DNA of 64,000 bases from Aphrocallistes beatrix (Eukaryota; Porifera; Hexactinellida; Sceptrulophora; Aphrocallistidae), in assembly GCA_963281255.1 (NCBI GenBank), contig OY725499.1, positions 744,001-808,000 of the forward strand, in the 5' to 3' direction. Positions 1 through 64,000 of the stretch are shown in pieces. Position numbers and translations under genes: made by a program. How positions within the stretch are numbered: the stretch's first letter is position 1; each line of letters opens with the position of its first letter. The notes under the pieces were generated by a model that saw only the letters and a program-made list of their open reading frames with translations, was not told the DNA's origin and searched no databases.

Positions 1-487
1 CGCTTCGCTTGCTTGCGCTGCGCGGCTGGCGGACACTTCGTGTCCGCCGGAGGCTCCCTTCGGTCACCTGGAGGTGACATTGGCTAATTAAACGGGATAT
101 ATCATCTCTAAATATGTACATCTTAGTTTTAAAATCGATATCGCTCGAAAAAACACCAAATTCGTCAATTTTTAAAATTTTGATGCGTAATGATGACGTT
201 ATAGCAAAGTGATGAGTCATCATTTTTTAATGATAGTTGCATCATATGTGAGGTATGTTAGTATACATATTCTATTAAAATTTCAGCCTTCTATCTCCTA
301 TAATGGCTGAGTTATGGTCGAATAACTGTGTTGCTTAACTTTTAAAAATGTGACAATGACGTCATAATTCCATGATGAGTCGACATTTTCGTCTGAGCTC
401 AGAACTTACTGGAGCCATAGCCAAAAGACTCCCACATGCCAAAAATCAGCTTTCTACGCCTGGCAGTTTCTTCAATCAATTCGTTAC

Positions 488-489
<2 letters not shown>

Positions 490-548
<59 letters not shown>
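490..548. repeat. (TA)n microsatellite, left half
   Basis: Uninterrupted TA dinucleotides. This is the left half of the Helitron A internal TA tract, which was split at a TA target by the Tc1-like MITE that follows. Open frames made only of alternating Ile-Tyr across it are artefacts. Confidence 0.95.
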
Positions 549-551
<3 letters not shown>

Positions 552-1023
552 TACCCGGACAAAAGTATTCGACCACCACAGAAACCTCCATACAAATAGT
601 ATTAAAGTGGATCTGTACATAAAGGAATATGTACACAAATTATTAGAAATACTCTATTTTTGATTTCTAATTCCTAATCTACACATTCTAATTACTCATA
701 ATTGAGATCCTCAAATCAATTACTAACTCCCAAAATTATAAATATCTACCTTTGATACTTGATGCTACTTGTCCCGAGTCACAGCCATTATATATGGTGG
801 CGATTAGTAATATAAAGTGGCAGAGGTTGATACTTTTCTAAATGAGAATTAGTATTTGTATTTGAAAGTTTCAAAAATTAGTAATTCGGATGTGTAGTTT
901 ACGAATCTGAAATCAAAAATAGAATATCTCTTCTGTTTGATCACATATTCCATTATGAATAGATCCACGTTAATACTATTTGTATGGAGGTTTTCGTGGT
1001 GGTCGAATACTTTAGTCCGGGTA

Positions 1024-1026
<3 letters not shown>
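549..1026. mobile_element. Tc1/mariner-like MITE with long inverted repeats
   Basis: Starts CAGTACCCGGACAAAAG and ends with its near-perfect reverse complement (CTTTAGTCCGGGTAGTG). It is flanked by TA on both sides, as expected for Tc1/mariner. The arms remain complementary for well over 100 bases, giving a large imperfect hairpin of 478 bp with no transposase. The element at 61547-62022 has nearly the same length (476 bp) and shares the subterminal word CCATACAAATAGT, so the two are probably related. Confidence 0.8.

Positions 1027-1084
<58 letters not shown>
1027..1084. repeat. (TA)n microsatellite, right half
   Basis: Continuation of the Helitron A TA tract on the far side of the nested Tc1-like MITE. 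Confidence 0.95.
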
Positions 1085-1090
<6 letters not shown>

Positions 1091-1105
1091 CACAATAATC
1101 GAGTT

Positions 1106-4100
1106 TTAATAGTAAGGATTATTATCTGTATTTTCTGAGATAGCTATTCCAATCGTGTCCGCTTCCCCATTTACTTTTGTGACTTGAAAATAATCAATAT
1201 CCACGCCCTCCTTCATTCTGTAACCAGCATCTGCCGCCTGATGACTCACGAAATTCTCTAACGGCGTAGGTGGATCTTTGTGCGTAGCAATCATTACGAT
1301 TAGAATAATGCAACCAGCGATAGCTGCTGCAACTCCTAGTGCTGCAGCAAGTCCGAAGACAGTTGCCAGGGTAGCTTCCGATTCAACAGCAACTAAACTC
1401 AGCGTCCAACCTCCAACAGCTGATATCAATTCGAGGACGCCTGAAGCCAAAAACAATGCATTCATCGCTTTCTCTAGGGGAGTATCAGATTTGGCTAGTT
1501 GTATTGCACTGAGAACGATATTAACCACAGCGAAAATAGCTGCAACTCTCGTGGCGAGAAACTCATCCAGATTCCTTCCAAATGCAAATTCCATTTTACT
1601 AATACTTCTCTCTGCGGTTGCTATCTCTTCGGCACCGTCTGCTGCCTTCATCGCCACGTTACCAGCCTCACTGCCTGGTCCATTCGTGTCGGTATTCTGC
1701 CGGCTGATCTGGAAATTTCCATTTTCCGAGGAAAAAGGTGGAAAAAGCTTCCCCCCAACTACCCTCACTTGTAACAAAAGCTGCCCTTGCCTTTATTACG
1801 CCTGTCACTATTTTTAAGGTTAGTTTTTGAAATAAAGTAAAAGATAGAACAATGAATGACGCTTTGTCAGTCGCACTCATGTCTTTCCATTTAACTGTTC
1901 CCGTAATTACAAACACGATTGACATTGCTGCAACACCTGTGGCAAATAACTCTCCAACTTTCAACGCTCCTTTTCCAAGTTTTTGGGCGATACTATTCTG
2001 AAAATGATCAACTATGACAGACCAGTCAGCACCTGGAGATGCTTTTAAAGTTGCCTTGAATGCCTCCATATATGGCTTTAAATTATTCAGTCTCATTTGC
2101 TCTTGCAGAGCTTTTGCTGCTTCCTGCATATGCGGATCCTTAGAATCGACATATTTATCTATAAATTGTTTAAAATCTCTTTCATGATAATGTTAAAATC
2201 CGTTGTAAGATCCTGTAAATTGAGTAATTGCGGTAAAATGTTCAGAAACTGGTATTGCTTTATGTATTTAAGGAACTCGACGGAAAAATCTCCACTCGGA
2301 TCTAGTATTTGTAAAACAGTGACATATTTCTTGACACTTAAAGTTAATGCTTGAGAACTTCCATTAGGATTCAGCATATTAGCTTGTAACCAGGTAATAT
2401 AGTAGGGCGATGTGATATATCTAAACATTGCATATGCCCAGTATAGCCGCTTATCTTTAGCCTTGTTGGCCAAATCCACAACAATCTGGATGGAACTGTC
2501 CAAAGCTTTCTTCTCTTCTTCTGTGTCAGCAACTGTATTTTTCATTTCTTTTATCCATGCTACACAATCTGTTGTTATTATGTTGGTATAATTCTTGTAA
2601 TTCGTGCTTTGGTCTGAAAGATATTCGGCCATTTGTGGATAAAATTGTTCAAAGTGCAGTGTTAGAGTTGCTGTGTTTGATCTTGAAACGCTTTTTGTAT
2701 TGTTTATTGTAGAAAAGCCCTTTATTCAACATTTTGGATGCGCGAACGGCATTTAATTGATTCGATCCCTTTTGCATACTGTTAGCTAGCGCTTGTGTTA
2801 AATAAGGCGTAGAAAGAAATTGATAAAAACCGGTATTCTTTCCGACATTATCTCGAGCAATGTTTGAAATGCCTGACATGTCTGGAGGATTTAGATTGAT
2901 GAAATCTTTTCTTAGGTCACCGCTCATATAATACTGAATAATTTTATAAAAGTCTTGCATCGCAGCTTCTTGTACTACGTCTGATGTTCCATCTTTTGAC
3001 TTGACATTTGGACCCATTGCCAGTAATCCATAGAGATTGAGATTGCTTGAAGCTAGAGATTGCGTAGCTGTTAATTTTCTAGGTTTCACAGTCATTAATG
3101 GTGCTTCTTTTGACTGTCGGAATATGACACCTCTACTCCCATCTTTGCTAAATTCGATGGAGCCATTCGTTGGTAAACCAGATACATCGCTGTGTTCTTT
3201 TGATAGATCGTTCCACCACAGAGTGTTTTGATGCACACCTGATTTAGCTACTGGCGTGTCATTAACCAACATTTTGCTTTGAGACACAGCAAATGTAGAA
3301 TGTGGACGGTGATTGGAATCAGGCTTTCATCCAGGCGTACTGGGCGCGCCTAGAGGCGCGTATTTGATCCCATGGATCATAATTAGGCGTACGATTTAGG
3401 CGCGCGGCATACGCCTACTTAGGCGCGTGGCATAAAACATATATAAAATGCAGAGTCTAGGCGCGTAGAAAAATGGTGGCGCCCATTTAGGCGTATGACT
3501 TCGGAAAGCTGGATGAAACCCTGATTGGAATACAACATGAATGGTCCATTGATGAATTCATTTTCTTTGGTGTTCCATGTAATGCGTATACAGTAGCAGT
3601 TTTTACATCTGTACCAAATGACATGGCTCCTTTAAAGTTCATGCCCAATTGATCCATATCGTATACCATGTCATCAGGAAACACATGTGGGAATGCTGTA
3701 TTTGTACGAGATGGATCAGGTGTAGGAGTTGCTTGGTTTTTGTTGAAATTAACTCGACCTGCATGCCCGATCGTGATTGTAGCGGAACCCATAAAATTAG
3801 CGGGGTTATTGTCCACCTGCCATTTCAATCCTGTTTCGACATCAACGAAGGTAGCAGTATAAACTACAGTAGGCTGTCCTACTATTTTCACGCCTTGTTT
3901 AACGCCATAGGAGTATTCCAACTGTCTAGGAGACCATTGTGCATGTTTCCACGTAGAAGAATTGACATCCCAAAACAATTTCAGGCCAGTAGCTTCCTGG
4001 ACTGCGACTGCTCCCGCATTTTTTGACAATGCCACATCAAATTTGGGAGGTTGGAAAAATAACATTGCTGGTTTCCTGATTTGACCCTGCTGAAAAGATC

Positions 4101-4348
4101 CAGATGCTGGTTTACTATCATGATTAAAGCTAAAATGTCCACCGACAAATGCATCACCTTTACCATGATGGAAAGTAACCCCAGCTTTCTCGTGCCATGC
4201 GTGATTATCTTCAGGAATTTCATGATGGTTAAAATACATCTTTTTGCTACCATCAACTCTCTTTATCAGTGAAATGACATGTCCACTATTCTCATATTCC
4301 TCATCATTACCTTCCTTTTTCGAATGTATTTCGTACTGTTGACAACTC
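1106..4348 (-). pseudogene. Decayed gene for a large unrecognised protein with hydrophobic C-terminal segments
   Basis: Minus-strand coding pieces run in order at about 4348-3540, 3310-2640, 2655-2160, 2185-1700 and 1740-1106. Together they would make a protein of roughly 1,000 residues. I do not recognise the family; the style, a His/Gly-rich N-terminal part (HHEIPEDNHAWHEKAG) and a C-terminal part with several Ala/Gly/Val-rich hydrophobic stretches followed by PPTPLENF, recalls uncharacterised fungal or microbial proteins, so horizontal origin is possible but unproven. Adjacent pieces are offset by single-base frame changes near 3560, 2690, 2175 and 1720. I see no GT-AG intron that repairs those near 2690 and 2175. 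A 204-bp hAT MITE (3320-3523) sits inside the coding region, and the Helitron 5' end at 1118 supplies the last codons and the stop. The N-terminus upstream of about 4348 is not identified. It is read as a pseudogene, unless the one-base shifts are assembly errors. Confidence 0.65.
3320..3523. mobile_element. hAT-like MITE, 204 bp, with 8-bp target duplication
   Basis: The terminal inverted repeat CAGGCTTTCATCCAG pairs with CTGGATGAAACCCTG (one mismatch). The flanks at 3312-3319 and 3524-3531 are both ATTGGAAT, a perfect 8-bp duplication as made by hAT transposases. The interior is rich in CTAGGCGCG-type words repeated in both orientations. It interrupts the coding sequence of the 1106-4348 gene. 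Confidence 0.9.
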
Positions 4349-5334
4349 TACGGAAATTATATTTATTTATTACTATTTTGTGAATGTAAGATGGTATCTA
4401 TGAATTTAAAATCACACGTTATTTCTGATAAATGTATATTTCCATATAGTAAACGAACTAAATATGCTAATCACTAGCTTTCTATGGGTTTCATCACTGA
4501 TGAGCAATTCTTAATACAGTACACCCTCGCTAATCCGAACAACTCTGTACCAATGATAGAAAAAATCGTTCAGATTAGTGAAATAATACTAATTCAATGG
4601 CGGCCAGCATGACTTGCTGTAAACATCTTACCTAATCGTGATGTTTAACCTTAGTTTATTATCTTAGTATTGACTAACTGATTTTTTAATTGCATCTCTG
4701 TCATTCAGACTTGCATACGTAAGTCATTGCGGGTAGTACGTGGTATTTTAGGGATGTGGGACGGGTTGACTTAAAAGTGCGAGCTGCGGTTACAGATTTC
4801 GTTCGCATCAGGGGTGTAACTAGCAATCTGTGAGCAAGGAGGCAAAAAATAAAGTCACTTCATCTGCCTGAGATTCAAAATAATGTTGGCAAGGGAGACT
4901 TTGAATCAAACTGCGAGTCAAAGAAAGCTCGAAAAATATAGGTTTCGTGCAACTTTTGACTATAGGTAGCACACTTGTTGATTAACAGATCAGTTCATAC
5001 GCAAACTGTAGGTAATAGTATTGTATTGTTACCACTTCTAATTTGCATATTCACTGATTATGGCAGACATGTTAACTTGAGCCCAGACCAGAGGCAGCGC
5101 GAGAGGGGTCGTAGAGGTCTCGGCCTCGACCCCTACGGATAATCTCGCGACTCCTAAGGGATCGCGATATTTTTAATATTTTACTTGATATTTTTACGAT
5201 TCTGGAATATTATAACACATTCGAAACAGTAATTACGCACAATTGACTGGACACTAAATAATTTTGAAACTTTGGGGTCTATTCCGAATACTATAGCAAT
5301 CGATCAAATATCAAAAATAATTTTATATGCAACT

Positions 5335-5580
5335 GAGGGTCCGCGCCCCCATTGCAAGGGATTGCCACCCATGTGCGAACCCAGAGTATAAAACCTGGCG
5401 CTGCCCCTGGTCAAGACAAAAGCGGCGTTGAATTTCGCGGGAAATGACGGGAGGAAATAGAAAAGTATTATACATGGAACTAAAAGAATCGGAACATAAT
5501 GGGGAAATTGCATGTGAAAATTTCAAAGGAAGAGTGAAACATCGGGACGTCACGTCAAAAACGGGACAGTTGGAATGCAT
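5335..5580. repeat. Dispersed repeat of the GCGGGA/TCCCGC family
   Basis: Shares blocks such as GAATTTCGCGGGAAATG, AGAAAAGTATTATACAT and ATAATGGGGAAATT with 62160-62400, and is related to 58280-58500 in the opposite orientation. These copies carry CATACATACCAAC-like ends, typical of widespread non-autonomous DNA transposons, but I cannot place a target duplication here. Confidence 0.6.
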
Positions 5581-6086
5581 GTTGTAGATTTTTGGATTCT
5601 AAACCAGATTTTTAAAATATAACTTCCGTTGAAAGTACAAATAAAATGTAACATTTAGTTTGCTATTAAAATAAAAGAACTGACTGTTTCTGAAGTATAC
5701 GTTTCTGTAGGTTGTTCTGCACCTTGAGTTTCCAACACATGTGGAAGAATATTTTCAGCCATTCTAGTTGGTTGTATATCCAATGTTCAGTTATTTTCAG
5801 CTTCACCTAAGTACGAATCGTCATATATAGTACAATTCCAAGGCCACACAAAGTATTTTTTAAGAGATAATCCGGAGGAAATTTAAAATTTTAATCATCC
5901 AATAATTTTTTTAATTTATTCAATTAATCATAAATGCATACAATGGAATTCGCTTATTAGGAATTCGGGTTTTGCTCACAAAATGGTTGCTAATACGCGG
6001 AGTTCCTAATAGTAGAGCAGAATTAATACAAAATCTATACTTGGGACTTGAAAATTGGTTGCTAATAGAGCAAATATAACAATGTA

Positions 6087-6164
6087 CAGTGGAGTTCGCT
6101 TATTAGCAACTCCCTTTTGGGCAATATTGCTAAAAAGGGAGTTTCTAATAAGCGAAATTCACTG
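6087..6164. mobile_element. Short pogo/Tigger-like MITE
   Basis: CAGTGGAGTTCGCTTATTAG at the left pairs with CTAATAAGCGAAATTCACTG at the right, with TA duplications outside. It is a 78-bp near-perfect hairpin. A diverged half copy lies at about 5941-6010. Confidence 0.8.
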
Positions 6165-6889
6165 TATATTGTTACATTTTGTAAATAGGTATCCAAAGGT
6201 TTTACTCTCGAGTATATAAATTTCTGGTAAAATCCCAATTGGCTCACATCTACCAACGTAGTCTCCATTAAGTGATATGCAAGGGCAAGTTGCACACAGG
6301 CGTAGGCTCCGTTAGGGTTGGTAGGGCCATGGTCCTATCAATAATTCGTCAAAAGTCATTATATTTTATTATCATGATGCAATTTGTCCCAAAAAGTCCA
6401 TCAACGGGCGACCCTACCAAACCTGAGTTCTAGCATAAAGATCTTACTAATCCATATCCCTAGTCTACTCCCCTGGGCATGTTGACTATGGAGTGAGCCA
6501 ACTTTTCCTTGCATTAGTGGCAAATTGGTAATGGAAGTTGTAAGTGGTCGAGTTAGCCAAATTAGAGATAGCCTATCCTGAAAGTTTGTTGGTCTGAATG
6601 CGCCCCTTTATAAATGCACTAACGAGCTCTTCACACCAAAAATAGTCTAGAGGACCAAATTTAATTTTCCACTCTCGGTTAAGGGTTAAGAAAGTCTTTG
6701 ATCGGTCAGCCAATCTGTATTATTGTCTATATATACTTTCATTGTTTTTCGACTGAGATTAATGATATTCCTTCTAAGATATACTGTCTTTATTATTTTC
6801 TATGCAAAAATACTTAGCTCTCAACAAAAATTATCAAATTTTTTAATATAAAGTTATGGATTTGAAAAGTCCATCTTTTTATCAATTAA

Positions 6890-7944
6890 CAAGCCGCTTC
6901 GCTTGCTTGCGCTGCGCGGCTTGCGGACACTGCGTGTCCGAAGAGTCTCCCTGCGGGCGCCTGGAGTCACTCAATCAAACATATTTTGGGATTTTTTTCC
7001 TTTATATAAATATTTCAAACAAAGGTCAACGAAAAATTTCTCATATGGATCCGAAAATATAATATTGGAAATCTACAGCACTAAAAACCCCATGTCAACC
7101 GTTGGAAGCTATTATCTAGCCTATTTTTGTAATTTGTTTACTTTATGTATCTATTGTAAACAAAAGTAAACAAATAATTTATCATATCGATCTGAAAATA
7201 TGATATTCGAAATCTACACCCCTAAAAACCCCTTGTCAACCGTTGGAAGCTAGTTTCTAGTCTATTTTTGTAATTTGTTTACTTTATGTATCTATTGTAA
7301 ACAAAAGTAAACAAATAATTTATCATATCGATCTGAAAATATGATATTCGAAATCTACACCCCTAAAAATCCCTTGTCAACCGTTGGAAGCTAGTTTCTA
7401 GTCTATTTTTGTAATTTGTTTACTTTATGTATCTATTGTAAACAAAAGTAAACAAAAAATTTATCATATCGATCTGAAAATATGATATTCGAAATCTACA
7501 CCCCTAAAAACCCCATGTCAACTGTTGGAAGCTAGTTTCTAGCATAATTTTCAAAATTCGTCAAATCGTGTGAAAATATGTATATAAAGGTGTGAAAATA
7601 TAGAAATAACCTTTTTAACTGCTATACACTATAATATATTATTGAGACATTCATAAAACTTATTGCTTTGAAGTATTAATTACAATTACAGCCTACAATA
7701 TTGTCGTATAATGATTTCTATTGTGAGAGTGAATCCGTACATAGTATTGTATAGAAAAGGTGTGAAAAATTGTTTTCCATTTTTTTTGCAGAGGTGTGAA
7801 AATTTCGCTTAGATCTTAGAACTTAATCGTAGATTCATCATTTGAAACCTACATGCCAATTTTCGTATCTCTACGATTTGCCAATTCTTCAATCAATTCG
7901 AACAAACAAACAAACAAAAAATCCTAGCATTTTAATATATAAGA
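6890..7944 (-). mobile_element. Non-autonomous Helitron-like element, family B
   Basis: On the minus strand it runs from A|TCTTATATATTAAAATGC at 7944 to CTTG|T at 6890. There is no target duplication, and insertion is between A and T. The last 90 bases are GC-rich with nested hairpins (GGACAC/GTGTCC; AAGCCGC/GCGGCTT) and match the 3' end of family A. Inside are about three and a half tandem units of roughly 125 bp (about 7085-7560), each carrying a TTTGTTTACTTT / AAAGTAAACAAA inverted repeat. No Rep/helicase ORF is present. Confidence 0.8.
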
Positions 7945-8497
7945 TATTGACATCGGTTAACCGGTTTAACTGCCTGGAAGAAACCCAAATAACTGAGCTC
8001 TAAGATCAGTAACCAAGGGCTGCCACCAGAATAAAAAATCCATGAAAATAGGATACCCGGACGAAAATTGGCAGCAAGAAGGTCCCCCAACTCGGACCAA
8101 ATTTGGCGTGACAGTCACACCGTCTTTGACTGTATTGATAAAACAGTAATTTACTCGCCTTTAATGATACAATAAAGAATCAGAGAAAACTATATCAATG
8201 AAACGGAGAAATGTACTTGAAATAATTCGGAAACGCAATATATACTGATTGCATTATAGCAAACTCGTTGACTGTAGAACCATACCATTGTAGTAATGAG
8301 TATAGTTTCAATTAATCAGATTGTTGTGAAGCAGTAATAAGATACTCCAGTGTTGGACAGAAAATTAGTTATACTTTAAACCTGCCAAGGCATAAAGCTT
8401 GTGCTTGGCTCTTTGGAATCAGGAGTCCGATGCTCAGGTTAAGATATTTTCAACCGTATTTATTATTTATTAACAAGTGTAATCCTTTTAAAGTGTA
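7945..8497. other. Intergenic, nothing recognised
   Basis: AT-rich. A short GGTTAACCGGTTTAAC palindrome near 7955 recalls the GGTTAACC-rich insert at about 59950-60300. No coding or RNA gene signal was seen. Confidence 0.6.
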
Positions 8498-9263
8498 CAA
8501 GAGCGCTTCGCTTGCTTGCGCTGGGCGGCTGGCGGACACTTTGTGTCCGCCAGAGGCGCCCTTCGGACGCCTGGGGTCACATTGATTAATTATAAGGGAA
8601 ATAACTTAAAACATAAAATCACAAAATTTATCAATTTTTAAAATTTTTGATGAGTAATGATGACGTCATAACAAAGTGATGAGTCATCATTTTATGATGA
8701 TAGTTGCATTATATGTGAGACATGTTAGTGTACAGATTTTATTAAAATTTCAGCCTTCTATCTCCTATAATGGCTGAGTTATGCTCGAATATTGCTTAAC
8801 TTTTTAAAATGTGACAATGACGTCATAATTCCATGATGAGTCCACATTTTGCTCTGAGCTCAGAATTTAGTGGAGCCATGGCCAAAAGACTCCCACATGC
8901 CAAAAATCAGCTTTCTATGAGCGGCAGTTTCTTCAATCAATTCGTTACAGAGATATATGTATATACTACTACATACACTACCTGGCCAAAAGTATTGGAA
9001 CACATTCTAGTGTGTGCCACCATATGCCATAAGTGGCACAGGTGGCAGGGAAACGGGCCCATTGAAGGAAATCGACAAAAGTTTAGTGGAAGAGGAGGTC
9101 GGAGGGATAGTTTCTATTGATATCACAATGTTTACACTTGTTTAATATTGTATTCAATGTGTTGTGCCACTTTGGCAAAAGTGGCACACATTAGAATGTG
9201 TTCCAATACTTTTGGCCAGCTAGTGTACACACACATTAATCGAGTTTTACTTAATAGTAAGGA
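8498..9263 (-). mobile_element. Helitron-like element, family A, copy 2
   Basis: The minus-strand 5' end is TCCTTACTATTAAG (small internal insertion relative to other copies) at 9263. The 3' CTTG is at 8501-8498 followed by T. The body aligns with copy 1 (1-1118), including the CAATTCGTTACAGAGATA junction. A Tc1-like MITE replaces most of the internal TA tract (8976-9225). Confidence 0.8.
8976..9225. mobile_element. Tc1-like MITE, 250 bp
   Basis: CACTACCTGGCCAAAAGTAT at the left pairs with ATACTTTTGGCCAGCTAGTG at the right, flanked by TA. The CTGGCCAAAAGTAT terminus is characteristic of Tc1-family transposons. The arms continue as GTGTGCCAC...GTGGCACAC. No transposase. Confidence 0.85.
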
Positions 9264-10619
9264 AATTCATACTATTTCCTATGCAAATATGTGATGTTTG
9301 TTTCTGTTAGCATTCCGGTATTATAATCAGGCTAACTTCACTGATCGGAAATATCCCAAAACCTTTTATCTCCTCTCCTCTCACCTCTCCTTACTTCCAT
9401 GCCTCTATGTCTCCATTCCCCAATCACACAACAATTCTTAATATCTACAATTTTCGATGCCGGCAAGTATATACCGTCTTTCACTGAATAACTGCTCCGG
9501 TGCTTATTATTTTCGTGCTCAGAAACCCCGGAGCTCAAAAATTTGAAGTACTGTTTCGATTGAAAAGCAATCGCATTTGGAAGAGATAATAAACGATTTC
9601 CAATCTCATTACTAATCACTAGGAGTATTCATAAATGCACTAACCATAATATGGTTTACTTACCTTAAAATGTTCGCATCTTAATTAACCCCAGGCGCTT
9701 ATTCAGGGAAAGACGGCTTCTAGAATATGAAATATATTATGGCATCAATGCGCGACAAAATCACACTTTTGGGTTGGGATAACCACCTAGCCACCATCTT
9801 AGTAATCTGTTTAGAAAGATCGTATCTAAGCATTTTACATTTACTTGAATGTGGCGGTTTAATGGGCTACCAGGCTATGCATTTATTAAGAGTATATTTT
9901 TAGTTGCATCGCACCAAACCACCAATAGTTTAGTACAGTAGAACCTTAGAATGGTATACTTTACTTTATACTTCTCCATTTCGTTAAGAAAAATAAAAAT
10001 TAATTATTTTTTTAGTATTTAAGGTTGCCACGCCAACAGATCATTTTTACCTAAAAACATCGGTGCCTGTGCGTAGCTAGTACTTCGATATCTTATTACG
10101 AGTTATAATCTAATTATTTGTCTGATCAGTGATATGATACTTTTAACAACTAAGCAGGATTTCTTTAAGATATTGATTACACATTCTCAATATTCGTAGT
10201 ATGACTTTTAATAACATTTTGATTATCTGTAAATTATCATTGTTTAGCATTATATTGGAGATGTATTGATAACAAATTGTTTCTGGTTATTCCATTATAA
10301 TACTGTGACTTGTGTGTGTATATTTATTTTTCCTAAATTGTTCACCTGGGATCACTCTGATCATAGAGAATTGGAGAGAAAAATTAGCCTACCGATCTAA
10401 TTGTCTCTTGTTAGCTAGTCTATCTAGTAAATTGAAGCAAGAGGTCAAGTTTATCCTTTCATTTCGTACTATGGATACATATATGCTTTCAAAATGTTTA
10501 TATAGGAAAGCCCTCAGTACACAATTCCCATTAGAATAGGTGGACTAAAAATGTCAGTCCGACAGTCCGTAAATTCTTTATGCATACTTATAACGTGCTA
10601 TATATGTCAAAACTTCTAC
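9264..10619. other. Intergenic, no convincing gene
   Basis: A 93-codon minus-strand open frame (9338-9619) shows no recognisable motif, and a purine-rich tract near 9360-9400 inflates it, so I do not call it. A pogo-like terminus CAGTAGAACC occurs near 9936. Otherwise AT-rich unique-looking sequence. Confidence 0.5.
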
Positions 10620-11365
10620 ATTTTTTGGAAAAATTTGCATTTTAAGCTCGAAGCAATATCTCAACAGCTAATATAGAGTATTATGTTGAATCTGTTTTTG
10701 CATTAGATGCCAGTATATTTAGAATTGTTAAGATTAAATTAAACTAAAGAAGACAGAGTTTTAAGATTTAAAAAATATATTATGGGTCTAAATGAAGTTT
10801 GAAGTTTTCTACCAAAAACCCCAAAGATTCCCTTGGAGGCTTAAATTGATCTAAAATGTCAGATTGGTTCGATAACTTAAAAGTGGATTTTTTTTGCAAA
10901 ATTCCGATCTCAAATCCAACTAACTAACCAACGTAATTCAAAGACTATTGACTGTTTTCCTATTCTTCAAGTGCCTTATTTAGATGCATCCAAGGGTTCG
11001 TAAGAGGCAAAATAATCATGACTTATGTTTTAGACAATACATTGTCGCTCCCAGCATGGCAATGAAACTGATTAAAAAATAGAATTCTAATCAAGTGTTT
11101 GACTAATAAAGCTACCGCGCATGCTCTATGGACCTAATGTGCATGTGCTAAGTACTTTTTATTATTTGAAATATGGTAGAAATCGGACAGTTTGATTACT
11201 TAATGATTGCGTGTACAAAACATTACTCAAAATGGGTATCATGTTTTGAATGCGGCATTGTGGCAATAATACTGAAGAAAAAGTTTAAGATTATCTTATA
11301 TATTCTCACTGTGTCTAGAAGCACTAGAGAAGTTGAAATCATTAGGATAATTCCAGCGTATCAAT
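10620..11365 (+). repeat. Segmentally duplicated flank of the methyltransferase locus
   Basis: About 10870-11350 aligns almost base for base with 57150-57610, which directly precedes a decayed methyltransferase fragment. It is therefore upstream DNA of a duplicated locus. The left part (10620-10770) also recurs at 13505-13655, just before the intact methyltransferase. The frame at 11173-11367 is not conserved in the other copy and is not called a gene. Confidence 0.75.
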
Positions 11366-11465
11366 AATATATCAAAATGTGAAGAATGGTCTTTTTATGC
11401 AAATACAATGCTTATCCAGCCGTATAACTGTAGGCCATAGCTGTAATAATAACTAAAACAAAGTA

Positions 11466-11701
11466 TCATAAAGAAAGATACCCCAGTTTGCCTCCATCTT
11501 TATCATGCAGTTTCATCCAGACATCCCACAAATGCGCATCGATGCTAAGTGAGTATAGTCTAGCACAGCGGAACATTTATTTGAGCAATAACTGAGCCAG
11601 ACTATACTCACTTGGTATTGTGGTACATTTTAATGGGATGTCTGAACTCTGGATGGGGACTGCATGATAAAGATTGAGACAAACTGGGGTATCTTTATGA
11701 T
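11466..11701. mobile_element. Foldback (palindromic) element
   Basis: AAAGATACCCCAGTTTG at the left pairs with CAAACTGGGGTATCTTT at the right. Complementarity continues inward (TTTATCATGCAGT; ACATCCCA; GTGAGTATAGTCT/AGACTATACTCAC). The whole 236 bp folds into one imperfect hairpin. No target duplication is obvious, so the superfamily is unassigned. Confidence 0.75.
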
Positions 11702-12339
11702 ATTTTTTATACATGATGCAATCATTGATGAGGCATTATAATCTGATCATGAAAATATTTATATAGAAAAGTGTTGCGATTCCCAATAAAGATTTCGTTT
11801 CAAGTAATCTAATCTCTATTTCATCTCACTTCCAAGTTAATCAACTTTTGACACCTACTCGAGGTGTGAAAAATTATGAAATGTTGAGGAAACGTTTTGG
11901 GCAACATAGAAAAACATTATTGTGAAAATTCGACATTATTTTGTCGATTACTCATCGTCACTTGATCACACATATATATTCAATTATATAAGATGTCAAG
12001 ATAGTATATGATGAATATTTATCCGTCGAAAGTTTCCTTCCATCATTTGTCATTATAAAATTATTAAGTTTTAAACATCTGCATAATTTTATCTTGATAT
12101 ACATATGAATAATCATATGAATCTTGCTCAGTAATCAACGTGTAATATAATTCAGTTCTCTATTAATAATTACAAATATAATTCAATTCTTATTCCCTAT
12201 GTACTCCTATCAATGTTAATATTTAATCATTGTTAATGAGATCTGTCCCCAGTTGAACGAAACTTAATTGAGCAAACTCATTTGAGCACCTAACTGGGCG
12301 AAACTTAATTGGTAGAAACCTAATTGATCCAAGTATTAA

Positions 12340-12765
12340 ATATATTGATAGCCAGGATTAGACTTGAATTCTCTACTGCGTGAGGTGCGCTTGCATTTGT
12401 TAATGAGATACCTTGTGATAATGAAAGAATTTGAATCTTATTGTAGGCAGAGCAAAAGTATACAAGAGTTGTATTTTGAGATGAATTTGAATAGAACCTC
12501 ATCTCTTCATTTTCATCTCATACAACCTAACACAAGTACATCTATTGGAGACTATCCAGATCTCAAGTGAGTTGAATTCGTATAAATTATATTGCTCGTT
12601 AAGTAATACTAGCAGAGTTATGTTTCGTGGATTGCGGACACTTTGTGTCCACCTGAACCATCCCTTGGATTTTTCTCCACTTTGAATTTTGATTTTTTTC
12701 GAGAATGTGCAAAATTATTCTAAATTTTATAACTCCAAAATGATTTGATTAGGATATTCATAAGG
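12340..12765. repeat. Dispersed repeat (family C) with Helitron-like hairpin
   Basis: Related in inverted orientation to 48990-49380. Shared blocks include CATACAACCTAACACAAGT, TTCATCTC and the hairpin GGACACTTTGTGTCC that is also part of the Helitron A/B 3' terminus. It may be a third, degraded Helitron-like family. Confidence 0.55.
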
Positions 12766-13150
12766 CATTATGATCGGAGGATCGATGATCCTTTTTTTCT
12801 GAATGATCGGATGGAAGATCGCGATCTTTTTCTTGTCCGATCATTTTTGGAGATTTATGCTGTCTTCTCTCCTTGCTATCATTAACTTATTATATTTTTA
12901 CAATTTAAGTCTTCTTATAGTACTCTACTATATAGTATTACGTATACTGATAGCTGAGCATGGAAGGCATTTCGAATTTTAGTTCATACAAAAATGATGT
13001 GTCAAGGAACGAAAGCAATAAAAAATGATCGGAAAAATGATCGAAATCGGGATCGCGATCCTATTTGAAAATTTGATCTCGATCAGAATTGCCATCATAA
13101 TATCGACTAGGATCAGGATCTTATTTTTCACTATCAACTAATGCCCTAGA
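12766..13150. repeat. GATC-rich non-autonomous element
   Basis: Dense clusters of GATCGG/CCGATC, GATCGCGATC and related words at both ends (12770-12850 and 13020-13130) in opposite orientations, separated by plain AT-rich DNA. This is the layout of a MITE with GATC-rich terminal repeats. The ends are not sharp enough to give a target duplication. Confidence 0.5.
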
Positions 13151-13860
13151 TGTTCATACACGCTGGAGATCGATTGGCAGTTTAAGACATCGACGCTCTC
13201 TCAAAATATTTGAATTAATAAATGAGGTGGAATCGCGAAATTCAATATTTCGCTCTTTAAATATTGTTTTCCATAAAAATCTGCAAAAGCTTTATATTCA
13301 GTAAGTTAATTTGAGGTCTAAACATTTTTTGTGAAATCAACCACTTTATTGTAATTTCTAGAACAAAGTCTGATTGATATTGACATTAGAGAATTTAAAT
13401 ATTTGGGATCGACATAATCGAAAATCCTTGATTTAGCACTTTCTATGAATCGCTAGACGCTTATATGTTATTCAGGCTCTTGATTTTTCCCACAAGCAAA
13501 ATTTATGTCCCACAAATTTGCATTTTAGCTCGAAACAATATCTCGACAGCTAATATAGGGTATTTCACTATGTTGAATCCGTTTTCCCATTAGATGAATA
13601 GAAACTTTTGAATTGTTAAGATTAAATTACGCTAAACAGGACAGAGTTTTAAGATTAAAATTCCTTGGCTACGATATGGCAATACCAGTGGAAGAATGTA
13701 TTCGTGTTATTGACAATTTTGTACAAAAATGCTCTTCCGAATACTGTACCTTATTCGTATATAATAAATTAAAAAGTTATTTTTTAGATATTCCAGTTTT
13801 CCAATCGAATTATTGTGATATATTTTTAAAAAGTGACTTTTGGGCGACCCTGTATATATA

Positions 13861-13888
13861 TCTTATATATTAAAATGCTAGGATTTAA
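13861..13888 (+). mobile_element. Solitary Helitron B 5' terminus
   Basis: A|TCTTATATATTAAAATGC followed by TAGGATTT is the exact 5' end of family B, but the body stops after about 28 bases. It is a truncated copy or the footprint of a larger element lost by deletion. Confidence 0.6.
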
Positions 13889-14141
13889 AAATTATTTGTT
13901 ACATGTAGAAGCGAGAATTCAACTACTAATAGACCGTATTCGGTATTCTTTAATGTAGATAACAAATTTTACACTTAGAAAGCTCTAAAATTAATATTTC
14001 CCGAGCAAGTATTACGATAATCATATTTCATTTCGAGTCATTTACGAGAGCTGCACCATCGATCTGTCGATCGACATTTCTGTAAATAAAATGTTCTATA
14101 TTATTCTACCTTTAGGCTCCACATCGAATTTCCACTTTATC

Positions 14142-14903
14142 ATGGCTTCTTCTACTCCGCTCAATGAAAGTTCAGCACAAGAATATAACAAACACTGTGT
14201 TAGCCTAATGGATCAAACACCAGTTGACTTAAGTATTCTAAAACTTCTCACACTTCCTGAATGTAAGAAGATACTCGATATTGGTTGTGGAACTGGTAAC
14301 TATACTTTCATGCTAGCAGAGTGGGCAGGATCAAAATGTCAGGTTGTTGGCGTTGATCCAGACAAAGAACGAATCAAAATAGCCAAAGAGAGTAACACCA
14401 ACAGTAACGTGCTTTTTGAAGTAGGAGATGGACAGTGTTTCCCAGAAGATCAATATGATTTAGTTTTTTCTCACTATGTATTACATTTAATTGAAGACAA
14501 ACAAGATGTTTTTGAAAGAGTCAGCAAAAATATACGCGTTGGTGGACAATTCGTGATTATCGTTGAACAAAATCTTTCTGAACTTAAAGAAGAGATGACC
14601 CAGATGATGGGGATAGAAAAATGCAAGGCAATAAAAAACAAGCGATTCTACTGCACTCCGGAAAAATACTTCGAGTTGGCTTGTGCAAACGGTTTTATTT
14701 TGACCTTTAACAAAGAACTAGATAATGGCTATAATTTACCAAACATCGACAGTGCATTTTCGAGTTGGTATGCAAATACTTTTGGTGTGTTTAATCCGTC
14801 AGAAATAAGTCTTACCTCTTTGGAAGAGTTCAGACAAAAATATGCACAATCACCAATGTATATGGAATTACCTACTGCTCAATTCATTTTCACCAAAAAA
14901 TAA
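14142..14903 (+). CDS. Class I SAM-dependent methyltransferase (Methyltransf_11/25 type)
   Basis: An intact single-exon ORF of 253 residues from the ATG at 14142. An in-frame ATG at 14091 exists, but its extra 17 residues lie across a likely splice acceptor (CTACCTTTAG), so I prefer the downstream start. Motif I ILDIGCGTGNYT (about residues 44-55), the acidic end of beta-2 GVDPDKERI, motif II EDQYDLVFSHYVLHL and motif III IRVGGQFVIIVEQN give a complete Rossmann SAM-binding core. The C-terminal third, which sets the substrate, is not recognisable. It would be a cytosolic small-molecule methyltransferase; there is no signal peptide or membrane segment. A decayed copy of the same locus lies at 57.1-58.0 kb, followed as here by the FAD oxidase, which points to a linked pair. 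Confidence 0.88.
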   Translation: MASSTPLNESSAQEYNKHCVSLMDQTPVDLSILKLLTLPECKKILDIGCGTGNYTFMLAEWAGSKCQVVGVDPDKERIKIAKESNTNSNVLFEVGDGQCFPEDQYDLVFSHYVLHLIEDKQDVFERVSKNIRVGGQFVIIVEQNLSELKEEMTQMMGIEKCKAIKNKRFYCTPEKYFELACANGFILTFNKELDNGYNLPNIDSAFSSWYANTFGVFNPSEISLTSLEEFRQKYAQSPMYMELPTAQFIFTKK

Positions 14904-17011
14904 AATAAACTTCTAAAATCTCAGGCTTGATTTGTTTTGTATTGAGAGTGTACAAGTATTTCTTAGGATTCAAGTATTTAGAGTTTGCATTAAGGGTCTA
15001 GCATTCTAATCAGGAAAATTGGATTTTGTGTGTGTATACATATAAATAGTTTTATTCATCTAGGCTTATTCCTGCAATACTCAGAATAGATTTGTGATAT
15101 CATATATTTTGTATATTTGTTGATCTCTATCATGACAGTGTGAATTATTTAAATGATTGTTGATTGTTATAACACCTCAAATTTGTGAATTGTCTCTTGA
15201 AACTCTGAATTCATTGGGTAATCTACCAACGTAAAGATAATATCGGGAAAATCACACTACTTTAATTACACATCTAGACAGGGTGTCAAACCTATCGCCG
15301 TGTAATGTCAGTATGTCTGCTTCCAAGTTCCTGGAAATTATACTGGACCAAATTGCACCAAATTTGGACCATGTGCGAGTATTTCTTTTATGGATGAGAT
15401 TTGAACTTATGTACAACTTTTGTAAATTTTCACACCTTTTTTGACATGAATTTAACTTGATTTAAAATTTTTACTATAAAGCAAATATAGTACATGTGTC
15501 TGCAACTAGTATTTGAGACCAAACTCAATTTACAATTTTGTCTTCACTTGGACTGACAGGCAAAAGCAGCAAGATTGTAGCTGTTGAAAATTATGCTTAT
15601 GAATATTGAATGAACTGAGGTTTATAAAAATGTTAAATTCCTCCTATAGGCAATAATATTATCTACGTATGGGATCACTTGAAGCGATACGTGAGTGGTA
15701 TAAATAATACAAAGTATATATAAATGAGTATGCATCCAAATTCTCATAAAACACTTTAATTATAATCGATAATATTTCATAAATGTGGATATGTCCTGTC
15801 CAACTAAACTTGAGGATAAGTTCATCTTTACTAGTCACAGTTTGTTATATAATTATTTATAGTTTTAGTTATACGTTGTATATTATAGCACTATGTTACA
15901 ATTGATATGCTTGAACACCATACCCATTCAATTTTTTTCATTTTGACACAGATCGATCCATCTAAAGCTATACATTTTAGTAGATATTTGGATTTCTAAA
16001 ATATTCAGGCAAAATAGTGACAGATTCCTGCTGTGCTCTATATTTTTGGAATTCCTCACTTTGTGAGAAATATTATAGATACAAAAATAATAATTATGGA
16101 ACTTTAAATTTAGATTTGAACCTATTCACCATTCGATTTTGATAAAATTGATATAATCATTATTTGTATATTGGAAAGAGGAGTTATATGTCTTTATAAA
16201 TATGTGGCGATGGTCATTTGGGGGGCTATCGCTAGAATTCGTACTAGGAGTGTCGACAATAATCTTAGGCCCTCGCAGTGAAAAATAAGACTTGTTTCAG
16301 CTCCAAAAAGACCATGAAACAATGACATACAGATTAAGAAATATTGCCCACCAGCATTTTTCTTAATCATTATACCATTGTTTGATAATAATAAAGACTG
16401 ATAATTTGATCTATAATGCCTACTAGCATTTAACTAATGTTTGAAGCCTCAAAAATAGCATCAAATTATTCTGAAATGCGAATAGCTATATCGACAGTAT
16501 ACCACAGTCAATAGTATTAAATTACTGTACCTGAAATACTACGTATAATGTGGTACTGCTACAATAATAACAATAATTGCAATATATGCGGTAGCAAATT
16601 ATTGATGCAGGCGGTGGAGCTTTAAATTAACAGTGGCCTTGTGACCATACTACAATAAATCTTATATATAGGGTGGGTTTTACATTTTGTACCCAGTGCA
16701 ATTGGGTATTTTTTCCTTGGCTTCCATAATCTTAGTTATTATAATGGCTAGAGATTGTAGATATAATATTTGGACCCATATCCCCGATTTTAGCTACGTG
16801 CCGCAACACATTTTTTTCCTCACAAAGTCTGTCCTGCAAATTGTAGTTCAAGGTTTTAGATTGGATAAACTCTCACAAAATCGTTCCAAAATCTCTATTC
16901 ATCATAATAACTAAGAGTATGGGAGTCGAGGAAAAAATATACCCAATGATGCTGAGTGCACAATTTAAAAAAAATATAAAATGTTATTTAATCATGATGA
17001 TTTAACATATA
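14904..17011. other. Intergenic, no gene seen
   Basis: The 15400-15640 part is the 3' flank of the methyltransferase that recurs at 57820-58030. At about 16670-16950 there is a mariner-like piece (AGGGTGGG terminus and the word ATCTTAGTTATTAT shared with the elements at 32692 and 47118). Otherwise AT-rich. Confidence 0.6.
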
Positions 17012-18085
17012 CAAGCGCGCTTCGCTTACTTGCGCTGCGCGGCTTGCGGACACTGCGTGTCCGAAGATTCGCCGTATGCGCGCGTGGAGTTACTCAATCT
17101 AACCTAATTTGGGAATTTTTTACTTTATATAAATATTGTGAACAAAATTTAACGAATAATTTATCATATGGATCCGAAAATATAGTATTCGAAATCTACA
17201 CCCTTGAAAACCCCGTGTCAACCGTTGAAAGCAAGTTTCTGACATATTTTTGAGATTTGTTTACTTTATGTATCTATTGTAAACAAAAGTAAACAAATTA
17301 ATTTTCGAACTTACTCGAAAATATGATATTCGAAATCTACACCCTTGAAAATCCCATGTCAAACGTTGAAAGCAAGTTTCTACCATATTTGGAACCATAT
17401 TGAGATTTGTTTACTTTATGTATATAATGTAAACAAAAGTAAATAAGAAATTTATCATATAGACCTGAAAATATGATATTCGAAATCTACACCCCTGAAA
17501 ACCCCATGGCAACCGTTTAAAGCAAGTTTCTAGCCTATTTTGAGATTTGTTTACTTTATGTATCTATTGTAAACAAAAGTAAACAAATAATTTATCATAT
17601 ACATCTGAAAATATGATATTCGAAATCTACACTCCTGAAAACTCCATGTCAACCGTTGGAAGCTAGTCTCTAGCAATATTTTCAAAATTAATCAAATGGT
17701 GTGAAAATATGTATATAAAGGTGTGAAAATATATAGATAATTTTTTTGATTATCATACACTATAATACATTTAAGCTATCAAACATTAGTTGTGGCTTTG
17801 AAGTATTAATAACAATGACGATATATTGTAGTGTTGTACTTGTACAATGATGTCTATTGTGATAGTGTAGGTCATTTATTTAGTATAGAAAAGGTGTGAA
17901 AAATTGTTTTCCATTTTTTTTGCAGAGATGTGAAAATTTCGCTTAGATCTTAGAACTTAATCGTAGTCATATCATTTGACACCTACATGCCAATTTTCAC
18001 ATCTCTATGAATTCCCAATTCTTCAATCAATTCGGACAAACACATAAATAAAAAAACAAAAAAATCCTAGCATTTTAATATAAGA
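17012..18085 (-). mobile_element. Helitron-like element, family B, tandem copy 1
   Basis: 3' CTTG at 17015-17012 with flanking T, then the hairpin block, about four internal units of roughly 120 bp (17110-17660), and the 5' TCTTATATT end at 18085. The next element begins at the very next base, so this copy's 5' end was itself the target of a second insertion. Confidence 0.8.
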
Positions 18086-19020
18086 CAAGCACGCTTCGCT
18101 TGCTTGCGCTGCGCGGCTTGCGGACACTGCGTGTCCGCAGAGTCGCCCTGCGGGCGCCTGGAGTCACTCAATCTAACATATTTTGTAATTTGTTTACTTT
18201 ATATATCTATTGTAAACAAAAGTAAACATTGATCATCAAATATACTCGAAAATATGATATTCGAAATCTACACCCCTGAAAACCCCATGACAACCGTTGA
18301 AAGCAAGTTTCTAGCATATTTTTGAGATTTGTTTACTTTATGTATCTAATGTAAACAAAAGTAAACAAATAATTTATCATATAAATCTGAAAATATGATA
18401 TTCGAAATCCACACCCCTGAAAACCCCATGTCAACCGTTGAAAGCAAGTTTCTAGCATATTTTTGAGATTTGTTTACTTTATGTATCTATTGTAAACAAA
18501 AGTAAACGAATAATTTATCATATAGATCTGAAAATATGATATTCGAAATCTACACCCCTGAAAACCCCATGTCAACCGTTGGAAGCTAGTCTCTAGCAAT
18601 ATTTTCAAAATTCATCAAATGGTGTGAAAATATGTATATACGTAAAGGTGTGAAAATATGCACATAATCTTTTTTATTGCCATACATTATAATACATTTA
18701 AGCTATCAAACTTAAGTTGTGGCTTTGAAGTATTAATAACAATGACGATCTATTGTAGTGTCGTACAATGGTTTCTATTGTGATAGTGTAGTCATTTATT
18801 TTGTATAGAAAAGGTGCGAAAAATTGTTTCCCATTTTTTTTGCAGAGATGTTAAAATTTCGCTTAGATCTTAGAACTTAATCGTAGTCATATCATTTGAC
18901 ACCTACATGCCAATTTTCACACCTCTATGACTTCCCAATTCTTCAATCAATTCGGACAAACACATTAAAAAAACACATTAAAAAAAATCCTAGCATTTTA
19001 ATATATAAGATACAGTAAAA
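18086..19020 (-). mobile_element. Helitron-like element, family B, tandem copy 2
   Basis: CTTG occupies 18089-18086 and the 5' end TCTTATATATTAAAATGC is at 19020, next to a T on the plus strand. It holds about three internal units (18180-18580). It sits head to tail against the preceding copy with no intervening base. Confidence 0.82.
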
Positions 19021-19154
19021 GCCCCTCACAGATGCAATGAATGTGCCTCCATTTCTAGGGTGACGGTACAATACTGTGTTTGTACTGTTATCCAGGAATG
19101 CATAATTACACTCCCATTTAATCTGTGAATGGAGTTTTTTACTTTTGTCTTAAA

Positions 19155-22100
19155 ATGGGTTGTGGGTCAAGTTCCCAACAAGTCGTTTCTAAACCTCAGC
19201 ACAGCATCCCCCAGCAAAGTACGTCACATAATCTCGCAACTAGCAACTCCAACCCTCAGCAAATGCAAACTTCTAACTTTTCGACAAATGAACCAGACAA
19301 GCAGACATCTATCATTGAGGATAGCACATCTTCACAAGTGACTAAAGGTATATATATTCCCTATATTATTATCATCAAAGCATAGAGATACTATATTTGA
19401 TATAAAATTCGGGGGCTACACATTCAAATGTCTCAGTCTTGTAAATTTTTCGTCCCAAATACGTATTCGCTAGGCCGTAGGCAGTAGGTGTGAAGTGGTC
19501 AGGTTGAAACCAGTCTGAAAGTACAAATTGGCCTTTTTAGGTTGAATTAGTCAATGGTGATCCGGTTGAAACCGGACCAATCGTACCGGTGGCTACGGTT
19601 CTGCATTGTTAAATATGACATCATAAACTTTGCATCATTAATCACCACAATATATAATAATGATGGTTAAAAGGACAACCAATGGTAGAGTTGCACAGGT
19701 TTATATATACAGTGGAGTCTCCTAATAATGGACATATTGGGGGCATAGAACCGGCGCCACTGGTCCGGTTTTAACCGGACCACTTTTCAAAAATGGTCCA
19801 GGTTGGCCATGATAAACCGTACAACTTTTCAAAAGTGGTCCGGTTGGTAAAGTAAAATCCGGACCACTTCTAAAACCGTGGCGCCGGCGCTGCCGGGCAT
19901 AGTTTTTGTCCGTTGTAAAGAGATGTCTGCTCCTCGGAGAATGTGCTTACTATTACTTCCGTAATATGGTGAATTCATTCCGTTCCACGAGGTTTGTCTG
20001 TAGTAGAGGGATTGTCTGCTTTTCGGAGTTGTCCGTTTTAGGAGACTCTAATGTACTACATACCTCGGATATGAAGAATTGATTTGAAGTCTTGAAGTTG
20101 AGTGCAGTAGAACTTTAGCTGGCGAACACTTTGTGTCCGCCCAATGCGCATTACGAAAAATAAATGAATCATCCAAGTTGTTAATTTTTCTTCGTTGTTT
20201 AGTTGAATTATCTACTTCTGCATGGTTGGCAATTCATACTGATAACATACCGCAGATGAAAGGGATGAACAAAAAAAAAGCGATGAATTTCCTTGAAAAG
20301 TACAGTATCAGCATTGTAGATGTGAAGATATCAATTCAAGACATTGATTTGAAACTTAAGCATAACGCTTTTAAAAAAATGAAAGAGAAGAAATTGACCG
20401 AAGACTATCTTGTTATTCCGACAAAACCTTCAACGTTTTTGAACTGGCCAGGCAATGTGAAGCTCGATTCTACTTACGTATGCTTCCCAAAGACTAAGGG
20501 CGATCTGATTGATATTTTAAAGCACGATGAATTTACGAGTATTGGATTTCAAGGATCCACTCATTCTTGGCCTAATTTTTTCGGGAAATCCAATTCTGCA
20601 TCAATCAATTTCTTGTTCTTCAATGCATTTGGAACTGGTCAAGAGAGAGCCAAATTAGTTGATAGGGAAAATGGAATTGTAGTTGTGTCTGCTGGATGTT
20701 CTATTCTAGAAAAACATTGTACGTTTGGATTAGATAAAGATCCTGTACTCCTACCTTCTTGCGTGATATATACAGATGGACATTACGTGGGTACTACCTC
20801 AACTGGCTGTCATGTAAGTTCTAGATTACTAAAATACATTGTTTTATTAGTTAGTAATTAGACTAAGTTCATGATTGATTAACCAAAAGCATTGTGTTCT
20901 AATACCAAACATGTTCAGGCACACTCACATCCAGTCTGTGCACAATGGCGTCGATTTTCGAATTATGTTGCGGGGGGGGGAGGTCGAAGTTACTTTAAAG
21001 GTAAATTTGTCTCTCCCTAGTTGGAATTATTGGGGGTAATGAAAATACGGGATGAACTGGATGTAGACCCAAATCTATGGGACGAAAAGGAAAAAATGAG
21101 TACAGTACACCCTCGCTAATCCGAATAGCTCTGTTCGAATGATCGAAAAAATCGTTCGGATTAGTGAATTTGTTCCGATTAGTGAAATAACACTAATTCA
21201 ATATGGCATTAATTATAATAAATTTGTATTGTTATATTATATTAAGTATATTATTTGGCTATGACTGCATATTTAACGAGGTTTCTCAATCTTATTGATA
21301 GATTTAAGTTTATAACCATTTATTCAAAGTCAGAGGCGAATAATAATATATTTTGCGTGTTCGGATTTTTAAAATGAAATGTTCGGACTATCGAGGGTGT
21401 ACTGTACTAGAAAACGCGAATTCATTGAAATTTTCGTGGTTTCTACTTTATTGACTTTAATTAATTAAGTTAAAAATTTTAAAATCGATATTTAAACATA
21501 TTGATAAAATGGATATATTTCTGAAAGATTGTGTAATTAAAACGTAGAGAAACTCTATATATTAGCAATCAAATTCTAGGACACGCATTCTAATTGCTCA
21601 ATATCATCTGACTAATTATCCTGCATATTTTAGGGATGTAGCTTCGAATATGGAAGCTTAAGTGATCAAATAGAGAAGATAACATTTTACGATGCTGATG
21701 GTAATGAGCACATCTTAGAAAAAGATAAAGATCTCGATAAACTTCGCACTGCTGCTATTGGTTTGGGTTCTTATGGAATTATTACTGAGTTGCGCTTCAA
21801 AATGGTGCCAGATGTATTAGTCGTAACAGAAAGACATTACTGGACTCTTGAACAGATGAAACACAATTTGGAAAATCATCCCAGTGATTGGCTATCTTTC
21901 GAACATTACTGGTGGCCATTCGGAAGTGTCTCAGTAGACGATGCATTCCAATGTATAGTAACTGGAAAGTTACAAAATTATGACTATCAACAAGACAAGG
22001 TATTTTGCCAAATAGTGAGGAAATATCGTGATCCTAATGGCCCCATAAAGTATCCCTATCACGATCCTACAACAAATTCTTACATTTATGCCGATAAACC

Positions 22101-22851
22101 TTATACAGATGACCCCAAATATTGGTTTCGCAATCAGTTACCCTACTACAGACAAGAAATTTTGCTCTGGATACGAAAGGAATTATTGAAATCAGCCAAA
22201 GAGATTGATATTGATGGCAGATTTGTGCCATTTATGCAAGTTATTGTCCTTGAGATATTAAATCAAATGCAGTTTATAGATAACCTTCGTTTTCCATTAC
22301 ATACTTCAACATATTTCAATGCTGTCCATTATTTACCATTAGTTTCAGCACTTCCAATCAGAATAAACGATATAGAACTTTGCTTTCAAGCTTCTCCAAC
22401 TCTCAAACCCGGAGAGAATGAAACTTTTTCTAATTACTTCGAAGCGCTAAATAAACTTGGACTAATGATACAAGATGAAGCTTATAATGGTCGATTTCCT
22501 GTCAGTATGTGTGTTGAATCTAGGATTTGTGCACAAAGTCCTTGTCCTTTAGCTGCTAACTATTCTACTGAAAAAAAGATGTTTGTACATCTGGAAATTT
22601 TGTCTCTGAGTTATTCTCCAACATGGGAAGCCTTTGGCAATTGCTTTTTCCAAATGTTGAAATCAATTGATCCTAATGTTAAGCCTTCATTGGGGAAACA
22701 ATGGACATTTATTGATGGTATCTATGAACATCTCCAAACTGTGTGCAACGAAGGTTTGGTTGAATTGCAAAAATTACAAAAAGAATATGATCCAAAAGAG
22801 CGATTCATGTTCAAAGATGTTGCCAAACTATTTGAGAACTTGAATAATTAG
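19155..22851 (+). CDS. FAD-linked oxidase related to L-gulonolactone oxidase, three exons
   Basis: Exons 19155-19347, 20203-20813 and 21634-22851 join at GT-AG introns with matching phases (1, then 0) into 673 codons. The N-terminus MGCGSS has Gly2 for myristoylation and Cys3 for palmitoylation, so the enzyme is probably tethered to a membrane through a Ser/Gln-rich linker. Exon 2 carries the FAD-binding PCMH part: NWPGNV, then GFQGSTHSW, whose His185 lies where the GULO/ALO family attaches FAD, then VSAGCSI. The exon 2/3 join gives TGCHGCSFEYGSLSDQ, equivalent to the family's TGTHNTGI segment. The end (EYDPKERFMF) resembles the lactone-oxidase tail. Family members oxidise sugar lactones and related alcohols; the substrate here is unknown. 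The roughly 135-residue extension before the FAD domain is unusual. Start choice rests on the in-frame splice and the MGCGSS signature. Confidence 0.85.
19710..20053. mobile_element. pogo-like MITE in intron 1 of the oxidase, itself interrupted
   Basis: CAGTGGAGTCTCCTAATAAT at the left is paired with GTCCGTTTTAGGAGACTC...ATG at the right, and TA duplications flank both ends. Inside, after GGGCATAG, a second element (19749-19894) is inserted. Words like TTGTCCGTTGTAAAGAGATG resume after it. Confidence 0.8.
19749..19894. mobile_element. hAT-like MITE nested in a pogo-like MITE
   Basis: AACCGGCGCCACTGGTCCGG pairs with CCGTGGCGCCGGCGCTGCC. The 8-bp target duplication is GGGCATAG at 19741-19748 and 19895-19902. 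The interior repeats GGTCCGGTT / AACCGGACC. The same family occurs at 37040-37376. Confidence 0.85.
21103..21404. mobile_element. pogo/Tigger-like MITE in intron 2 of the oxidase
   Basis: CAGTACACCCTCGCTAATCC pairs with GGACTATCGAGGGTGTACTG, with TA on both sides, 302 bp. The left end repeats GTTCGGATTAGTGAA words. A truncated relative is at about 4517-4600. Confidence 0.85.
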
Positions 22852-24323
22852 ATTGCTAGCTAATTACCTCAACTTCGACTTTGAACTATTAGAATGTAGT
22901 GAGTTGTTTCATTAGGAAGCATCCATACCTCTTTACTGTATTTCTCTGCTCTAATATCTCCCTTTATATACTTAGATATTTTCTCGTGTTTACTATTAGT
23001 TTTTCTTATAAATGCATAGTATAGGATTGTGTAATGATAATTATCTACTGTTAGTTTGATAGAATTTTTATCTAAATTCATGCTTCGAGGGAACTTGAAG
23101 GGATCAAATATATAAAATATTTAAGCTGTCTATGTACTTGTATAGGAGGGATTTATGTAGAATTTCTGATTTATAGTGAATTCAGAGACTATATTTTCAT
23201 CAGAAAATATATAGAATTTTGATCAGAAAACCAATGTAGAACATTGATTAATTAGTATTGAAATTCCACATTTCTGATCAAAATTCTACATATTTTCTGA
23301 TAAAATTATACAGTCTCAAATTGTGTATTATATGTATTAGCATGAGACATTATCGTTGTAGTAAGACTCTAAATGAAGCTCCAGGTCCACAAATCTGCAT
23401 TAAATGCTGGATAAATAATTACATTAGTTTTATAATTATTTTTCTCATTAGTGCAGCAAATATCGCATAGGTTAAACCATAACCTACTATAATAAGGCCT
23501 CAGAGTAACTTGCGGATTTGGCACTAGGGATGCAGTAAAAGATGGTTGAAGAAATACATGAGCTGCCTTAAATCATTAACAAAGCACAATAGAGCTTAGG
23601 AATGTATTACCAGCATATATAAATATGGTGTCAAAGCACCCATATCCGTTGTTAAAATTTAGATTAGTCATCAAATGATTGCGCAACAGGCTATATTTGG
23701 ATCAAATTTAGTGATTTTCAGAGGTCGTTTAAGGGCACTTCTAAGTGTTTTTATTATAAGGTTGTAACCGAATAGTTCAATATTCAGCTATAGACCAAAT
23801 ACTATTTGGCACATAGTTGATCTTAGGTTGGGAACCGAATATCAGTATTCGTATTCGGTTAGGGAAATATTCATGAATGCTGATATTCGGTTCAATCGGT
23901 TTCAACCTTGAAAAGGCTCGTACAGCTTCACTCATAGTCCAATCTTTTGACAAGTAACACACATAGACATAGCCAGGAATATTTGTTTGGGACATATAAA
24001 CCAGCTGAGGGATGCTTTAAGCCCCCCAGTGGGGTCCAGGGGCAAAGCCCCTGGAAACTAACAACAATTTGTCCCACAATTTGGACAGATTCATCTAATT
24101 TTGAGGTTCTAGAAATACAAATTACCTCCGATGACACTCCCCCCTCAAAAATTATTTTATAACTTACTAAATAAATATTGAGACTTCATCCAGCCAGGGG
24201 GAGCAGTTGCCCCTCCTGACCCCCCTCCCTACGCCCTTGGTAACGCATTTAACCAGAACTCATATCATTAGCGACCTAACACCAGATATCAGAGATTCAG
24301 GAATGTATAATAAAAGAAAAAAT

Positions 24324-24437
24324 TGCTTAGAAACCCAATTTTCCTTAAAAGGTCTTCTAAATGCTTAGAAACCCAATTTTCCTTAAAAGGTCTTCTAAAT
24401 GCTTAGAAACCCAATTTTCCTTAAAATGTCTTCGAAG
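24324..24437. repeat. 38-bp direct repeat, three copies
   Basis: The unit starting TGCTTAGAAACCCAATTTTC recurs at 24324, 24362 and 24400, with only one or two changes in the last copy. Confidence 0.9.
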
Positions 24438-24822
24438 CAATTTTTTGTAATCAATCTAGTAGTAAACCATTCTTATGTTACTAATAGTACAAAAGCATAC
24501 ATAGAATAAGTATCAAAATCTCCTTACTTCATTAAAATTATCCTTAATTTTTATGAAGAAAAAAAATTTAATCAATGCAATATATCAGAGTTAAAGCACT
24601 TTTCCTGTGATTATTTATATTGAAAGCGACATAGTCTATATATAGTAGAAGATTAGATAATATTACAGGCATAATCATTATCCAAGCAACTTGAACTACT
24701 TGTTATTCCAAGTAAAAATTACTTGATTACTTGCGTCATCAGGAAGAAAGAGGTAACACTGAAGAATAATGAAAAGGAAAATTTCCATTTCAAATCATTT
24801 CTTGAATTCACATCAAAACTAG

Positions 24823-24830
24823 TATAAATA
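24823..24830 (+). promoter_or_regulatory. Candidate TATA box of the 7TM gene
   Basis: TATAAATA lies 34 bases before the ATG at 24864. In the duplicated unit the homology begins just downstream of this site, at about 30308, so the second copy never received it. Confidence 0.5.
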
Positions 24831-24863
24831 GAATAGGATAGATTTCGAATTAACAATAACGAC

Positions 24864-26015
24864 ATGACGAATTCAGATTTATACAGTCAAATTTATGAAG
24901 TTTGTTCATTTGCCCTCATCCCCTATCTATGCATTGTATTATTCACAATCCCGTACTTTGTATACCAAAAATTCCTCATTCTTTGTCGGATCAAAAATAT
25001 ACCAGCATCCACCATATTCTCAACTGACTTGAGCAAAGTCAAGAAAAATCTGCAACTTTCATCATTGATCCATACTTTCATCTTGATTCTCTACAGCTTC
25101 GAGGCTATAATATGTCTATCAAACACTAGTACGACCATTTATAATGTATTCAATCCAGATATTAGAATGTATTCTGTTGTGGTTGTCACATATGCAAATT
25201 CAAACGATTCCTGCACTCTTGAAAAGACCACTAACATTGGTATATTTCTCTCTATCAGTGATAACCTAATATTTCTTTTACCGATTCCGCTAAACTTATT
25301 TATAATCATATTAAGGAGAGCATATCTAAACGTCCCATACAAGAGATGGATCATGGCATACTCCGGTTACTTCCTATTCAGATTAGTTTACTTCATATCT
25401 TCAAATTGCTTCATCTTTACGGGGTATTTCATCTATTCAATGCAACTACCTTTTATATTTTTCGATATTTACATATACGTAAATGCCAGTAAGAAGTTTT
25501 ATCTTCTGCTTAAAGGAATAGGAGAAGAAGCAAAGTGGCATTCCACACCTCAAATGTACCAAAATAAACGGAGAACAGCATTATATTTTTATATCAAACG
25601 AGTCATCGTCTTGTTCACCTCCGTTATCTTCATAACAACCGTTTTATTAAATTCCATTACGGAATTCGCTACAATGATAAAGACCAGCCACTGTATGCTG
25701 CGATACTTAGTACCGAATACACAGATCAATTTCACAGTCTCGAATAGTCTAACGCAAATCTTGAACAGAACGTCATACTACAGTCAGATCGTAAACCTAA
25801 TTTGCAGCTTGTTTATTTGCGCCATGGTATTTCTATTAAACCTAGGAATACTCATATGGATTATTAAGAAACTGATTATAAGAAGAAAAGTGTACATCCA
25901 TGTCAACGACTGGATAACCCGTCCTCTCATGGAAAGGTACAGAGCTGATGTGGGACGAAACCCTGATAGGAGTCCTCCATTTATACAAGCTTTTAGATCA
26001 CACTTAATCTATTAA
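24864..26015 (+). CDS. Orphan multi-pass (probably 7TM) membrane protein, copy A
   Basis: Single exon, 383 residues, ATG at 24864. Long hydrophobic segments are visible at about residues 14-36, 64-86, 124-150, 163-215 (two or three passes), 245-267 and 308-338, so about seven helices. Loops hold possible N-glycosylation sites (NDS, NFT, NRT). The C-terminal tail is short and basic/hydrophilic (KKLIIRRKVYIHVNDW, then VGRNPDRSPPF). I cannot match it to a named GPCR class: there is no DRY or NPxxY motif. A lineage-specific chemoreceptor-like or orphan receptor is a guess from topology alone. It converges on the sulfotransferase at 27786-29219, and the pair was duplicated together to 30.3-36.1 kb. 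Confidence 0.8.
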   Translation: MTNSDLYSQIYEVCSFALIPYLCIVLFTIPYFVYQKFLILCRIKNIPASTIFSTDLSKVKKNLQLSSLIHTFILILYSFEAIICLSNTSTTIYNVFNPDIRMYSVVVVTYANSNDSCTLEKTTNIGIFLSISDNLIFLLPIPLNLFIIILRRAYLNVPYKRWIMAYSGYFLFRLVYFISSNCFIFTGYFIYSMQLPFIFFDIYIYVNASKKFYLLLKGIGEEAKWHSTPQMYQNKRRTALYFYIKRVIVLFTSVIFITTVLLNSITEFATMIKTSHCMLRYLVPNTQINFTVSNSLTQILNRTSYYSQIVNLICSLFICAMVFLLNLGILIWIIKKLIIRRKVYIHVNDWITRPLMERYRADVGRNPDRSPPFIQAFRSHLIY

Positions 26016-26816
26016 CACCTTTAACATGATGCTTATATATATCTTTGTTATTATATATTGTATAAATAGTACAGTCAATTTTTAAATACGCTGGTTTATC
26101 CACAGATGAATTTAAATAGTATTGTTCTATTGCATAATGACATTGCAAAGTAATTGACTCCTCAATGACCCGATTTTTCATCTTGAAATTGCCAAAAGTC
26201 TCATGTTTGTAAATTTTTTCTCCAAATATATATAGGATTGCCTATTGATAATCATCTATCAGTAGATGATTAAAACAAAAAAAACCATGAATTTGAATAA
26301 AGTTTTATCAAACTGACAGTAAAATCTACTGTTAGTTTGATGGCTCTTTTATCCAAATTCGTGTTCTGAGGCAAATTTGGAGAGATCAAATAGAAATTTT
26401 AAATTTTCAAATAAAACGATTTAAATTACTTATTTTCACAGAATGTCACATCAATTTGGCATAGTTGATCAATGCAATTTTATGATAAGTTCTACAAGTA
26501 TCATTGACATGCCGCCTAACTGAATCTCTTTTGCCTAACTTGAATCTTTAACCCTACTTGGACTTGGGGTACAAAGTATAAATATAAAAATCCCACTTTC
26601 ATTTCCACTTTCAATTAACTTTCACTTTCACTTCAACATTCCGAGTCCAAGTAGGGTTAAACGCTAATTTGACGTGGGGCCAAAGGTATAAATAGAAATG
26701 ACCCCACTTTCATTTTCAATTTCAGTTCACTTTCAATTCAACATTCCAAGGCAAACTAGGGATAGCTATTTACCAAACTTGAATCTCCCTTGCCAGCTTG
26801 AATCTTTCTTTGCTTA
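26016..26816. other. Spacer between 7TM A and sulfotransferase A
   Basis: 26016-26530 aligns with 31375-31845 of the duplicated unit. Then come a few copies of a GCCTAACTTGAATCTCT-type minisatellite interrupted by two small CTTTCA-rich elements (26552-26656 and about 26661-26757), ending at the Helitron insertion site. Confidence 0.7.
26552..26656. mobile_element. piggyBac-like micro-MITE, 105 bp
   Basis: CCCTACTTGGACTTGG and CCGAGTCCAAGTAGGG are inverted termini, and TTAA flanks both ends exactly (26548-26551, 26657-26660). The interior is alternating CTTTCA pyrimidine runs and TATAAATA. A second, related element with GGGGCCAAAGGTATAAATAG follows to about 26757. Confidence 0.8.
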
Positions 26817-27313
26817 TCCTTACTATTAAAACTCGATTAATGTGTATATATATATATCTCTGTAACGAATTGATTGAAGAAACTGCCAGTCACAAAAAGC
26901 TGATTTTTGGCATGTGGGAGTCTTTTGGCTATGGCTCCAGTAAGTTCTGAGCTCAGACCAAAATGTCGACTCATCATGGAATTATGACGTCATTGTCACA
27001 TTATTAAAAGTTAAGCAATACAGTTATTCGAGCATAACTCAGCCATTATAGGAGATACAAGGCTGAAATTTTAATAGAATCTGTATACTAACATACCTCA
27101 CATATGATGCAACTATCATCAAAAAATGCTGACTCATCACTTTGTTATGACGTGATCATTACGAGTGATATCGATTTTAATACTAAGATGGACATATTTA
27201 GAGATGTTATCTCCCTTATACTTAACCAATGTGACCCCAGGCGACCGATGGGAGCCTACGGCGGAAACGAAGTGTCCGCCAGCCGCGCAGCGCAAGCAAG
27301 CGAAGCGCGCTTG
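26817..27313 (+). mobile_element. Helitron-like element, family A, complete copy
   Basis: A|TCCTTACTATTAAAACTCG at 26817 to GCGCTTG|T at 27313, 497 bp, no target duplication. The 3' block contains GGCGACC/GGAGCC arms, a GGACAC-like hairpin and GCGCAAGCAAGCGAAGCGC before CTTG. The paralogous unit at about 32455-32475 keeps the uninterrupted TTTGCTTA-AAACTTG site, which marks both ends of the insertion precisely. Confidence 0.88.
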
Positions 27314-27785
27314 TAACTTAACATATTATCTAGCAATAAACAAACATTTCATTTCGGGATTCAGTATTTCGCTCTATAAATGTATTTGATATATCATTGA
27401 AATTAGTTTTTGGTATTGACACCAATTTAGTGTGGTAATAGCTTCGATTTTATTGATAAATCAAGATTCGACTTAACCATATTCAGATATTAAAAGTTAG
27501 AAGCATTCTCAAGCTTTGAAATTTGATTCGCTGAGAAAATAAATAAATTCAAATCCCTCCTCCATATATGAAGAGCAGAAAAAAAGCTTTGTTGATATCT
27601 ATCTTGACGAGGGCAACGCATCACCGTTATTATTACTAACTGAAAAACAACAGTAAACAAACAGTTGCATGATAGATTAAATAATTAGTAAAAAAAGATT
27701 AAAATAATTATTTAACAATTAAGTATTTGTGCCTATCAAAAGAATTAAGTGTCACTGGACACACCTTTCCTCTTGTGTTGTGATT
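27314..27785. other. 3' flank of sulfotransferase A
   Basis: Aligns with 32460-32690 plus 33415-33660 of the second unit, where a mariner-like element is inserted. No separate gene. Confidence 0.7.
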
Positions 27786-29219
27786 CTAACAAAATGAGTT
27801 TTCAGTCTCATTGTATTCGTAGCCGAAAATTATGAAGTCATCCTTATAAAGCTGATAAAGAGAACGGACAAGTTCAGTCGGAATTTTCTCGAACTCTCTT
27901 TTGCACTCATTTGAATTTACCTTCGGCTTCTGCAGTGGGAAATGTATTGGGCCATCTGAATTCGTAGCTTGCACGTAATCCAGTATAGCTTCTGAGTCCT
28001 TACTGAGCGTTTCAAACTTTGCAAGAATGTCATACCTAATGGCGCAAGGCTTACAAATGGAAGTGGCTGGGGCCCAATGGTGATCTAGTGCTTCTCTCCC
28101 GGATGCAGCGTTATGGGTCATGACATAGTTCAGGAATTCTAGGAATGTGATGCCAAAATTTCTCGATCCAGAAGACAACCTCTTTATCTGTGCAATCTGG
28201 TTGTCACTGAGACTGCCCGTGTTGTTTCTTTCTCTATTCAGCTCTCCTTTTACTCTCGCAATTTCGTGATCCGGTATTCCTGCCAAATGATTTGATCTTA
28301 TAATTCCTGGCCCGATTACTTCCAAGTACCATCCTTCCACAGTAAATTTACTCTTATAGGCTGATAACAATCGCTCAAATGGATTTCTTGTTATCATAAA
28401 TTTTGTGTATGTTTGGTATCGCTTCGCTGTATCCTTTTGACCGAGTTTATTCACGAGAGAAATCTCTTTCCAGATTTTATGAGATCGTGGCAAATAAACT
28501 TCAAAGTGTATATCCTCTCCAAGCATTTTAATATACAATTCAAGCCAAGTGGTTGAGCTCACTTTCGGTACCATACACTCCAGTAATTCGAACTCGTCAT
28601 TGAACAGTACATTATCGTAGCCTACTCCCACATTATATCTTACAGTGCTTGCTGGTGGAAAAGCTTTGCAGTGTTCTTCCATTCTCTCGAGCCGTTCCAT
28701 AAATCTTGCATGCTCACTATTGAGTGGATGAAGCCCTTTCTCTCTCATTCTGTTGCGATACGCATCGCTGAATTGGATTATGGGTTTATTGACAGTAACT
28801 AGAACCTCTTCATTCCAATTGTCTCTGTACTCTTCCCACGAACTGTTGACTTTCTGTTGAACATCTGTGATAGGATTGGGCTCTTGACTAGTTATTGTAA
28901 TAGGGTTGAGATTTTGTTCATCAGGGACTGCAATGGGATTTTGTTCGTCAGGGACAGCAATTGGATTTTGTTCGTCAGGGACAGCAATGGGATTTTGTTC
29001 ATCAGCTGTAGGATTGTTACTTTGTTTATCAGTGATAGGATCGGAGTCCTGTTTGTTAATTTTTGTGATAGGATTGAGGTCATGGTTTTCAATTATAGTG
29101 ATAAGGTTGAGATTTTGTTTCCCAGCTGTATCGAGAGAAGTCATTTTCAACAAAAATGAAAACATCAGGCTTATCAATATGATGAATATGAGAAACTTTT
29201 TTCTTCCATTGAAATTCAT
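27786..29219 (-). CDS. Golgi carbohydrate sulfotransferase (CHST8-14-like), copy A
   Basis: Intact, intronless, 477 residues from the ATG at 29219; a longer reading starts only at TTG. Topology is type II: a short basic N-terminus (MNFNGRKK), a signal anchor at about residues 8-26, then a low-complexity stem with four copies of a 9-residue DEQNPIAVP repeat, and a lumenal catalytic domain from about residue 125. The PAPS-binding signatures are the 5'-PSB loop PKVSSTTW (218-225) and the 3'-PB motif RNPFERLLSAYKSKF (278-292). DHHWAPATSICKPC and the closing FGYEY complete the Sulfotransfer_2 pattern. It should move sulfate from PAPS to glycan acceptors such as chondroitin/dermatan or GalNAc glycans; acceptor unknown. 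The 5'-PSB has Ser-Ser where family members often have Gly-Cys. A 16-bp palindrome lies 50 bp upstream. Confidence 0.92.
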   Translation of the reverse strand: MNFNGRKKFLIFIILISLMFSFLLKMTSLDTAGKQNLNLITIIENHDLNPITKINKQDSDPITDKQSNNPTADEQNPIAVPDEQNPIAVPDEQNPIAVPDEQNLNPITITSQEPNPITDVQQKVNSSWEEYRDNWNEEVLVTVNKPIIQFSDAYRNRMREKGLHPLNSEHARFMERLERMEEHCKAFPPASTVRYNVGVGYDNVLFNDEFELLECMVPKVSSTTWLELYIKMLGEDIHFEVYLPRSHKIWKEISLVNKLGQKDTAKRYQTYTKFMITRNPFERLLSAYKSKFTVEGWYLEVIGPGIIRSNHLAGIPDHEIARVKGELNRERNNTGSLSDNQIAQIKRLSSGSRNFGITFLEFLNYVMTHNAASGREALDHHWAPATSICKPCAIRYDILAKFETLSKDSEAILDYVQATNSDGPIHFPLQKPKVNSNECKREFEKIPTELVRSLYQLYKDDFIIFGYEYNETENSFC

Positions 29220-29268
29220 TGTAGAATCGCACAAACAAAACGAAATTGAAATTGTACATCAAAAACGC

Positions 29269-29284
29269 ACAAGTATATACTTGT
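29269..29284. promoter_or_regulatory. Conserved 16-bp palindrome upstream of sulfotransferase A
   Basis: ACAAGTATATACTTGT is a perfect palindrome centred on TATATA, 50 bases upstream of the ATG on the minus strand. It is kept unchanged in the duplicated gene (35987-36002). It could be a TATA-type core promoter element or a dimeric factor site. Confidence 0.5.
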
Positions 29285-29344
29285 CAGATCAGAGCCTAAT
29301 CAGGTTCCAATACGATTACATCACTGATCTTGGAATGTTTCTGC

Positions 29345-30306
29345 GGTAAGTTAGTATTACTGTAACAAGGTCTTTGTTAATAGGCCTCCGATCAATATGG
29401 TAATAATTATAGAATAATGACAATTTGATTCTAGACCTACTTACTAATCTGCTATCCTAACCTAGTTATACACATGATTGATCGAGAAATTTACAATAGA
29501 GAACTACAGCAGTCTGTAGTTTGCATTAGCAGTCCTAACATTACTTCCCCATCGAAAAGATGTGCTACGGTGTGCTTTCGTCCCGAAAACGAAGAGGAAG
29601 GCATATTGTGTATGGCTCTTCTTGCGAAGTAGCGAATTATTACCATCAGGTTCTGATCCTAGCCTTTGGCTTGGCGATGCCATATATGACGTGCTCTCTG
29701 GATCTATATGCGATTCATCAGTCCTGATTGGGGTACTTGTTTCGTTCGGAACAAATTCCACATTTTCCGAGTATTGCTGATGTATTCTCGAGCTTGCACC
29801 AGAACAGCTGAACCACTTCTGAGCTGGATCTTCCTGTATTAATAGATACGTTGGAACCTCTAGCAGAGGTTACAGGATAAGGTCCCTGAAAGCGTGGATC
29901 TAAACTGCATTCTTAGCGTCGTTGCGTAAGTATATATTGTCACCTATCTCGACCTTAGTGCACTTTCTTTCCTTGTTTGCAAATTCAGACGTTGAAAGGC
30001 GTTATTTCTCCAGATTCTGTGCAGTCTTATCTGTTTCGGCGATAGAGTGTGAGAGTTCGTCACACCAGGTCTGTAGGTCTGGAGTTTCTAAGTTGGGGGC
30101 ACTAAGATGCATTGTGGGTAGACGTCTGGGGTCAACACCAAGCATAATACGGAAAGGCGTGAGCCCAGTTCCTGCATTGGGCATCGTATTCAGCTGTATC
30201 CAATTTATTGTAGGGTGTTTGGCCAGCTCTCTTTTTCAAGCTTTCTTTCTGCCAGCATACACCGCATAGTCTGCTTTGTCGTCTGGATGCCCCGCTCTGC
30301 CAGTCC
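29345..30306 (-). pseudogene. Ty3/gypsy-type retroelement remnant, integrase C-terminal part
   Basis: Read on the minus strand from 30305, the frame gives ERGIQTTKQTMRCML, then after a one-base shift NAGTGLTPFRIMLGVDPR, the typical end of a Ty3/gypsy integrase core and the start of its C-terminal region. Degraded pol-tail frames continue to about 29500. RT, RNase H and LTRs are missing. The fragment sits exactly at the junction between the two tandem copies of the 7TM-sulfotransferase unit. These are genomic retrotransposon remains, not an active copy. Confidence 0.7.
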
Positions 30307-30307
30307 A

Positions 30308-31369
30308 TCTAGAATAGAATAGGATAGATGTCGAATTAACAATAACGATAACTAATTCAGAATTATACAGTCAAATATATGAAGTTTGTTCATTCGCCCT
30401 CATTCCCTATCTATGCATTGTTTTATTCACAATCCCGTACTTTGTATACCAAAAATTCCTCATTCTTTGTCAGATCAAAAATATACCAGTATCCATAATG
30501 TATTCAATTCAGATATTAGAACGTATTCTGTTGTGGTTGTCACAGATGAAAATTCAAACGATTCCTGCACTCTTGAAAAGATCACTAACATTGGTATATT
30601 TCTCTCTATCAGTGATAACCTAATATTTCTTTTACCGATTCCGCTAAACTTATTCATAATCATATTAAGGAGAGCTTATCTAAACGTCCCATACAAGAGA
30701 TGGATCATGGCATACTCCGGTTACTTCCTATTCAGATTAGTTTACTTCATATCTTCAAATTGTTTCATCTTTACGGGGTATTTCATCTATTCAATGCAAC
30801 TACCTTTTATATTTTTCGATATTTACATATACGTAAATGCCAGTAAGAAGTTTTATCTTCTGCTTAAAGGAATAGGAGAAGAAGCAAAGTGGCATTCCAC
30901 ACCTCAAATGTACCAAAATAAACGGAGAACAACATTATATTTTTACATCACACGAGTCATCGTCTTGTTCGCCTCCGTTATCTTCATAACAACCGTTTTA
31001 TTAAATTCCATTACGGAATTCGCTACAATGATAAAGAACAGCCACTGTATGCTGCGATACTTAGTACCGAATACACAGATCAATTTCACAGTCCCGAATA
31101 GTCTAACGCAAATCTTGAACAGAACGTCATACTACAGTCAGATCGTAAACCTAATTTGCAGCTTGTTTATTTGCGCCATGATATTTCTATTAAACCTAGG
31201 AATACTCATATGGATTATTAAGAAACTGATTATAAGAAGAAAAGTGTATATCCATGTCAACGACTGGATAACCCGTCCTCTCATGGAAAGGTACAGAGCT
31301 GATGTGGGACGAAACCCTGATAGGAGTCCTCCATTTATACAAGCTTTTAGATCACACTTTATCTATTAA
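30308..31369 (+). pseudogene. Orphan 7TM protein, copy B (disabled)
   Basis: Homologous to 24826-26015 at very high identity. The start ATGACG is ATAACT here, so the initiator is gone. A 130-bp deletion between the equivalents of 25011 and 25142 removes the second hydrophobic segment and shifts the frame. The TATA box of copy A lies just outside the duplicated segment. The rest, equivalent to residues 93-383 of copy A, stays fully open with mostly conservative changes, which indicates a recent duplication. Confidence 0.85.
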
Positions 31370-31844
31370 TACATTTAACATGATGCTTATATATATCTTT
31401 GTTATTATATATTGTATAAATAATACAGTCAATTTTTAAATACGCTGGTTTATCCACAGATGAATTTAAATAGTATTCTTCTATTTGACTCCTCAATGAC
31501 CCGATTTTTCTTCTTGAAATTATCAAGTCTCATGTTTGTATTTTTTTTCTCCAAATATATATAGGATTGCCTATTGATAATCATCTATCAGTAGATGATT
31601 AAAACAAAAAAACCCATGAATTTGAATAAAGTTTATTCAAACTGACAGTAAAATCTACTGTTAGTTTGATGGCTCTTTTATCCAAATTCATGTTATGAGG
31701 GAAATTTGGAGATATCAAATATAAATTTTGAACTTTCAAATAAAACTGTATTTAAATTACTTTTTTTAAAGAATGTTGCATCAATTTGGCATAGTTGATC
31801 AATGCAATTTTATGATGGGGGCTATCATTGACATGCCGCCTACC
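31370..31844. other. 3' flank of 7TM copy B
   Basis: Matches 26016-26530 with small indels. No additional gene. Confidence 0.7.
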
Positions 31845-32455
31845 TGGAATCTCTCTTTGCATAGCTTGAATCTCTCTTGCCTAGCTTGAATCTCTATTTA
31901 CCTAACTTGATCTCTCTTTACCTAACTTGATCTCTCTTTGCCTAACTTGAATCTCTCTTTGCTTACCTGGAATCTCTATTTACCTAACTTGATCTCTCTT
32001 TGCCTAACTTGAATCTCTATTTACCTAACTTGAATCTCTCTTTGCTTACCTGGAATCTCTATTTACATAACTTGATCTCTCTTTGCCTAACTTGAATCTC
32101 TATTTACCTAACTTGAATCTCTCTTGCCTAACTTGAATCTCTCTTGCCTAACTTGATCTCTCTTTGCCTAACTTGAATCTCTATTTTCCTAACTTGAATC
32201 TCTCTTTGCCTAACTTGAATCTCTCTTTACCTAACTTGAATCTCTCTTGCCTAACTTGATCTCTCTTTGCCTAACTTGAATCTCTATTTTCCTAACTTGA
32301 ATCTCTCTTTGCCTAACTTGAATCTCTCTTTGCCTAACTTGGATCTCTCTTTGCCTAACTTGGATCTCTCTTTACTTAACTAGAATCTCTCTTGCCTAAC
32401 TTTGATCTCTCTTTACCTAACTTGAATCTCTCTTGCCAGCTTGAATATCTCTTTG
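31845..32455. repeat. Minisatellite, unit about 21-22 bp
   Basis: Some 28 tandem copies of a unit like TTTGCCTAACTTGAATCTCTC, with variants ATTTACC, TTGCTTACCTGG and single-base length changes that form higher-order patterns. Unit A of the duplication has only about four copies at the same place (26515-26545 and 26772-26815), so the array expanded after duplication. Confidence 0.92.
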
Positions 32456-32691
32456 CTTAAAACTTGACAAATTATTTAGCATTAAACAAACATTTCATTT
32501 CGGGATTCAGTATTTCGCTCTATAAATATATTTGATATATCATTGAAATTAGTTTTTGGTATTGACACCAATTTAGTGTTATAATAGCTTCGATTTTATT
32601 GATCAATCACGATTCGACATAACCATATTCAGATATTTAAATTTAGAAGCATTCTCAAGCTTTGAAATTTGATTCGCTGAGAAAATAAATA

Positions 32692-33414
32692 CAGGGTGGG
32701 CCATAAGTTCTGTCCCAAGCTTCATTAGGTATAAAATTTTTTATACTCAAACAGTCTTAGTTATTATGGTCTTTAGAGATTGTAATTCGAATACTTTCAA
32801 CGATTTAAAAATATTTTTAGAGTCTGAGACCTAAAACTGTGTTTTGTATGGTGAGTTTGGTGAATAAAAAATGTGTCCTGGTTTGCAGCGAAAATCGCAA
32901 ATCAGGTCCCGCTGCTTCTGTATAAATTGTCTACATAATCGATGTTCCATGACGATTTAACACCAGATACCTTTCATTCACCATAGAAATATTTCACGAA
33001 TCCACTGAATTCATTTTCAGACATAAGAAAAAGTTATTCATTCGCAGTTCAAATTAGGTATATTTTGCAAAATTCCCTAAATGGCACTTTTTTTCACATC
33101 ACAAAAAAATCTGATCCAATTTGTCTCCAAATCCACTGATCTTCACATCGTATATTTCTACAAATTTAGAGTGTTCGAGGAAAATGTGAGAGATATTTTT
33201 TTCGAGAATTTGAAGACTCTAGAAAGATAATTCGAAAAGCAGTGGCCTCTGATTCGCGATTTTCACTGCGAACCAGGACACATTTTTTATTCACCAAACT
33301 CACCGTACAAAACAATATTTACAAAACAATACTAAGACAATAATAACTAATATTGTTTGAGTATAAGAAATTTTATACCAAATAAAGCTTGGGACAGAAC
33401 TTATGGCCCACCCT
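32692..33414. mobile_element. mariner/pogo-like element with long inverted repeats
   Basis: CAGGGTGGGCCATAAGTTCT at the left pairs with AGAACTTATGGCCCACCCT at the right. A TA precedes it, and the paralogous unit A is uninterrupted at this site (near 27543). The arms are long and the interior repeats AATGTGTCCTGG / CCAGGACACATT. The same family, longer and better preserved, is at 47118-47884. No transposase ORF. Confidence 0.8.
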
Positions 33415-33660
33415 ATTAACATTAAAATCCCTCCTCCATATATGAAGAGCAGAAAAAACGCTTTGTTGATATTTATCTTGACGAGGGCAACGCATCACCG
33501 TTATTATTACTAACTGAAAAACAACAGTAAACAAACAGTTGCACGATAGATTAAATAATTAGTAAAAAAAGATTAAAATAATTTATTTAACAATGAAGTA
33601 TTTGTGCCTATCAAAAGAATTAAGTGTCACTGGACACACCTTTCCTCTTGTGTTGTGATT

Positions 33661-35937
33661 CTAACAAAATGAGTTTTCAGTCTCATTGTATTCGTAGCCG
33701 AAAATGATGAAGTCATCCTTATAAAGCTGATAAAGAGAACGGACAAGTTCAATCGGAATTTTCTCGAACTCTCTTTTGCACTCATTTGAATTTACCTTCG
33801 GCTTCTGCAGTGGGAAATGTATTGGGCCATCTGAATTCGTAGCATGCACGTAGTCCAGTATAGCTTCTGAGTCTTCACTGAGCGTTTCAAACTTTGCAAG
33901 AATGTCATACCTAATGGCGCAAGGCTTACAAATGGAAGTGGCTGGGGCCCAATGGTGATCTAGTGCTTCTCTCCCGGATGCAGCGTTATGGGTCATGACA
34001 TAGCTCAGGAATTCTAGGAATGTGATGCCAAAATTTCTCGATCCAGAAGACAACCTCTTTATCTGTGCAATCTGGTTGTCACTGAGACTGCTCGTGCTGT
34101 TTCCTCCTCTATTCAGCTCTCCTTTTACTCTCGCAATTTCGTGATCCGTTATTCCTGCCAAATGATTTGATCTTATAATTCCTGGCCCGATTACTTCCAA
34201 GTACCATCCTTCCAAAGTAAATTTACTCTTATAGGTTGATAACAATCGCTCAAATGGATTCCTTGTTATCATAAATTTTGTGTATGTTTGGTATCGCTTC
34301 GCTGTATCCTTTTGACCGAGTTTATTCACGAGAGAAATCTCTTTCCAGATTTTATGAGATTCTGGCAAAAAAACTTCAAAGTGCATATCCTCTCCAAGCA
34401 TTTTAATATACAATTCAAGCCAAGTGGTTGAGCTCACTTTCGGTACCATACACTCCAGTAATTCGAACTCGTCATTGAACAGTACATTATCGTAGCCTAC
34501 TCCCACATTATATCTTACAGTGCTTGCTGGTGGAAAAGCTTTGCAGTGTTCTTCCATTCTCTCGAGCCGTTCCATAAATCTTGCATGCTCACTATTGAGT
34601 GGATGAAGCCCTTTCTCTCTCATTCTGTTGCGATACGCATCGCTGAATTGGATTATGGGTTTATTGACAGTAACTAGAACCTCTTCATTCCAATTGTCTC
34701 TGTACTCTTCCCACGAACTGTTGACTTTCTGTTGAACATCTGTGATAGGATTGGGCCCTTGACTAGTTATTGTGATAGGGTTGAGATTTTGTTCATCAGG
34801 GACTGCAATGGGATTTTGTTCGTCAGGGACAGCAATGGGATTTTGTTCGTCAGGGACAGCAATGGGATTTTGTTCGTCAGGGACAGGAATAGGATTTTGT
34901 TCGTCAGAGACAGCAATGGGATTTTGTTCGTCAGGGACAGCAATGGGATTTTGTTCGTCAGGGACAGCAATGGGATTTTGTTCGTCAGGGACAGCAATGG
35001 GATTTTGTTCGTCAGGGACAGCAATAGGATTTTGTTCGTCAGGGACAGGAATAGGATTTTGTTCGTCAGAGACAGCAATGGGATTTTGTTCGTCAGGGAC
35101 AGGAATAGGATTTTGTTCGTCAGGGACAGGAATAGGATTTTGTTCGTCAGAGACAGCAATGGGATTTTGTTCGTCAGGGACAGCAATAGGATTTTGTTCG
35201 TCAGGGACAGGAATAGGATTTTGTTCGTCAGAGACAGCAATGGGATTTTGTTCGTCAGGGACAGGAATAGGATTTTGTTCGTCAGAGACAGCAATGGGAT
35301 TTTGTTCGTCAGGGACAGCAATGGGATTTTGTTCGTCAGGGATAGCAATGGGATTTTGTTCGTCAGGGACAGCAATGGGATTTTGTTCGTCAGAGACAGC
35401 AATGGGATTTTGTTCGTCAGGGACAGCAATGGGATTTTGTTCGTCAGGGATAGCAATGGGATTTTGTTCGTCAGGGACAGCAATGGGATTTTGTTCGTCA
35501 GGGACAGCAATGGGATTTTGTTCGTCAGGGACAGGAATAGGATTTTGTTCGTCAGAGACAGCAATGGGATTTTGTTCGTCAGGGACAGCAATGGGATTTT
35601 GTTCGTCAGGGACAGGAATAGGATTTTGTTCGTCAGAGACAGCAATGGGATTTTGTTCGTCAGGGACAGCAATGGGATTTTGTTCATCAGCTGTAGGATT
35701 GTTACTTTGTTTATTAATGATAGGATCGGAGTCTTGTTTGTCAATTTTTGTGATAGAATCGGAGTCCTGTTTGTCAATTTTTGTGATAGGATTGAGGTCA
35801 TGGTTTTCAATTATAGTGATAAGGTTGAGATTTTGTTTGCCAGCTGTATCGAGAGAAGTCATTTTCAACAAAAGTGAAAACATCAGGCTTATCAATATGA
35901 TGAATATGAGAAACTTTTTTCTTCGATTGAAATTCAT
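33661..35937 (-). CDS. Golgi carbohydrate sulfotransferase (CHST8-14-like), copy B with expanded stem repeat
   Basis: Intact and intronless, 758 residues from the ATG at 35937. The signal anchor and the catalytic domain are nearly identical to copy A, with the same PKVSSTTW, RNPFERLLSTYKSKF and DHHWAPATSICKPC motifs, so the enzymatic function should be the same. The difference is the stem: about 34 tandem copies of the 9-residue unit (variants PDEQNPIAV, SDEQNPIPV, PDEQNPIAI) against 4 in copy A, plus an 11-residue extra SITKIDKQDSD-like unit. The repeat is acidic, Pro-containing and probably extended, so it would hold the catalytic domain far from the Golgi membrane or offer a new interaction surface. 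The upstream 120 bases including the palindrome match copy A, so both may be expressed alike. Confidence 0.9.
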   Translation of the reverse strand: MNFNRRKKFLIFIILISLMFSLLLKMTSLDTAGKQNLNLITIIENHDLNPITKIDKQDSDSITKIDKQDSDPIINKQSNNPTADEQNPIAVPDEQNPIAVSDEQNPIPVPDEQNPIAVPDEQNPIAVSDEQNPIPVPDEQNPIAVPDEQNPIAVPDEQNPIAIPDEQNPIAVPDEQNPIAVSDEQNPIAVPDEQNPIAIPDEQNPIAVPDEQNPIAVSDEQNPIPVPDEQNPIAVSDEQNPIPVPDEQNPIAVPDEQNPIAVSDEQNPIPVPDEQNPIPVPDEQNPIAVSDEQNPIPVPDEQNPIAVPDEQNPIAVPDEQNPIAVPDEQNPIAVPDEQNPIAVSDEQNPIPVPDEQNPIAVPDEQNPIAVPDEQNPIAVPDEQNLNPITITSQGPNPITDVQQKVNSSWEEYRDNWNEEVLVTVNKPIIQFSDAYRNRMREKGLHPLNSEHARFMERLERMEEHCKAFPPASTVRYNVGVGYDNVLFNDEFELLECMVPKVSSTTWLELYIKMLGEDMHFEVFLPESHKIWKEISLVNKLGQKDTAKRYQTYTKFMITRNPFERLLSTYKSKFTLEGWYLEVIGPGIIRSNHLAGITDHEIARVKGELNRGGNSTSSLSDNQIAQIKRLSSGSRNFGITFLEFLSYVMTHNAASGREALDHHWAPATSICKPCAIRYDILAKFETLSEDSEAILDYVHATNSDGPIHFPLQKPKVNSNECKREFEKIPIELVRSLYQLYKDDFIIFGYEYNETENSFC
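34786..35692 (-). repeat. 27-bp coding VNTR, about 34 copies
   Basis: Each 27-bp unit encodes DEQNPI(A/P)V(P/S). Variants differ by one or two bases and cluster in patterns (SDEQNPIPV followed by PDEQNPIAV), which suggests block-wise expansion. Because 27 is divisible by 3 and the unit lacks stops, other frames on both strands also stay open; these are not genes. Confidence 0.95.
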
Positions 35938-35986
35938 TGTAAAATCGCACAAACAAAACGAAGTTGAAATTGTACATTAAAAACGC

Positions 35987-36002
35987 ACAAGTATATACTT
36001 GT
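35987..36002. promoter_or_regulatory. Conserved 16-bp palindrome upstream of sulfotransferase B
   Basis: Same perfect palindrome as at 29269-29284, here 50 bases upstream of the ATG of copy B. Confidence 0.5.
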
Positions 36003-36059
36003 CAGATCAGAGCCTAATCAGGTTCCAATACGATTACATCACTGATCTTGGAATGTTTC

Positions 36060-36588
36060 TCATTTTAGAGTCTAGGAAGAGTTGATTAGAATTTCTGGGT
36101 TTCGTTCAATTAATTAATTATTAAAACCCTGCAATGCCTTTGGGGTCAAAGGTATAAATAGAAATGACCCCATTTTCATTTTCACTTTCAGTTCACTTTC
36201 AATTTACTTTCACTTTCGCTATGGGCATGCAAGTGTTAACCCGCGGTTGGCTAGGAATGTTGAAAGTGAAAATGAAAGTACATTGAAAGTGAAAATGAAA
36301 GTGGGGTTTTCTCTATTTATACTTTTGAGACCTAGCCAGGCGAGGGATATATATTATTAAATGTCTTCATTGTATGCATGTCATCATCCATCGCTATCAG
36401 AGAACGTACTTGCCAATTTTATCAAATGTGAGCCTACAGACATTCCAAATATCTCTGCAAACTCTCTACACCTCTTGGAAATAAATACAACAAAACAATT
36501 TTAACTTTTCTATGTTTTAAGCTCGGTAACATAAAAATTGAGAATTGTATCAGTGTATGCAACTTGAAAAATTCTCAAAAGAATTGTT
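36060..36588. other. Intergenic after the duplicated unit
   Basis: Similarity with unit A ends at about 36059. Then come CTTTCA-rich repeats at 36120-36235 (TATAAATAGAAATGACCCC, like the element at about 26661) and the 107-bp element below. No gene. Confidence 0.6.
36240..36346. mobile_element. piggyBac-like micro-MITE, 107 bp, copy 1
   Basis: TTAA precedes CCCGCGGTTGGCTAGG, and the right end CCTAGCCAGGCGAGGG is its imperfect reverse complement. The interior is GAAAGTGAAAATGAAAGTG repeats. The right TTAA has decayed. An almost identical 107-bp copy is at 38877-38983. Confidence 0.7.
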
Positions 36589-36589
36589 C

Positions 36590-37035
36590 TAAAATTGAAC
36601 AGTAAACTCATAACTACTGTAACTAGGGAGATCAATATTTAATGGGGAAATCCACCAGACTCTATGATTATCCATTTGGCATGGCGTGGCATTGAATTGC
36701 AGTATGGGGATGAAGAAAAAGTCTTGTGTCGCGTCACTAAAGTTCAACTCTCTTTTCAGTTCTTTGATCGTGGTGGGTCCTCTTTTCAAAATTTCTCATT
36801 TTAACCACAACCGAACATGTTTTCAATCGGGTTCAGATCTAGACTTTGTGATGGCCATGGGAGTTGTTTAGGGATATTTTAGCGAGGAATACCTTGGAAT
36901 CTTGGAGGTATGGTCGCTTGGGATCATTATCCATGACAACACGCCATTGTTCCCGGTGAAAGCCTCCGGCCTGAGTTAGTAAATGACCTAGTATCCGCAC
37001 AAACATCTCACTATGCATATTCTCAGTACATATTG
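36590..37035 (-). pseudogene. Tc1-like transposase remnant (DDE domain)
   Basis: On the minus strand MDNDPKRP (the conserved second-Asp motif), then in a shifted frame WPSQSLDLNPIENMFG, then a C-terminal piece RGPTTIKELKREL. These are signature motifs of Tc1/mariner transposases, with frameshifts and stops between them. The N-terminal DNA-binding half is missing. Confidence 0.85.
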
Positions 37036-37039
37036 CCAG

Positions 37040-37376
37040 AACCGGCGCCACTCGTCTGGTTAGCACTGTTAAACTAAGTTGACGAATTCATTGAAAGATG
37101 ATGAAGAATTATGAATTATCCAATTAATGAATTATTCAAAATCTCAAACATTAGTGCAGATTCTATGCCCAAAAGTGGTTAAAAGGTTCCTCATGTTATA
37201 TACCTCTCATTGCTCAGTCCCTAAGCGAAATATCAATTTTTTTTCATTATTTTAGTTTCAAAATTTGAGTAATTCATTGATAATTCATGAATTAGTCAAC
37301 TTAGCTGTTAAACCACAACTTTTCAAAAGTGGTTAGGTAAAACCAGACCACTTCTAAAACCGTGGTGTCGGCGCTG
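37040..37376. mobile_element. hAT-like element of the CGGCGCCAC family, interrupted by another hAT MITE
   Basis: AACCGGCGCCACTCG at the left and GTGGTGTCGGCGCTG at the right match the termini of 19749-19894. Flanks ATTGCCAG and TATTGCAG look like a decayed 8-bp duplication. The 37074-37304 element sits in its middle. Confidence 0.75.
37074..37304. mobile_element. hAT-like MITE of the CTARGTTGAC family, 231 bp
   Basis: CTAAGTTGACGAATTCAT pairs with ATGAATTAGTCAACTTAG. The 8-bp target duplication CTGTTAAA is perfect at 37066-37073 and 37305-37312. A relative is at 51416-51683. Confidence 0.9.
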
Positions 37377-37832
37377 ATATTGCAGAGTGGAAATGTCTCC
37401 ATTGAGCTAAATCCTGCCCACACTCGTTAATTCTGGGAACATGTCTAGTTGCTGGAACTACTCGAGTTTCATTGGATTTTGTTTACATTCCAGTTTTACC
37501 TCTGGAAAGCCAAACCGACATCCCATCTGCAAATACGGTTTGTTCCCACAACCAATGATATGCATATGGTAGCCATGTCCTGTCCTTGAAACGAGTTCAA
37601 AAATTCCCGCCCCATTCCTCAGAGTTGGAATCGGGTACAGGTTCAGGTTAGGTTGGGCTAAAATCGAGTCGAGCCTCCCGCAGGAATTGTAGACTTACAG
37701 TGCGGATATTTCACTACCGATCTTACTATCCCCTCCTAAGACAGCCGAGGCACTGGAGTTGCCAGCACCCAAGCACAAATTATATTATTGAATTTATATT
37801 CACAATAGAACAACCGGTATATAGTGGTAGTA

Positions 37833-38455
37833 CACTGCCGGTCAAAAAGAATTGCTCAAAATGTTTACCCAAATTCGATTGATTTTCACAATGATAGCTC
37901 GCCCCTCGTAACTTTCTCTGGACTGTTGAAGTGAAATTTTTTACCGAATATTCTGATAATACTTCGGTTCTTATATGAATAGCAGTCTTAAATCGATCCC
38001 TTTTGCCTTTTCTGACTAATAAGCTGTCTTACCTTTTGGTTGTGACACGAGGCCTACCCGAATAGTGAGGTCTCTTACCGAGCAAGTCAGTCCATGTTTC
38101 CTTAGGATCTCACCTACGCTTTTTTGGTTACACTCAACCATTTTAGCTACCTCTCTCTGAGAATGGCCGTTTTCAGATACAATATCAGGTTTGCCAGATT
38201 TTCAAAGGAAATTCGGGGTTTCGAAGACATTGAAAATTCGATAAATACTGATAAATTGTAATAAAGAGTAGAAAAGTGAAAAAGACAAATTATTCAAATA
38301 TAATGAATGAAATATCTGTATTACGGTATCACTTAGTAAAATTAACAAAGATGCATAAGATTTCGCAAGAAAGAAACTATCTAGTGAGTCGAAACAATTT
38401 GACGTTTAGTATACCGTATATATTGCTTTTGAGCAATTCTTTTTGACCGGCACTG
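37833..38455. mobile_element. Tc1-like element with transposase N-terminal remnant
   Basis: CACTGCCGGTCAAAAAGAAT and ATTCTTTTTGACCGGCACTG bound the element with TA outside, 623 bp. On the minus strand at about 38190-37990 are frames reminiscent of the paired-like HTH and linker of a Tc1 transposase (REVAKMVECNQKSVGEIL, later LISQKRQKGSI), split by a frameshift. Internally deleted and inactive. Confidence 0.8.
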
Positions 38456-39879
38456 TATATAGAATACACTAGTCGGGTTTGAAAGTTCATAAATATATTC
38501 GGTTCGGGGGTGGGAACTCTGCCACGCCTTACTCAGCATATACGATATATTATGTATATGACACCTTTAGTTTACTTCTTTTATGATTTTTTCTGTGTTT
38601 CGTAAATTTAAACCCATTGTGTTTGTAGAGTCTACAAACACAATGGACAAATTGAAACAGGTTTTGCATGGTAAGAATAGCACATGTATTCTGTTCTATT
38701 CTGCTCCATCCCTGTCTAAGAACTACACATGAACTGAACTAATACGAATAGAGATACAAAGGAATTCCTGATATTTTCTTACAACAAATAATAGTAACGA
38801 GGTAAATAGGTAAACAAAAAAGGAACTAAGATTTAAGCATTGAATAAACAAATCACAATTTTAGGTCTTTTATTAACCCGCGGTTGGCTAGGAATGTTGA
38901 AAGTGAAAATGAAAGTACATTGAAAGTGAAAATGAAAGTGGGGTTTTCTCTATTTATACTTTTGAGACGTAGCCAGGCGAGGGTTTTAAAGATTCCTCCA
39001 AAGTACAAACTCTAAGAGTGACAGAATATAGCTTAAGATTTTCTATTGGGGTGTCCTAGCAACCTGGAAGCTGACAACATTTGCTTCCTAATTTGTCCTG
39101 ATTCTTCTAATTTATCGTTCGAGAAATATAAACTCAGAGGACACCCCTCTGAACGGCGTGACTAGGCTCTGATTACTGGGTGGGCATATTCCTGACAGGT
39201 CTTATAGATTAGCCAATAATGACTCCTGAGCGAGCAAAGCGAGTCACTAAGATCTAGGGACATAGGCTTCAGTAGTTTTTAAAAATTACTGTAACAAAGA
39301 CAGATTTTGCGGTAAGAGAACTCTATTGCAGTGACAGAGACAGTCTGCCAGTTCGGGATTCGTAGCCTCCCATGACCCCTTCCACATGCCACTGAAGATA
39401 AGACATTATAATAAGCATGATGCAGAACAGACAACAAGCAATAATTCCTTTGTATGTTTTTGAGGGCTTTTGAAGCAATGTAGTTCCCTCATTTATTTAT
39501 TCTTAATGAAATAATTGCAAATTTGGGGATTCGTTAATGTTTCTTTGCACACAAACACTTCCCTGAAGCTGTCTATATTGTCTGTGTTCGAGAACAGAAA
39601 TTGTGCAATTATGGGATGACTTTACTCCAATAAAAAAAGTACAATTAAAAAGTACTAATTTCAAAAATTGACAAAAGTATTTAAATCTTGATTGTGATCA
39701 TTTTGATTCGATTGCTCAGTTTGTTCCTATAATGCGGAGTACTCCCAAGCAATTGTACATTGTATATATATTTGAATTTTATCATAGTACATATAAAGCA
39801 ATAAAAGGATTATGTGTATATTTCCAAGAAACAACAATAATTTGATGAATTGTTTAAAATTCCATTTCTGTCTGAGAGT
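38456..39879. other. Intergenic with scattered repeats, no gene seen
   Basis: Holds the 38877-38983 micro-MITE, a GAGGACACCCC-type repeat at about 39040-39175 related to 23990-24180, and a CTCCTGAGCGAGCAAAGCGAG hairpin-like word near 39225 that could be another Helitron-type end. The remainder is AT-rich. Confidence 0.55.
38877..38983. mobile_element. piggyBac-like micro-MITE, 107 bp, copy 2
   Basis: TTAA then CCCGCGGTTGGCTAGG; the right end is TAGCCAGGCGAGGG followed by TTTTAA. It has the same length as 36240-36346 with very few differences. Confidence 0.75.
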
Positions 39880-41060
39880 ACACTGCGTTTACGGAACTGC
39901 CAGGCCAGTTCTCCATTCATCCACGACATTATTTCAGTCCAATGATTCGGCATATCTTATGGCTGATAGGAACGCCAGATGATTAAGCGCTTCTGTGCCA
40001 CAGTCGCACTCAAATAAATTTTGAGACGACGAAGTGGGAGGAGCTATTTTCTGGAGAACAAGTGGTCCCAGGCATCAGAGCACAGCGAACCACAGAGACA
40101 AGTCCTGCAGCACTGCCAGAGTCTCGTTCCAGCCACGGACACCCTACAGCTCTGCTGAGGTGCACAGTCAGTGTCTGAGACTTCTCGTAGAAGCTAACTG
40201 CCTTGTCTGTCTACGAAATCTCACGCTGGAACCTTCTGTATACCTGTGAACAGACACCACGATCTCACCATCCATTCAGACAATGCAGACCCGGAGACAC
40301 TTCTTACACACTTACCAAACCTCCAGGGATCCCTGGATTATCTAGGAATTTCCTTGGATCGCGAAATTCGAAATTTAACCTGTCTATTGATTCGTGCCAG
40401 TTTAGTTTAAAATTAAAAATACAATAACATCCAGGGATTTCTCGCTCCTAAAATGTAAGGAAATTTTCAAGAGGGTTGGCAAGTATGCCGCAGAGCAGTC
40501 GCTACCTGAGTGGAGTGAATAATACGGAAAGCTAATACGTCCAAATAGAACCATCACTATTCCTAGGCAGCTCTCCATTGAGCAGACTACGAGGAATGAT
40601 GAAGAGCTGTCCAATTGCGTCCAAGACCTCCTGGAACATCTCCTGTGACTGCGTCACAGAATGGTTGGAGATCTCTGCATCCGAGTGTGGCCTCAATCCA
40701 ACAATTCACGACGAAGCTGTCTGGCAGACTCGTGGCACTCTGCTCGCTTCCTCCCTCTCGGCACAGTCGGAGACTCAGACCGAGACCTCCGTCTTCCATC
40801 GCGCGAGTCGAGTCAGCAGCTGCGTACAACTCTTGAGCAGATTCCTCCGATCCTGCGGCAGTCAATGCTGACAGCAGCTGGTTCTACTTGGCGGAAACTT
40901 CCGTTATTGAGAGCGACGGTTTCTGAAGTGCACACTGGGTGAAGTGGACCAAGTGGAACAACTTCTGTACCAGGAGAACTTCTCAGAATCGCAAGGAAGC
41001 TACTCTGTCAGACATCCTTCTTCGTCTCCACGCGTCAGTCGCTCGGCTTGAGATTGTCTG
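39880..41060 (+). other. Unresolved GC-richer block, possibly a decayed coding or retroelement segment
   Basis: Base composition jumps compared with its surroundings at 40030-40310 and 40560-41060. Plus-strand frames show coding-like stretches such as EQTTRNDEELSNCVQDLLEHL and LGEVDQVEQLLYQENF, but in different frames with stops between. The dispersed repeat at 40305-40490 interrupts it. I cannot name a family; a gag-like retroelement part or a dead host gene are both possible. Confidence 0.4.
40305..40490. repeat. Dispersed repeat with CTTACCAA termini
   Basis: ACTTACCAAACCTCCAGGGA at the left and GAGGGTTGGCAAGTATG at the right are inverted. The body (GGATCGCGAAATTCGAAATT, AATAACATCCAGGGATTT) recurs at about 63195-63385. 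A typical non-autonomous DNA element. Confidence 0.7.
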
Positions 41061-41267
41061 CTGGTTTTCAGGTTTTAATTATCAACCATAAAAGATCTAC
41101 TGCATCAATTAAAATATTTTTATAGAACCCAGTTTCTAGTTTAGTTAAATAAAAATAATCATTCATTATAGAATATTGAATAAAGGAAAACAACCACAAA
41201 TTGAAATTAGGGTGAGTAACGAGATAAACACGAAAACATAAATATACATATTTTAGGTGTCAATAAA

Positions 41268-44200
41268 CTAATCATCAACTGTAAGAGTTACTGAATATAG
41301 TTTAGCTGTTCGTGTCAGAAGTAGGACGGGTTCAGGATCTGGAGTAGAGAGGTTATTATATTTCATGACTAGCTTCGTTAGCTGTAGTAGAGTCGGTATG
41401 AGGTGTTTGAGAGCCTTGCAACAGTTGGAATTGAGGTTACAGCTCCATATTTCTAAACACCGGATAGTAGGATGGTACATGAGTCCTATACACAGATGTA
41501 ACCACACAATATCATCTAGTGGAACATCAAATAGATCCAAATAGACTAAAGATTTGAGTCTACTCACTGCTGCACCGAAGAGAGCGACATCATCATGTTG
41601 TAGCTCAGTCTTCCATAGTCGAAGAATTACTAAGTTGGTACAGGCTGCTATTGAGCTGAAGAATTCATTCCAACTAGTTAGTCCAACACTCTGCAAATGA
41701 GACAAGTACAATCCTCTCAGAGTGTGTTGGTTAGTATTCAGGACGTGTAAGAGAAGATCTTTATGTCCGCTGTCTGTAGGTTCATCATTAGAACTTAGTT
41801 CTAGGTATTTGAGTCCGGATAGACTGTAGATGTAAGGTAGCAGTGAGTAGAGATCTCCTTCAAACAATCCTATCTCCTGTAGATTGGAGAGTCGAGGGAG
41901 TAGCGTTTGTAACTGTTGTTCATACCCAATAATATCGTAGAGGTATAAAGCAGTGAGCTGTGTAGCAGTACAGAGAAGTGGAATCATGGTGTCGTATTCT
42001 GTGGAATCACTGGGAATATAATACAAGTTATCAGTGCAATTCAATTGATTGCCTATCTGCTGAACAAAATTAGGCGGGAATTCTGTCTGATTAAAACACA
42101 GACTCGTGGATAGTTGGAATAGTTGAGAAGAAGACACATGAACAGCTGATTCAGTGTCTGTGAGGTCACAACGAGTAAGGTGCAAACTAAGCTTAGTGCC
42201 AGGAGGTAGCTGAATCTCTTCGAGGACTCTACTGTAAGAAGAGAGAGTAGAAAAGTATGTATCGTAGAACTTCACTGCTAAGTAGCTTAGGGAACAAGTG
42301 TCCAGGTGCTCCAGTAATGAACGGAACTGAGATGGAGAAACGTAGCGTGAATCGAAATAGAGTAGTTGGATGGAATGGAGGAGACGTCCTGATTTCACGA
42401 AACATTCCCACCCATTAGGAGATATGGGATTAGCAAAATAGAAGTGGAGAGACTGTGGAAGGAAGCGACGGAAATTAGGAAATGATTCAGAAATTGATTC
42501 ACAGTTACATTCAAACACCATTTCAGATAAAACCACGAATTTGTTCGTAAATTCAATCCAGTCAGTAAACTCAAGAAATTGGAAATAGTTGAGTTGGATC
42601 AACATTGGCATGTGAAACATGGAAATCGGGGTAGTTGGTAGGAATTTGAATAAAATGGAGAGAATCAGGTCCGCCTCCTCACACAATAAACCACACAAAA
42701 ACCTCACCACCATCTTAAACACTGAAAAGTTATCATCACTATTCACGATGTAGCGAGTGCTCAAACATTGGTCTCTCCATGAACAATTGCGCAACCAGTT
42801 GGCACCCACGAATTCTTCAATGGTCAGGTGGGAAAAACACCACACACGGACAATTTTGCCATGAGGGAGCTTCTTAATGTGCTCTTCTGCCAGGCCCAAG
42901 CACTGGCATGCCTGATCTACGCCGTCCACGTTAAGGAGGATGTCCTTCGTGGAGGTCAGTTCTCGACTGGACACGCCGAGATAGGCTACCTCGCCGATGC
43001 GATGCAGACAATCCACTACATCTGGATGCATTTGGGGAAACAACTGTTTCTTGGCCAGGTGCTTCAAGTTCATTCGTGACAGTTGTCGCCTGATGAGGTA
43101 GCTGATCAACTCTGTGTAGAGGAGTGTGAGGGTGAACGCGCTCACATTATCATTTCCACGAACGAGGGCTGCGAATAGAGACGCGTTGACTGGCACGAGA
43201 GAGAGTTGGTTCATCTCATCGTGGAGGTGGATTAAACCCTTCAACTGATCCAGTTTCCTCTTTTCTGGCAGTTGGATGCGGAAGTAGAGGTCTCGGTTCT
43301 CAGGGGAGAATCCGAGGACCTGATAGAAACGGTCAAAGTCGAGTTGGAAGTTGGAGGAAATTGTTGTATAAGCACCTGGACGGCTCGTCACGAGGATGGT
43401 GGAGGATTTTAGGACTTTTCTCGTGAGGAGAAGGAACAGGAGTGTCTGATTGAAGGGAACTTCTTTGGTATACTCGTCGATACTGTCAATGATAATGAGA
43501 AGTCCTTCACCGTCTGAATCGACGAGATGCTGAGACAGGTCAGAACGCCAGCTGGCATCGACTGGCATGGATAAGCAGAGCCAGGTTTGGATGAACTCTG
43601 CATTTATGCCAACAGACACTTTCTTGCTCTGTTCCATTTGGTGCCATTCTGCGTTCCGACACGGAATGGAAACAGCGAAGGAGAATTGAGGAAGTTTGTT
43701 TTGTCCAAAACGAAGGCCTATCCTATGGCAAAGAAATGTCTTGCCGCTGCCAGGATTCCCGATGAGGCACCAGATTTCCGGATTTGAGGGAAAATATTCT
43801 TTTATTTCAATGTCAAAATCGACAGGTGTGATGTCGATTTCTTTACTGGCGATTTTACGCATAAATTCAATTTCATTGTAGGTAGTCTCGTCCTCTGGAT
43901 TCACTAATCTGGGCTCTTCTTTGATGATCGTCAGAGGAACGAAAACGGATTCGAGATCTACTTCTTCCTCGTCATCAAGCATTTGTTGGACTTTCTTGTT
44001 CTGAAGTTCGAGGTATTTCATGAGGGAAACATTCCATTTAGCGAGATCCTTCTCCAGGGAGTTGATATGTTTTGAGAAATTTGACATCAAGTCAGGAATT
44101 CGTGACAAAACCTGTTTATGTTTGTGTACGGAGATTGAAACATCTTCACGCTTAATGACTGACATTAGTTGAGTCAATGGAGCTAGGTCAGCGGTGATAA

Positions 44201-44627
44201 ATCCCTCCTGAAGGAGGATTTTCAACTTTGCACTAAATGGCATGGACACATTAATAGTGGGGCCAGTGACTAGCAGATTGATTCGATGCCAATCATGGCC
44301 ACTGAGTTGATTCTTCAAAACTGTAACGAGACTTTTGATGGAAAATTCCTTCTCTCGCTCGATGGAAGATTTGGAAGCTAGCCACGGATACTTCTTAGCT
44401 CTTTCCAACAGGTCGGGTCTATCTATCGCCTTCAGGCCTTCGTAGAACAGAGATGGATCATGGTCTCCCCAGTTTTTTAACGTCGACAGAAGTGTAGTAC
44501 CATCAGTAACCTCTTCAGCGAATGCGCCCGGGACATTCAGTATCGCTGTCAGTTTCTGGACATTATCACGTGACAGCTGATCTCCAATTTCGATCAGATC
44601 AGAAGATTCTGCAAGATTTCTTGCCAT
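41268..44627 (-). CDS. NLR-type innate immune receptor: death-fold-like, NACHT, LRR
   Basis: Single-exon gene of 1,119 residues from the ATG at 44627; the open frame extends slightly upstream only through a GTG. Residues about 7-80 and 95-185 look like two helical death-fold domains (DGTTLLSTLKNWG; LLQEGFITADLAPL), followed by an acidic linker. The NACHT NTPase starts near 270, with Walker A GNPGSGKT (290-297), Walker B LLIIIDSIDEY (376-386) and the sensor strand ILVTSRPGAY. Winged-helix and NAD-type helices follow, with a FSHLTIEEF motif typical of NLRs. From about 700 to the end are degenerate leucine-rich repeats (e.g. LKSLVYLDLFDVPLDD). It probably senses microbial or danger ligands and signals through death-fold adaptors in the cytosol. 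Such tripartite NLRs are abundant in sponges and cnidarians. A TTTATAAATT candidate TATA box lies about 25 bases upstream (44651-44660). Confidence 0.93.
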   Translation of the reverse strand: MARNLAESSDLIEIGDQLSRDNVQKLTAILNVPGAFAEEVTDGTTLLSTLKNWGDHDPSLFYEGLKAIDRPDLLERAKKYPWLASKSSIEREKEFSIKSLVTVLKNQLSGHDWHRINLLVTGPTINVSMPFSAKLKILLQEGFITADLAPLTQLMSVIKREDVSISVHKHKQVLSRIPDLMSNFSKHINSLEKDLAKWNVSLMKYLELQNKKVQQMLDDEEEVDLESVFVPLTIIKEEPRLVNPEDETTYNEIEFMRKIASKEIDITPVDFDIEIKEYFPSNPEIWCLIGNPGSGKTFLCHRIGLRFGQNKLPQFSFAVSIPCRNAEWHQMEQSKKVSVGINAEFIQTWLCLSMPVDASWRSDLSQHLVDSDGEGLLIIIDSIDEYTKEVPFNQTLLFLLLTRKVLKSSTILVTSRPGAYTTISSNFQLDFDRFYQVLGFSPENRDLYFRIQLPEKRKLDQLKGLIHLHDEMNQLSLVPVNASLFAALVRGNDNVSAFTLTLLYTELISYLIRRQLSRMNLKHLAKKQLFPQMHPDVVDCLHRIGEVAYLGVSSRELTSTKDILLNVDGVDQACQCLGLAEEHIKKLPHGKIVRVWCFSHLTIEEFVGANWLRNCSWRDQCLSTRYIVNSDDNFSVFKMVVRFLCGLLCEEADLILSILFKFLPTTPISMFHMPMLIQLNYFQFLEFTDWIEFTNKFVVLSEMVFECNCESISESFPNFRRFLPQSLHFYFANPISPNGWECFVKSGRLLHSIQLLYFDSRYVSPSQFRSLLEHLDTCSLSYLAVKFYDTYFSTLSSYSRVLEEIQLPPGTKLSLHLTRCDLTDTESAVHVSSSQLFQLSTSLCFNQTEFPPNFVQQIGNQLNCTDNLYYIPSDSTEYDTMIPLLCTATQLTALYLYDIIGYEQQLQTLLPRLSNLQEIGLFEGDLYSLLPYIYSLSGLKYLELSSNDEPTDSGHKDLLLHVLNTNQHTLRGLYLSHLQSVGLTSWNEFFSSIAACTNLVILRLWKTELQHDDVALFGAAVSRLKSLVYLDLFDVPLDDIVWLHLCIGLMYHPTIRCLEIWSCNLNSNCCKALKHLIPTLLQLTKLVMKYNNLSTPDPEPVLLLTRTAKLYSVTLTVDD

Positions 44628-44829
44628 TTCTTGTGAATCTAATAACACGAAATTTATAAAATCAAAGTTGGATAAAGAACGAACAATAATTACAATCTTC
44701 CCTGAAGAATCACAGACAATTATTCAGGGAAATAGTAGTGTAGGGATCAGTGGCGGCGATAGAGTGAAAGTGCGATGGGGCCAGGTAAAATTCGGGTGGG
44801 CCAATTTGAAGAAAAGTTCAAGAAAGCTG

Positions 44830-45125
44830 GATTTACATTCCATGTGGGGTCTGTCAGGCCAAAATTGGTCCGGGGGACCAGTTTTAGCTGCCAAATTTGG
44901 TCCGAGGGATCAGTTTTGGCTGCCAAATCTAGTCCGGAGGACCATTTTTAGTGCAGTTTCTGCAGAGAGATACCCCTATGGCAAGGACGGTGTACACATC
45001 CGTCCATATGTATGTATGTATCTTAAATGACACAAAATTTAACCCGGACCAATTTTGGCAGGGGCGGACCAGTTTTGGCCTGCCAAAATTGGTCCCCCGG
45101 GACCGTTTTTTTCGTGACAGGTCAA
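44830..45125. repeat. GGACCAAATTTTGGC-array element, copy 1
   Basis: About nine interleaved words of the type GGTCCGGGGGACCAGTTTTG and GCCAAAATTGG in both orientations, around a unique block (TGCAGTTTCTGCAGAGAGAT). The same element occurs inverted at 58080-58190 plus 58560-58950, where another transposon splits it. The ends contain CCTGTCA / TGTCACG. Classification is unknown. Confidence 0.75.
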
Positions 45126-46205
45126 CCCATAAAATGACGGAGCCATGGCCTCATCTGCTCCCACCGTGGTGCTGCTCTGGTAGGGATAGGCGTAGCCAAC
45201 TAAATTCTAGAGTGCGGCAAGAGTACGGAACTAAATTATTAGTTACGTCAGTATTTTTACGTTTGAGACCTTGGTGTAACTCAGCTTAACCGTAGTGCCA
45301 ACCATTGAAAAAATATGATTCGTGGTGCAACTCCCAAAAATCTAAAGTAACTTTCACAACAAAATCGCCCTTAAAACCATGGCAGAGGCCTTGGCTGCAA
45401 GTGCCACACCCTCGCTACGTCTCTGAGTTTAGGAACATAAGATATGGAACTACTTAATGGGGTAGGGGGGCAGAGGTTTTGAAGAATGGTTGGAGAATAA
45501 TCCATATCAAGAAAAACGAGGTGATAGTTCAGGGAAACATGGTACAATTATATACATTTTGTTTCCTTCACAATGTTTTTATTAAATTCTAGATGTAACG
45601 GGACAGTGATGATTCTCACTGGCCTCGATTGACACCCAAATTTAAGACAAGGTAAATAAACAAAACTTTTTACACTCTGAAGTTTTCAGGTTGCAATCCC
45701 CAAATTGCATCTTTGATTATCTGGAAAAAGTTTGAAATACAGTAGATGTTGGATATAGTAGTAGTGCCGAGGAATTTTTGGGCAAATATCACTATATCCA
45801 ATAAAATTAGTATGGACTGTCATCGACTGGGGCACCTCAACCCCAAAGAATTATCACCATATCCAGATATTACGATATTCAATATCTGCAGTATGCATTT
45901 TACTAAAAGTTAAGTTAAATTTTGGATTTTCGCGGGTGTATATTTCGAATAATGCATACTGAATGTCAATTATGAAAAATATTTGTTTGTTTATGTTGTA
46001 AAGTCGAGACCAAACATTTCAGTTGCACTACAAAGTAAATATTTTTAAAAATAGCTACACTGACAAGTTCACAACTTTAAATTTGGGGTTTTCGAAAGTG
46101 TAGATTCCGAACAATATATCAATCATTCTCTATAACAAATATTTGTTCGCTTTTGTTGACAAAAAAGAAGCATCGATTTACAAATAAAGATTGAAAATCA
46201 AAATA

Positions 46206-46390
46206 CAGTCGACTCACTTAATAGGGTCATTGGTTAATCGGATCAACCGCTTAATCGAGACATTTTTGGTAGGACCGGAATAGCTCTCACACATAGAAGC
46301 TAATACAAAATTTCTGGTTAATAGGGTTCTCCTCTTAATCGGGGCAAAATGTACTCTGACCGATGTGACCCTATTAAGCGGAGTTGACTG
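46206..46390. mobile_element. pogo-like MITE, 185 bp
   Basis: CAGTCGACTCACTTAATAGG pairs with CCTATTAAGCGGAGTTGACTG, with TA on both sides. Several further TTAATCGG words lie inside. Confidence 0.85.
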
Positions 46391-46763
46391 TACTCAAATT
46401 GAAATTATTGAATATAAAGCAAGAGTGGACTTATAAAAAATCATTAGGAAAGTTAGTTCAATGGAAGTGTGGAAAAAGCGGGACGGCGGGCAACATGGCA
46501 TGTCAGCACATATAATGTGCTACTCAGTGGTATTTGGGGGGGCGTGGATTCAGTTACAATTCTCCCTGATCTTCTACTTTGAGATTATTTACTCAATTTT
46601 ATAACACATATCAACATTATGTTTTTAAAACTTAAATATACTTCACATTTCAATATAGCTCTTATTACATAGCTCTAATCGAGAAGAAAATTATTTTATT
46701 GATGATTAATTTTCTATAAATGCAAAAACTCACGAATCTATAAGTCAAACTTAGTCTTTGATC

Positions 46764-46855
46764 ATAGGCGCCGAACTTTTCGAAATCTAAGGACAATTTC
46801 AGGATTCGAGGGGGGGCTCGAGCCCCCCCATCCCCCCCGGGTTTGGCGCCTATGC
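46764..46855. mobile_element. Small MITE with ATAGGCGCC termini
   Basis: ATAGGCGCCGAAC pairs with GTTTGGCGCCTAT. The flanks CTTTGATC and CTTTGATG suggest an 8-bp duplication with one change (hAT-like). The centre is a G-run/C-run hairpin. Confidence 0.75.
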
Positions 46856-47117
46856 CTTTGATGATCCAAACTAATTAAAGATCGCTAAAACTTCGTCACC
46901 TGGGTTTTAACCATTTACATTGGAGCGCTTCCCCACTTTTTTTAGCAAAACACCACTAGTGTTAATTAATGGGACATAGAATATCCAAGTGGACAAATGA
47001 GGTAATAGTGGGTATATAAGGTGCTAGTGGCACATATGCGATGCTAGGGAAATATATAAGGTGCTAGTGATACGGATAAAGAGCTATTGGGACTATTATA
47101 TCTTAGTGGGACATATA

Positions 47118-47884
47118 CAGGGTGGGGAATAAGTTCTGCCACAAGCTTCATTAGGTATAAAATTTCTTATACTCAAACAATCTTAGTTATTATGGTCCTT
47201 AGAGATTGTAATTCGAATATTTTGATTTTAAAAGATTTTTCGATTCTATGACTTAGAAATGTGTTTTGTATGGTGAGTTTTGAGAAAAAAAAATGTGTCC
47301 TGGTCCGCAGCGAAAATCGTGAATCATGGCCCACTGCTTCTGTAAAAAATGTCTTCGTAATCGATGTCCCATGACGATTTTGCACCTGGTAGCTTTCATT
47401 CGCCATAGAAATATTTCATAAATCCACTGAATTCGTTATCAGAAACGAGAAAAAGTTATTCAGTCGCAGTTCAAATTAGGTACATTTTGCAAAATTCCCC
47501 AAAATGGCACTTTTTTCACATCACAAAGAAATCTGATCCAATTGGTCTTCAAAATGCACTGATCTGAACATCTTATATCTCTACAAATTTAGAGTGTTCG
47601 AGGAAAATGTGTGAGCTAATCTTTCCTAGAATTTGAAGACTCTGGGAAGATAACTTGAAAAGCGGTGGGCCCTGATTCACGATTTTCGCTGCGGACCAGG
47701 ACACATTTTTTTTCTCAAAACTCGCCATACAAAACACATTTCTAAGTCATAGGATCGAAAAATCTTTTAAAATCATTCAGGATATTCGAATTACAATCTC
47801 TAAGGACCATAATAACTAAGATCGTTTGAGTATAAGAAATTTTATACCTAATGAAGCTTGTGGCAGAACTTATTCCCCACCCTG
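47118..47884. mobile_element. mariner-like element with very long inverted repeats, 767 bp
   Basis: CAGGGTGGGGAATAAGTTCT pairs with AGAACTTATTCCCCACCCTG, flanked by TA. Complementarity runs for roughly 200 bases per arm, including AAAATGTGTCCTGG / CCAGGACACATTTT. Same family as 32692-33414. Open frames across it are not conserved between the copies. Confidence 0.85.
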
Positions 47885-48307
47885 TATGGTGCTAAAAGAA
47901 CATGAATAGTTCTATTGTGATTATATAAGGTGCTATTAGGGCAATTCATGTTCCACCGGCAGACATAAGTTTCTAGTGGTATACTACAAAACTGCCAATG
48001 AACATATAAATACTAATGAGCTATATAAGATGTTAGGATATATTCAGTGTTAGTAGAGTATAAGGTGCTGGTTGGACATAATTGCTGTTTATGGTAAAAT
48101 CAAGATCCTGAACAACAAACATATAAGTGTCTCTTGGGTCATAGAAAGTGTCAAATCAGGGGTTTTCCGTGATGTCGATCGAAATATGTATTATCAAATT
48201 TCTACGACAAATATCTGTTGGATTTTGTTCTTCAGAAATGACAATAAAGTGGTTAATTTCACAAAAAATGTTTAAAACTCAAAATAACTCATTTCGAAAT
48301 TATTGAA

Positions 48308-48835
48308 TCCTTACTATTAATACTCGAATAATGTTTATTTGTTTGTGTATATACATATATATATATATATGTGACGAATTGATTGAAGAAATTGCCAGGC
48401 ACAGAAGGATGATAAGGATGCATGTGGGAGTCTTTTGGCTATGGCTCTACTAAGTTCTGAGCTCAGACAAAAATGTCGACTCATCCTGGAATTATGACGT
48501 CATTATCACCTTTTTATAATTAAAAATTTCAGTTTTTCGACTATAACTCAGCCATTTTAGGTGATGGAAGGCTGAAATTTTAATAGAATGTGTATACTAA
48601 TATATCTCACATATGATTAAATGATGACTCATCACTCTGTAATGGCATCATCATTACGCATCGAAATTTTAAAAATTGGTGATTTTTCGTGCGATATCGA
48701 TTATAGCACTAGGACTGACGTATTTAGAGATGTTATATCCTTTATAATTAATCAATCTGACCCCATGCGCCCAAAGGGCGCCTCCGGCGGACAGTGTCCG
48801 CCAGCCACAGAGCGCATGCAAGCGAAGCGCGCTTG
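48308..48835 (+). mobile_element. Helitron-like element, family A, complete copy
   Basis: A|TCCTTACTATTAATACTCG at 48308 to GCGCGCTTG|T at 48835. Contains GTGACGAATTGATTGAAGAA, the TGACGTCAT words and the GC-rich 3' hairpins. No ORF of note. Confidence 0.85.
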
Positions 48836-49593
48836 TATAATTCAGTTGCAGACTCCTAAAAGATAGTTCAATGGAAATGGAAAAACAATCTTCAAATCAC
48901 GAAATAGAATAAATCTCACAATTCCGCCCCATTTTTATTGAAACAGAGAGAGAGAGAGAGAGCAGTTGTTGGCTTAAACTGCCATCGATATCCCACGAGT
49001 ATAGGCATCAAAATCAAACCATTTCGGAGATAATTTGACACATTCTCGGAAAATTTAAGGTGAAAAGTGAAAAAAAGTTCAAGGGGTGGTTCAGGTAGAC
49101 ACAAAGTGTCCGCTAGCCATGAAATATAACTAAGTATTAATTATTGATTAATATCAACGAATTCAACTCACATGAGATATGGATAGTCTCGAATAGATTC
49201 GTGTAAATAGCACTTGTGTTAGGTTGTATGAGATGAAAATGATTAGATGCGAGATCTTATTCAAATTCATCTCAAATACAAACTCTTATATACTTTACTC
49301 TGCCTAAAGTAAGATTCAATTTCTTACATTGTCATAATATATCTTATTAGCAATGATTAAATATTAAAATGCTTATGGAGTCACTTTTTTAAAGATTAAT
49401 TATTTTTCGCGAAAATTAATTAAGAAATGAAGGAATTTATGAAAACAGAATTAAGGTGTGAATTAGATCATTATAGAGAACTAAATTGGACAAAAATCGA
49501 ATAAAATTTGAGATTGTAGCGTTACTAAATAGTATAGTTGTATTTTAAAATAGTTTGAATTAATACTTAGTGATCAAATTATATTGAATATAG
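48836..49593. other. Intergenic with family C repeat copy
   Basis: A (GA)n run lies at about 48943-48962. 48990-49380 is the inverted relative of 12340-12765 (TAGACACAAAGTGTCCGCTAG; ACTTGTGTTAGGTTGTATG). The rest is AT-rich, with no gene. Confidence 0.6.
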
Positions 49594-49790
49594 CAGTGGT
49601 CTTCAAACTGGGGTACGCGTACCCCTGGGGGTACGCGAGGCTTCTCATGGGGGTACGCGATCTCTCTTTGAGACGAGTCTGTTAAGTATGTCATATCTCA
49701 TTCAACCATAATTTCTCCTTACTTGGGGGTACGCGTAAAGTTCAAAAAATAGCCAGGGGGTACGCTGGGAAAAAAGTTTGAAGACCACTG
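49594..49790. mobile_element. hAT MITE, 197 bp, with perfect 8-bp target duplication
   Basis: CAGTGGTCTTCAAACT pairs with AGTTTGAAGACCACTG. GAATATAG is at 49586-49593 and 49791-49798. The GGGGTACGCG words inside and these termini are those of widely distributed animal hAT MITEs. Confidence 0.95.
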
Positions 49791-50162
49791 GAATATAGTA
49801 TATAGAGTAGATTAGATACGTTACTGAAATATTGGATATAGTGGGTTAGTACAATTCGGAAAAAAACCCTTTTCAACTCATTTGTACCATTTATAGTATT
49901 CATTCGGAATTCGGAACAACGTCCACTAAACAAAGTTGAAATAACGGCGGGCATTGAATCGGATTAAACTACTACTTGCACCTCTTCACTAATAGTAATC
50001 ACTAATGCGAGACAAATGACGAGATTAGAATATTGAATTAGGTTTAAATAAGAGCATCAGTTCAGTTCCATAAATATAGAAATAAATACGCTTTCGGATA
50101 TTTCGCTCAATACGTAAATACATTACGTATCTGTTAAAATAGATAGAAACAACATCTCCTGA

Positions 50163-50474
50163 TTAGTGTTGTGGGAATAACTTGTGTACGTCAATTGCTT
50201 CATCGTTAATCGATTCCGCGAATTCTGACGCCTTCCTACTGCCATTTCTCTGACTCTTGATGCGTGCTTGGGATAGATAGGAGAGAGTGGGTTGCTTTCT
50301 TGTGGTTGTAGTGCGGTTAGTGGCTTTTCCTAGACTGGATGGATTGAGGTAGGTTTCCAGTTCATTTTCTTCTAGAACTGTGGTGAGGGAGCGGAGGTAG
50401 TTGAGCAATTGGACGCGTTGTGTGGGTTCACTGGTGTGTAGCCAACTCGTGAAGTCTGAAATCTCTTTAGGCAT
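50163..50474 (-). CDS. Small unrecognised protein or terminal exon
   Basis: From the ATG at 50474 there are 103 codons: a helical, leucine-rich N-terminal half (SWLHTSEPTQRVQLLNYL) and a basic Ser/Thr/Arg-rich tail ending in VHKLFPQH. Composition and G/C at third positions differ from the AT-rich surroundings, which favours real coding. The open frame continues upstream to a TTTCATTTAG acceptor at about 50520, so it may be the last exon of a longer gene whose upstream part was displaced by the Helitron B fragment at 50550. I do not recognise the family. Confidence 0.45.
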   Translation of the reverse strand: MPKEISDFTSWLHTSEPTQRVQLLNYLRSLTTVLEENELETYLNPSSLGKATNRTTTTRKQPTLSYLSQARIKSQRNGSRKASEFAESINDEAIDVHKLFPQH

Positions 50475-50549
50475 AACGGGAGATATGGACTGAACTAAAA
50501 CATGAACTCCTAAATGAAAGGATTCACATACTAACTTCACAATTAAATA

Positions 50550-51707
50550 TGTGTGTGTGTGTGTTTGTCCGAATTGATTGAAGAATTGGCAAGTCGTAGA
50601 GATACGAAAATTGGCATGTAGGTGTCAAATGATATGACTACCATTAAGTTCTAAGATCTAAGCGAAATTTTTACATTTCTGCAAAAAAATGGAAAACAAT
50701 TTTTCACACCTTTTCTATACTAAATAAAGGACTACACGATCACAATAGTAATCATTGTACGACACTACACATGGCCTACATAATATATTAAGTAGGCCAT
50801 GCACTACAATAGATCGTCATTGTTTTTAGTATTTCAAAGTCACAACTCATGTTTGATATCTTAAATGTATTATAGTGTATAGCAAGAAAAAAGATTATGT
50901 GAATATTTTCACACCTTTATATACATATTTTCACACCATTTGATGAATTTTGAAAATAATGCTAGAGACTAGCTTCCAACGGGTCACATGGGGTTTTAAG
51001 GGGAGTAAATTTCGAATATCATATTTTCAGATGTATATGATAAATTATTTGTTTACTTTTGTTTACGTTAGATACATAAAGTAAACAAATCTCAAAAATA
51101 TGCTAGAAACTAGCTTTAATTAAACAATTGTCATGTGGTTTTCAGGGGTGTAGATTTCGAATATCATATTTTCGAGTAAATTTGATGATCAATTTGTTTA
51201 CTTTTGTTAAAATAGATACATAAAGTAAACAAATCTCAAAAATATGCTAGAAACTTGCTTTAAACGGTTGACATGGGGTTTTCAGGGGTGTAGATGTCGA
51301 ATATCATATTTTCGAGTAAATTTGATCATCAATTTGTTTACTTTTGTTTACAATAGATACATAAAGTAAACAAATTACAAAAATGGGCTAGAGTCTAGCT
51401 TCCAACGGTTGACATCTAGGTTGACTAATTCATTAAAAAATGGCAAAGAATTAATGAATAATTCGAATAATTCATAATTCCTGAATTAGGAATTATTCAT
51501 AATTCAGGAAATATGAATTATTCGAATGATTCAGAATCCTGAATTAAGAATTATTCGAAAAATTCATTCATATAATTCATGATATTTTGTTGCAAAAACT
51601 TTCAATTTTGAATAATTCTTCTCAGGCTTGATGAATTATGAATTATTCGAATTATTCATTAATTCATGAATTAGTCAACCTAGGTTGACATGGGGTTTAA
51701 ATTCACA
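50550..51707 (+). mobile_element. Truncated Helitron-like element, family B
   Basis: Starts inside the 5' region (TTTGTCCGAATTGATTGAAG) without the TCTTATATATT terminus. It carries about three of the 120-bp internal units with TTTGTTTACTTT arms (about 50990-51400). The hAT MITE at 51416-51683 interrupts the last one, and it stops without the GC-rich 3' end. Confidence 0.75.
51416..51683. mobile_element. hAT-like MITE of the CTARGTTGAC family, 268 bp
   Basis: CTAGGTTGACTAATTCAT pairs with ATGAATTAGTCAACCTAG. GTTGACAT is duplicated at 51408-51415 and 51684-51691. The interior is almost wholly variations on GAATTATTC palindromes. Confidence 0.92.
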
Positions 51708-51819
51708 ATATTGAGAATCAGATAGTTTAATAGCATATTATCGATTCAATTTTGCTTGAATTCAGCATGTTTATGATTAATTATAAAATTTAGTACGAAG
51801 TTTTATATAGATAGATTGA

Positions 51820-51985
51820 GCATTCTGTAGATAAATACAATCTTGGCCGTCTTATCGATTCCAAGTCTATTCCTTATGTTGGAATGTATATAGCCCAATT
51901 TTGAAAATATCCGCTCAATTCCTGCGCTTGATGCCAGAGCAGAATAATGTAATTTTTTATTGTAAAACGCCATTGATGAATATTG
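51820..51985 (-). pseudogene. hAT transposase C-terminal (dimerisation domain) fragment
   Basis: The minus-strand frame reads SSAGIERIFSKLGYIHSN followed by IRNRLGIDKTAKIVFIYRM. The ASS.giERiFS...RNRL pattern is the hallmark of the hAT C-terminal dimerisation domain. The catalytic part is not present nearby. Confidence 0.85.
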
Positions 51986-52303
51986 TTCACAATAATATGT
52001 GTGATCATTATAATTCGAATAGAGTCAAGTCTCGTTTATACGAATCAGGGAACCGAAACGTGTACATATTATTATCCGGAATTCGTATTACCCGATGTTA
52101 ATTGCATGCATTTGTACAGGCTGGGGAATCAAACCTTGTTCGCTTTAACAGAATTTTACCTTATCCGTGTTCGTATTAGCGAGAGGCTACATTACTTTAA
52201 TATATGATTTAAATCATGATTTTTATTAATATTATCATTGATTTAAATCAATGATTTAAATCATGATTTTTATTAATAATAATCATTGATTTAAATCACT
52301 TGC
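51986..52303. other. Short unique region plus an ATTTAAATCA repeat
   Basis: 52200-52295 is a duplicated palindromic block around GATTTAAATCATGATTTTTA and ATCATTGATTTAAATCA, likely another small foldback element. No gene. Confidence 0.6.
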
Positions 52304-52411
52304 CATAGCCAAAAGACTCCCACATGCCAAAAATTAGCTTTCTGTGCCCGGCAGTTTCTTCAATCAATTCGTTACAGAAGCGAAGCGCGCCTATATATAT
52401 ATATATATATA
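52304..52411 (-). mobile_element. Helitron A fragment with rearranged terminus
   Basis: The conserved body piece GCCATAGCCAAAAGACTCCC ... TTCGTTACAGA is followed by GAAGCGAAGCGCGCC, a scrap of the 3' hairpin joined directly to the 5'-proximal part, then (TA)n. The matching 5' terminus may be the one at 54134-54163. Confidence 0.6.
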
Positions 52412-52788
52412 CAGTCGAACCTGCTATAACGGCCACTCTCTATAACGGTCACCTGCTCAACGCGGCCAGCGGCCAACCGTTTGTAGTCCCTTACTGACCC
52501 TAAAACTGTCTATAACGGCCACCACCTGTCTATAACGACCACTACTTGTCTATAACGGCCATCACCTCTTTCACCTTTTTATGTATTTATTACAGGACCG
52601 TTACGAACGATAAACAAGTTTCATGTAATTAGTAGTACTTCAAGTAATCGATTTCTAAAAACTTATTTATTGTACTACGTTGATACCTTTTGGGGATTAA
52701 GACAATCACCTGTATATAACGGTCACCTGTGTATAACGGCCAATTTTGACCAGTCCCTTGGGGTGGCCGTTATATACAGGTTCCACTG
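52412..52788. mobile_element. pogo-like MITE, 377 bp
   Basis: CAGTCGAACCTGCTATAACG pairs with CCGTTATATACAGGTTCCACTG, with TA on both sides, inserted in the TA tract of a Helitron. The arms repeat CTGTCTATAACGGCCAC. Confidence 0.88.
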
Positions 52789-52837
<49 letters not shown>

Positions 52838-53313
52838 GTAACGAATTAATTGAAGAAACTGCCAAGCGTAGAGAGCTGATTTTTGGCATGTGAGAGTCTT
52901 TTGGTTATGGCTCAACTAAGTTCTAACTTCAGACGAAAATGTCGACTCATCATGGAATTATGCCGTCATTGTCACCATTTTTATGATTAGAAATTTCAGT
53001 CTTTCGACTATAACTCAGCCATTTTAGGTGATAGAAGGCTGAAATTTTGATAGAATGTGTAAATTATATACCTCACAAATGATGCACCTATTGTCAAAAA
53101 ATGATGACTCATCACTCTGTTATGACGTCATCATTACGCATCAAGATTTTAAAAATTGACAAATTTGGTGATTTTTATTGCGATATCGATTATAACAGTA
53201 GGACAGACGTATTTAGGGATGTTATCTCCCATATAATTAATCAATGTGACCCCAGGCGCCAGCAGGGCGCCTCCGGCGGACACAAAGTGTCCACCAGCCG
53301 CGCAATGCGCTTG
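52789..53313 (+). mobile_element. Helitron-like element, family A, 5'-truncated
   Basis: Begins in the (TA)n tract, runs through GTAACGAATTAATTGAAGAA and the TGACGTCAT words to CAATGCGCTTG|T at 53313. The 5' TCC end has been lost on the side of the pogo-like insertion. Confidence 0.8.
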
Positions 53314-53336
53314 TATATAGTATATATATATATATA

Positions 53337-54133
53337 TGTTATGGGCAATATGAGAAATTGGCCATTTTGCATAATGCCTAGGCAATATGCACAATGCTAT
53401 TTTCTGAGTCAATATGCATAATGTCCAGACAATATGCATAATGCTTCTCTCATTGGACAATATACGAAATACAATTTTCCATACGCATTATACAAATTTT
53501 CTTGTTGTCAGCATTATTTTTACTAAACAAAGATACTTATTTACAAATACTTATTTATTGATCAGAGGTTAGATTTAATAGGAGCCTATACTAATTAATT
53601 TTTAACAATTTTGTGAATTGAGTCATAGCCTATGATTGAGTAGCATTTCATTATCATTCTCTCATTATTGTTTGCGTTATCATCATGCGAAGTGCCTGAT
53701 ACATGGAAATATTTCAATGACCCTATTTCTAAATATGTTTAGCATGTTAGGGTAAATCACTAGCCGTTAACTATTAAATATATCGTGTAGTTGAAATTCA
53801 CTGTAATGTTTTAAATAATAACTATAGTTAAGCGGTAAGCACCGCCCGCATCACGTTTACGATGCGGGCGGTGGAGCAGAGATAAGTTTCTAATAATAGT
53901 TAATGATGGCCTAATCGTACCCATTCATTCATAATTTTTTACTAGGAGCAAGATCAATGTTTGAACAAGTGGAATTGTGTCGACCGGTGTTATAAAACTA
54001 GCGGCAGAGAAATTCAATCAAAAAAGCGACCGAAATCAAAGGGTTCGTTATGGATATTGTCCAATGAGAGAAGCATTATGCATATTGCCTAGGCATTATG
54101 CAAAATGGCCAATTTCTCATATTGCCCATAACA
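53337..54133. mobile_element. DNA transposon derivative with about 55-bp inverted termini
   Basis: TGTTATGGGCAATATGAGAA at the left pairs with TTCTCATATTGCCCATAACA at the right, with TA outside. The arms continue as GGCCATTTTGCATAATGCC. The left arm has extra GCATAATG/CAATATGC copies. The interior holds a perfect 12-bp-stem hairpin (53841-53872) but no transposase ORF. Confidence 0.8.
53841..53872. other. GC-rich perfect hairpin
   Basis: ACCGCCCGCATC, an eight-base loop, then GATGCGGGCGGT, a perfect 12-bp stem in otherwise AT-rich DNA. The right arm continues GGAGCAGAG; a related word GATGCAGGCGGTGGAGCTT is at about 16603. Confidence 0.8.
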
Positions 54134-54163
54134 TATACATTAATCGAGTTTTAATAGTAAGGA
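54134..54163 (-). mobile_element. Helitron A 5' terminus, isolated
   Basis: Minus-strand A|TCCTTACTATTAAAACTCG; the body is missing because the 53337-54133 element abuts it. A possible partner of the 52304-52411 piece. Confidence 0.7.
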
Positions 54164-54559
54164 TAACGACTAAGTTCGAGTCTCAGAATAAAACACACAT
54201 CACGGAATTATGACGTTATTCTCAGCTTGTATTTCATTTTGAAATTAATACCCTGCATCCGCACCGGTAGGGCGACTCTGTTGATATGAAGTATTCACTA
54301 TCAGTGTACGTAAGTAGGAAAGCGCACTTGTCTAATATAATACAGCTTTGCAGGAAAGGTTTAGATTCTAAACCTTCACTACAAAACTTATGCTCTTCTT
54401 TCTGCAAAATTCTGGGATATATTATAAACTGAATACATATATCTCAAAGTTTTGCATAAAAAAACAGGTGCATAAGCCGGACTGATTTTGCGTAAGATTG
54501 TGTGAACGTACGTACGTAAGGATGCAGTATACACCGTCAATGACATATGACATCTCCCT

Positions 54560-56915
54560 ATAGGAGCTGGAGTAAACAGACTAACCTGACTCTGGCCGTA
54601 CTGAGAGTCTACTCCTCATCTGTCCCGACTCATTCCGCACATTTTCCTTCTCGAGTAGGTTAGAGGAGCAAGCACACTTTATCTCCAACTCTCTATTCTC
54701 CTCCACACCAGCAGCACGTGCTCCTGTCCGACTGCTGCATGCTAGAGACACGGGACGCTCCAGTCTCACACGTGACCTTGTTGTGTTGTGGATTGTCTGA
54801 GAGGAATCAATGCTGCACTGTTATAATAGTCATAGAGTCGACTTGTTGTACGATCGAAATATCCAGCAATCCGACTAAATCGAACAGAGAATGTCTAATT
54901 TTACTTTCAATTACAGAGAAATACTAATTGAGATCTATAAACTAGAATTAACAAGTAAGGCTAGGAATAAATAAGATTGAGCTTAATACTCTCTATGACT
55001 TCTTCTGAAATGACACTCAACGTGTTACTTATTTGTCCGAATACTTCCAAGAGATTCTGACTTTCTAATATTCCTCACATCAATCCTCTTCCCTCGCGAA
55101 GGAGACATGCCCTCTATCTCACGGTTCCTCGTCCACTTGGACCATGAGACATAGTTTGGATATTGTTGGGTTTGCGCTTCCTTCATTCCTTGAGTAAGCA
55201 ACTCCTGTTTCTGATGGAAACACATCAAAATGCAGATCTACCACTCATCCACGTTTGTCTCCGTTATTGCTTGGGCGGACTCGCTCCCTGTGAGTTCTCC
55301 AATCTTTCCTCTGTCGGCGTTGAGACTTGGATTGAGATGAATAGTCCATCCTTCCTCCCCATGGCCGGCGCTATGTTTTATCGGCAGTGGGTGTCCTAAG
55401 AGGGATTTCTCTGAAAGTGGGTGTCCATTTATGGAGGGATACATATTGTACAATATGATAAAACAGGACGCAGTGGGTGTCTGGACACCCAGGACACCCC
55501 GGTGGCGCCGGCCCTGCTCCCGAAACGCTAGCAGCGGTCGACGTGGTACCACTTATGCCCTCTTTGCAGCTCCTCTAATACATTGGCTCTTTTCTGTTCG
55601 AGCACCCTATATGGACCTTCAAACTTTGCAGACAGTGAATCTTCTCTCTCGTCTACTTTCAACAGATGCTGTCACCTGGTCTGTTATGAGTTCCTCTTTT
55701 GTCTTTGACATACTATCTGCTTTCTGTTTCGGAAAACTTCCTATCTTCAAGTGACGTCATATATCTATTAATTCCTCTGAACGTCCAGGAGGCTTCCCAG
55801 TAGTCTGGGAGGACTCATCAGGTCCAGGTTTCTCGATCTTATATCGATCGGTAGTGCTCTAGAATGCCTTCCAAAGTAATCCTGTGAGGAACACTTTGGT
55901 AGTTGTGTTCTGACATTGTTCATGAGGAATCTTATCTTTGTAGAACCAATGGCCACGCACTTTTCCAATTCTCGCTTCATTAGTAGGCTCCGGGTGACCT
56001 GCTTTGGGGTGCCAACATTCCTTTCAGTCATCCCGTTGCCTGAGGGTGGTAGGGTGAAGAGTGGCGCTTGTGTCCCTCCAATTTCTTGCAAAGATCTCTG
56101 ATTCGTGGCCGTCAACATTCTTGCTTGGTCCGTCAGAAGGACATCCGGAATAGCAAGACTCCGGAATGCCCAGCCTACTAAGAATGCTTGCGCAATCGAC
56201 TCCGCCGTCTGATCTTGAAGTGGTATCAGCTCGACGTACCGGCTGAAGAGGTCGGCAATTAGGACGAAATATCTGAACATTCCATCGCACCACGGCAGTG
56301 TATCTATGTCCATCACAATCCAACCGCCTGGTTGATCCTTCTCTCGGATGAATCGCACATGGCACGTACTCTGCAGAATAATCTCACGTCTCGAGCCAAC
56401 TTATACCAGAAATACGACCTTTTAACGAGCTCAAGGGTTCTCGTCTGACCGAAGTGAATCTCGTTCAGCACTTTCTGTAATAAATCTCGTCTGAAGCTCT
56501 CGGAGTTGTTGGTTGGACTTGAATATAACTTCATCATTCTTTTGCTCGCGCACAATTTTACTGATCAAACCTCGCAGAGTTTTAACTCCAAATGAACTGT
56601 CGCTGGGTACGTCCGGGTTATGGCTCTTGAGTATATACAGTTCCCTTCTCGTCACCATTCATCTCTTCTTCCGTGTGGTAAACCTTGTTTTTAGTGTCCA
56701 CTCGCAAATTGGGAGTGCTACTAAGTCAGGCTGGAAACTGGCCATCCTATCCTGGACGATGGATTACTGATACGGAAGTTCTTCTAACTCCATCATCCAT
56801 CTGGTGAAGGTGTGTCCTGTGTCTCTTTGGCTTCTCATCCACCGTAGAGGGTTATGGTCTGAAATCAGGAAGATTTTGGGAGAAACTCTCAGGAATTCAT
56901 TGAGAGCTACTCGCT
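54560..56915 (-). pseudogene. Ty3/gypsy retrotransposon remnant: RNase H end, integrase, tail
   Basis: Minus-strand order is as in Ty3/gypsy pol. 56905-56770 encodes the end of RNase H (DHNPLRWMRSQRD). 56555-56380 encodes the integrase zinc-binding region (HFGQTRTLELVKRSYFW...CRVRAMC). 56358-55770 encodes the rve catalytic core, with WIVMDIDTLPW (first Asp), LLTDQARMLTA (second Asp) and NGMTERNVGTPKQ (Glu), then an integrase tail. Frames are broken at the zinc-finger/core join and after about 55770, and a GGCCGGCGC-bounded MITE (about 55365-55515) interrupts the tail. RT and gag are absent upstream. An LTR may lie in 54560-54960 but no second LTR was seen. This is a genomic fossil; the intact integrase motifs suggest modest age. 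Confidence 0.85.
55365..55515. mobile_element. Small MITE with GGCCGGCGC termini
   Basis: GGCCGGCGC at about 55363 pairs with GCGCCGGCC at about 55514. Inside are GTGGGTGTCC repeats (also GGTGTCTGGACACCC). It breaks the gypsy tail frame. No clear target duplication. Confidence 0.6.
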
Positions 56916-56919
56916 CGTC

Positions 56920-57032
56920 TATGATCCCGGGATTGAGAAGGTAATCCCGGGATTGAAATATCGGGATCGGGATTATAAAACTAATCCCGGAGGTAAAATG
57001 GACCGGGATCCCGGGATTGTAACCCCTAATTC
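56920..57032. repeat. ATCCCGGGAT-rich MITE
   Basis: GATCCCGGGATTGAGAAGG and ACCGGGATCCCGGGATTG with AATCCCGG words in between, a foldback of about 110 bp that truncates the upstream end of the gypsy remnant. The GTAACCCC border is common in hAT-type MITEs. Confidence 0.6.
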
Positions 57033-57109
57033 GGGGGCTATATAAATCTATAAATCTATAAACTTTAACTTTAACTTTAACACCAAATTTCTAAAAACTC
57101 CCGATAAGG

Positions 57110-58035
57110 CAGCATATGCCATAAATCGAATCCAATATCTCCGGTTTGTTGGATAACTTAATTTGGAATTTTTGCAAAAATTCCGATCTCAAATCCTACT
57201 ACTAACCATCGTAATTCAAAGACTATTGACTATTTTCCTATTTTTCAAGTGCCTTATTTAGATGCATCCAAGTGTTCGTAAGAGGCAAAATAATCATGAC
57301 TAATTTAATAAATTGATAATAAATTGTCGCTCCCAACATGGTAATGAAACTGATTAAAAATTAAGTGTTTTACTACCACGCATACTCTATGCACCCAATG
57401 CGCTGCACTAAGTACTTTTTATTGGAAATTTGGTAGAAATCGGAAAATTTGATTACATGAGGATCGCGCGTGTAAAACATTATTCAAAATGAGTATCATG
57501 TTTTGAATGCGTCATTGTGACTAAAATATTGAGTAACGAAGTTTACAAAGATCTAAGATATTTTCACTATGTCTAGAAGTACTAGAAAATTGAAATCATA
57601 ATGATAATTCCCATGTTTACGTGCTTTTTGAAGTAGCTGAAGGATAGTGTTTTCCAGAAGATCAAACTGATTTAGTTCTTCTCACTATGTATTACATTTA
57701 ATTGAAGACAAACATAATGTTTTCGAAAGAATCAAGAAAAATATACGCGTTGGTGGACAATTCGCGATTATCGTTCAACAAAATCTGAACTTGAACTTGA
57801 AGAGATAACGTATGGAGATTTGAACCTGGATGCAACTTTTTTGCATGAATTTAATTTGATTTGAACATTTTACAATAAAGAAAAGATAGCACACATATAG
57901 TAACTAGTATTTGAGCTAAACCAATTTTCAATTGTGTTTTGAAAAGTAACAAGTTTGTAGCTATTGAAGAAAAAATAATGAATATTGAATGAACTGAGGT
58001 TTAGAAAAATGCTAAAATTAATTAATGTACATTTC
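57110..58035 (+). pseudogene. Decayed second copy of the methyltransferase locus
   Basis: 57150-57610 matches 10870-11350. 57630-57810 matches the middle of the methyltransferase (14409-14600: the acidic beta-2 end, the LVLLTMYYI-type motif II region and IRVGGQFAIIV), with in-frame stops. 57820-58030 matches the 3' flank at 15400-15640. The intact locus has 3 kb between the first two blocks that is missing here. No start, motif I or C-terminus remains. Confidence 0.85.
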
Positions 58036-58079
58036 AGAATAATACCTATCAGATTATCTGGAACAGTGGTTCTCGACGA

Positions 58080-58950
58080 GATATTACTGACCATGTCACG
58101 AAAAAAATGGTCCGGGGGACCAATTTTGACAGGCCAAAACTGGTCCCCCCTGCCAAAATTGGTCCGGGTTAAATTTTGTGTCATTTAATTACGTACACTA
58201 AAGTAACCCTCTCGTCATAGGATGCGATGACATTACAATCTCTTCAAGAGGTCTCTATTAATAGGGAGTTTATTCAATACATACCAACTGGCCGTTTTTG
58301 ACGGGACGTCCCGATTTTTGCATTCTTCTTTCGAGCTAATTTTCATGAATGTCCAGCTTTTAAATGAAGTTTTATGCTGTCCATGTCTGTTTTTGATTCT
58401 GCAAGTATGTGGAAGTTCTACTATTGCGTCCCGCCATTTCCCGCAAACTTCAATGCTGCGCCTCGCTTTTATCATGGCTCAAGTTGGCATTATTCATGTT
58501 AAAAAATGTCTGCCTGTAGACCGATAGTGCAGCTGACTTGGCATGTGAGATATGAATATTGTAATACATCGGGACTACAAAATTTTTGAAATCTCAAATT
58601 TCGCAGCGTACGGAAATACATACATACATATGGACATATGTAGTACACCGTCCTTGCCATAAGGGCATCTCTCTGCAGAAACTGCACTAAGAATGGTCCT
58701 CCGCCAAAACTGGTTCCCCGGACTAATTTTGGCAGCCAAAACTGGTCCGGGTGACCAAATTTAGCTAGGTGGGACCAATTTTGGCGACCAAAACTGGTCC
58801 GGGTCACCATATTTAGCAAGGGAGGACCAAATTTAGCCAGGGGGGGCCCAGTTTTGGCTGCAAAATCTGGACCCCCGGACCAATTTTGGCGACCAAAACT
58901 GGTCCCCCGGACCAAGTTTGGCCTGACCAATTTTGGTCCGACAACCCTAG
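58080..58950. repeat. GGACCAAATTTTGGC-array element, copy 2, split by another element
   Basis: 58080-58190 and 58560-58950 are together the reverse complement of 44830-45125 with extra array units. The middle (about 58200-58555) contains the GCGGGA/TCCCGC repeat (GACGGGACGTCCCG; CGCCTCGCTTTTATCATGG) in inverted orientation. Confidence 0.75.
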
Positions 58951-59486
58951 GATAGGTATAAAATACTCCAATTAAATTTCATTGAGAAATTAATGTCTAT
59001 ATATATGTTGGAGAATACTTGTTGTCATGTTTTCTCGGTAAGGTTTACATTTTCAAAAAACGAGTAACACCATCTGTACAAGTATTCATTATCTAATACT
59101 TGGGTATCAAATAGTATCCAAATTTTGGAAATTGGTATTCCCTATATATTTAAAAACCAAGTTCCACCCCTAGTGTATAAGATCGATTTAGTAATAATTC
59201 TGGTGTGCCTATTAATATGCTAAATCGATGTTGCACTGCATATAATCCTGAACACGAAATGTATGGTTACAAATGGCGGGTCGCGAATCGTGAGGAAACG
59301 AATTATTATATCACTAATTGTGTGTATCTCAAAAAATTCTTATTTGGCGCAACAAAGTTGAAATGATTTGTTGAAATAATTGGGTATCTTGACTCATCCC
59401 GTCCTGGAAATTAGGTATGACCTTAAAATGGGCCTGTTTCGATACAATTGGCGATCAAAGCATAGATATATTTTATATTTAATCTT
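58951..59486. other. Intergenic, nothing recognised
   Basis: AT-rich; short open frames at 59380-59589 run into the repeat that follows and are not called. Confidence 0.6.
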
Positions 59487-60572
59487 AAGCCCACCATACA
59501 CGATGCAACTTTGTTGCATGCAACAAGTCAACATACACGATGCAACAATGTTGCATGCAACATTATTTCCATGCAACTTTGTTGCATGAAATATTCATTC
59601 TCGCGCAACTTGTTGCATGGAAAATCATATTGTTGTGTACAGTATGCATATACTAATTTATAAATATAATTGAAATTGATAAATAGCTATTTTCAATTCA
59701 TATTATGATTTTTAAAAAGTCTTCTCGTTTCCTCATTCTTGATTATTTTACTTCGTCGGAGGTTGTAAAGATAAGGCCGTACTTGATACAAATCTATATA
59801 TAAAAGTTTTTCGTCTGTCCAGTGATAAGGTTTGGCAATTTTGGTTTACAATTTGGTCATTGAATGGATCGACTTTATCATATAAAGGAATTTACTACAA
59901 GTACAAGTATTATTATTGAAAGTGTTCCCTTGTTGCTTACTTGATTCAGAGTGGTTAACCGATTTTAGGGCTCGGTTATTTTGGTTTCCTCTAGGGCGGT
60001 TAACCGGTTAACCGATGTCCATATTAATTGGTTGAAATATGCATTTTTAGACTAATATTTAACCTGCTAGTGATCAATTTGATAATTTTCAGCTGTCTCG
60101 AGATATACTATATGATTAAAAATAGAAATTATGATGTATTATTAATTTTTTAGAAGTAATATTCATGACTCTCGGTCGAAAAACAATGAAATTAGCGTAA
60201 ATATTTAGAAAATAAAGCAGATCGGCTAGCCGATCTAAGATTTTCTTAACTGTTAACCGAGATCGACGGCGGTTAGCCGGTTAACCGGTTAACCAAATCC
60301 AGGCTTGCTTGATTGAAATCCTAACCTCACTTTAGTACTAAAGTTATCTCGATTTAACCATCTGCTATCAGTTGTGGTTTTCAATACTAAACAATTAGGA
60401 AAAACAAGTATTTTGAAATTCCATGCAACTTTGTTGCATGCAACAATGTTGCATGAAAAATTCACCATACACGATGCAACAAAATTGCATGCAACAATGT
60501 TGCATGCAACTTTTAACATACACGATGCAACAAAGTTGCATGCAACTTTGTTGCATCGTGTATGGTGGGCTT
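59487..60572. mobile_element. Composite element bounded by GTTGCATGCAAC arrays
   Basis: AAGCCCACCATACACGATGC at the left and GCATCGTGTATGGTGGGCTT at the right are perfect inverted ends. Next to each end lie multiple copies of ATGCAACWWWGTTGCAT palindromes (59505-59625 and 60420-60556). A different, GGTTAACCGGTTAACC-rich foldback (about 59945-60305) sits inside. Open frames over the arrays are repeat artefacts. Confidence 0.8.
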
Positions 60573-60776
60573 TAGATTCGTTAATGACACATTGAAATTT
60601 CTCAGTTTACAATTTTTGAACTGTACTGTAAGGTGTGATATCATCAACTGTCCATACCCATGCATCAGTCAATTAGAAAAGCTTTAGGAAAAATCAGTTA
60701 TTTAAAATTTAGTTTTTAAATCAAGATATATTCAATAAAGTACTATATTTGCAATGTTTATTTTTTCTGTTTTTAG

Positions 60777-61341
60777 TTGAATTATCCACATGGTTGACAT
60801 TTCTAACCGAAAGGATACCACAAATGAAAGGGATGAAGGAGAAGAAAGCGTTGGAATTTCTTGATAAGCACGGTATCAGAATGGTAGATATGAGCATATC
60901 TATCCCTGAAATTGATTTGAATATTAAGCATAATGCTTCTAAAAAGATGAACGAGAAAAGTTTTTGAATTGGCCAGGGAATGTGAGTTTTGAAAGTTACA
61001 TATGCTCACCAAGGAGTAAAGATGATCTGGTAAAAATTTTGAAGGACGCCACATTTGCAGATCAGAAAATTGGATTTCAGGGATCGACTCATTCTTGGCC
61101 CAATTTTTTCGGTGAACAGAATTCTGTGTCAATCAATTTCTTGTTCTTCAATGCATTTGGAAAAAATCAAGAGCGAACCAAATTGGTTGATAAGGAAAAT
61201 GGAATGGTAGATGTTTCTGCTGGTTGTTCTATTCTAGAAAAGCATTGTACGTTTGGATTAGATAAAGATCTTTTACTTCTACCTTCTTGCGTGATATATA
61301 CAGATGGACAATATGTGAGTACTAGCTCAACTGGATGTCAT
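60777..61341 (+). pseudogene. Partial second copy of the FAD oxidase (exon 2 only)
   Basis: It keeps the splice acceptor (TTTTTAG|TTGAATTATC) and donor (CAT|GTAAGT) of exon 2 of the 19155-22851 gene, including GFQGSTHSW and VSAGCSI. It is 46 bp shorter because the segment coding for LTEDYLVIPTKPSTF is deleted, which shifts the frame (stop after NEKSF at about 60967). Exon 1 is not found upstream, and no exon 3 is seen in the 2.6 kb to the window end. In a spliced transcript it would be non-functional. Confidence 0.85.
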
Positions 61342-61448
61342 GTAAGTTACAAAATTTAATTACATATGTATATATCCGAATGAACTATAACTATATATTT
61401 TTAGTGTAGCTCCTAGTATAGGATGTCATGATCGACGTACGACGTCCG

Positions 61449-61487
61449 TACGTCCGCGGACGTAGCAGACGGACGCGTCCGTCTGCT
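61449..61487. repeat. Two abutting GC-rich perfect palindromes
   Basis: 61449-61464 is TACGTCCGCGGACGTA. 61464-61487 is a perfect 24-bp palindrome centred on GACGCGTC with outer arms AGCAGACG/CGTCTGCT. Both are built from CGTCCG words in an AT-rich setting. Confidence 0.9.
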
Positions 61488-61546
61488 CGCTCCTGGAAAC
61501 TCTATTAAGCAAATTTAACTAAATTTGGGGGCATGTATTCCTTATA

Positions 61547-62022
61547 CACTGCCTGAACAAAAGCATTCGTACACCCCATAATTCCCCATACAAATAGTTA
61601 TAATACTGATTTATTTAGCGAGTCAAGGTATTTAATTGGTAAGAGATACACTTAATTTAACTTCAAATTCGAATTCTCCATATTCGAATTACTCACTTTT
61701 TCATCTTTCAACTTGTTTACACTCCTACAAGGTTAAAGATTTTCAAACTGTGCCACCTCATACCACCAATGCCATCATATACAATGGTGATACTCGTGAC
61801 ATGTGGCATAGGAAAGCAAATGCTGAAAATAATTAATCTTGAAGAAGAGTAATTAAGTTGAAAACTTATAAAGTGGGTAATTTGAATGTGGAGAATTCGA
61901 ATTTGAAGTCAAATTAAGCGTATCTCTTACCAATTATATACCTTGACTCGCTAAATAAATCAATATTATAACTATTTGTATGGGGAATTATGGGGTGTAC
62001 GAATAGTTTTGTTCAGGCAGTG
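61547..62022. mobile_element. Tc1-like MITE with long inverted repeats, 476 bp
   Basis: CACTGCCTGAACAAAAGCAT at the left; AGTTTTGTTCAGGCAGTG at the right; TA outside. The arms pair for about 130 bases (AGAGATACACTTAATTTAAC etc.). No transposase. Related by structure and one subterminal word to 549-1026. Confidence 0.88.
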
Positions 62023-62029
62023 TATGGTG

Positions 62030-62474
62030 GAAATTTGAACATATGTACAAATTCTGGAAAAAAATAGCGAGTGTGAAGTTTGCAGCGAATTAGCAGCGAG
62101 AAACCGAACACATTATAAAATGTAATCATTCTGGAACTATGGAGCAATTGGGATGGCATTTGGAATACATTGATACCATACATACCAACCTGAGCCATGA
62201 TAAAAGCGGAACGCAGCGTTGAATTTCGTGGAACATGGCGGGACGCAATAGAAAAGTATTATACATACTCATAGTATCAAAAAAAGCGGGACATAATGGG
62301 GAAATTTCAAGTAAAAACGGGACACTCGTGAAAATTAGCTCATCAGAAGAGTGAAAAAAAGCGGGATGTCCCGCTTTTTTTCCAAATTTCGTCGTTTTCT
62401 CAATTGTTCTAAGACTGAGAACACTTGATGTACTATTTCTGGAAATGGAATGCGATGTTTGGAATACATTAATA
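62030..62474. repeat. GCGGGA/TCCCGC family repeat
   Basis: CATACATACCAACCTGAGCC near 62180, then AAAGCGGAACGCAGCGTTGA and a central AAAAAGCGGGATGTCCCGCT hairpin at about 62355-62378. Related to 5335-5580 and 58200-58555. Confidence 0.7.
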
Positions 62475-62656
62475 CAGTCAGGGTCGCTTATTATGAACCC
62501 GCTTAATATGAACATTCGTTTATTATGAACTAACCTCCTGGTCCCAATTTCATTTATAGATAGGATTTGTATTGAATCAAGTTCGCTTAATATGAAGTAT
62601 CTCTATTATGAACATATTTTGGCCCCCTGGTGGTTCATAATAATCGACCCTGACGG
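62475..62656. mobile_element. pogo-like MITE, 182 bp
   Basis: CAGTCAGGGTCGCTTATTAT pairs with ATAATAATCGACCCTGACGG, with TA on both sides. Inner words such as TTCGCTTAATATGAA repeat. Confidence 0.88.
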
Positions 62657-63628
62657 TATATGCTTTTTATAAATAGCAACTTTGATTGCTAAGGAAATAG
62701 CAGGAGTTTTCTATATACTTGTAGTAATAACCAAGGATGCTGTATATAAAATCCCCAATTATACACATGTATAAGTACTTAAAAATTATACTATTTATTC
62801 ATATTTCCCATGGTCTCAGTGGCATTATTATATGATGTACTATATCTACTGGATACAAAAGCATATCTAAAGGTTTCCAAACTACATACGTATACTAATT
62901 TTTAATTCCCACAACGGAAACTGTATGTATAAAGTAATCTACATTCTTTTATTCTAAATATCAAAATAGAGGGTAGTTTGTGAGAAAAATGAGATTCATT
63001 CATATAGGTACTGTATTTGCAGATTACAGAAAAATATTCGAATATAATACATACTACTAGGGAATCCATTTAATGAAGACAGTCAGAATAAATATAAACA
63101 ATTATAACAAACTGCTGATTATTCACAATTTCAGTTTGTATGTCGTTTTGATAAATGAAATGATTGCATCGATTGGTTCCTTTGTTCAAAAACATAACTG
63201 CATGGGATATCTTGGGATTTCCCTGGATCGCGAATTCGAAATTTAATCTGTCTATTGACTCATGCTAATTTAGTCATTAAAATTTAAAATATAATAACAT
63301 CCAGGGATTTACCATTGAGATCCAGGGATTTCACTCCTAAAATCCAGGTTAATTTTCAGAGGGGTTGGTAAGTATGGAAACCGGGAGGAGGATAGGAGTG
63401 CATCATGTTCCTCGAGATAATAGTGGATAGTAACAGATTACGGGACCTTTTGTCTGTCTAAGACTCATCAGATTGGCTATTTGCCAACTAGGTCATATAT
63501 CAACACTTAGTCCGTATTCAAACGTCGATTTGTAAACTTAGTACGTATATTAGTATATCGGAAAATGTAGATTAGGGAGCTGCCAGGGATAAAGATGATT
63601 CGCTGGAGAAGTATAAGTGATTTTTTCT
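62657..63628. other. Intergenic, one dispersed repeat
   Basis: 63195-63385 is the relative of 40305-40490 (GATCGCGAATTCGAAATTTA, CAGAGGGGTTGGTAAGTATG). Otherwise AT-rich, with no gene. Confidence 0.65.
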
Positions 63629-64000
63629 TCATTCGATATTGATAATATCATTTGATGTTGTCCCATAGGTGAGAGCCAGGGAATTAATCATTGAAATGAC
63701 AGGCTCATAATGGTTCGAATAGTTGATAATATAGTAGATGGAGGCATTGAATTTGGCATTAGCTCTGAGCAAACTCCATCGCACTTCACAAATTAATGAA
63801 CCTCCTGTTCTATAATCGTTGGTCGCAACGAATATATATGCTTCGAATAAGAACGCAAGCAGCAGCCATTATCTCCACGTCTCCTCCCCAAGTATCTGTT
63901 TTCATCCAAAAAGTAGGCGCATGGAGGCATATTCTTCTGTAGAAAATACCACTGGAGTTGTGTTGTACCTTCACTTGCAATAAACCTGGCTATTATTGCG
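63629..64000 (-). pseudogene. OTU-family cysteine peptidase fragment, probably transposon-derived
   Basis: Minus-strand frames entering from beyond the window give YFLDENRYLGRRRGDNGCCL, where GDNGCCLRSYSKHIY resembles the OTU catalytic DGNCLFRALS segment. After a one-base shift near 63835 the frame continues TNDYRTGGSLICEVRWSLLR and reaches NHYEPVISM, the classic OTU catalytic His motif, ending at a stop at 63629-63631. OTU peptidases cleave ubiquitin chains, but stand-alone copies like this are commonly carried by eukaryotic transposons, including Helitron-like ones. The frame shift makes it a probable pseudogene; its upstream part is outside the window. Confidence 0.7.

Follow-up and report, generated by a model that had tools for sequence, protein, structure and literature searches.

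The bat Helitron1 element Helraiser (Helibat) begins with TC at its 5' end, inserts between A and T and carries a 3' hairpin terminator, and the available text of its description ascribes natural new 3' ends to insertion beside 5'-truncated or abutting Helitrons, to deletion of the tip and to bypass (PMC4778049). For the FoHeli elements of Fusarium oxysporum, composite Helitrons were proposed to form by self-insertion and loss of the inner end, some copies having repeated 5' ends; according to the same excerpts, FoHeli1 and FoHeli2 have 5' hairpins with a GAA loop, and the related Helitrons of Chaetomium have a 3' end better conserved than the 5' end (PMC5148889). The authors who described Cg_HINE, an oyster Helentron, could not, in the accessible part of their report, tie the elements to any autonomous one (PMC7492417). 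The accessible parts of the papers giving the Helitron1 and Helitron2 definitions and the general hallmarks (PMC3627910, PMC5714489) describe no comparable shared 3' end, and a literature search found no further work on such an end beyond the papers cited here. Bypass of a lost terminator, composite Helitrons and CTTG ends are already documented.

The sponge elements studied here, short families A and B and the RepHel-coding elements that end like them, resemble Helraiser in their RepHel protein, over most of its length, in their 5' TC, in inserting between A and T, and in having a hairpin terminator and new 3' ends. As far as the available text of that description goes, they differ from it in ending with CTTG instead of CTAG, in having more than one hairpin where Helraiser has a single 19-bp palindrome placed 11 nt before its end, and in that the replacement end is the terminator of another family, in layers (PMC4778049). 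HELPO2 of Pleurotus ostreatus is likewise a Helitron with 3' CTTG and an AT target; unlike the sponge elements, it is fungal, and the excerpts available mention a palindromic hairpin in subterminal position but describe no multi-hairpin block that is shared (PMC4289320). Composites, repeated ends and GAA-loop hairpins are common to FoHeli and the present elements, as is 3' end conservation to these and the Chaetomium Helitrons, whereas the accessible account presents FoHeli as Helitron2-like: it has inverted repeats, terminates in ATTTT or CTCCTGT and uses other targets, the target of Helitron2 being TTTT and not A followed by T (PMC5148889). In the same way, the Cg_HINE elements are short and hold a satellite-like tandem array between end modules, comparable to the inner 140-141-bp array of family B, but they are described in the accessible part of that report as of the Helentron type, with a TT target and subterminal inverted repeats (PMC7492417). 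The sponge elements are set apart from known Helitrons by the multi-hairpin terminator together with its layered replacement.

The following features were annotated in the window, that is, the whole 64-kb stretch of DNA that was analysed.

1..504, minus strand: family A short Helitron, truncated by the window start
1078-1118: family A 5' tip fragment (A 1-41), beside the 1..504 element
6890..7944, minus strand: complete family B short Helitron of 1055 bp, preceded by A, reading TCTTATATATTAAAATGC...CGGCTTG and followed by T
6984-7551: four 141-bp tandem repeats inside the family B element 6890..7944
6890..6970, minus strand: B-type 3' terminator module with hairpins and CTTG
8498..8966, minus strand: family A short Helitron with complete 3' end (A positions 28-497 match 8966-8498, 85%)
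17012..18085, minus strand: family B element (B 6-1054 match 18082-17013, 84%)
18086..19010, minus strand: complete family B element of 925 bp, head-to-tail with 17012-18085 with zero bases between (L020)
26817..27313, plus strand: complete family A short Helitron of 497 bp, preceded by A, reading TCCTTACTATTAAAACTCG...GCGCGCTTG and followed by T
32409..32519, plus strand: empty-site relative of the 26817-27313 insertion
48308..48835, plus strand: family A short Helitron (A 1-497, 75%)
50554..51415, plus strand: family B fragment (B 29-853) without 3' end
52821..53313, plus strand: family A short Helitron, similar from A position 29, with a deletion in the tip, the end still being GCGCTTG followed by T

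The first ~27 bp of the 5' tip of the 8498..8966 element were not recognised, and the shortened 5' tip of 17012..18085, TCTTATATTAAAA, directly abuts the CTTG of the 18086-19010 element. Head-to-tail copies are joined as CTTG-TC, which bears only indirectly on rolling-circle transposition through a circular intermediate, since insertion between the A and T of a 5' end would also yield this join. A third family, C (12340 and 49100), had been thought to carry one of the hairpins. We rejected it as a member, as there is no module at 12340, and the hairpin-2-like pieces (12626-12650, 49098-49118 and 20118-20139) lie inside other sequence and have no CTTG terminus.

The agreement of seven 3' ends, reported in a preliminary description of this DNA, was confirmed: the block of ~80-90 bp is present at 6890, 8498, 17012 and 18086 on the minus strand and at 27313, 48835 and 53313 on the plus strand, and each copy is closed by CTTG and then T. 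The window start cuts through an eighth copy, and the tip of the 53313 block is without the GCAAGCAAGCGAA stretch. In the genome (100.5 Mb), the 30-mer GCGCAGCGCAAGCAAGCGAAGCGCGCTTGT gave 2,412 exact matches (1176 + 1236) compared to 0 for the backwards-read control pattern; this is a lower bound on block copies because the commonest B-type tip reads GCGTGCTTG (29 modules, GCGCGCTTG being found in 10). The end is CTTG at 93 of 113 module places, whereas canonical Helitron1 ends in CTRR. The remaining 20 places comprise broken modules, point changes (such as GTTG or TTTG) and shifted projections, one of them (C12_90, L090) ending in GCGCTAG followed by T. Sharing that continued past CTTG had been named as evidence against a common Helitron terminus. 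It stops at CTTG and the target T, which follows the module in 38/38 cases when modules that seeded their locus are excluded and in 27/27 when those with the searched 29-mer are excluded as well.

In an alignment of 74 distinct modules, 87% of the cells of hairpin 2 were paired, compared to 27-37% when its partner was slid 1-2 columns along, and the pairing of this hairpin is conserved. For hairpin 1 the value is 68%, the slid control at +2 reaching 55%. DNA folding gave z-scores of -1.7 to -4.3 for four window modules, the 6890..6970 module being folded minus its last base, and of -2.1 to -3.8 for six modules outside this first set; two different folds of the tip were found among the folded modules. 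The block has the 3' subterminal hairpin of the Helitron superfamily and, instead of the single short hairpin of canonical Helitron1, a strong hairpin 2, a partial hairpin 1 and further tip structure. The multi-hairpin terminus common to A and B, with CTTG instead of CTRR, was thus as first described. The CTTG end, the presence of more than one hairpin, the partial pairing of hairpin 1 and the two tip folds were counted against the explanation preferred below. The loops of hairpin 2 are AAA in 33 modules, GCA in 18, GAA in 10, ACA in 5 and others in 8; the middle loop letter is the same in hairpins 1 and 2 for most modules (A/A 37 and C/C 19 of 74), and 73/74 have GAA as their tip loop. A strict GNA loop rule was rejected, the hairpin 2 loops being most often AAA (33/74) and only in part GNA, and the ANA loops could result from CpG decay of C-GNA-G. 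The oligonucleotide d(GCGAAGC) has special stability; our literature search found no paper linking Helitron with GCGAAGC.

Considering the 33 sampled complete short elements, the base preceding the 5' tip is A in 28 and G in 5, all five of the latter directly following a CTTG. At the other end, CTTG is followed by T in 33/33, 11 of these elements coming from loci found by a pattern that demanded the T. The insertions read A-TC...CTTG-T, with the 5' TC of canonical Helitron1, which the tip search for short elements required; the ends of RepHel elements were read by alignment. Target duplications had also been named as evidence against Helitrons. Direct repeats of the flanks are absent in 22 elements, of 2 bp in 5 and of 4-10 bp in 6, and all six of these sit in TA repeats. 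Three precise empty sites were found (L041 compared with L053, 93% over 120; L027 with L087, 92% over 120; the joined flanks of window 26817-27313 with 32409-32519, 91% over 111 bp), a count that leaves out further matches that are tandem copies or TA repeats. The joined flanks of 6890..7944 have a weak empty-site relative at window 59965-60086 (75% over 122).

The preliminary description had given A and B unrelated bodies and different 5' ends. The former held, since the bodies show no excess of similarity over chance (20/500 shuffles reach the score), and the latter did not, the first ~155 bp aligning with a score of 34.0, while the best of 500 base shuffles reached 23.5. CTTA..TATTAAAA, CGAATTGATTGAAGAA and TTGGCATGT are common to both heads. 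The 5' heads of A and B are thus homologous, and the interiors alone are unrelated.

The genome contains 106 matches to Helitron_like_N, three of them in open frames of 1947-1970 aa. One protein was scanned for each of two RepHel lineages, whose coding DNA is 69% alike, and Helitron_like_N, PIF1 and Pif1_2B were found in both. The L044 product aligned with Helraiser (7lcc) over 175-1646 with 1036 bits, the HAH motif and both tyrosines of KYL(F/Y)KY, presumably the catalytic pair, being in register. Four RepHel-coding elements of 9505-9949 bp, relatives of Helraiser which all start after A and end before T, are closed by the same 3' block, so that Rep-helicase elements with this end, which the preliminary description had advised looking for, exist. 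E45, E46 and E47 are 97-98% alike from the TCTTATAT that follows A to the CACTTG that precedes T, with different flanks; the 3' ends of L044 and the C3 copy agree at 99%, and the flanks of these two differ on both sides. The same ends therefore enclose, as in the Helitron superfamily, a RepHel protein (HUH nuclease with two tyrosines and PIF1 helicase). The endonuclease of Helentrons was not detected, no endonuclease family being found at E ≤ 5 in the four frames taken from L044, L045 and L047; this set does contain an OTU domain, which is weak in L044. The two lineages are likely the drivers of families A and B, a matching based on 5' similarity.

In lineage 1, a B-like head is combined with a B-type 3' module that has decayed and, after it, an A-type module that is intact. 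Several lineage 2 copies open with an A element that has a tip-less module; the gene comes next, and then between one and three 3' modules, of which the inner are broken. In E44, C3, C2_91 and E45-47 the inner modules lack tips and the outermost is intact. In these RepHel-coding elements, a broken 3' end was replaced by the 3' end of another family, and the lineage 2 copies headed by an A element are an old composite. Between broken and new modules there is almost no foreign DNA, whereas host DNA would be left there by simple read-through to a distant end; a neighbouring 5'-truncated copy, microhomology or else recombination must therefore have played a part as well. The copy C12_90 has the first junction too, yet falls outside the clade of the other copies, and the aligned lineage 2 loci C15 and C17 show no A head within the stretch examined. 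Together with the near-absence of foreign DNA, these two observations were also counted against the preferred explanation.

That the elements are a MITE or foldback family sharing a GC-rich end would fit their shortness, abundance and hairpin-bearing ends, and is nevertheless contradicted by the RepHel genes between the same ends, the target between A and T, the lack of duplication outside TA repeats and the precise empty sites; we regard it as practically excluded, and the Helitron identity first proposed stands. More has to be said of the proposal that one recombinase-recognised 3' terminus repeatedly captures new, unrelated 5' partners. The last ~85 bp of A and B are more alike than their bodies, lineage 1 pairs a B-like head with an A-type 3' end, an A head precedes the RepHel body in lineage 2 copies, and L067, the single candidate for mixed types, seems to combine a B head and an A tail. 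Against this, the heads are homologous, 5' and 3' types match in 33/33 complete short elements (a sample weighted to copies from the B-type query, whose tip pattern missed L067), and the part replaced in lineage 1 and late lineage 2 is the 3' end. No exchange of types was found among these 33, which rules out free exchange for this sample; L069, where the last ~42 bp of the module are joined to another body, was left unclassed. Given homologous heads and matched types, free capture of 5' partners is not supported and capture as a whole is improbable; of the original claim, the shared terminus remains.

Ordinary recombination or gene conversion between module copies after insertion, rather than transpositional read-through, is a more serious candidate for the origin of the tandem modules and composites, although we hold it to be the less probable source. 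In L044 and C3, module 1 is joined to the junction found after module 2 in C15 and C2_91, which is what unequal recombination between modules would give, and the first junction of C12_90, shared from outside the clade, points the same way. It leaves unexplained, however, why the inner modules have lost their tips with the outermost intact. The new ends have, besides, come into use: E45-47, and L044 with C3, finish at the new CTTG at different sites. In another reading, lineage 2 is not an A element joined to a RepHel element; its internal module, upstream of the RepHel gene, would have a function in the leader, perhaps as a regulatory hairpin, and A elements would arise when copying terminates early at that module. 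In L044, the internal module starts with a hairpin that is a perfect 12-bp stem (z -4.6), and 18/41 matches extend from the module into the leader. This is rather unlikely, considering that 6/6 internal copies covering the tip with its CTTG have lost it or have it in altered form (C1_85, whose sequence stops before the tip, was left out), which makes termination there impossible now, and that C3 and C17 no longer have hairpin 1, which is changed in C2_84 and C15.

Very probably, then, A and B are short non-autonomous Helitrons, likely driven by the two RepHel lineages, with a conserved head and terminator, in which loss of the tip would move the stop to the next terminator. The RepHel protein would nick the 5' end between A and TC, and one strand would be peeled off and copied 5' to 3', presumably by strand displacement, until copying halts at the successive short DNA hairpins and then CTTG. 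The ends would be joined in a putative circle intermediate, which would insert between A and T with no duplication of the target. What is conserved from family to family is a 5' head of ~155 bp and a 3' terminator of ~85 bp, the interior being free to vary. Once the terminator tip is lost, copying may continue as far as the following terminator, frequently one belonging to an A element, and the extended read-through product would become a new element.

Tentatively, and with more doubt than belief, the terminator may be read as a separable series of DNA hairpins with three-base loops, the letters of these loops making up a code read by the two RepHel lineages, the stop of another family rescuing the loss of a stop and the broken stops being kept in order. 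If this reading is true, Helitron lineages hold a layered record of their own end replacements. The choice of stop in rolling-circle copying decides whether a transposon copies itself only or also carries off neighbouring DNA. One genome here offers at least 2,400 terminator copies, two coding lineages ending in the terminator and successive stages of its loss and replacement, and so natural variants for asking which part of it, hairpins, loops or CTTG, makes the stop. The results suggest that the driver, the head and the stop of a Helitron can have separate histories.

The seven 3' ends named in the preliminary description are all present in the window, where they read, roughly and 5' to 3', CCAGGCGCC, a loop and GGCGCCT, then GGACAC, a loop and GTGTCC, then GCGCAGCGCAAGCAAGCGAAGCGCGCTTG, followed by T. 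The genome (100.5 Mb in 28 contigs, the window being C13:744001-808000) was searched with one B-type copy, which gave 2,362 candidates, 40 of which were scored. The exact 30-base tip occurs 2,412 times, or roughly one per 42 kb, compared with 0 for the reversed pattern, and this count is a lower bound on copies because the commonest B-type tip is GCGTGCTTG and not GCGCGCTTG. Hairpin-2-like pieces lacking the remaining module lie at window positions 12626-12650, 49098-49118 and 20118-20139; the first two have flanking sequence in common and may be a separate family.

The hairpins were examined in an alignment of 74 distinct modules, all with a CTTG end. Pairing is seen in 87% of cells for hairpin 2, compared with 27-37% when the partner is slid by 1-2 columns, and in 68% for hairpin 1, compared with 26-55%, the hairpin 1 value being low partly because G-A replaces G-C at two positions (27-28 of 74 modules). 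Single-strand DNA folding gave z values between -1.7 and -4.3 in four modules of the window and between -2.1 and -3.8 in six others, with two different folds predicted for the tip. A GAA loop at the tip is present in 73 of the 74 modules; GAA is also on record in the FoHeli1 and FoHeli2 hairpins, there at the 5' end and here in a 3' module (partial text of PMC5148889). The middle loop letter is the same in hairpins 1 and 2 of most modules (AA in 37/74, CC in 19/74), which is a lead from the alignment rather than a test, since the copies are related to each other. For the Helraiser hairpin, an excerpt of PMC4778049 reports that about 90% of activity was kept after stem exchange, and that a change of the loop, together with the pair at its base, had the same effect as hairpin deletion.

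The elements carrying this module are Helitrons. The Helitron Rep domain has 106 matches in the genome, three of them in open frames of 1947-1970 aa, and four Rep-domain loci of 12.5 kb each were studied. RepHel elements with the same 3' end, which the preliminary description proposed to seek, were found at these four loci, all ending in the module and then T, with lengths of 9505-9949 bp. The lineage 1 elements E45, E46 and E47 are 97-98% alike from TCTTATATATTAAAACTC, preceded by A, to GCGCACTTG, followed by T, while their flanks differ, so that these ends are real. E44, of lineage 2, starts after A with TCCTTACTATTAAAACTCG and ends in GCGCGCTTG before T. The proteins of L044 (the E44 locus) and L047 contain Helitron_like_N, PIF1 and PIF1 2B domains in a domain scan, together with an OTU domain that is weak in L044; the E45 frame is not continuous, and its pieces were scanned separately. 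The L044 product aligns with Helraiser (7lcc) over 1,472 residues (1036 bits), including the HAH motif and both tyrosines of KYL(F/Y)KY, which we take to be the catalytic ones. Its N-terminal part also has STPR repeats at residues 149-219 (PF21107, E 7.7e-11) and weakly matches chains of fibroin-modulator-binding protein.

Families A and B had been described as having different 5' ends and unrelated bodies. Against base shuffles, which do not preserve dinucleotides, the first ~155 bp of A and B do align (score 34.0 vs at most 23.5 in 500 shuffles), as do the lineage 1 head with A (33.5 vs 20.5) and with B (109 vs 26.5), whereas the bodies are not above chance (20/500 shuffles reach their score), as first proposed. 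Both ends are thus conserved and the interiors different, as is usual for non-autonomous Helitrons and their drivers. The 33 complete short elements, a sample weighted to B by the B-type query, comprise 23 with B head and B tail and 10 with A and A. Among 30 loci sampled sequentially along contig C1, a set weighted to A by the exact tip pattern, 25 have A-type tails on reading the alignments, including L067 with a B-like head; four (L056, L057, L058, L066) are B-like, and L069 keeps only the tip of the module. At L065, also on C1, about seven matches in a row to the A 5' tip (first 27-42 bases; ~761-982, + orientation) stand immediately upstream of a complete A element, resembling FoHeli copies with repeated 5' ends (partial text of PMC5148889). 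Inside the B elements, three to four tandem repeats of 140-141 bp form an array that recalls the satellite-like ones in oyster HINE elements (Cg_HINE; partial text of PMC7492417):

Window 6984-7551, B inner tandem array
Window 17108-17682, B inner tandem array
Window 18172-18605, B inner tandem array

Of the 33 complete short elements, 28 have A immediately 5' of the tip and the other 5 have G, all five G cases being tips directly after the CTTG of another copy. CTTG is followed by T in 33/33, 11 of which came from loci found by a pattern that required T; T also follows 38/38 modules other than locus seeds, and 27/27 when modules with the searched 29-mer are dropped too. Target duplications, which the preliminary description held to speak against Helitrons, were looked for: a flanking direct repeat is absent in 22/33, of 2 bp in 5/33 and of 4-10 bp in 6/33, these six all within TA repeats. 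With matches from tandem copies and TA repeats left out, the joined flanks of L041 and L027 have uninterrupted relatives in L053 (93% over 120) and L087 (92% over 120). The window copy at 26817-27313 has an empty-site relative at 32409-32519 (91% over 111), and that at 6890-7944 a weaker one at 59965-60086 (75% over 122). NACHT, sulfotransferase and methyltransferase genes are among the open frames of the window, a content that seems animal-like; individual features are:

Window 41268-44648, minus strand, long open frame with NACHT domain
Window 27786-29234, minus strand, sulfotransferase-family frame
Window 33661-35952, minus strand, sulfotransferase-family frame, overlapped by other long open frames
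Window 55768-56358, minus strand, integrase-core (rve) match, slightly under the Pfam cut-off

Several of the coding elements have replaced 3' ends. From 5' to 3', E45, E46 and E47 have a B-type module in decay, some 40 bp similar to the subterminal region of A, and finally an A-type module that is intact and forms their end. Abutting E46 is a short relative that has the lineage 1 head and a B-type 3' end, and the B-type end is therefore probably ancestral in this lineage.

Lineage 2 copies consist, 5' to 3', of a ~510-bp A element with a tipless module, a leader and the RepHel gene. Among seven aligned loci, the A tip is present in E44, C3 and C1_85, C12_83 has the A head without a recognisable tip, one has the tip masked, and no A head was seen within the stretch fetched for C15 and C17; the internal module tip is missing or altered in 6/6 loci covering it. 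The module-to-leader stretch gave 41 matches (40 of 1,039 candidates scored), 18 of which begin in the module and extend to at least position 203 of 261; for 17 of the 18, a coordinate comparison places a Rep-domain match on the same strand no more than 3 kb downstream. With self left out, the identities are 73-92%, which makes the joining of the A head to the lineage 2 RepHel an old event. The internal tipless module of L044 (1650-1700), upstream of the RepHel gene, has a perfect 12-bp hairpin 1 (z -4.6) and may serve some function in the leader.

At the 3' side of lineage 2, the successive modules are numbered from 1.

Lineage 2 copies ending at module 1 (n=5): C2_92, C12_93, C18_94, C17_95, C8_96

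C17_95 and C8_96 have A-head sequence a few dozen bases beyond module 1, and C18_94 has a deletion within its tip. Three copies (C12_90, C15_89 and C2_91) have a module 1 that breaks off near GCGAA, after which come A sequence and module 2 (first junction). Module 2 of C12_90 ends in GCGCTAG before T, a CTRR-type end, the other intact ends in its lineage being CTTG. In both C15_89 and C2_91, module 2 breaks off at GCGA and further A sequence comes next (second junction); this sequence leads to an intact module 3 in C2_91 and diverges before any third module in C15_89. In E44 and the C3 copy, module 1 is joined to this second junction, and they end at an intact last module; C7_97 diverges upstream of the modules and no end was seen. 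The second junction occurs at four genomic places and the first at 13 (at most 3 mismatches), including two that resemble ordinary ends. Over the 337 columns before module 1, E44, C3, C15, C2_91 and C2_92 split from the rest with support 0.993; since C12_90 carries the first junction from outside this group, that junction has been exchanged or has more than one origin.

Considering these features, the present elements form a Helraiser-like group of Helitrons whose terminator has several hairpins and ends in CTTG; the literature searched, which was covered in part, yielded no account of this module. According to excerpts of the sources, the Helraiser hairpin is a terminator that can be bypassed, natural copies having acquired new 3' ends adjoining 5'-truncated or abutting Helitrons (PMC4778049), FoHeli composites have been proposed to form via self-insertion and loss of inner ends (PMC5148889), and HELPO2 has a CTTG end (PMC4289320). 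Terminator bypass, composites and CTTG being already on record, the group is a variation on known behaviour. Read-through alone is not enough to account for the end-replacement junctions, because they contain almost no foreign DNA; their formation must also have involved adjacency to a truncated copy, microhomology or recombination. The special interest of this group is that its replaced ends are visible in layers.
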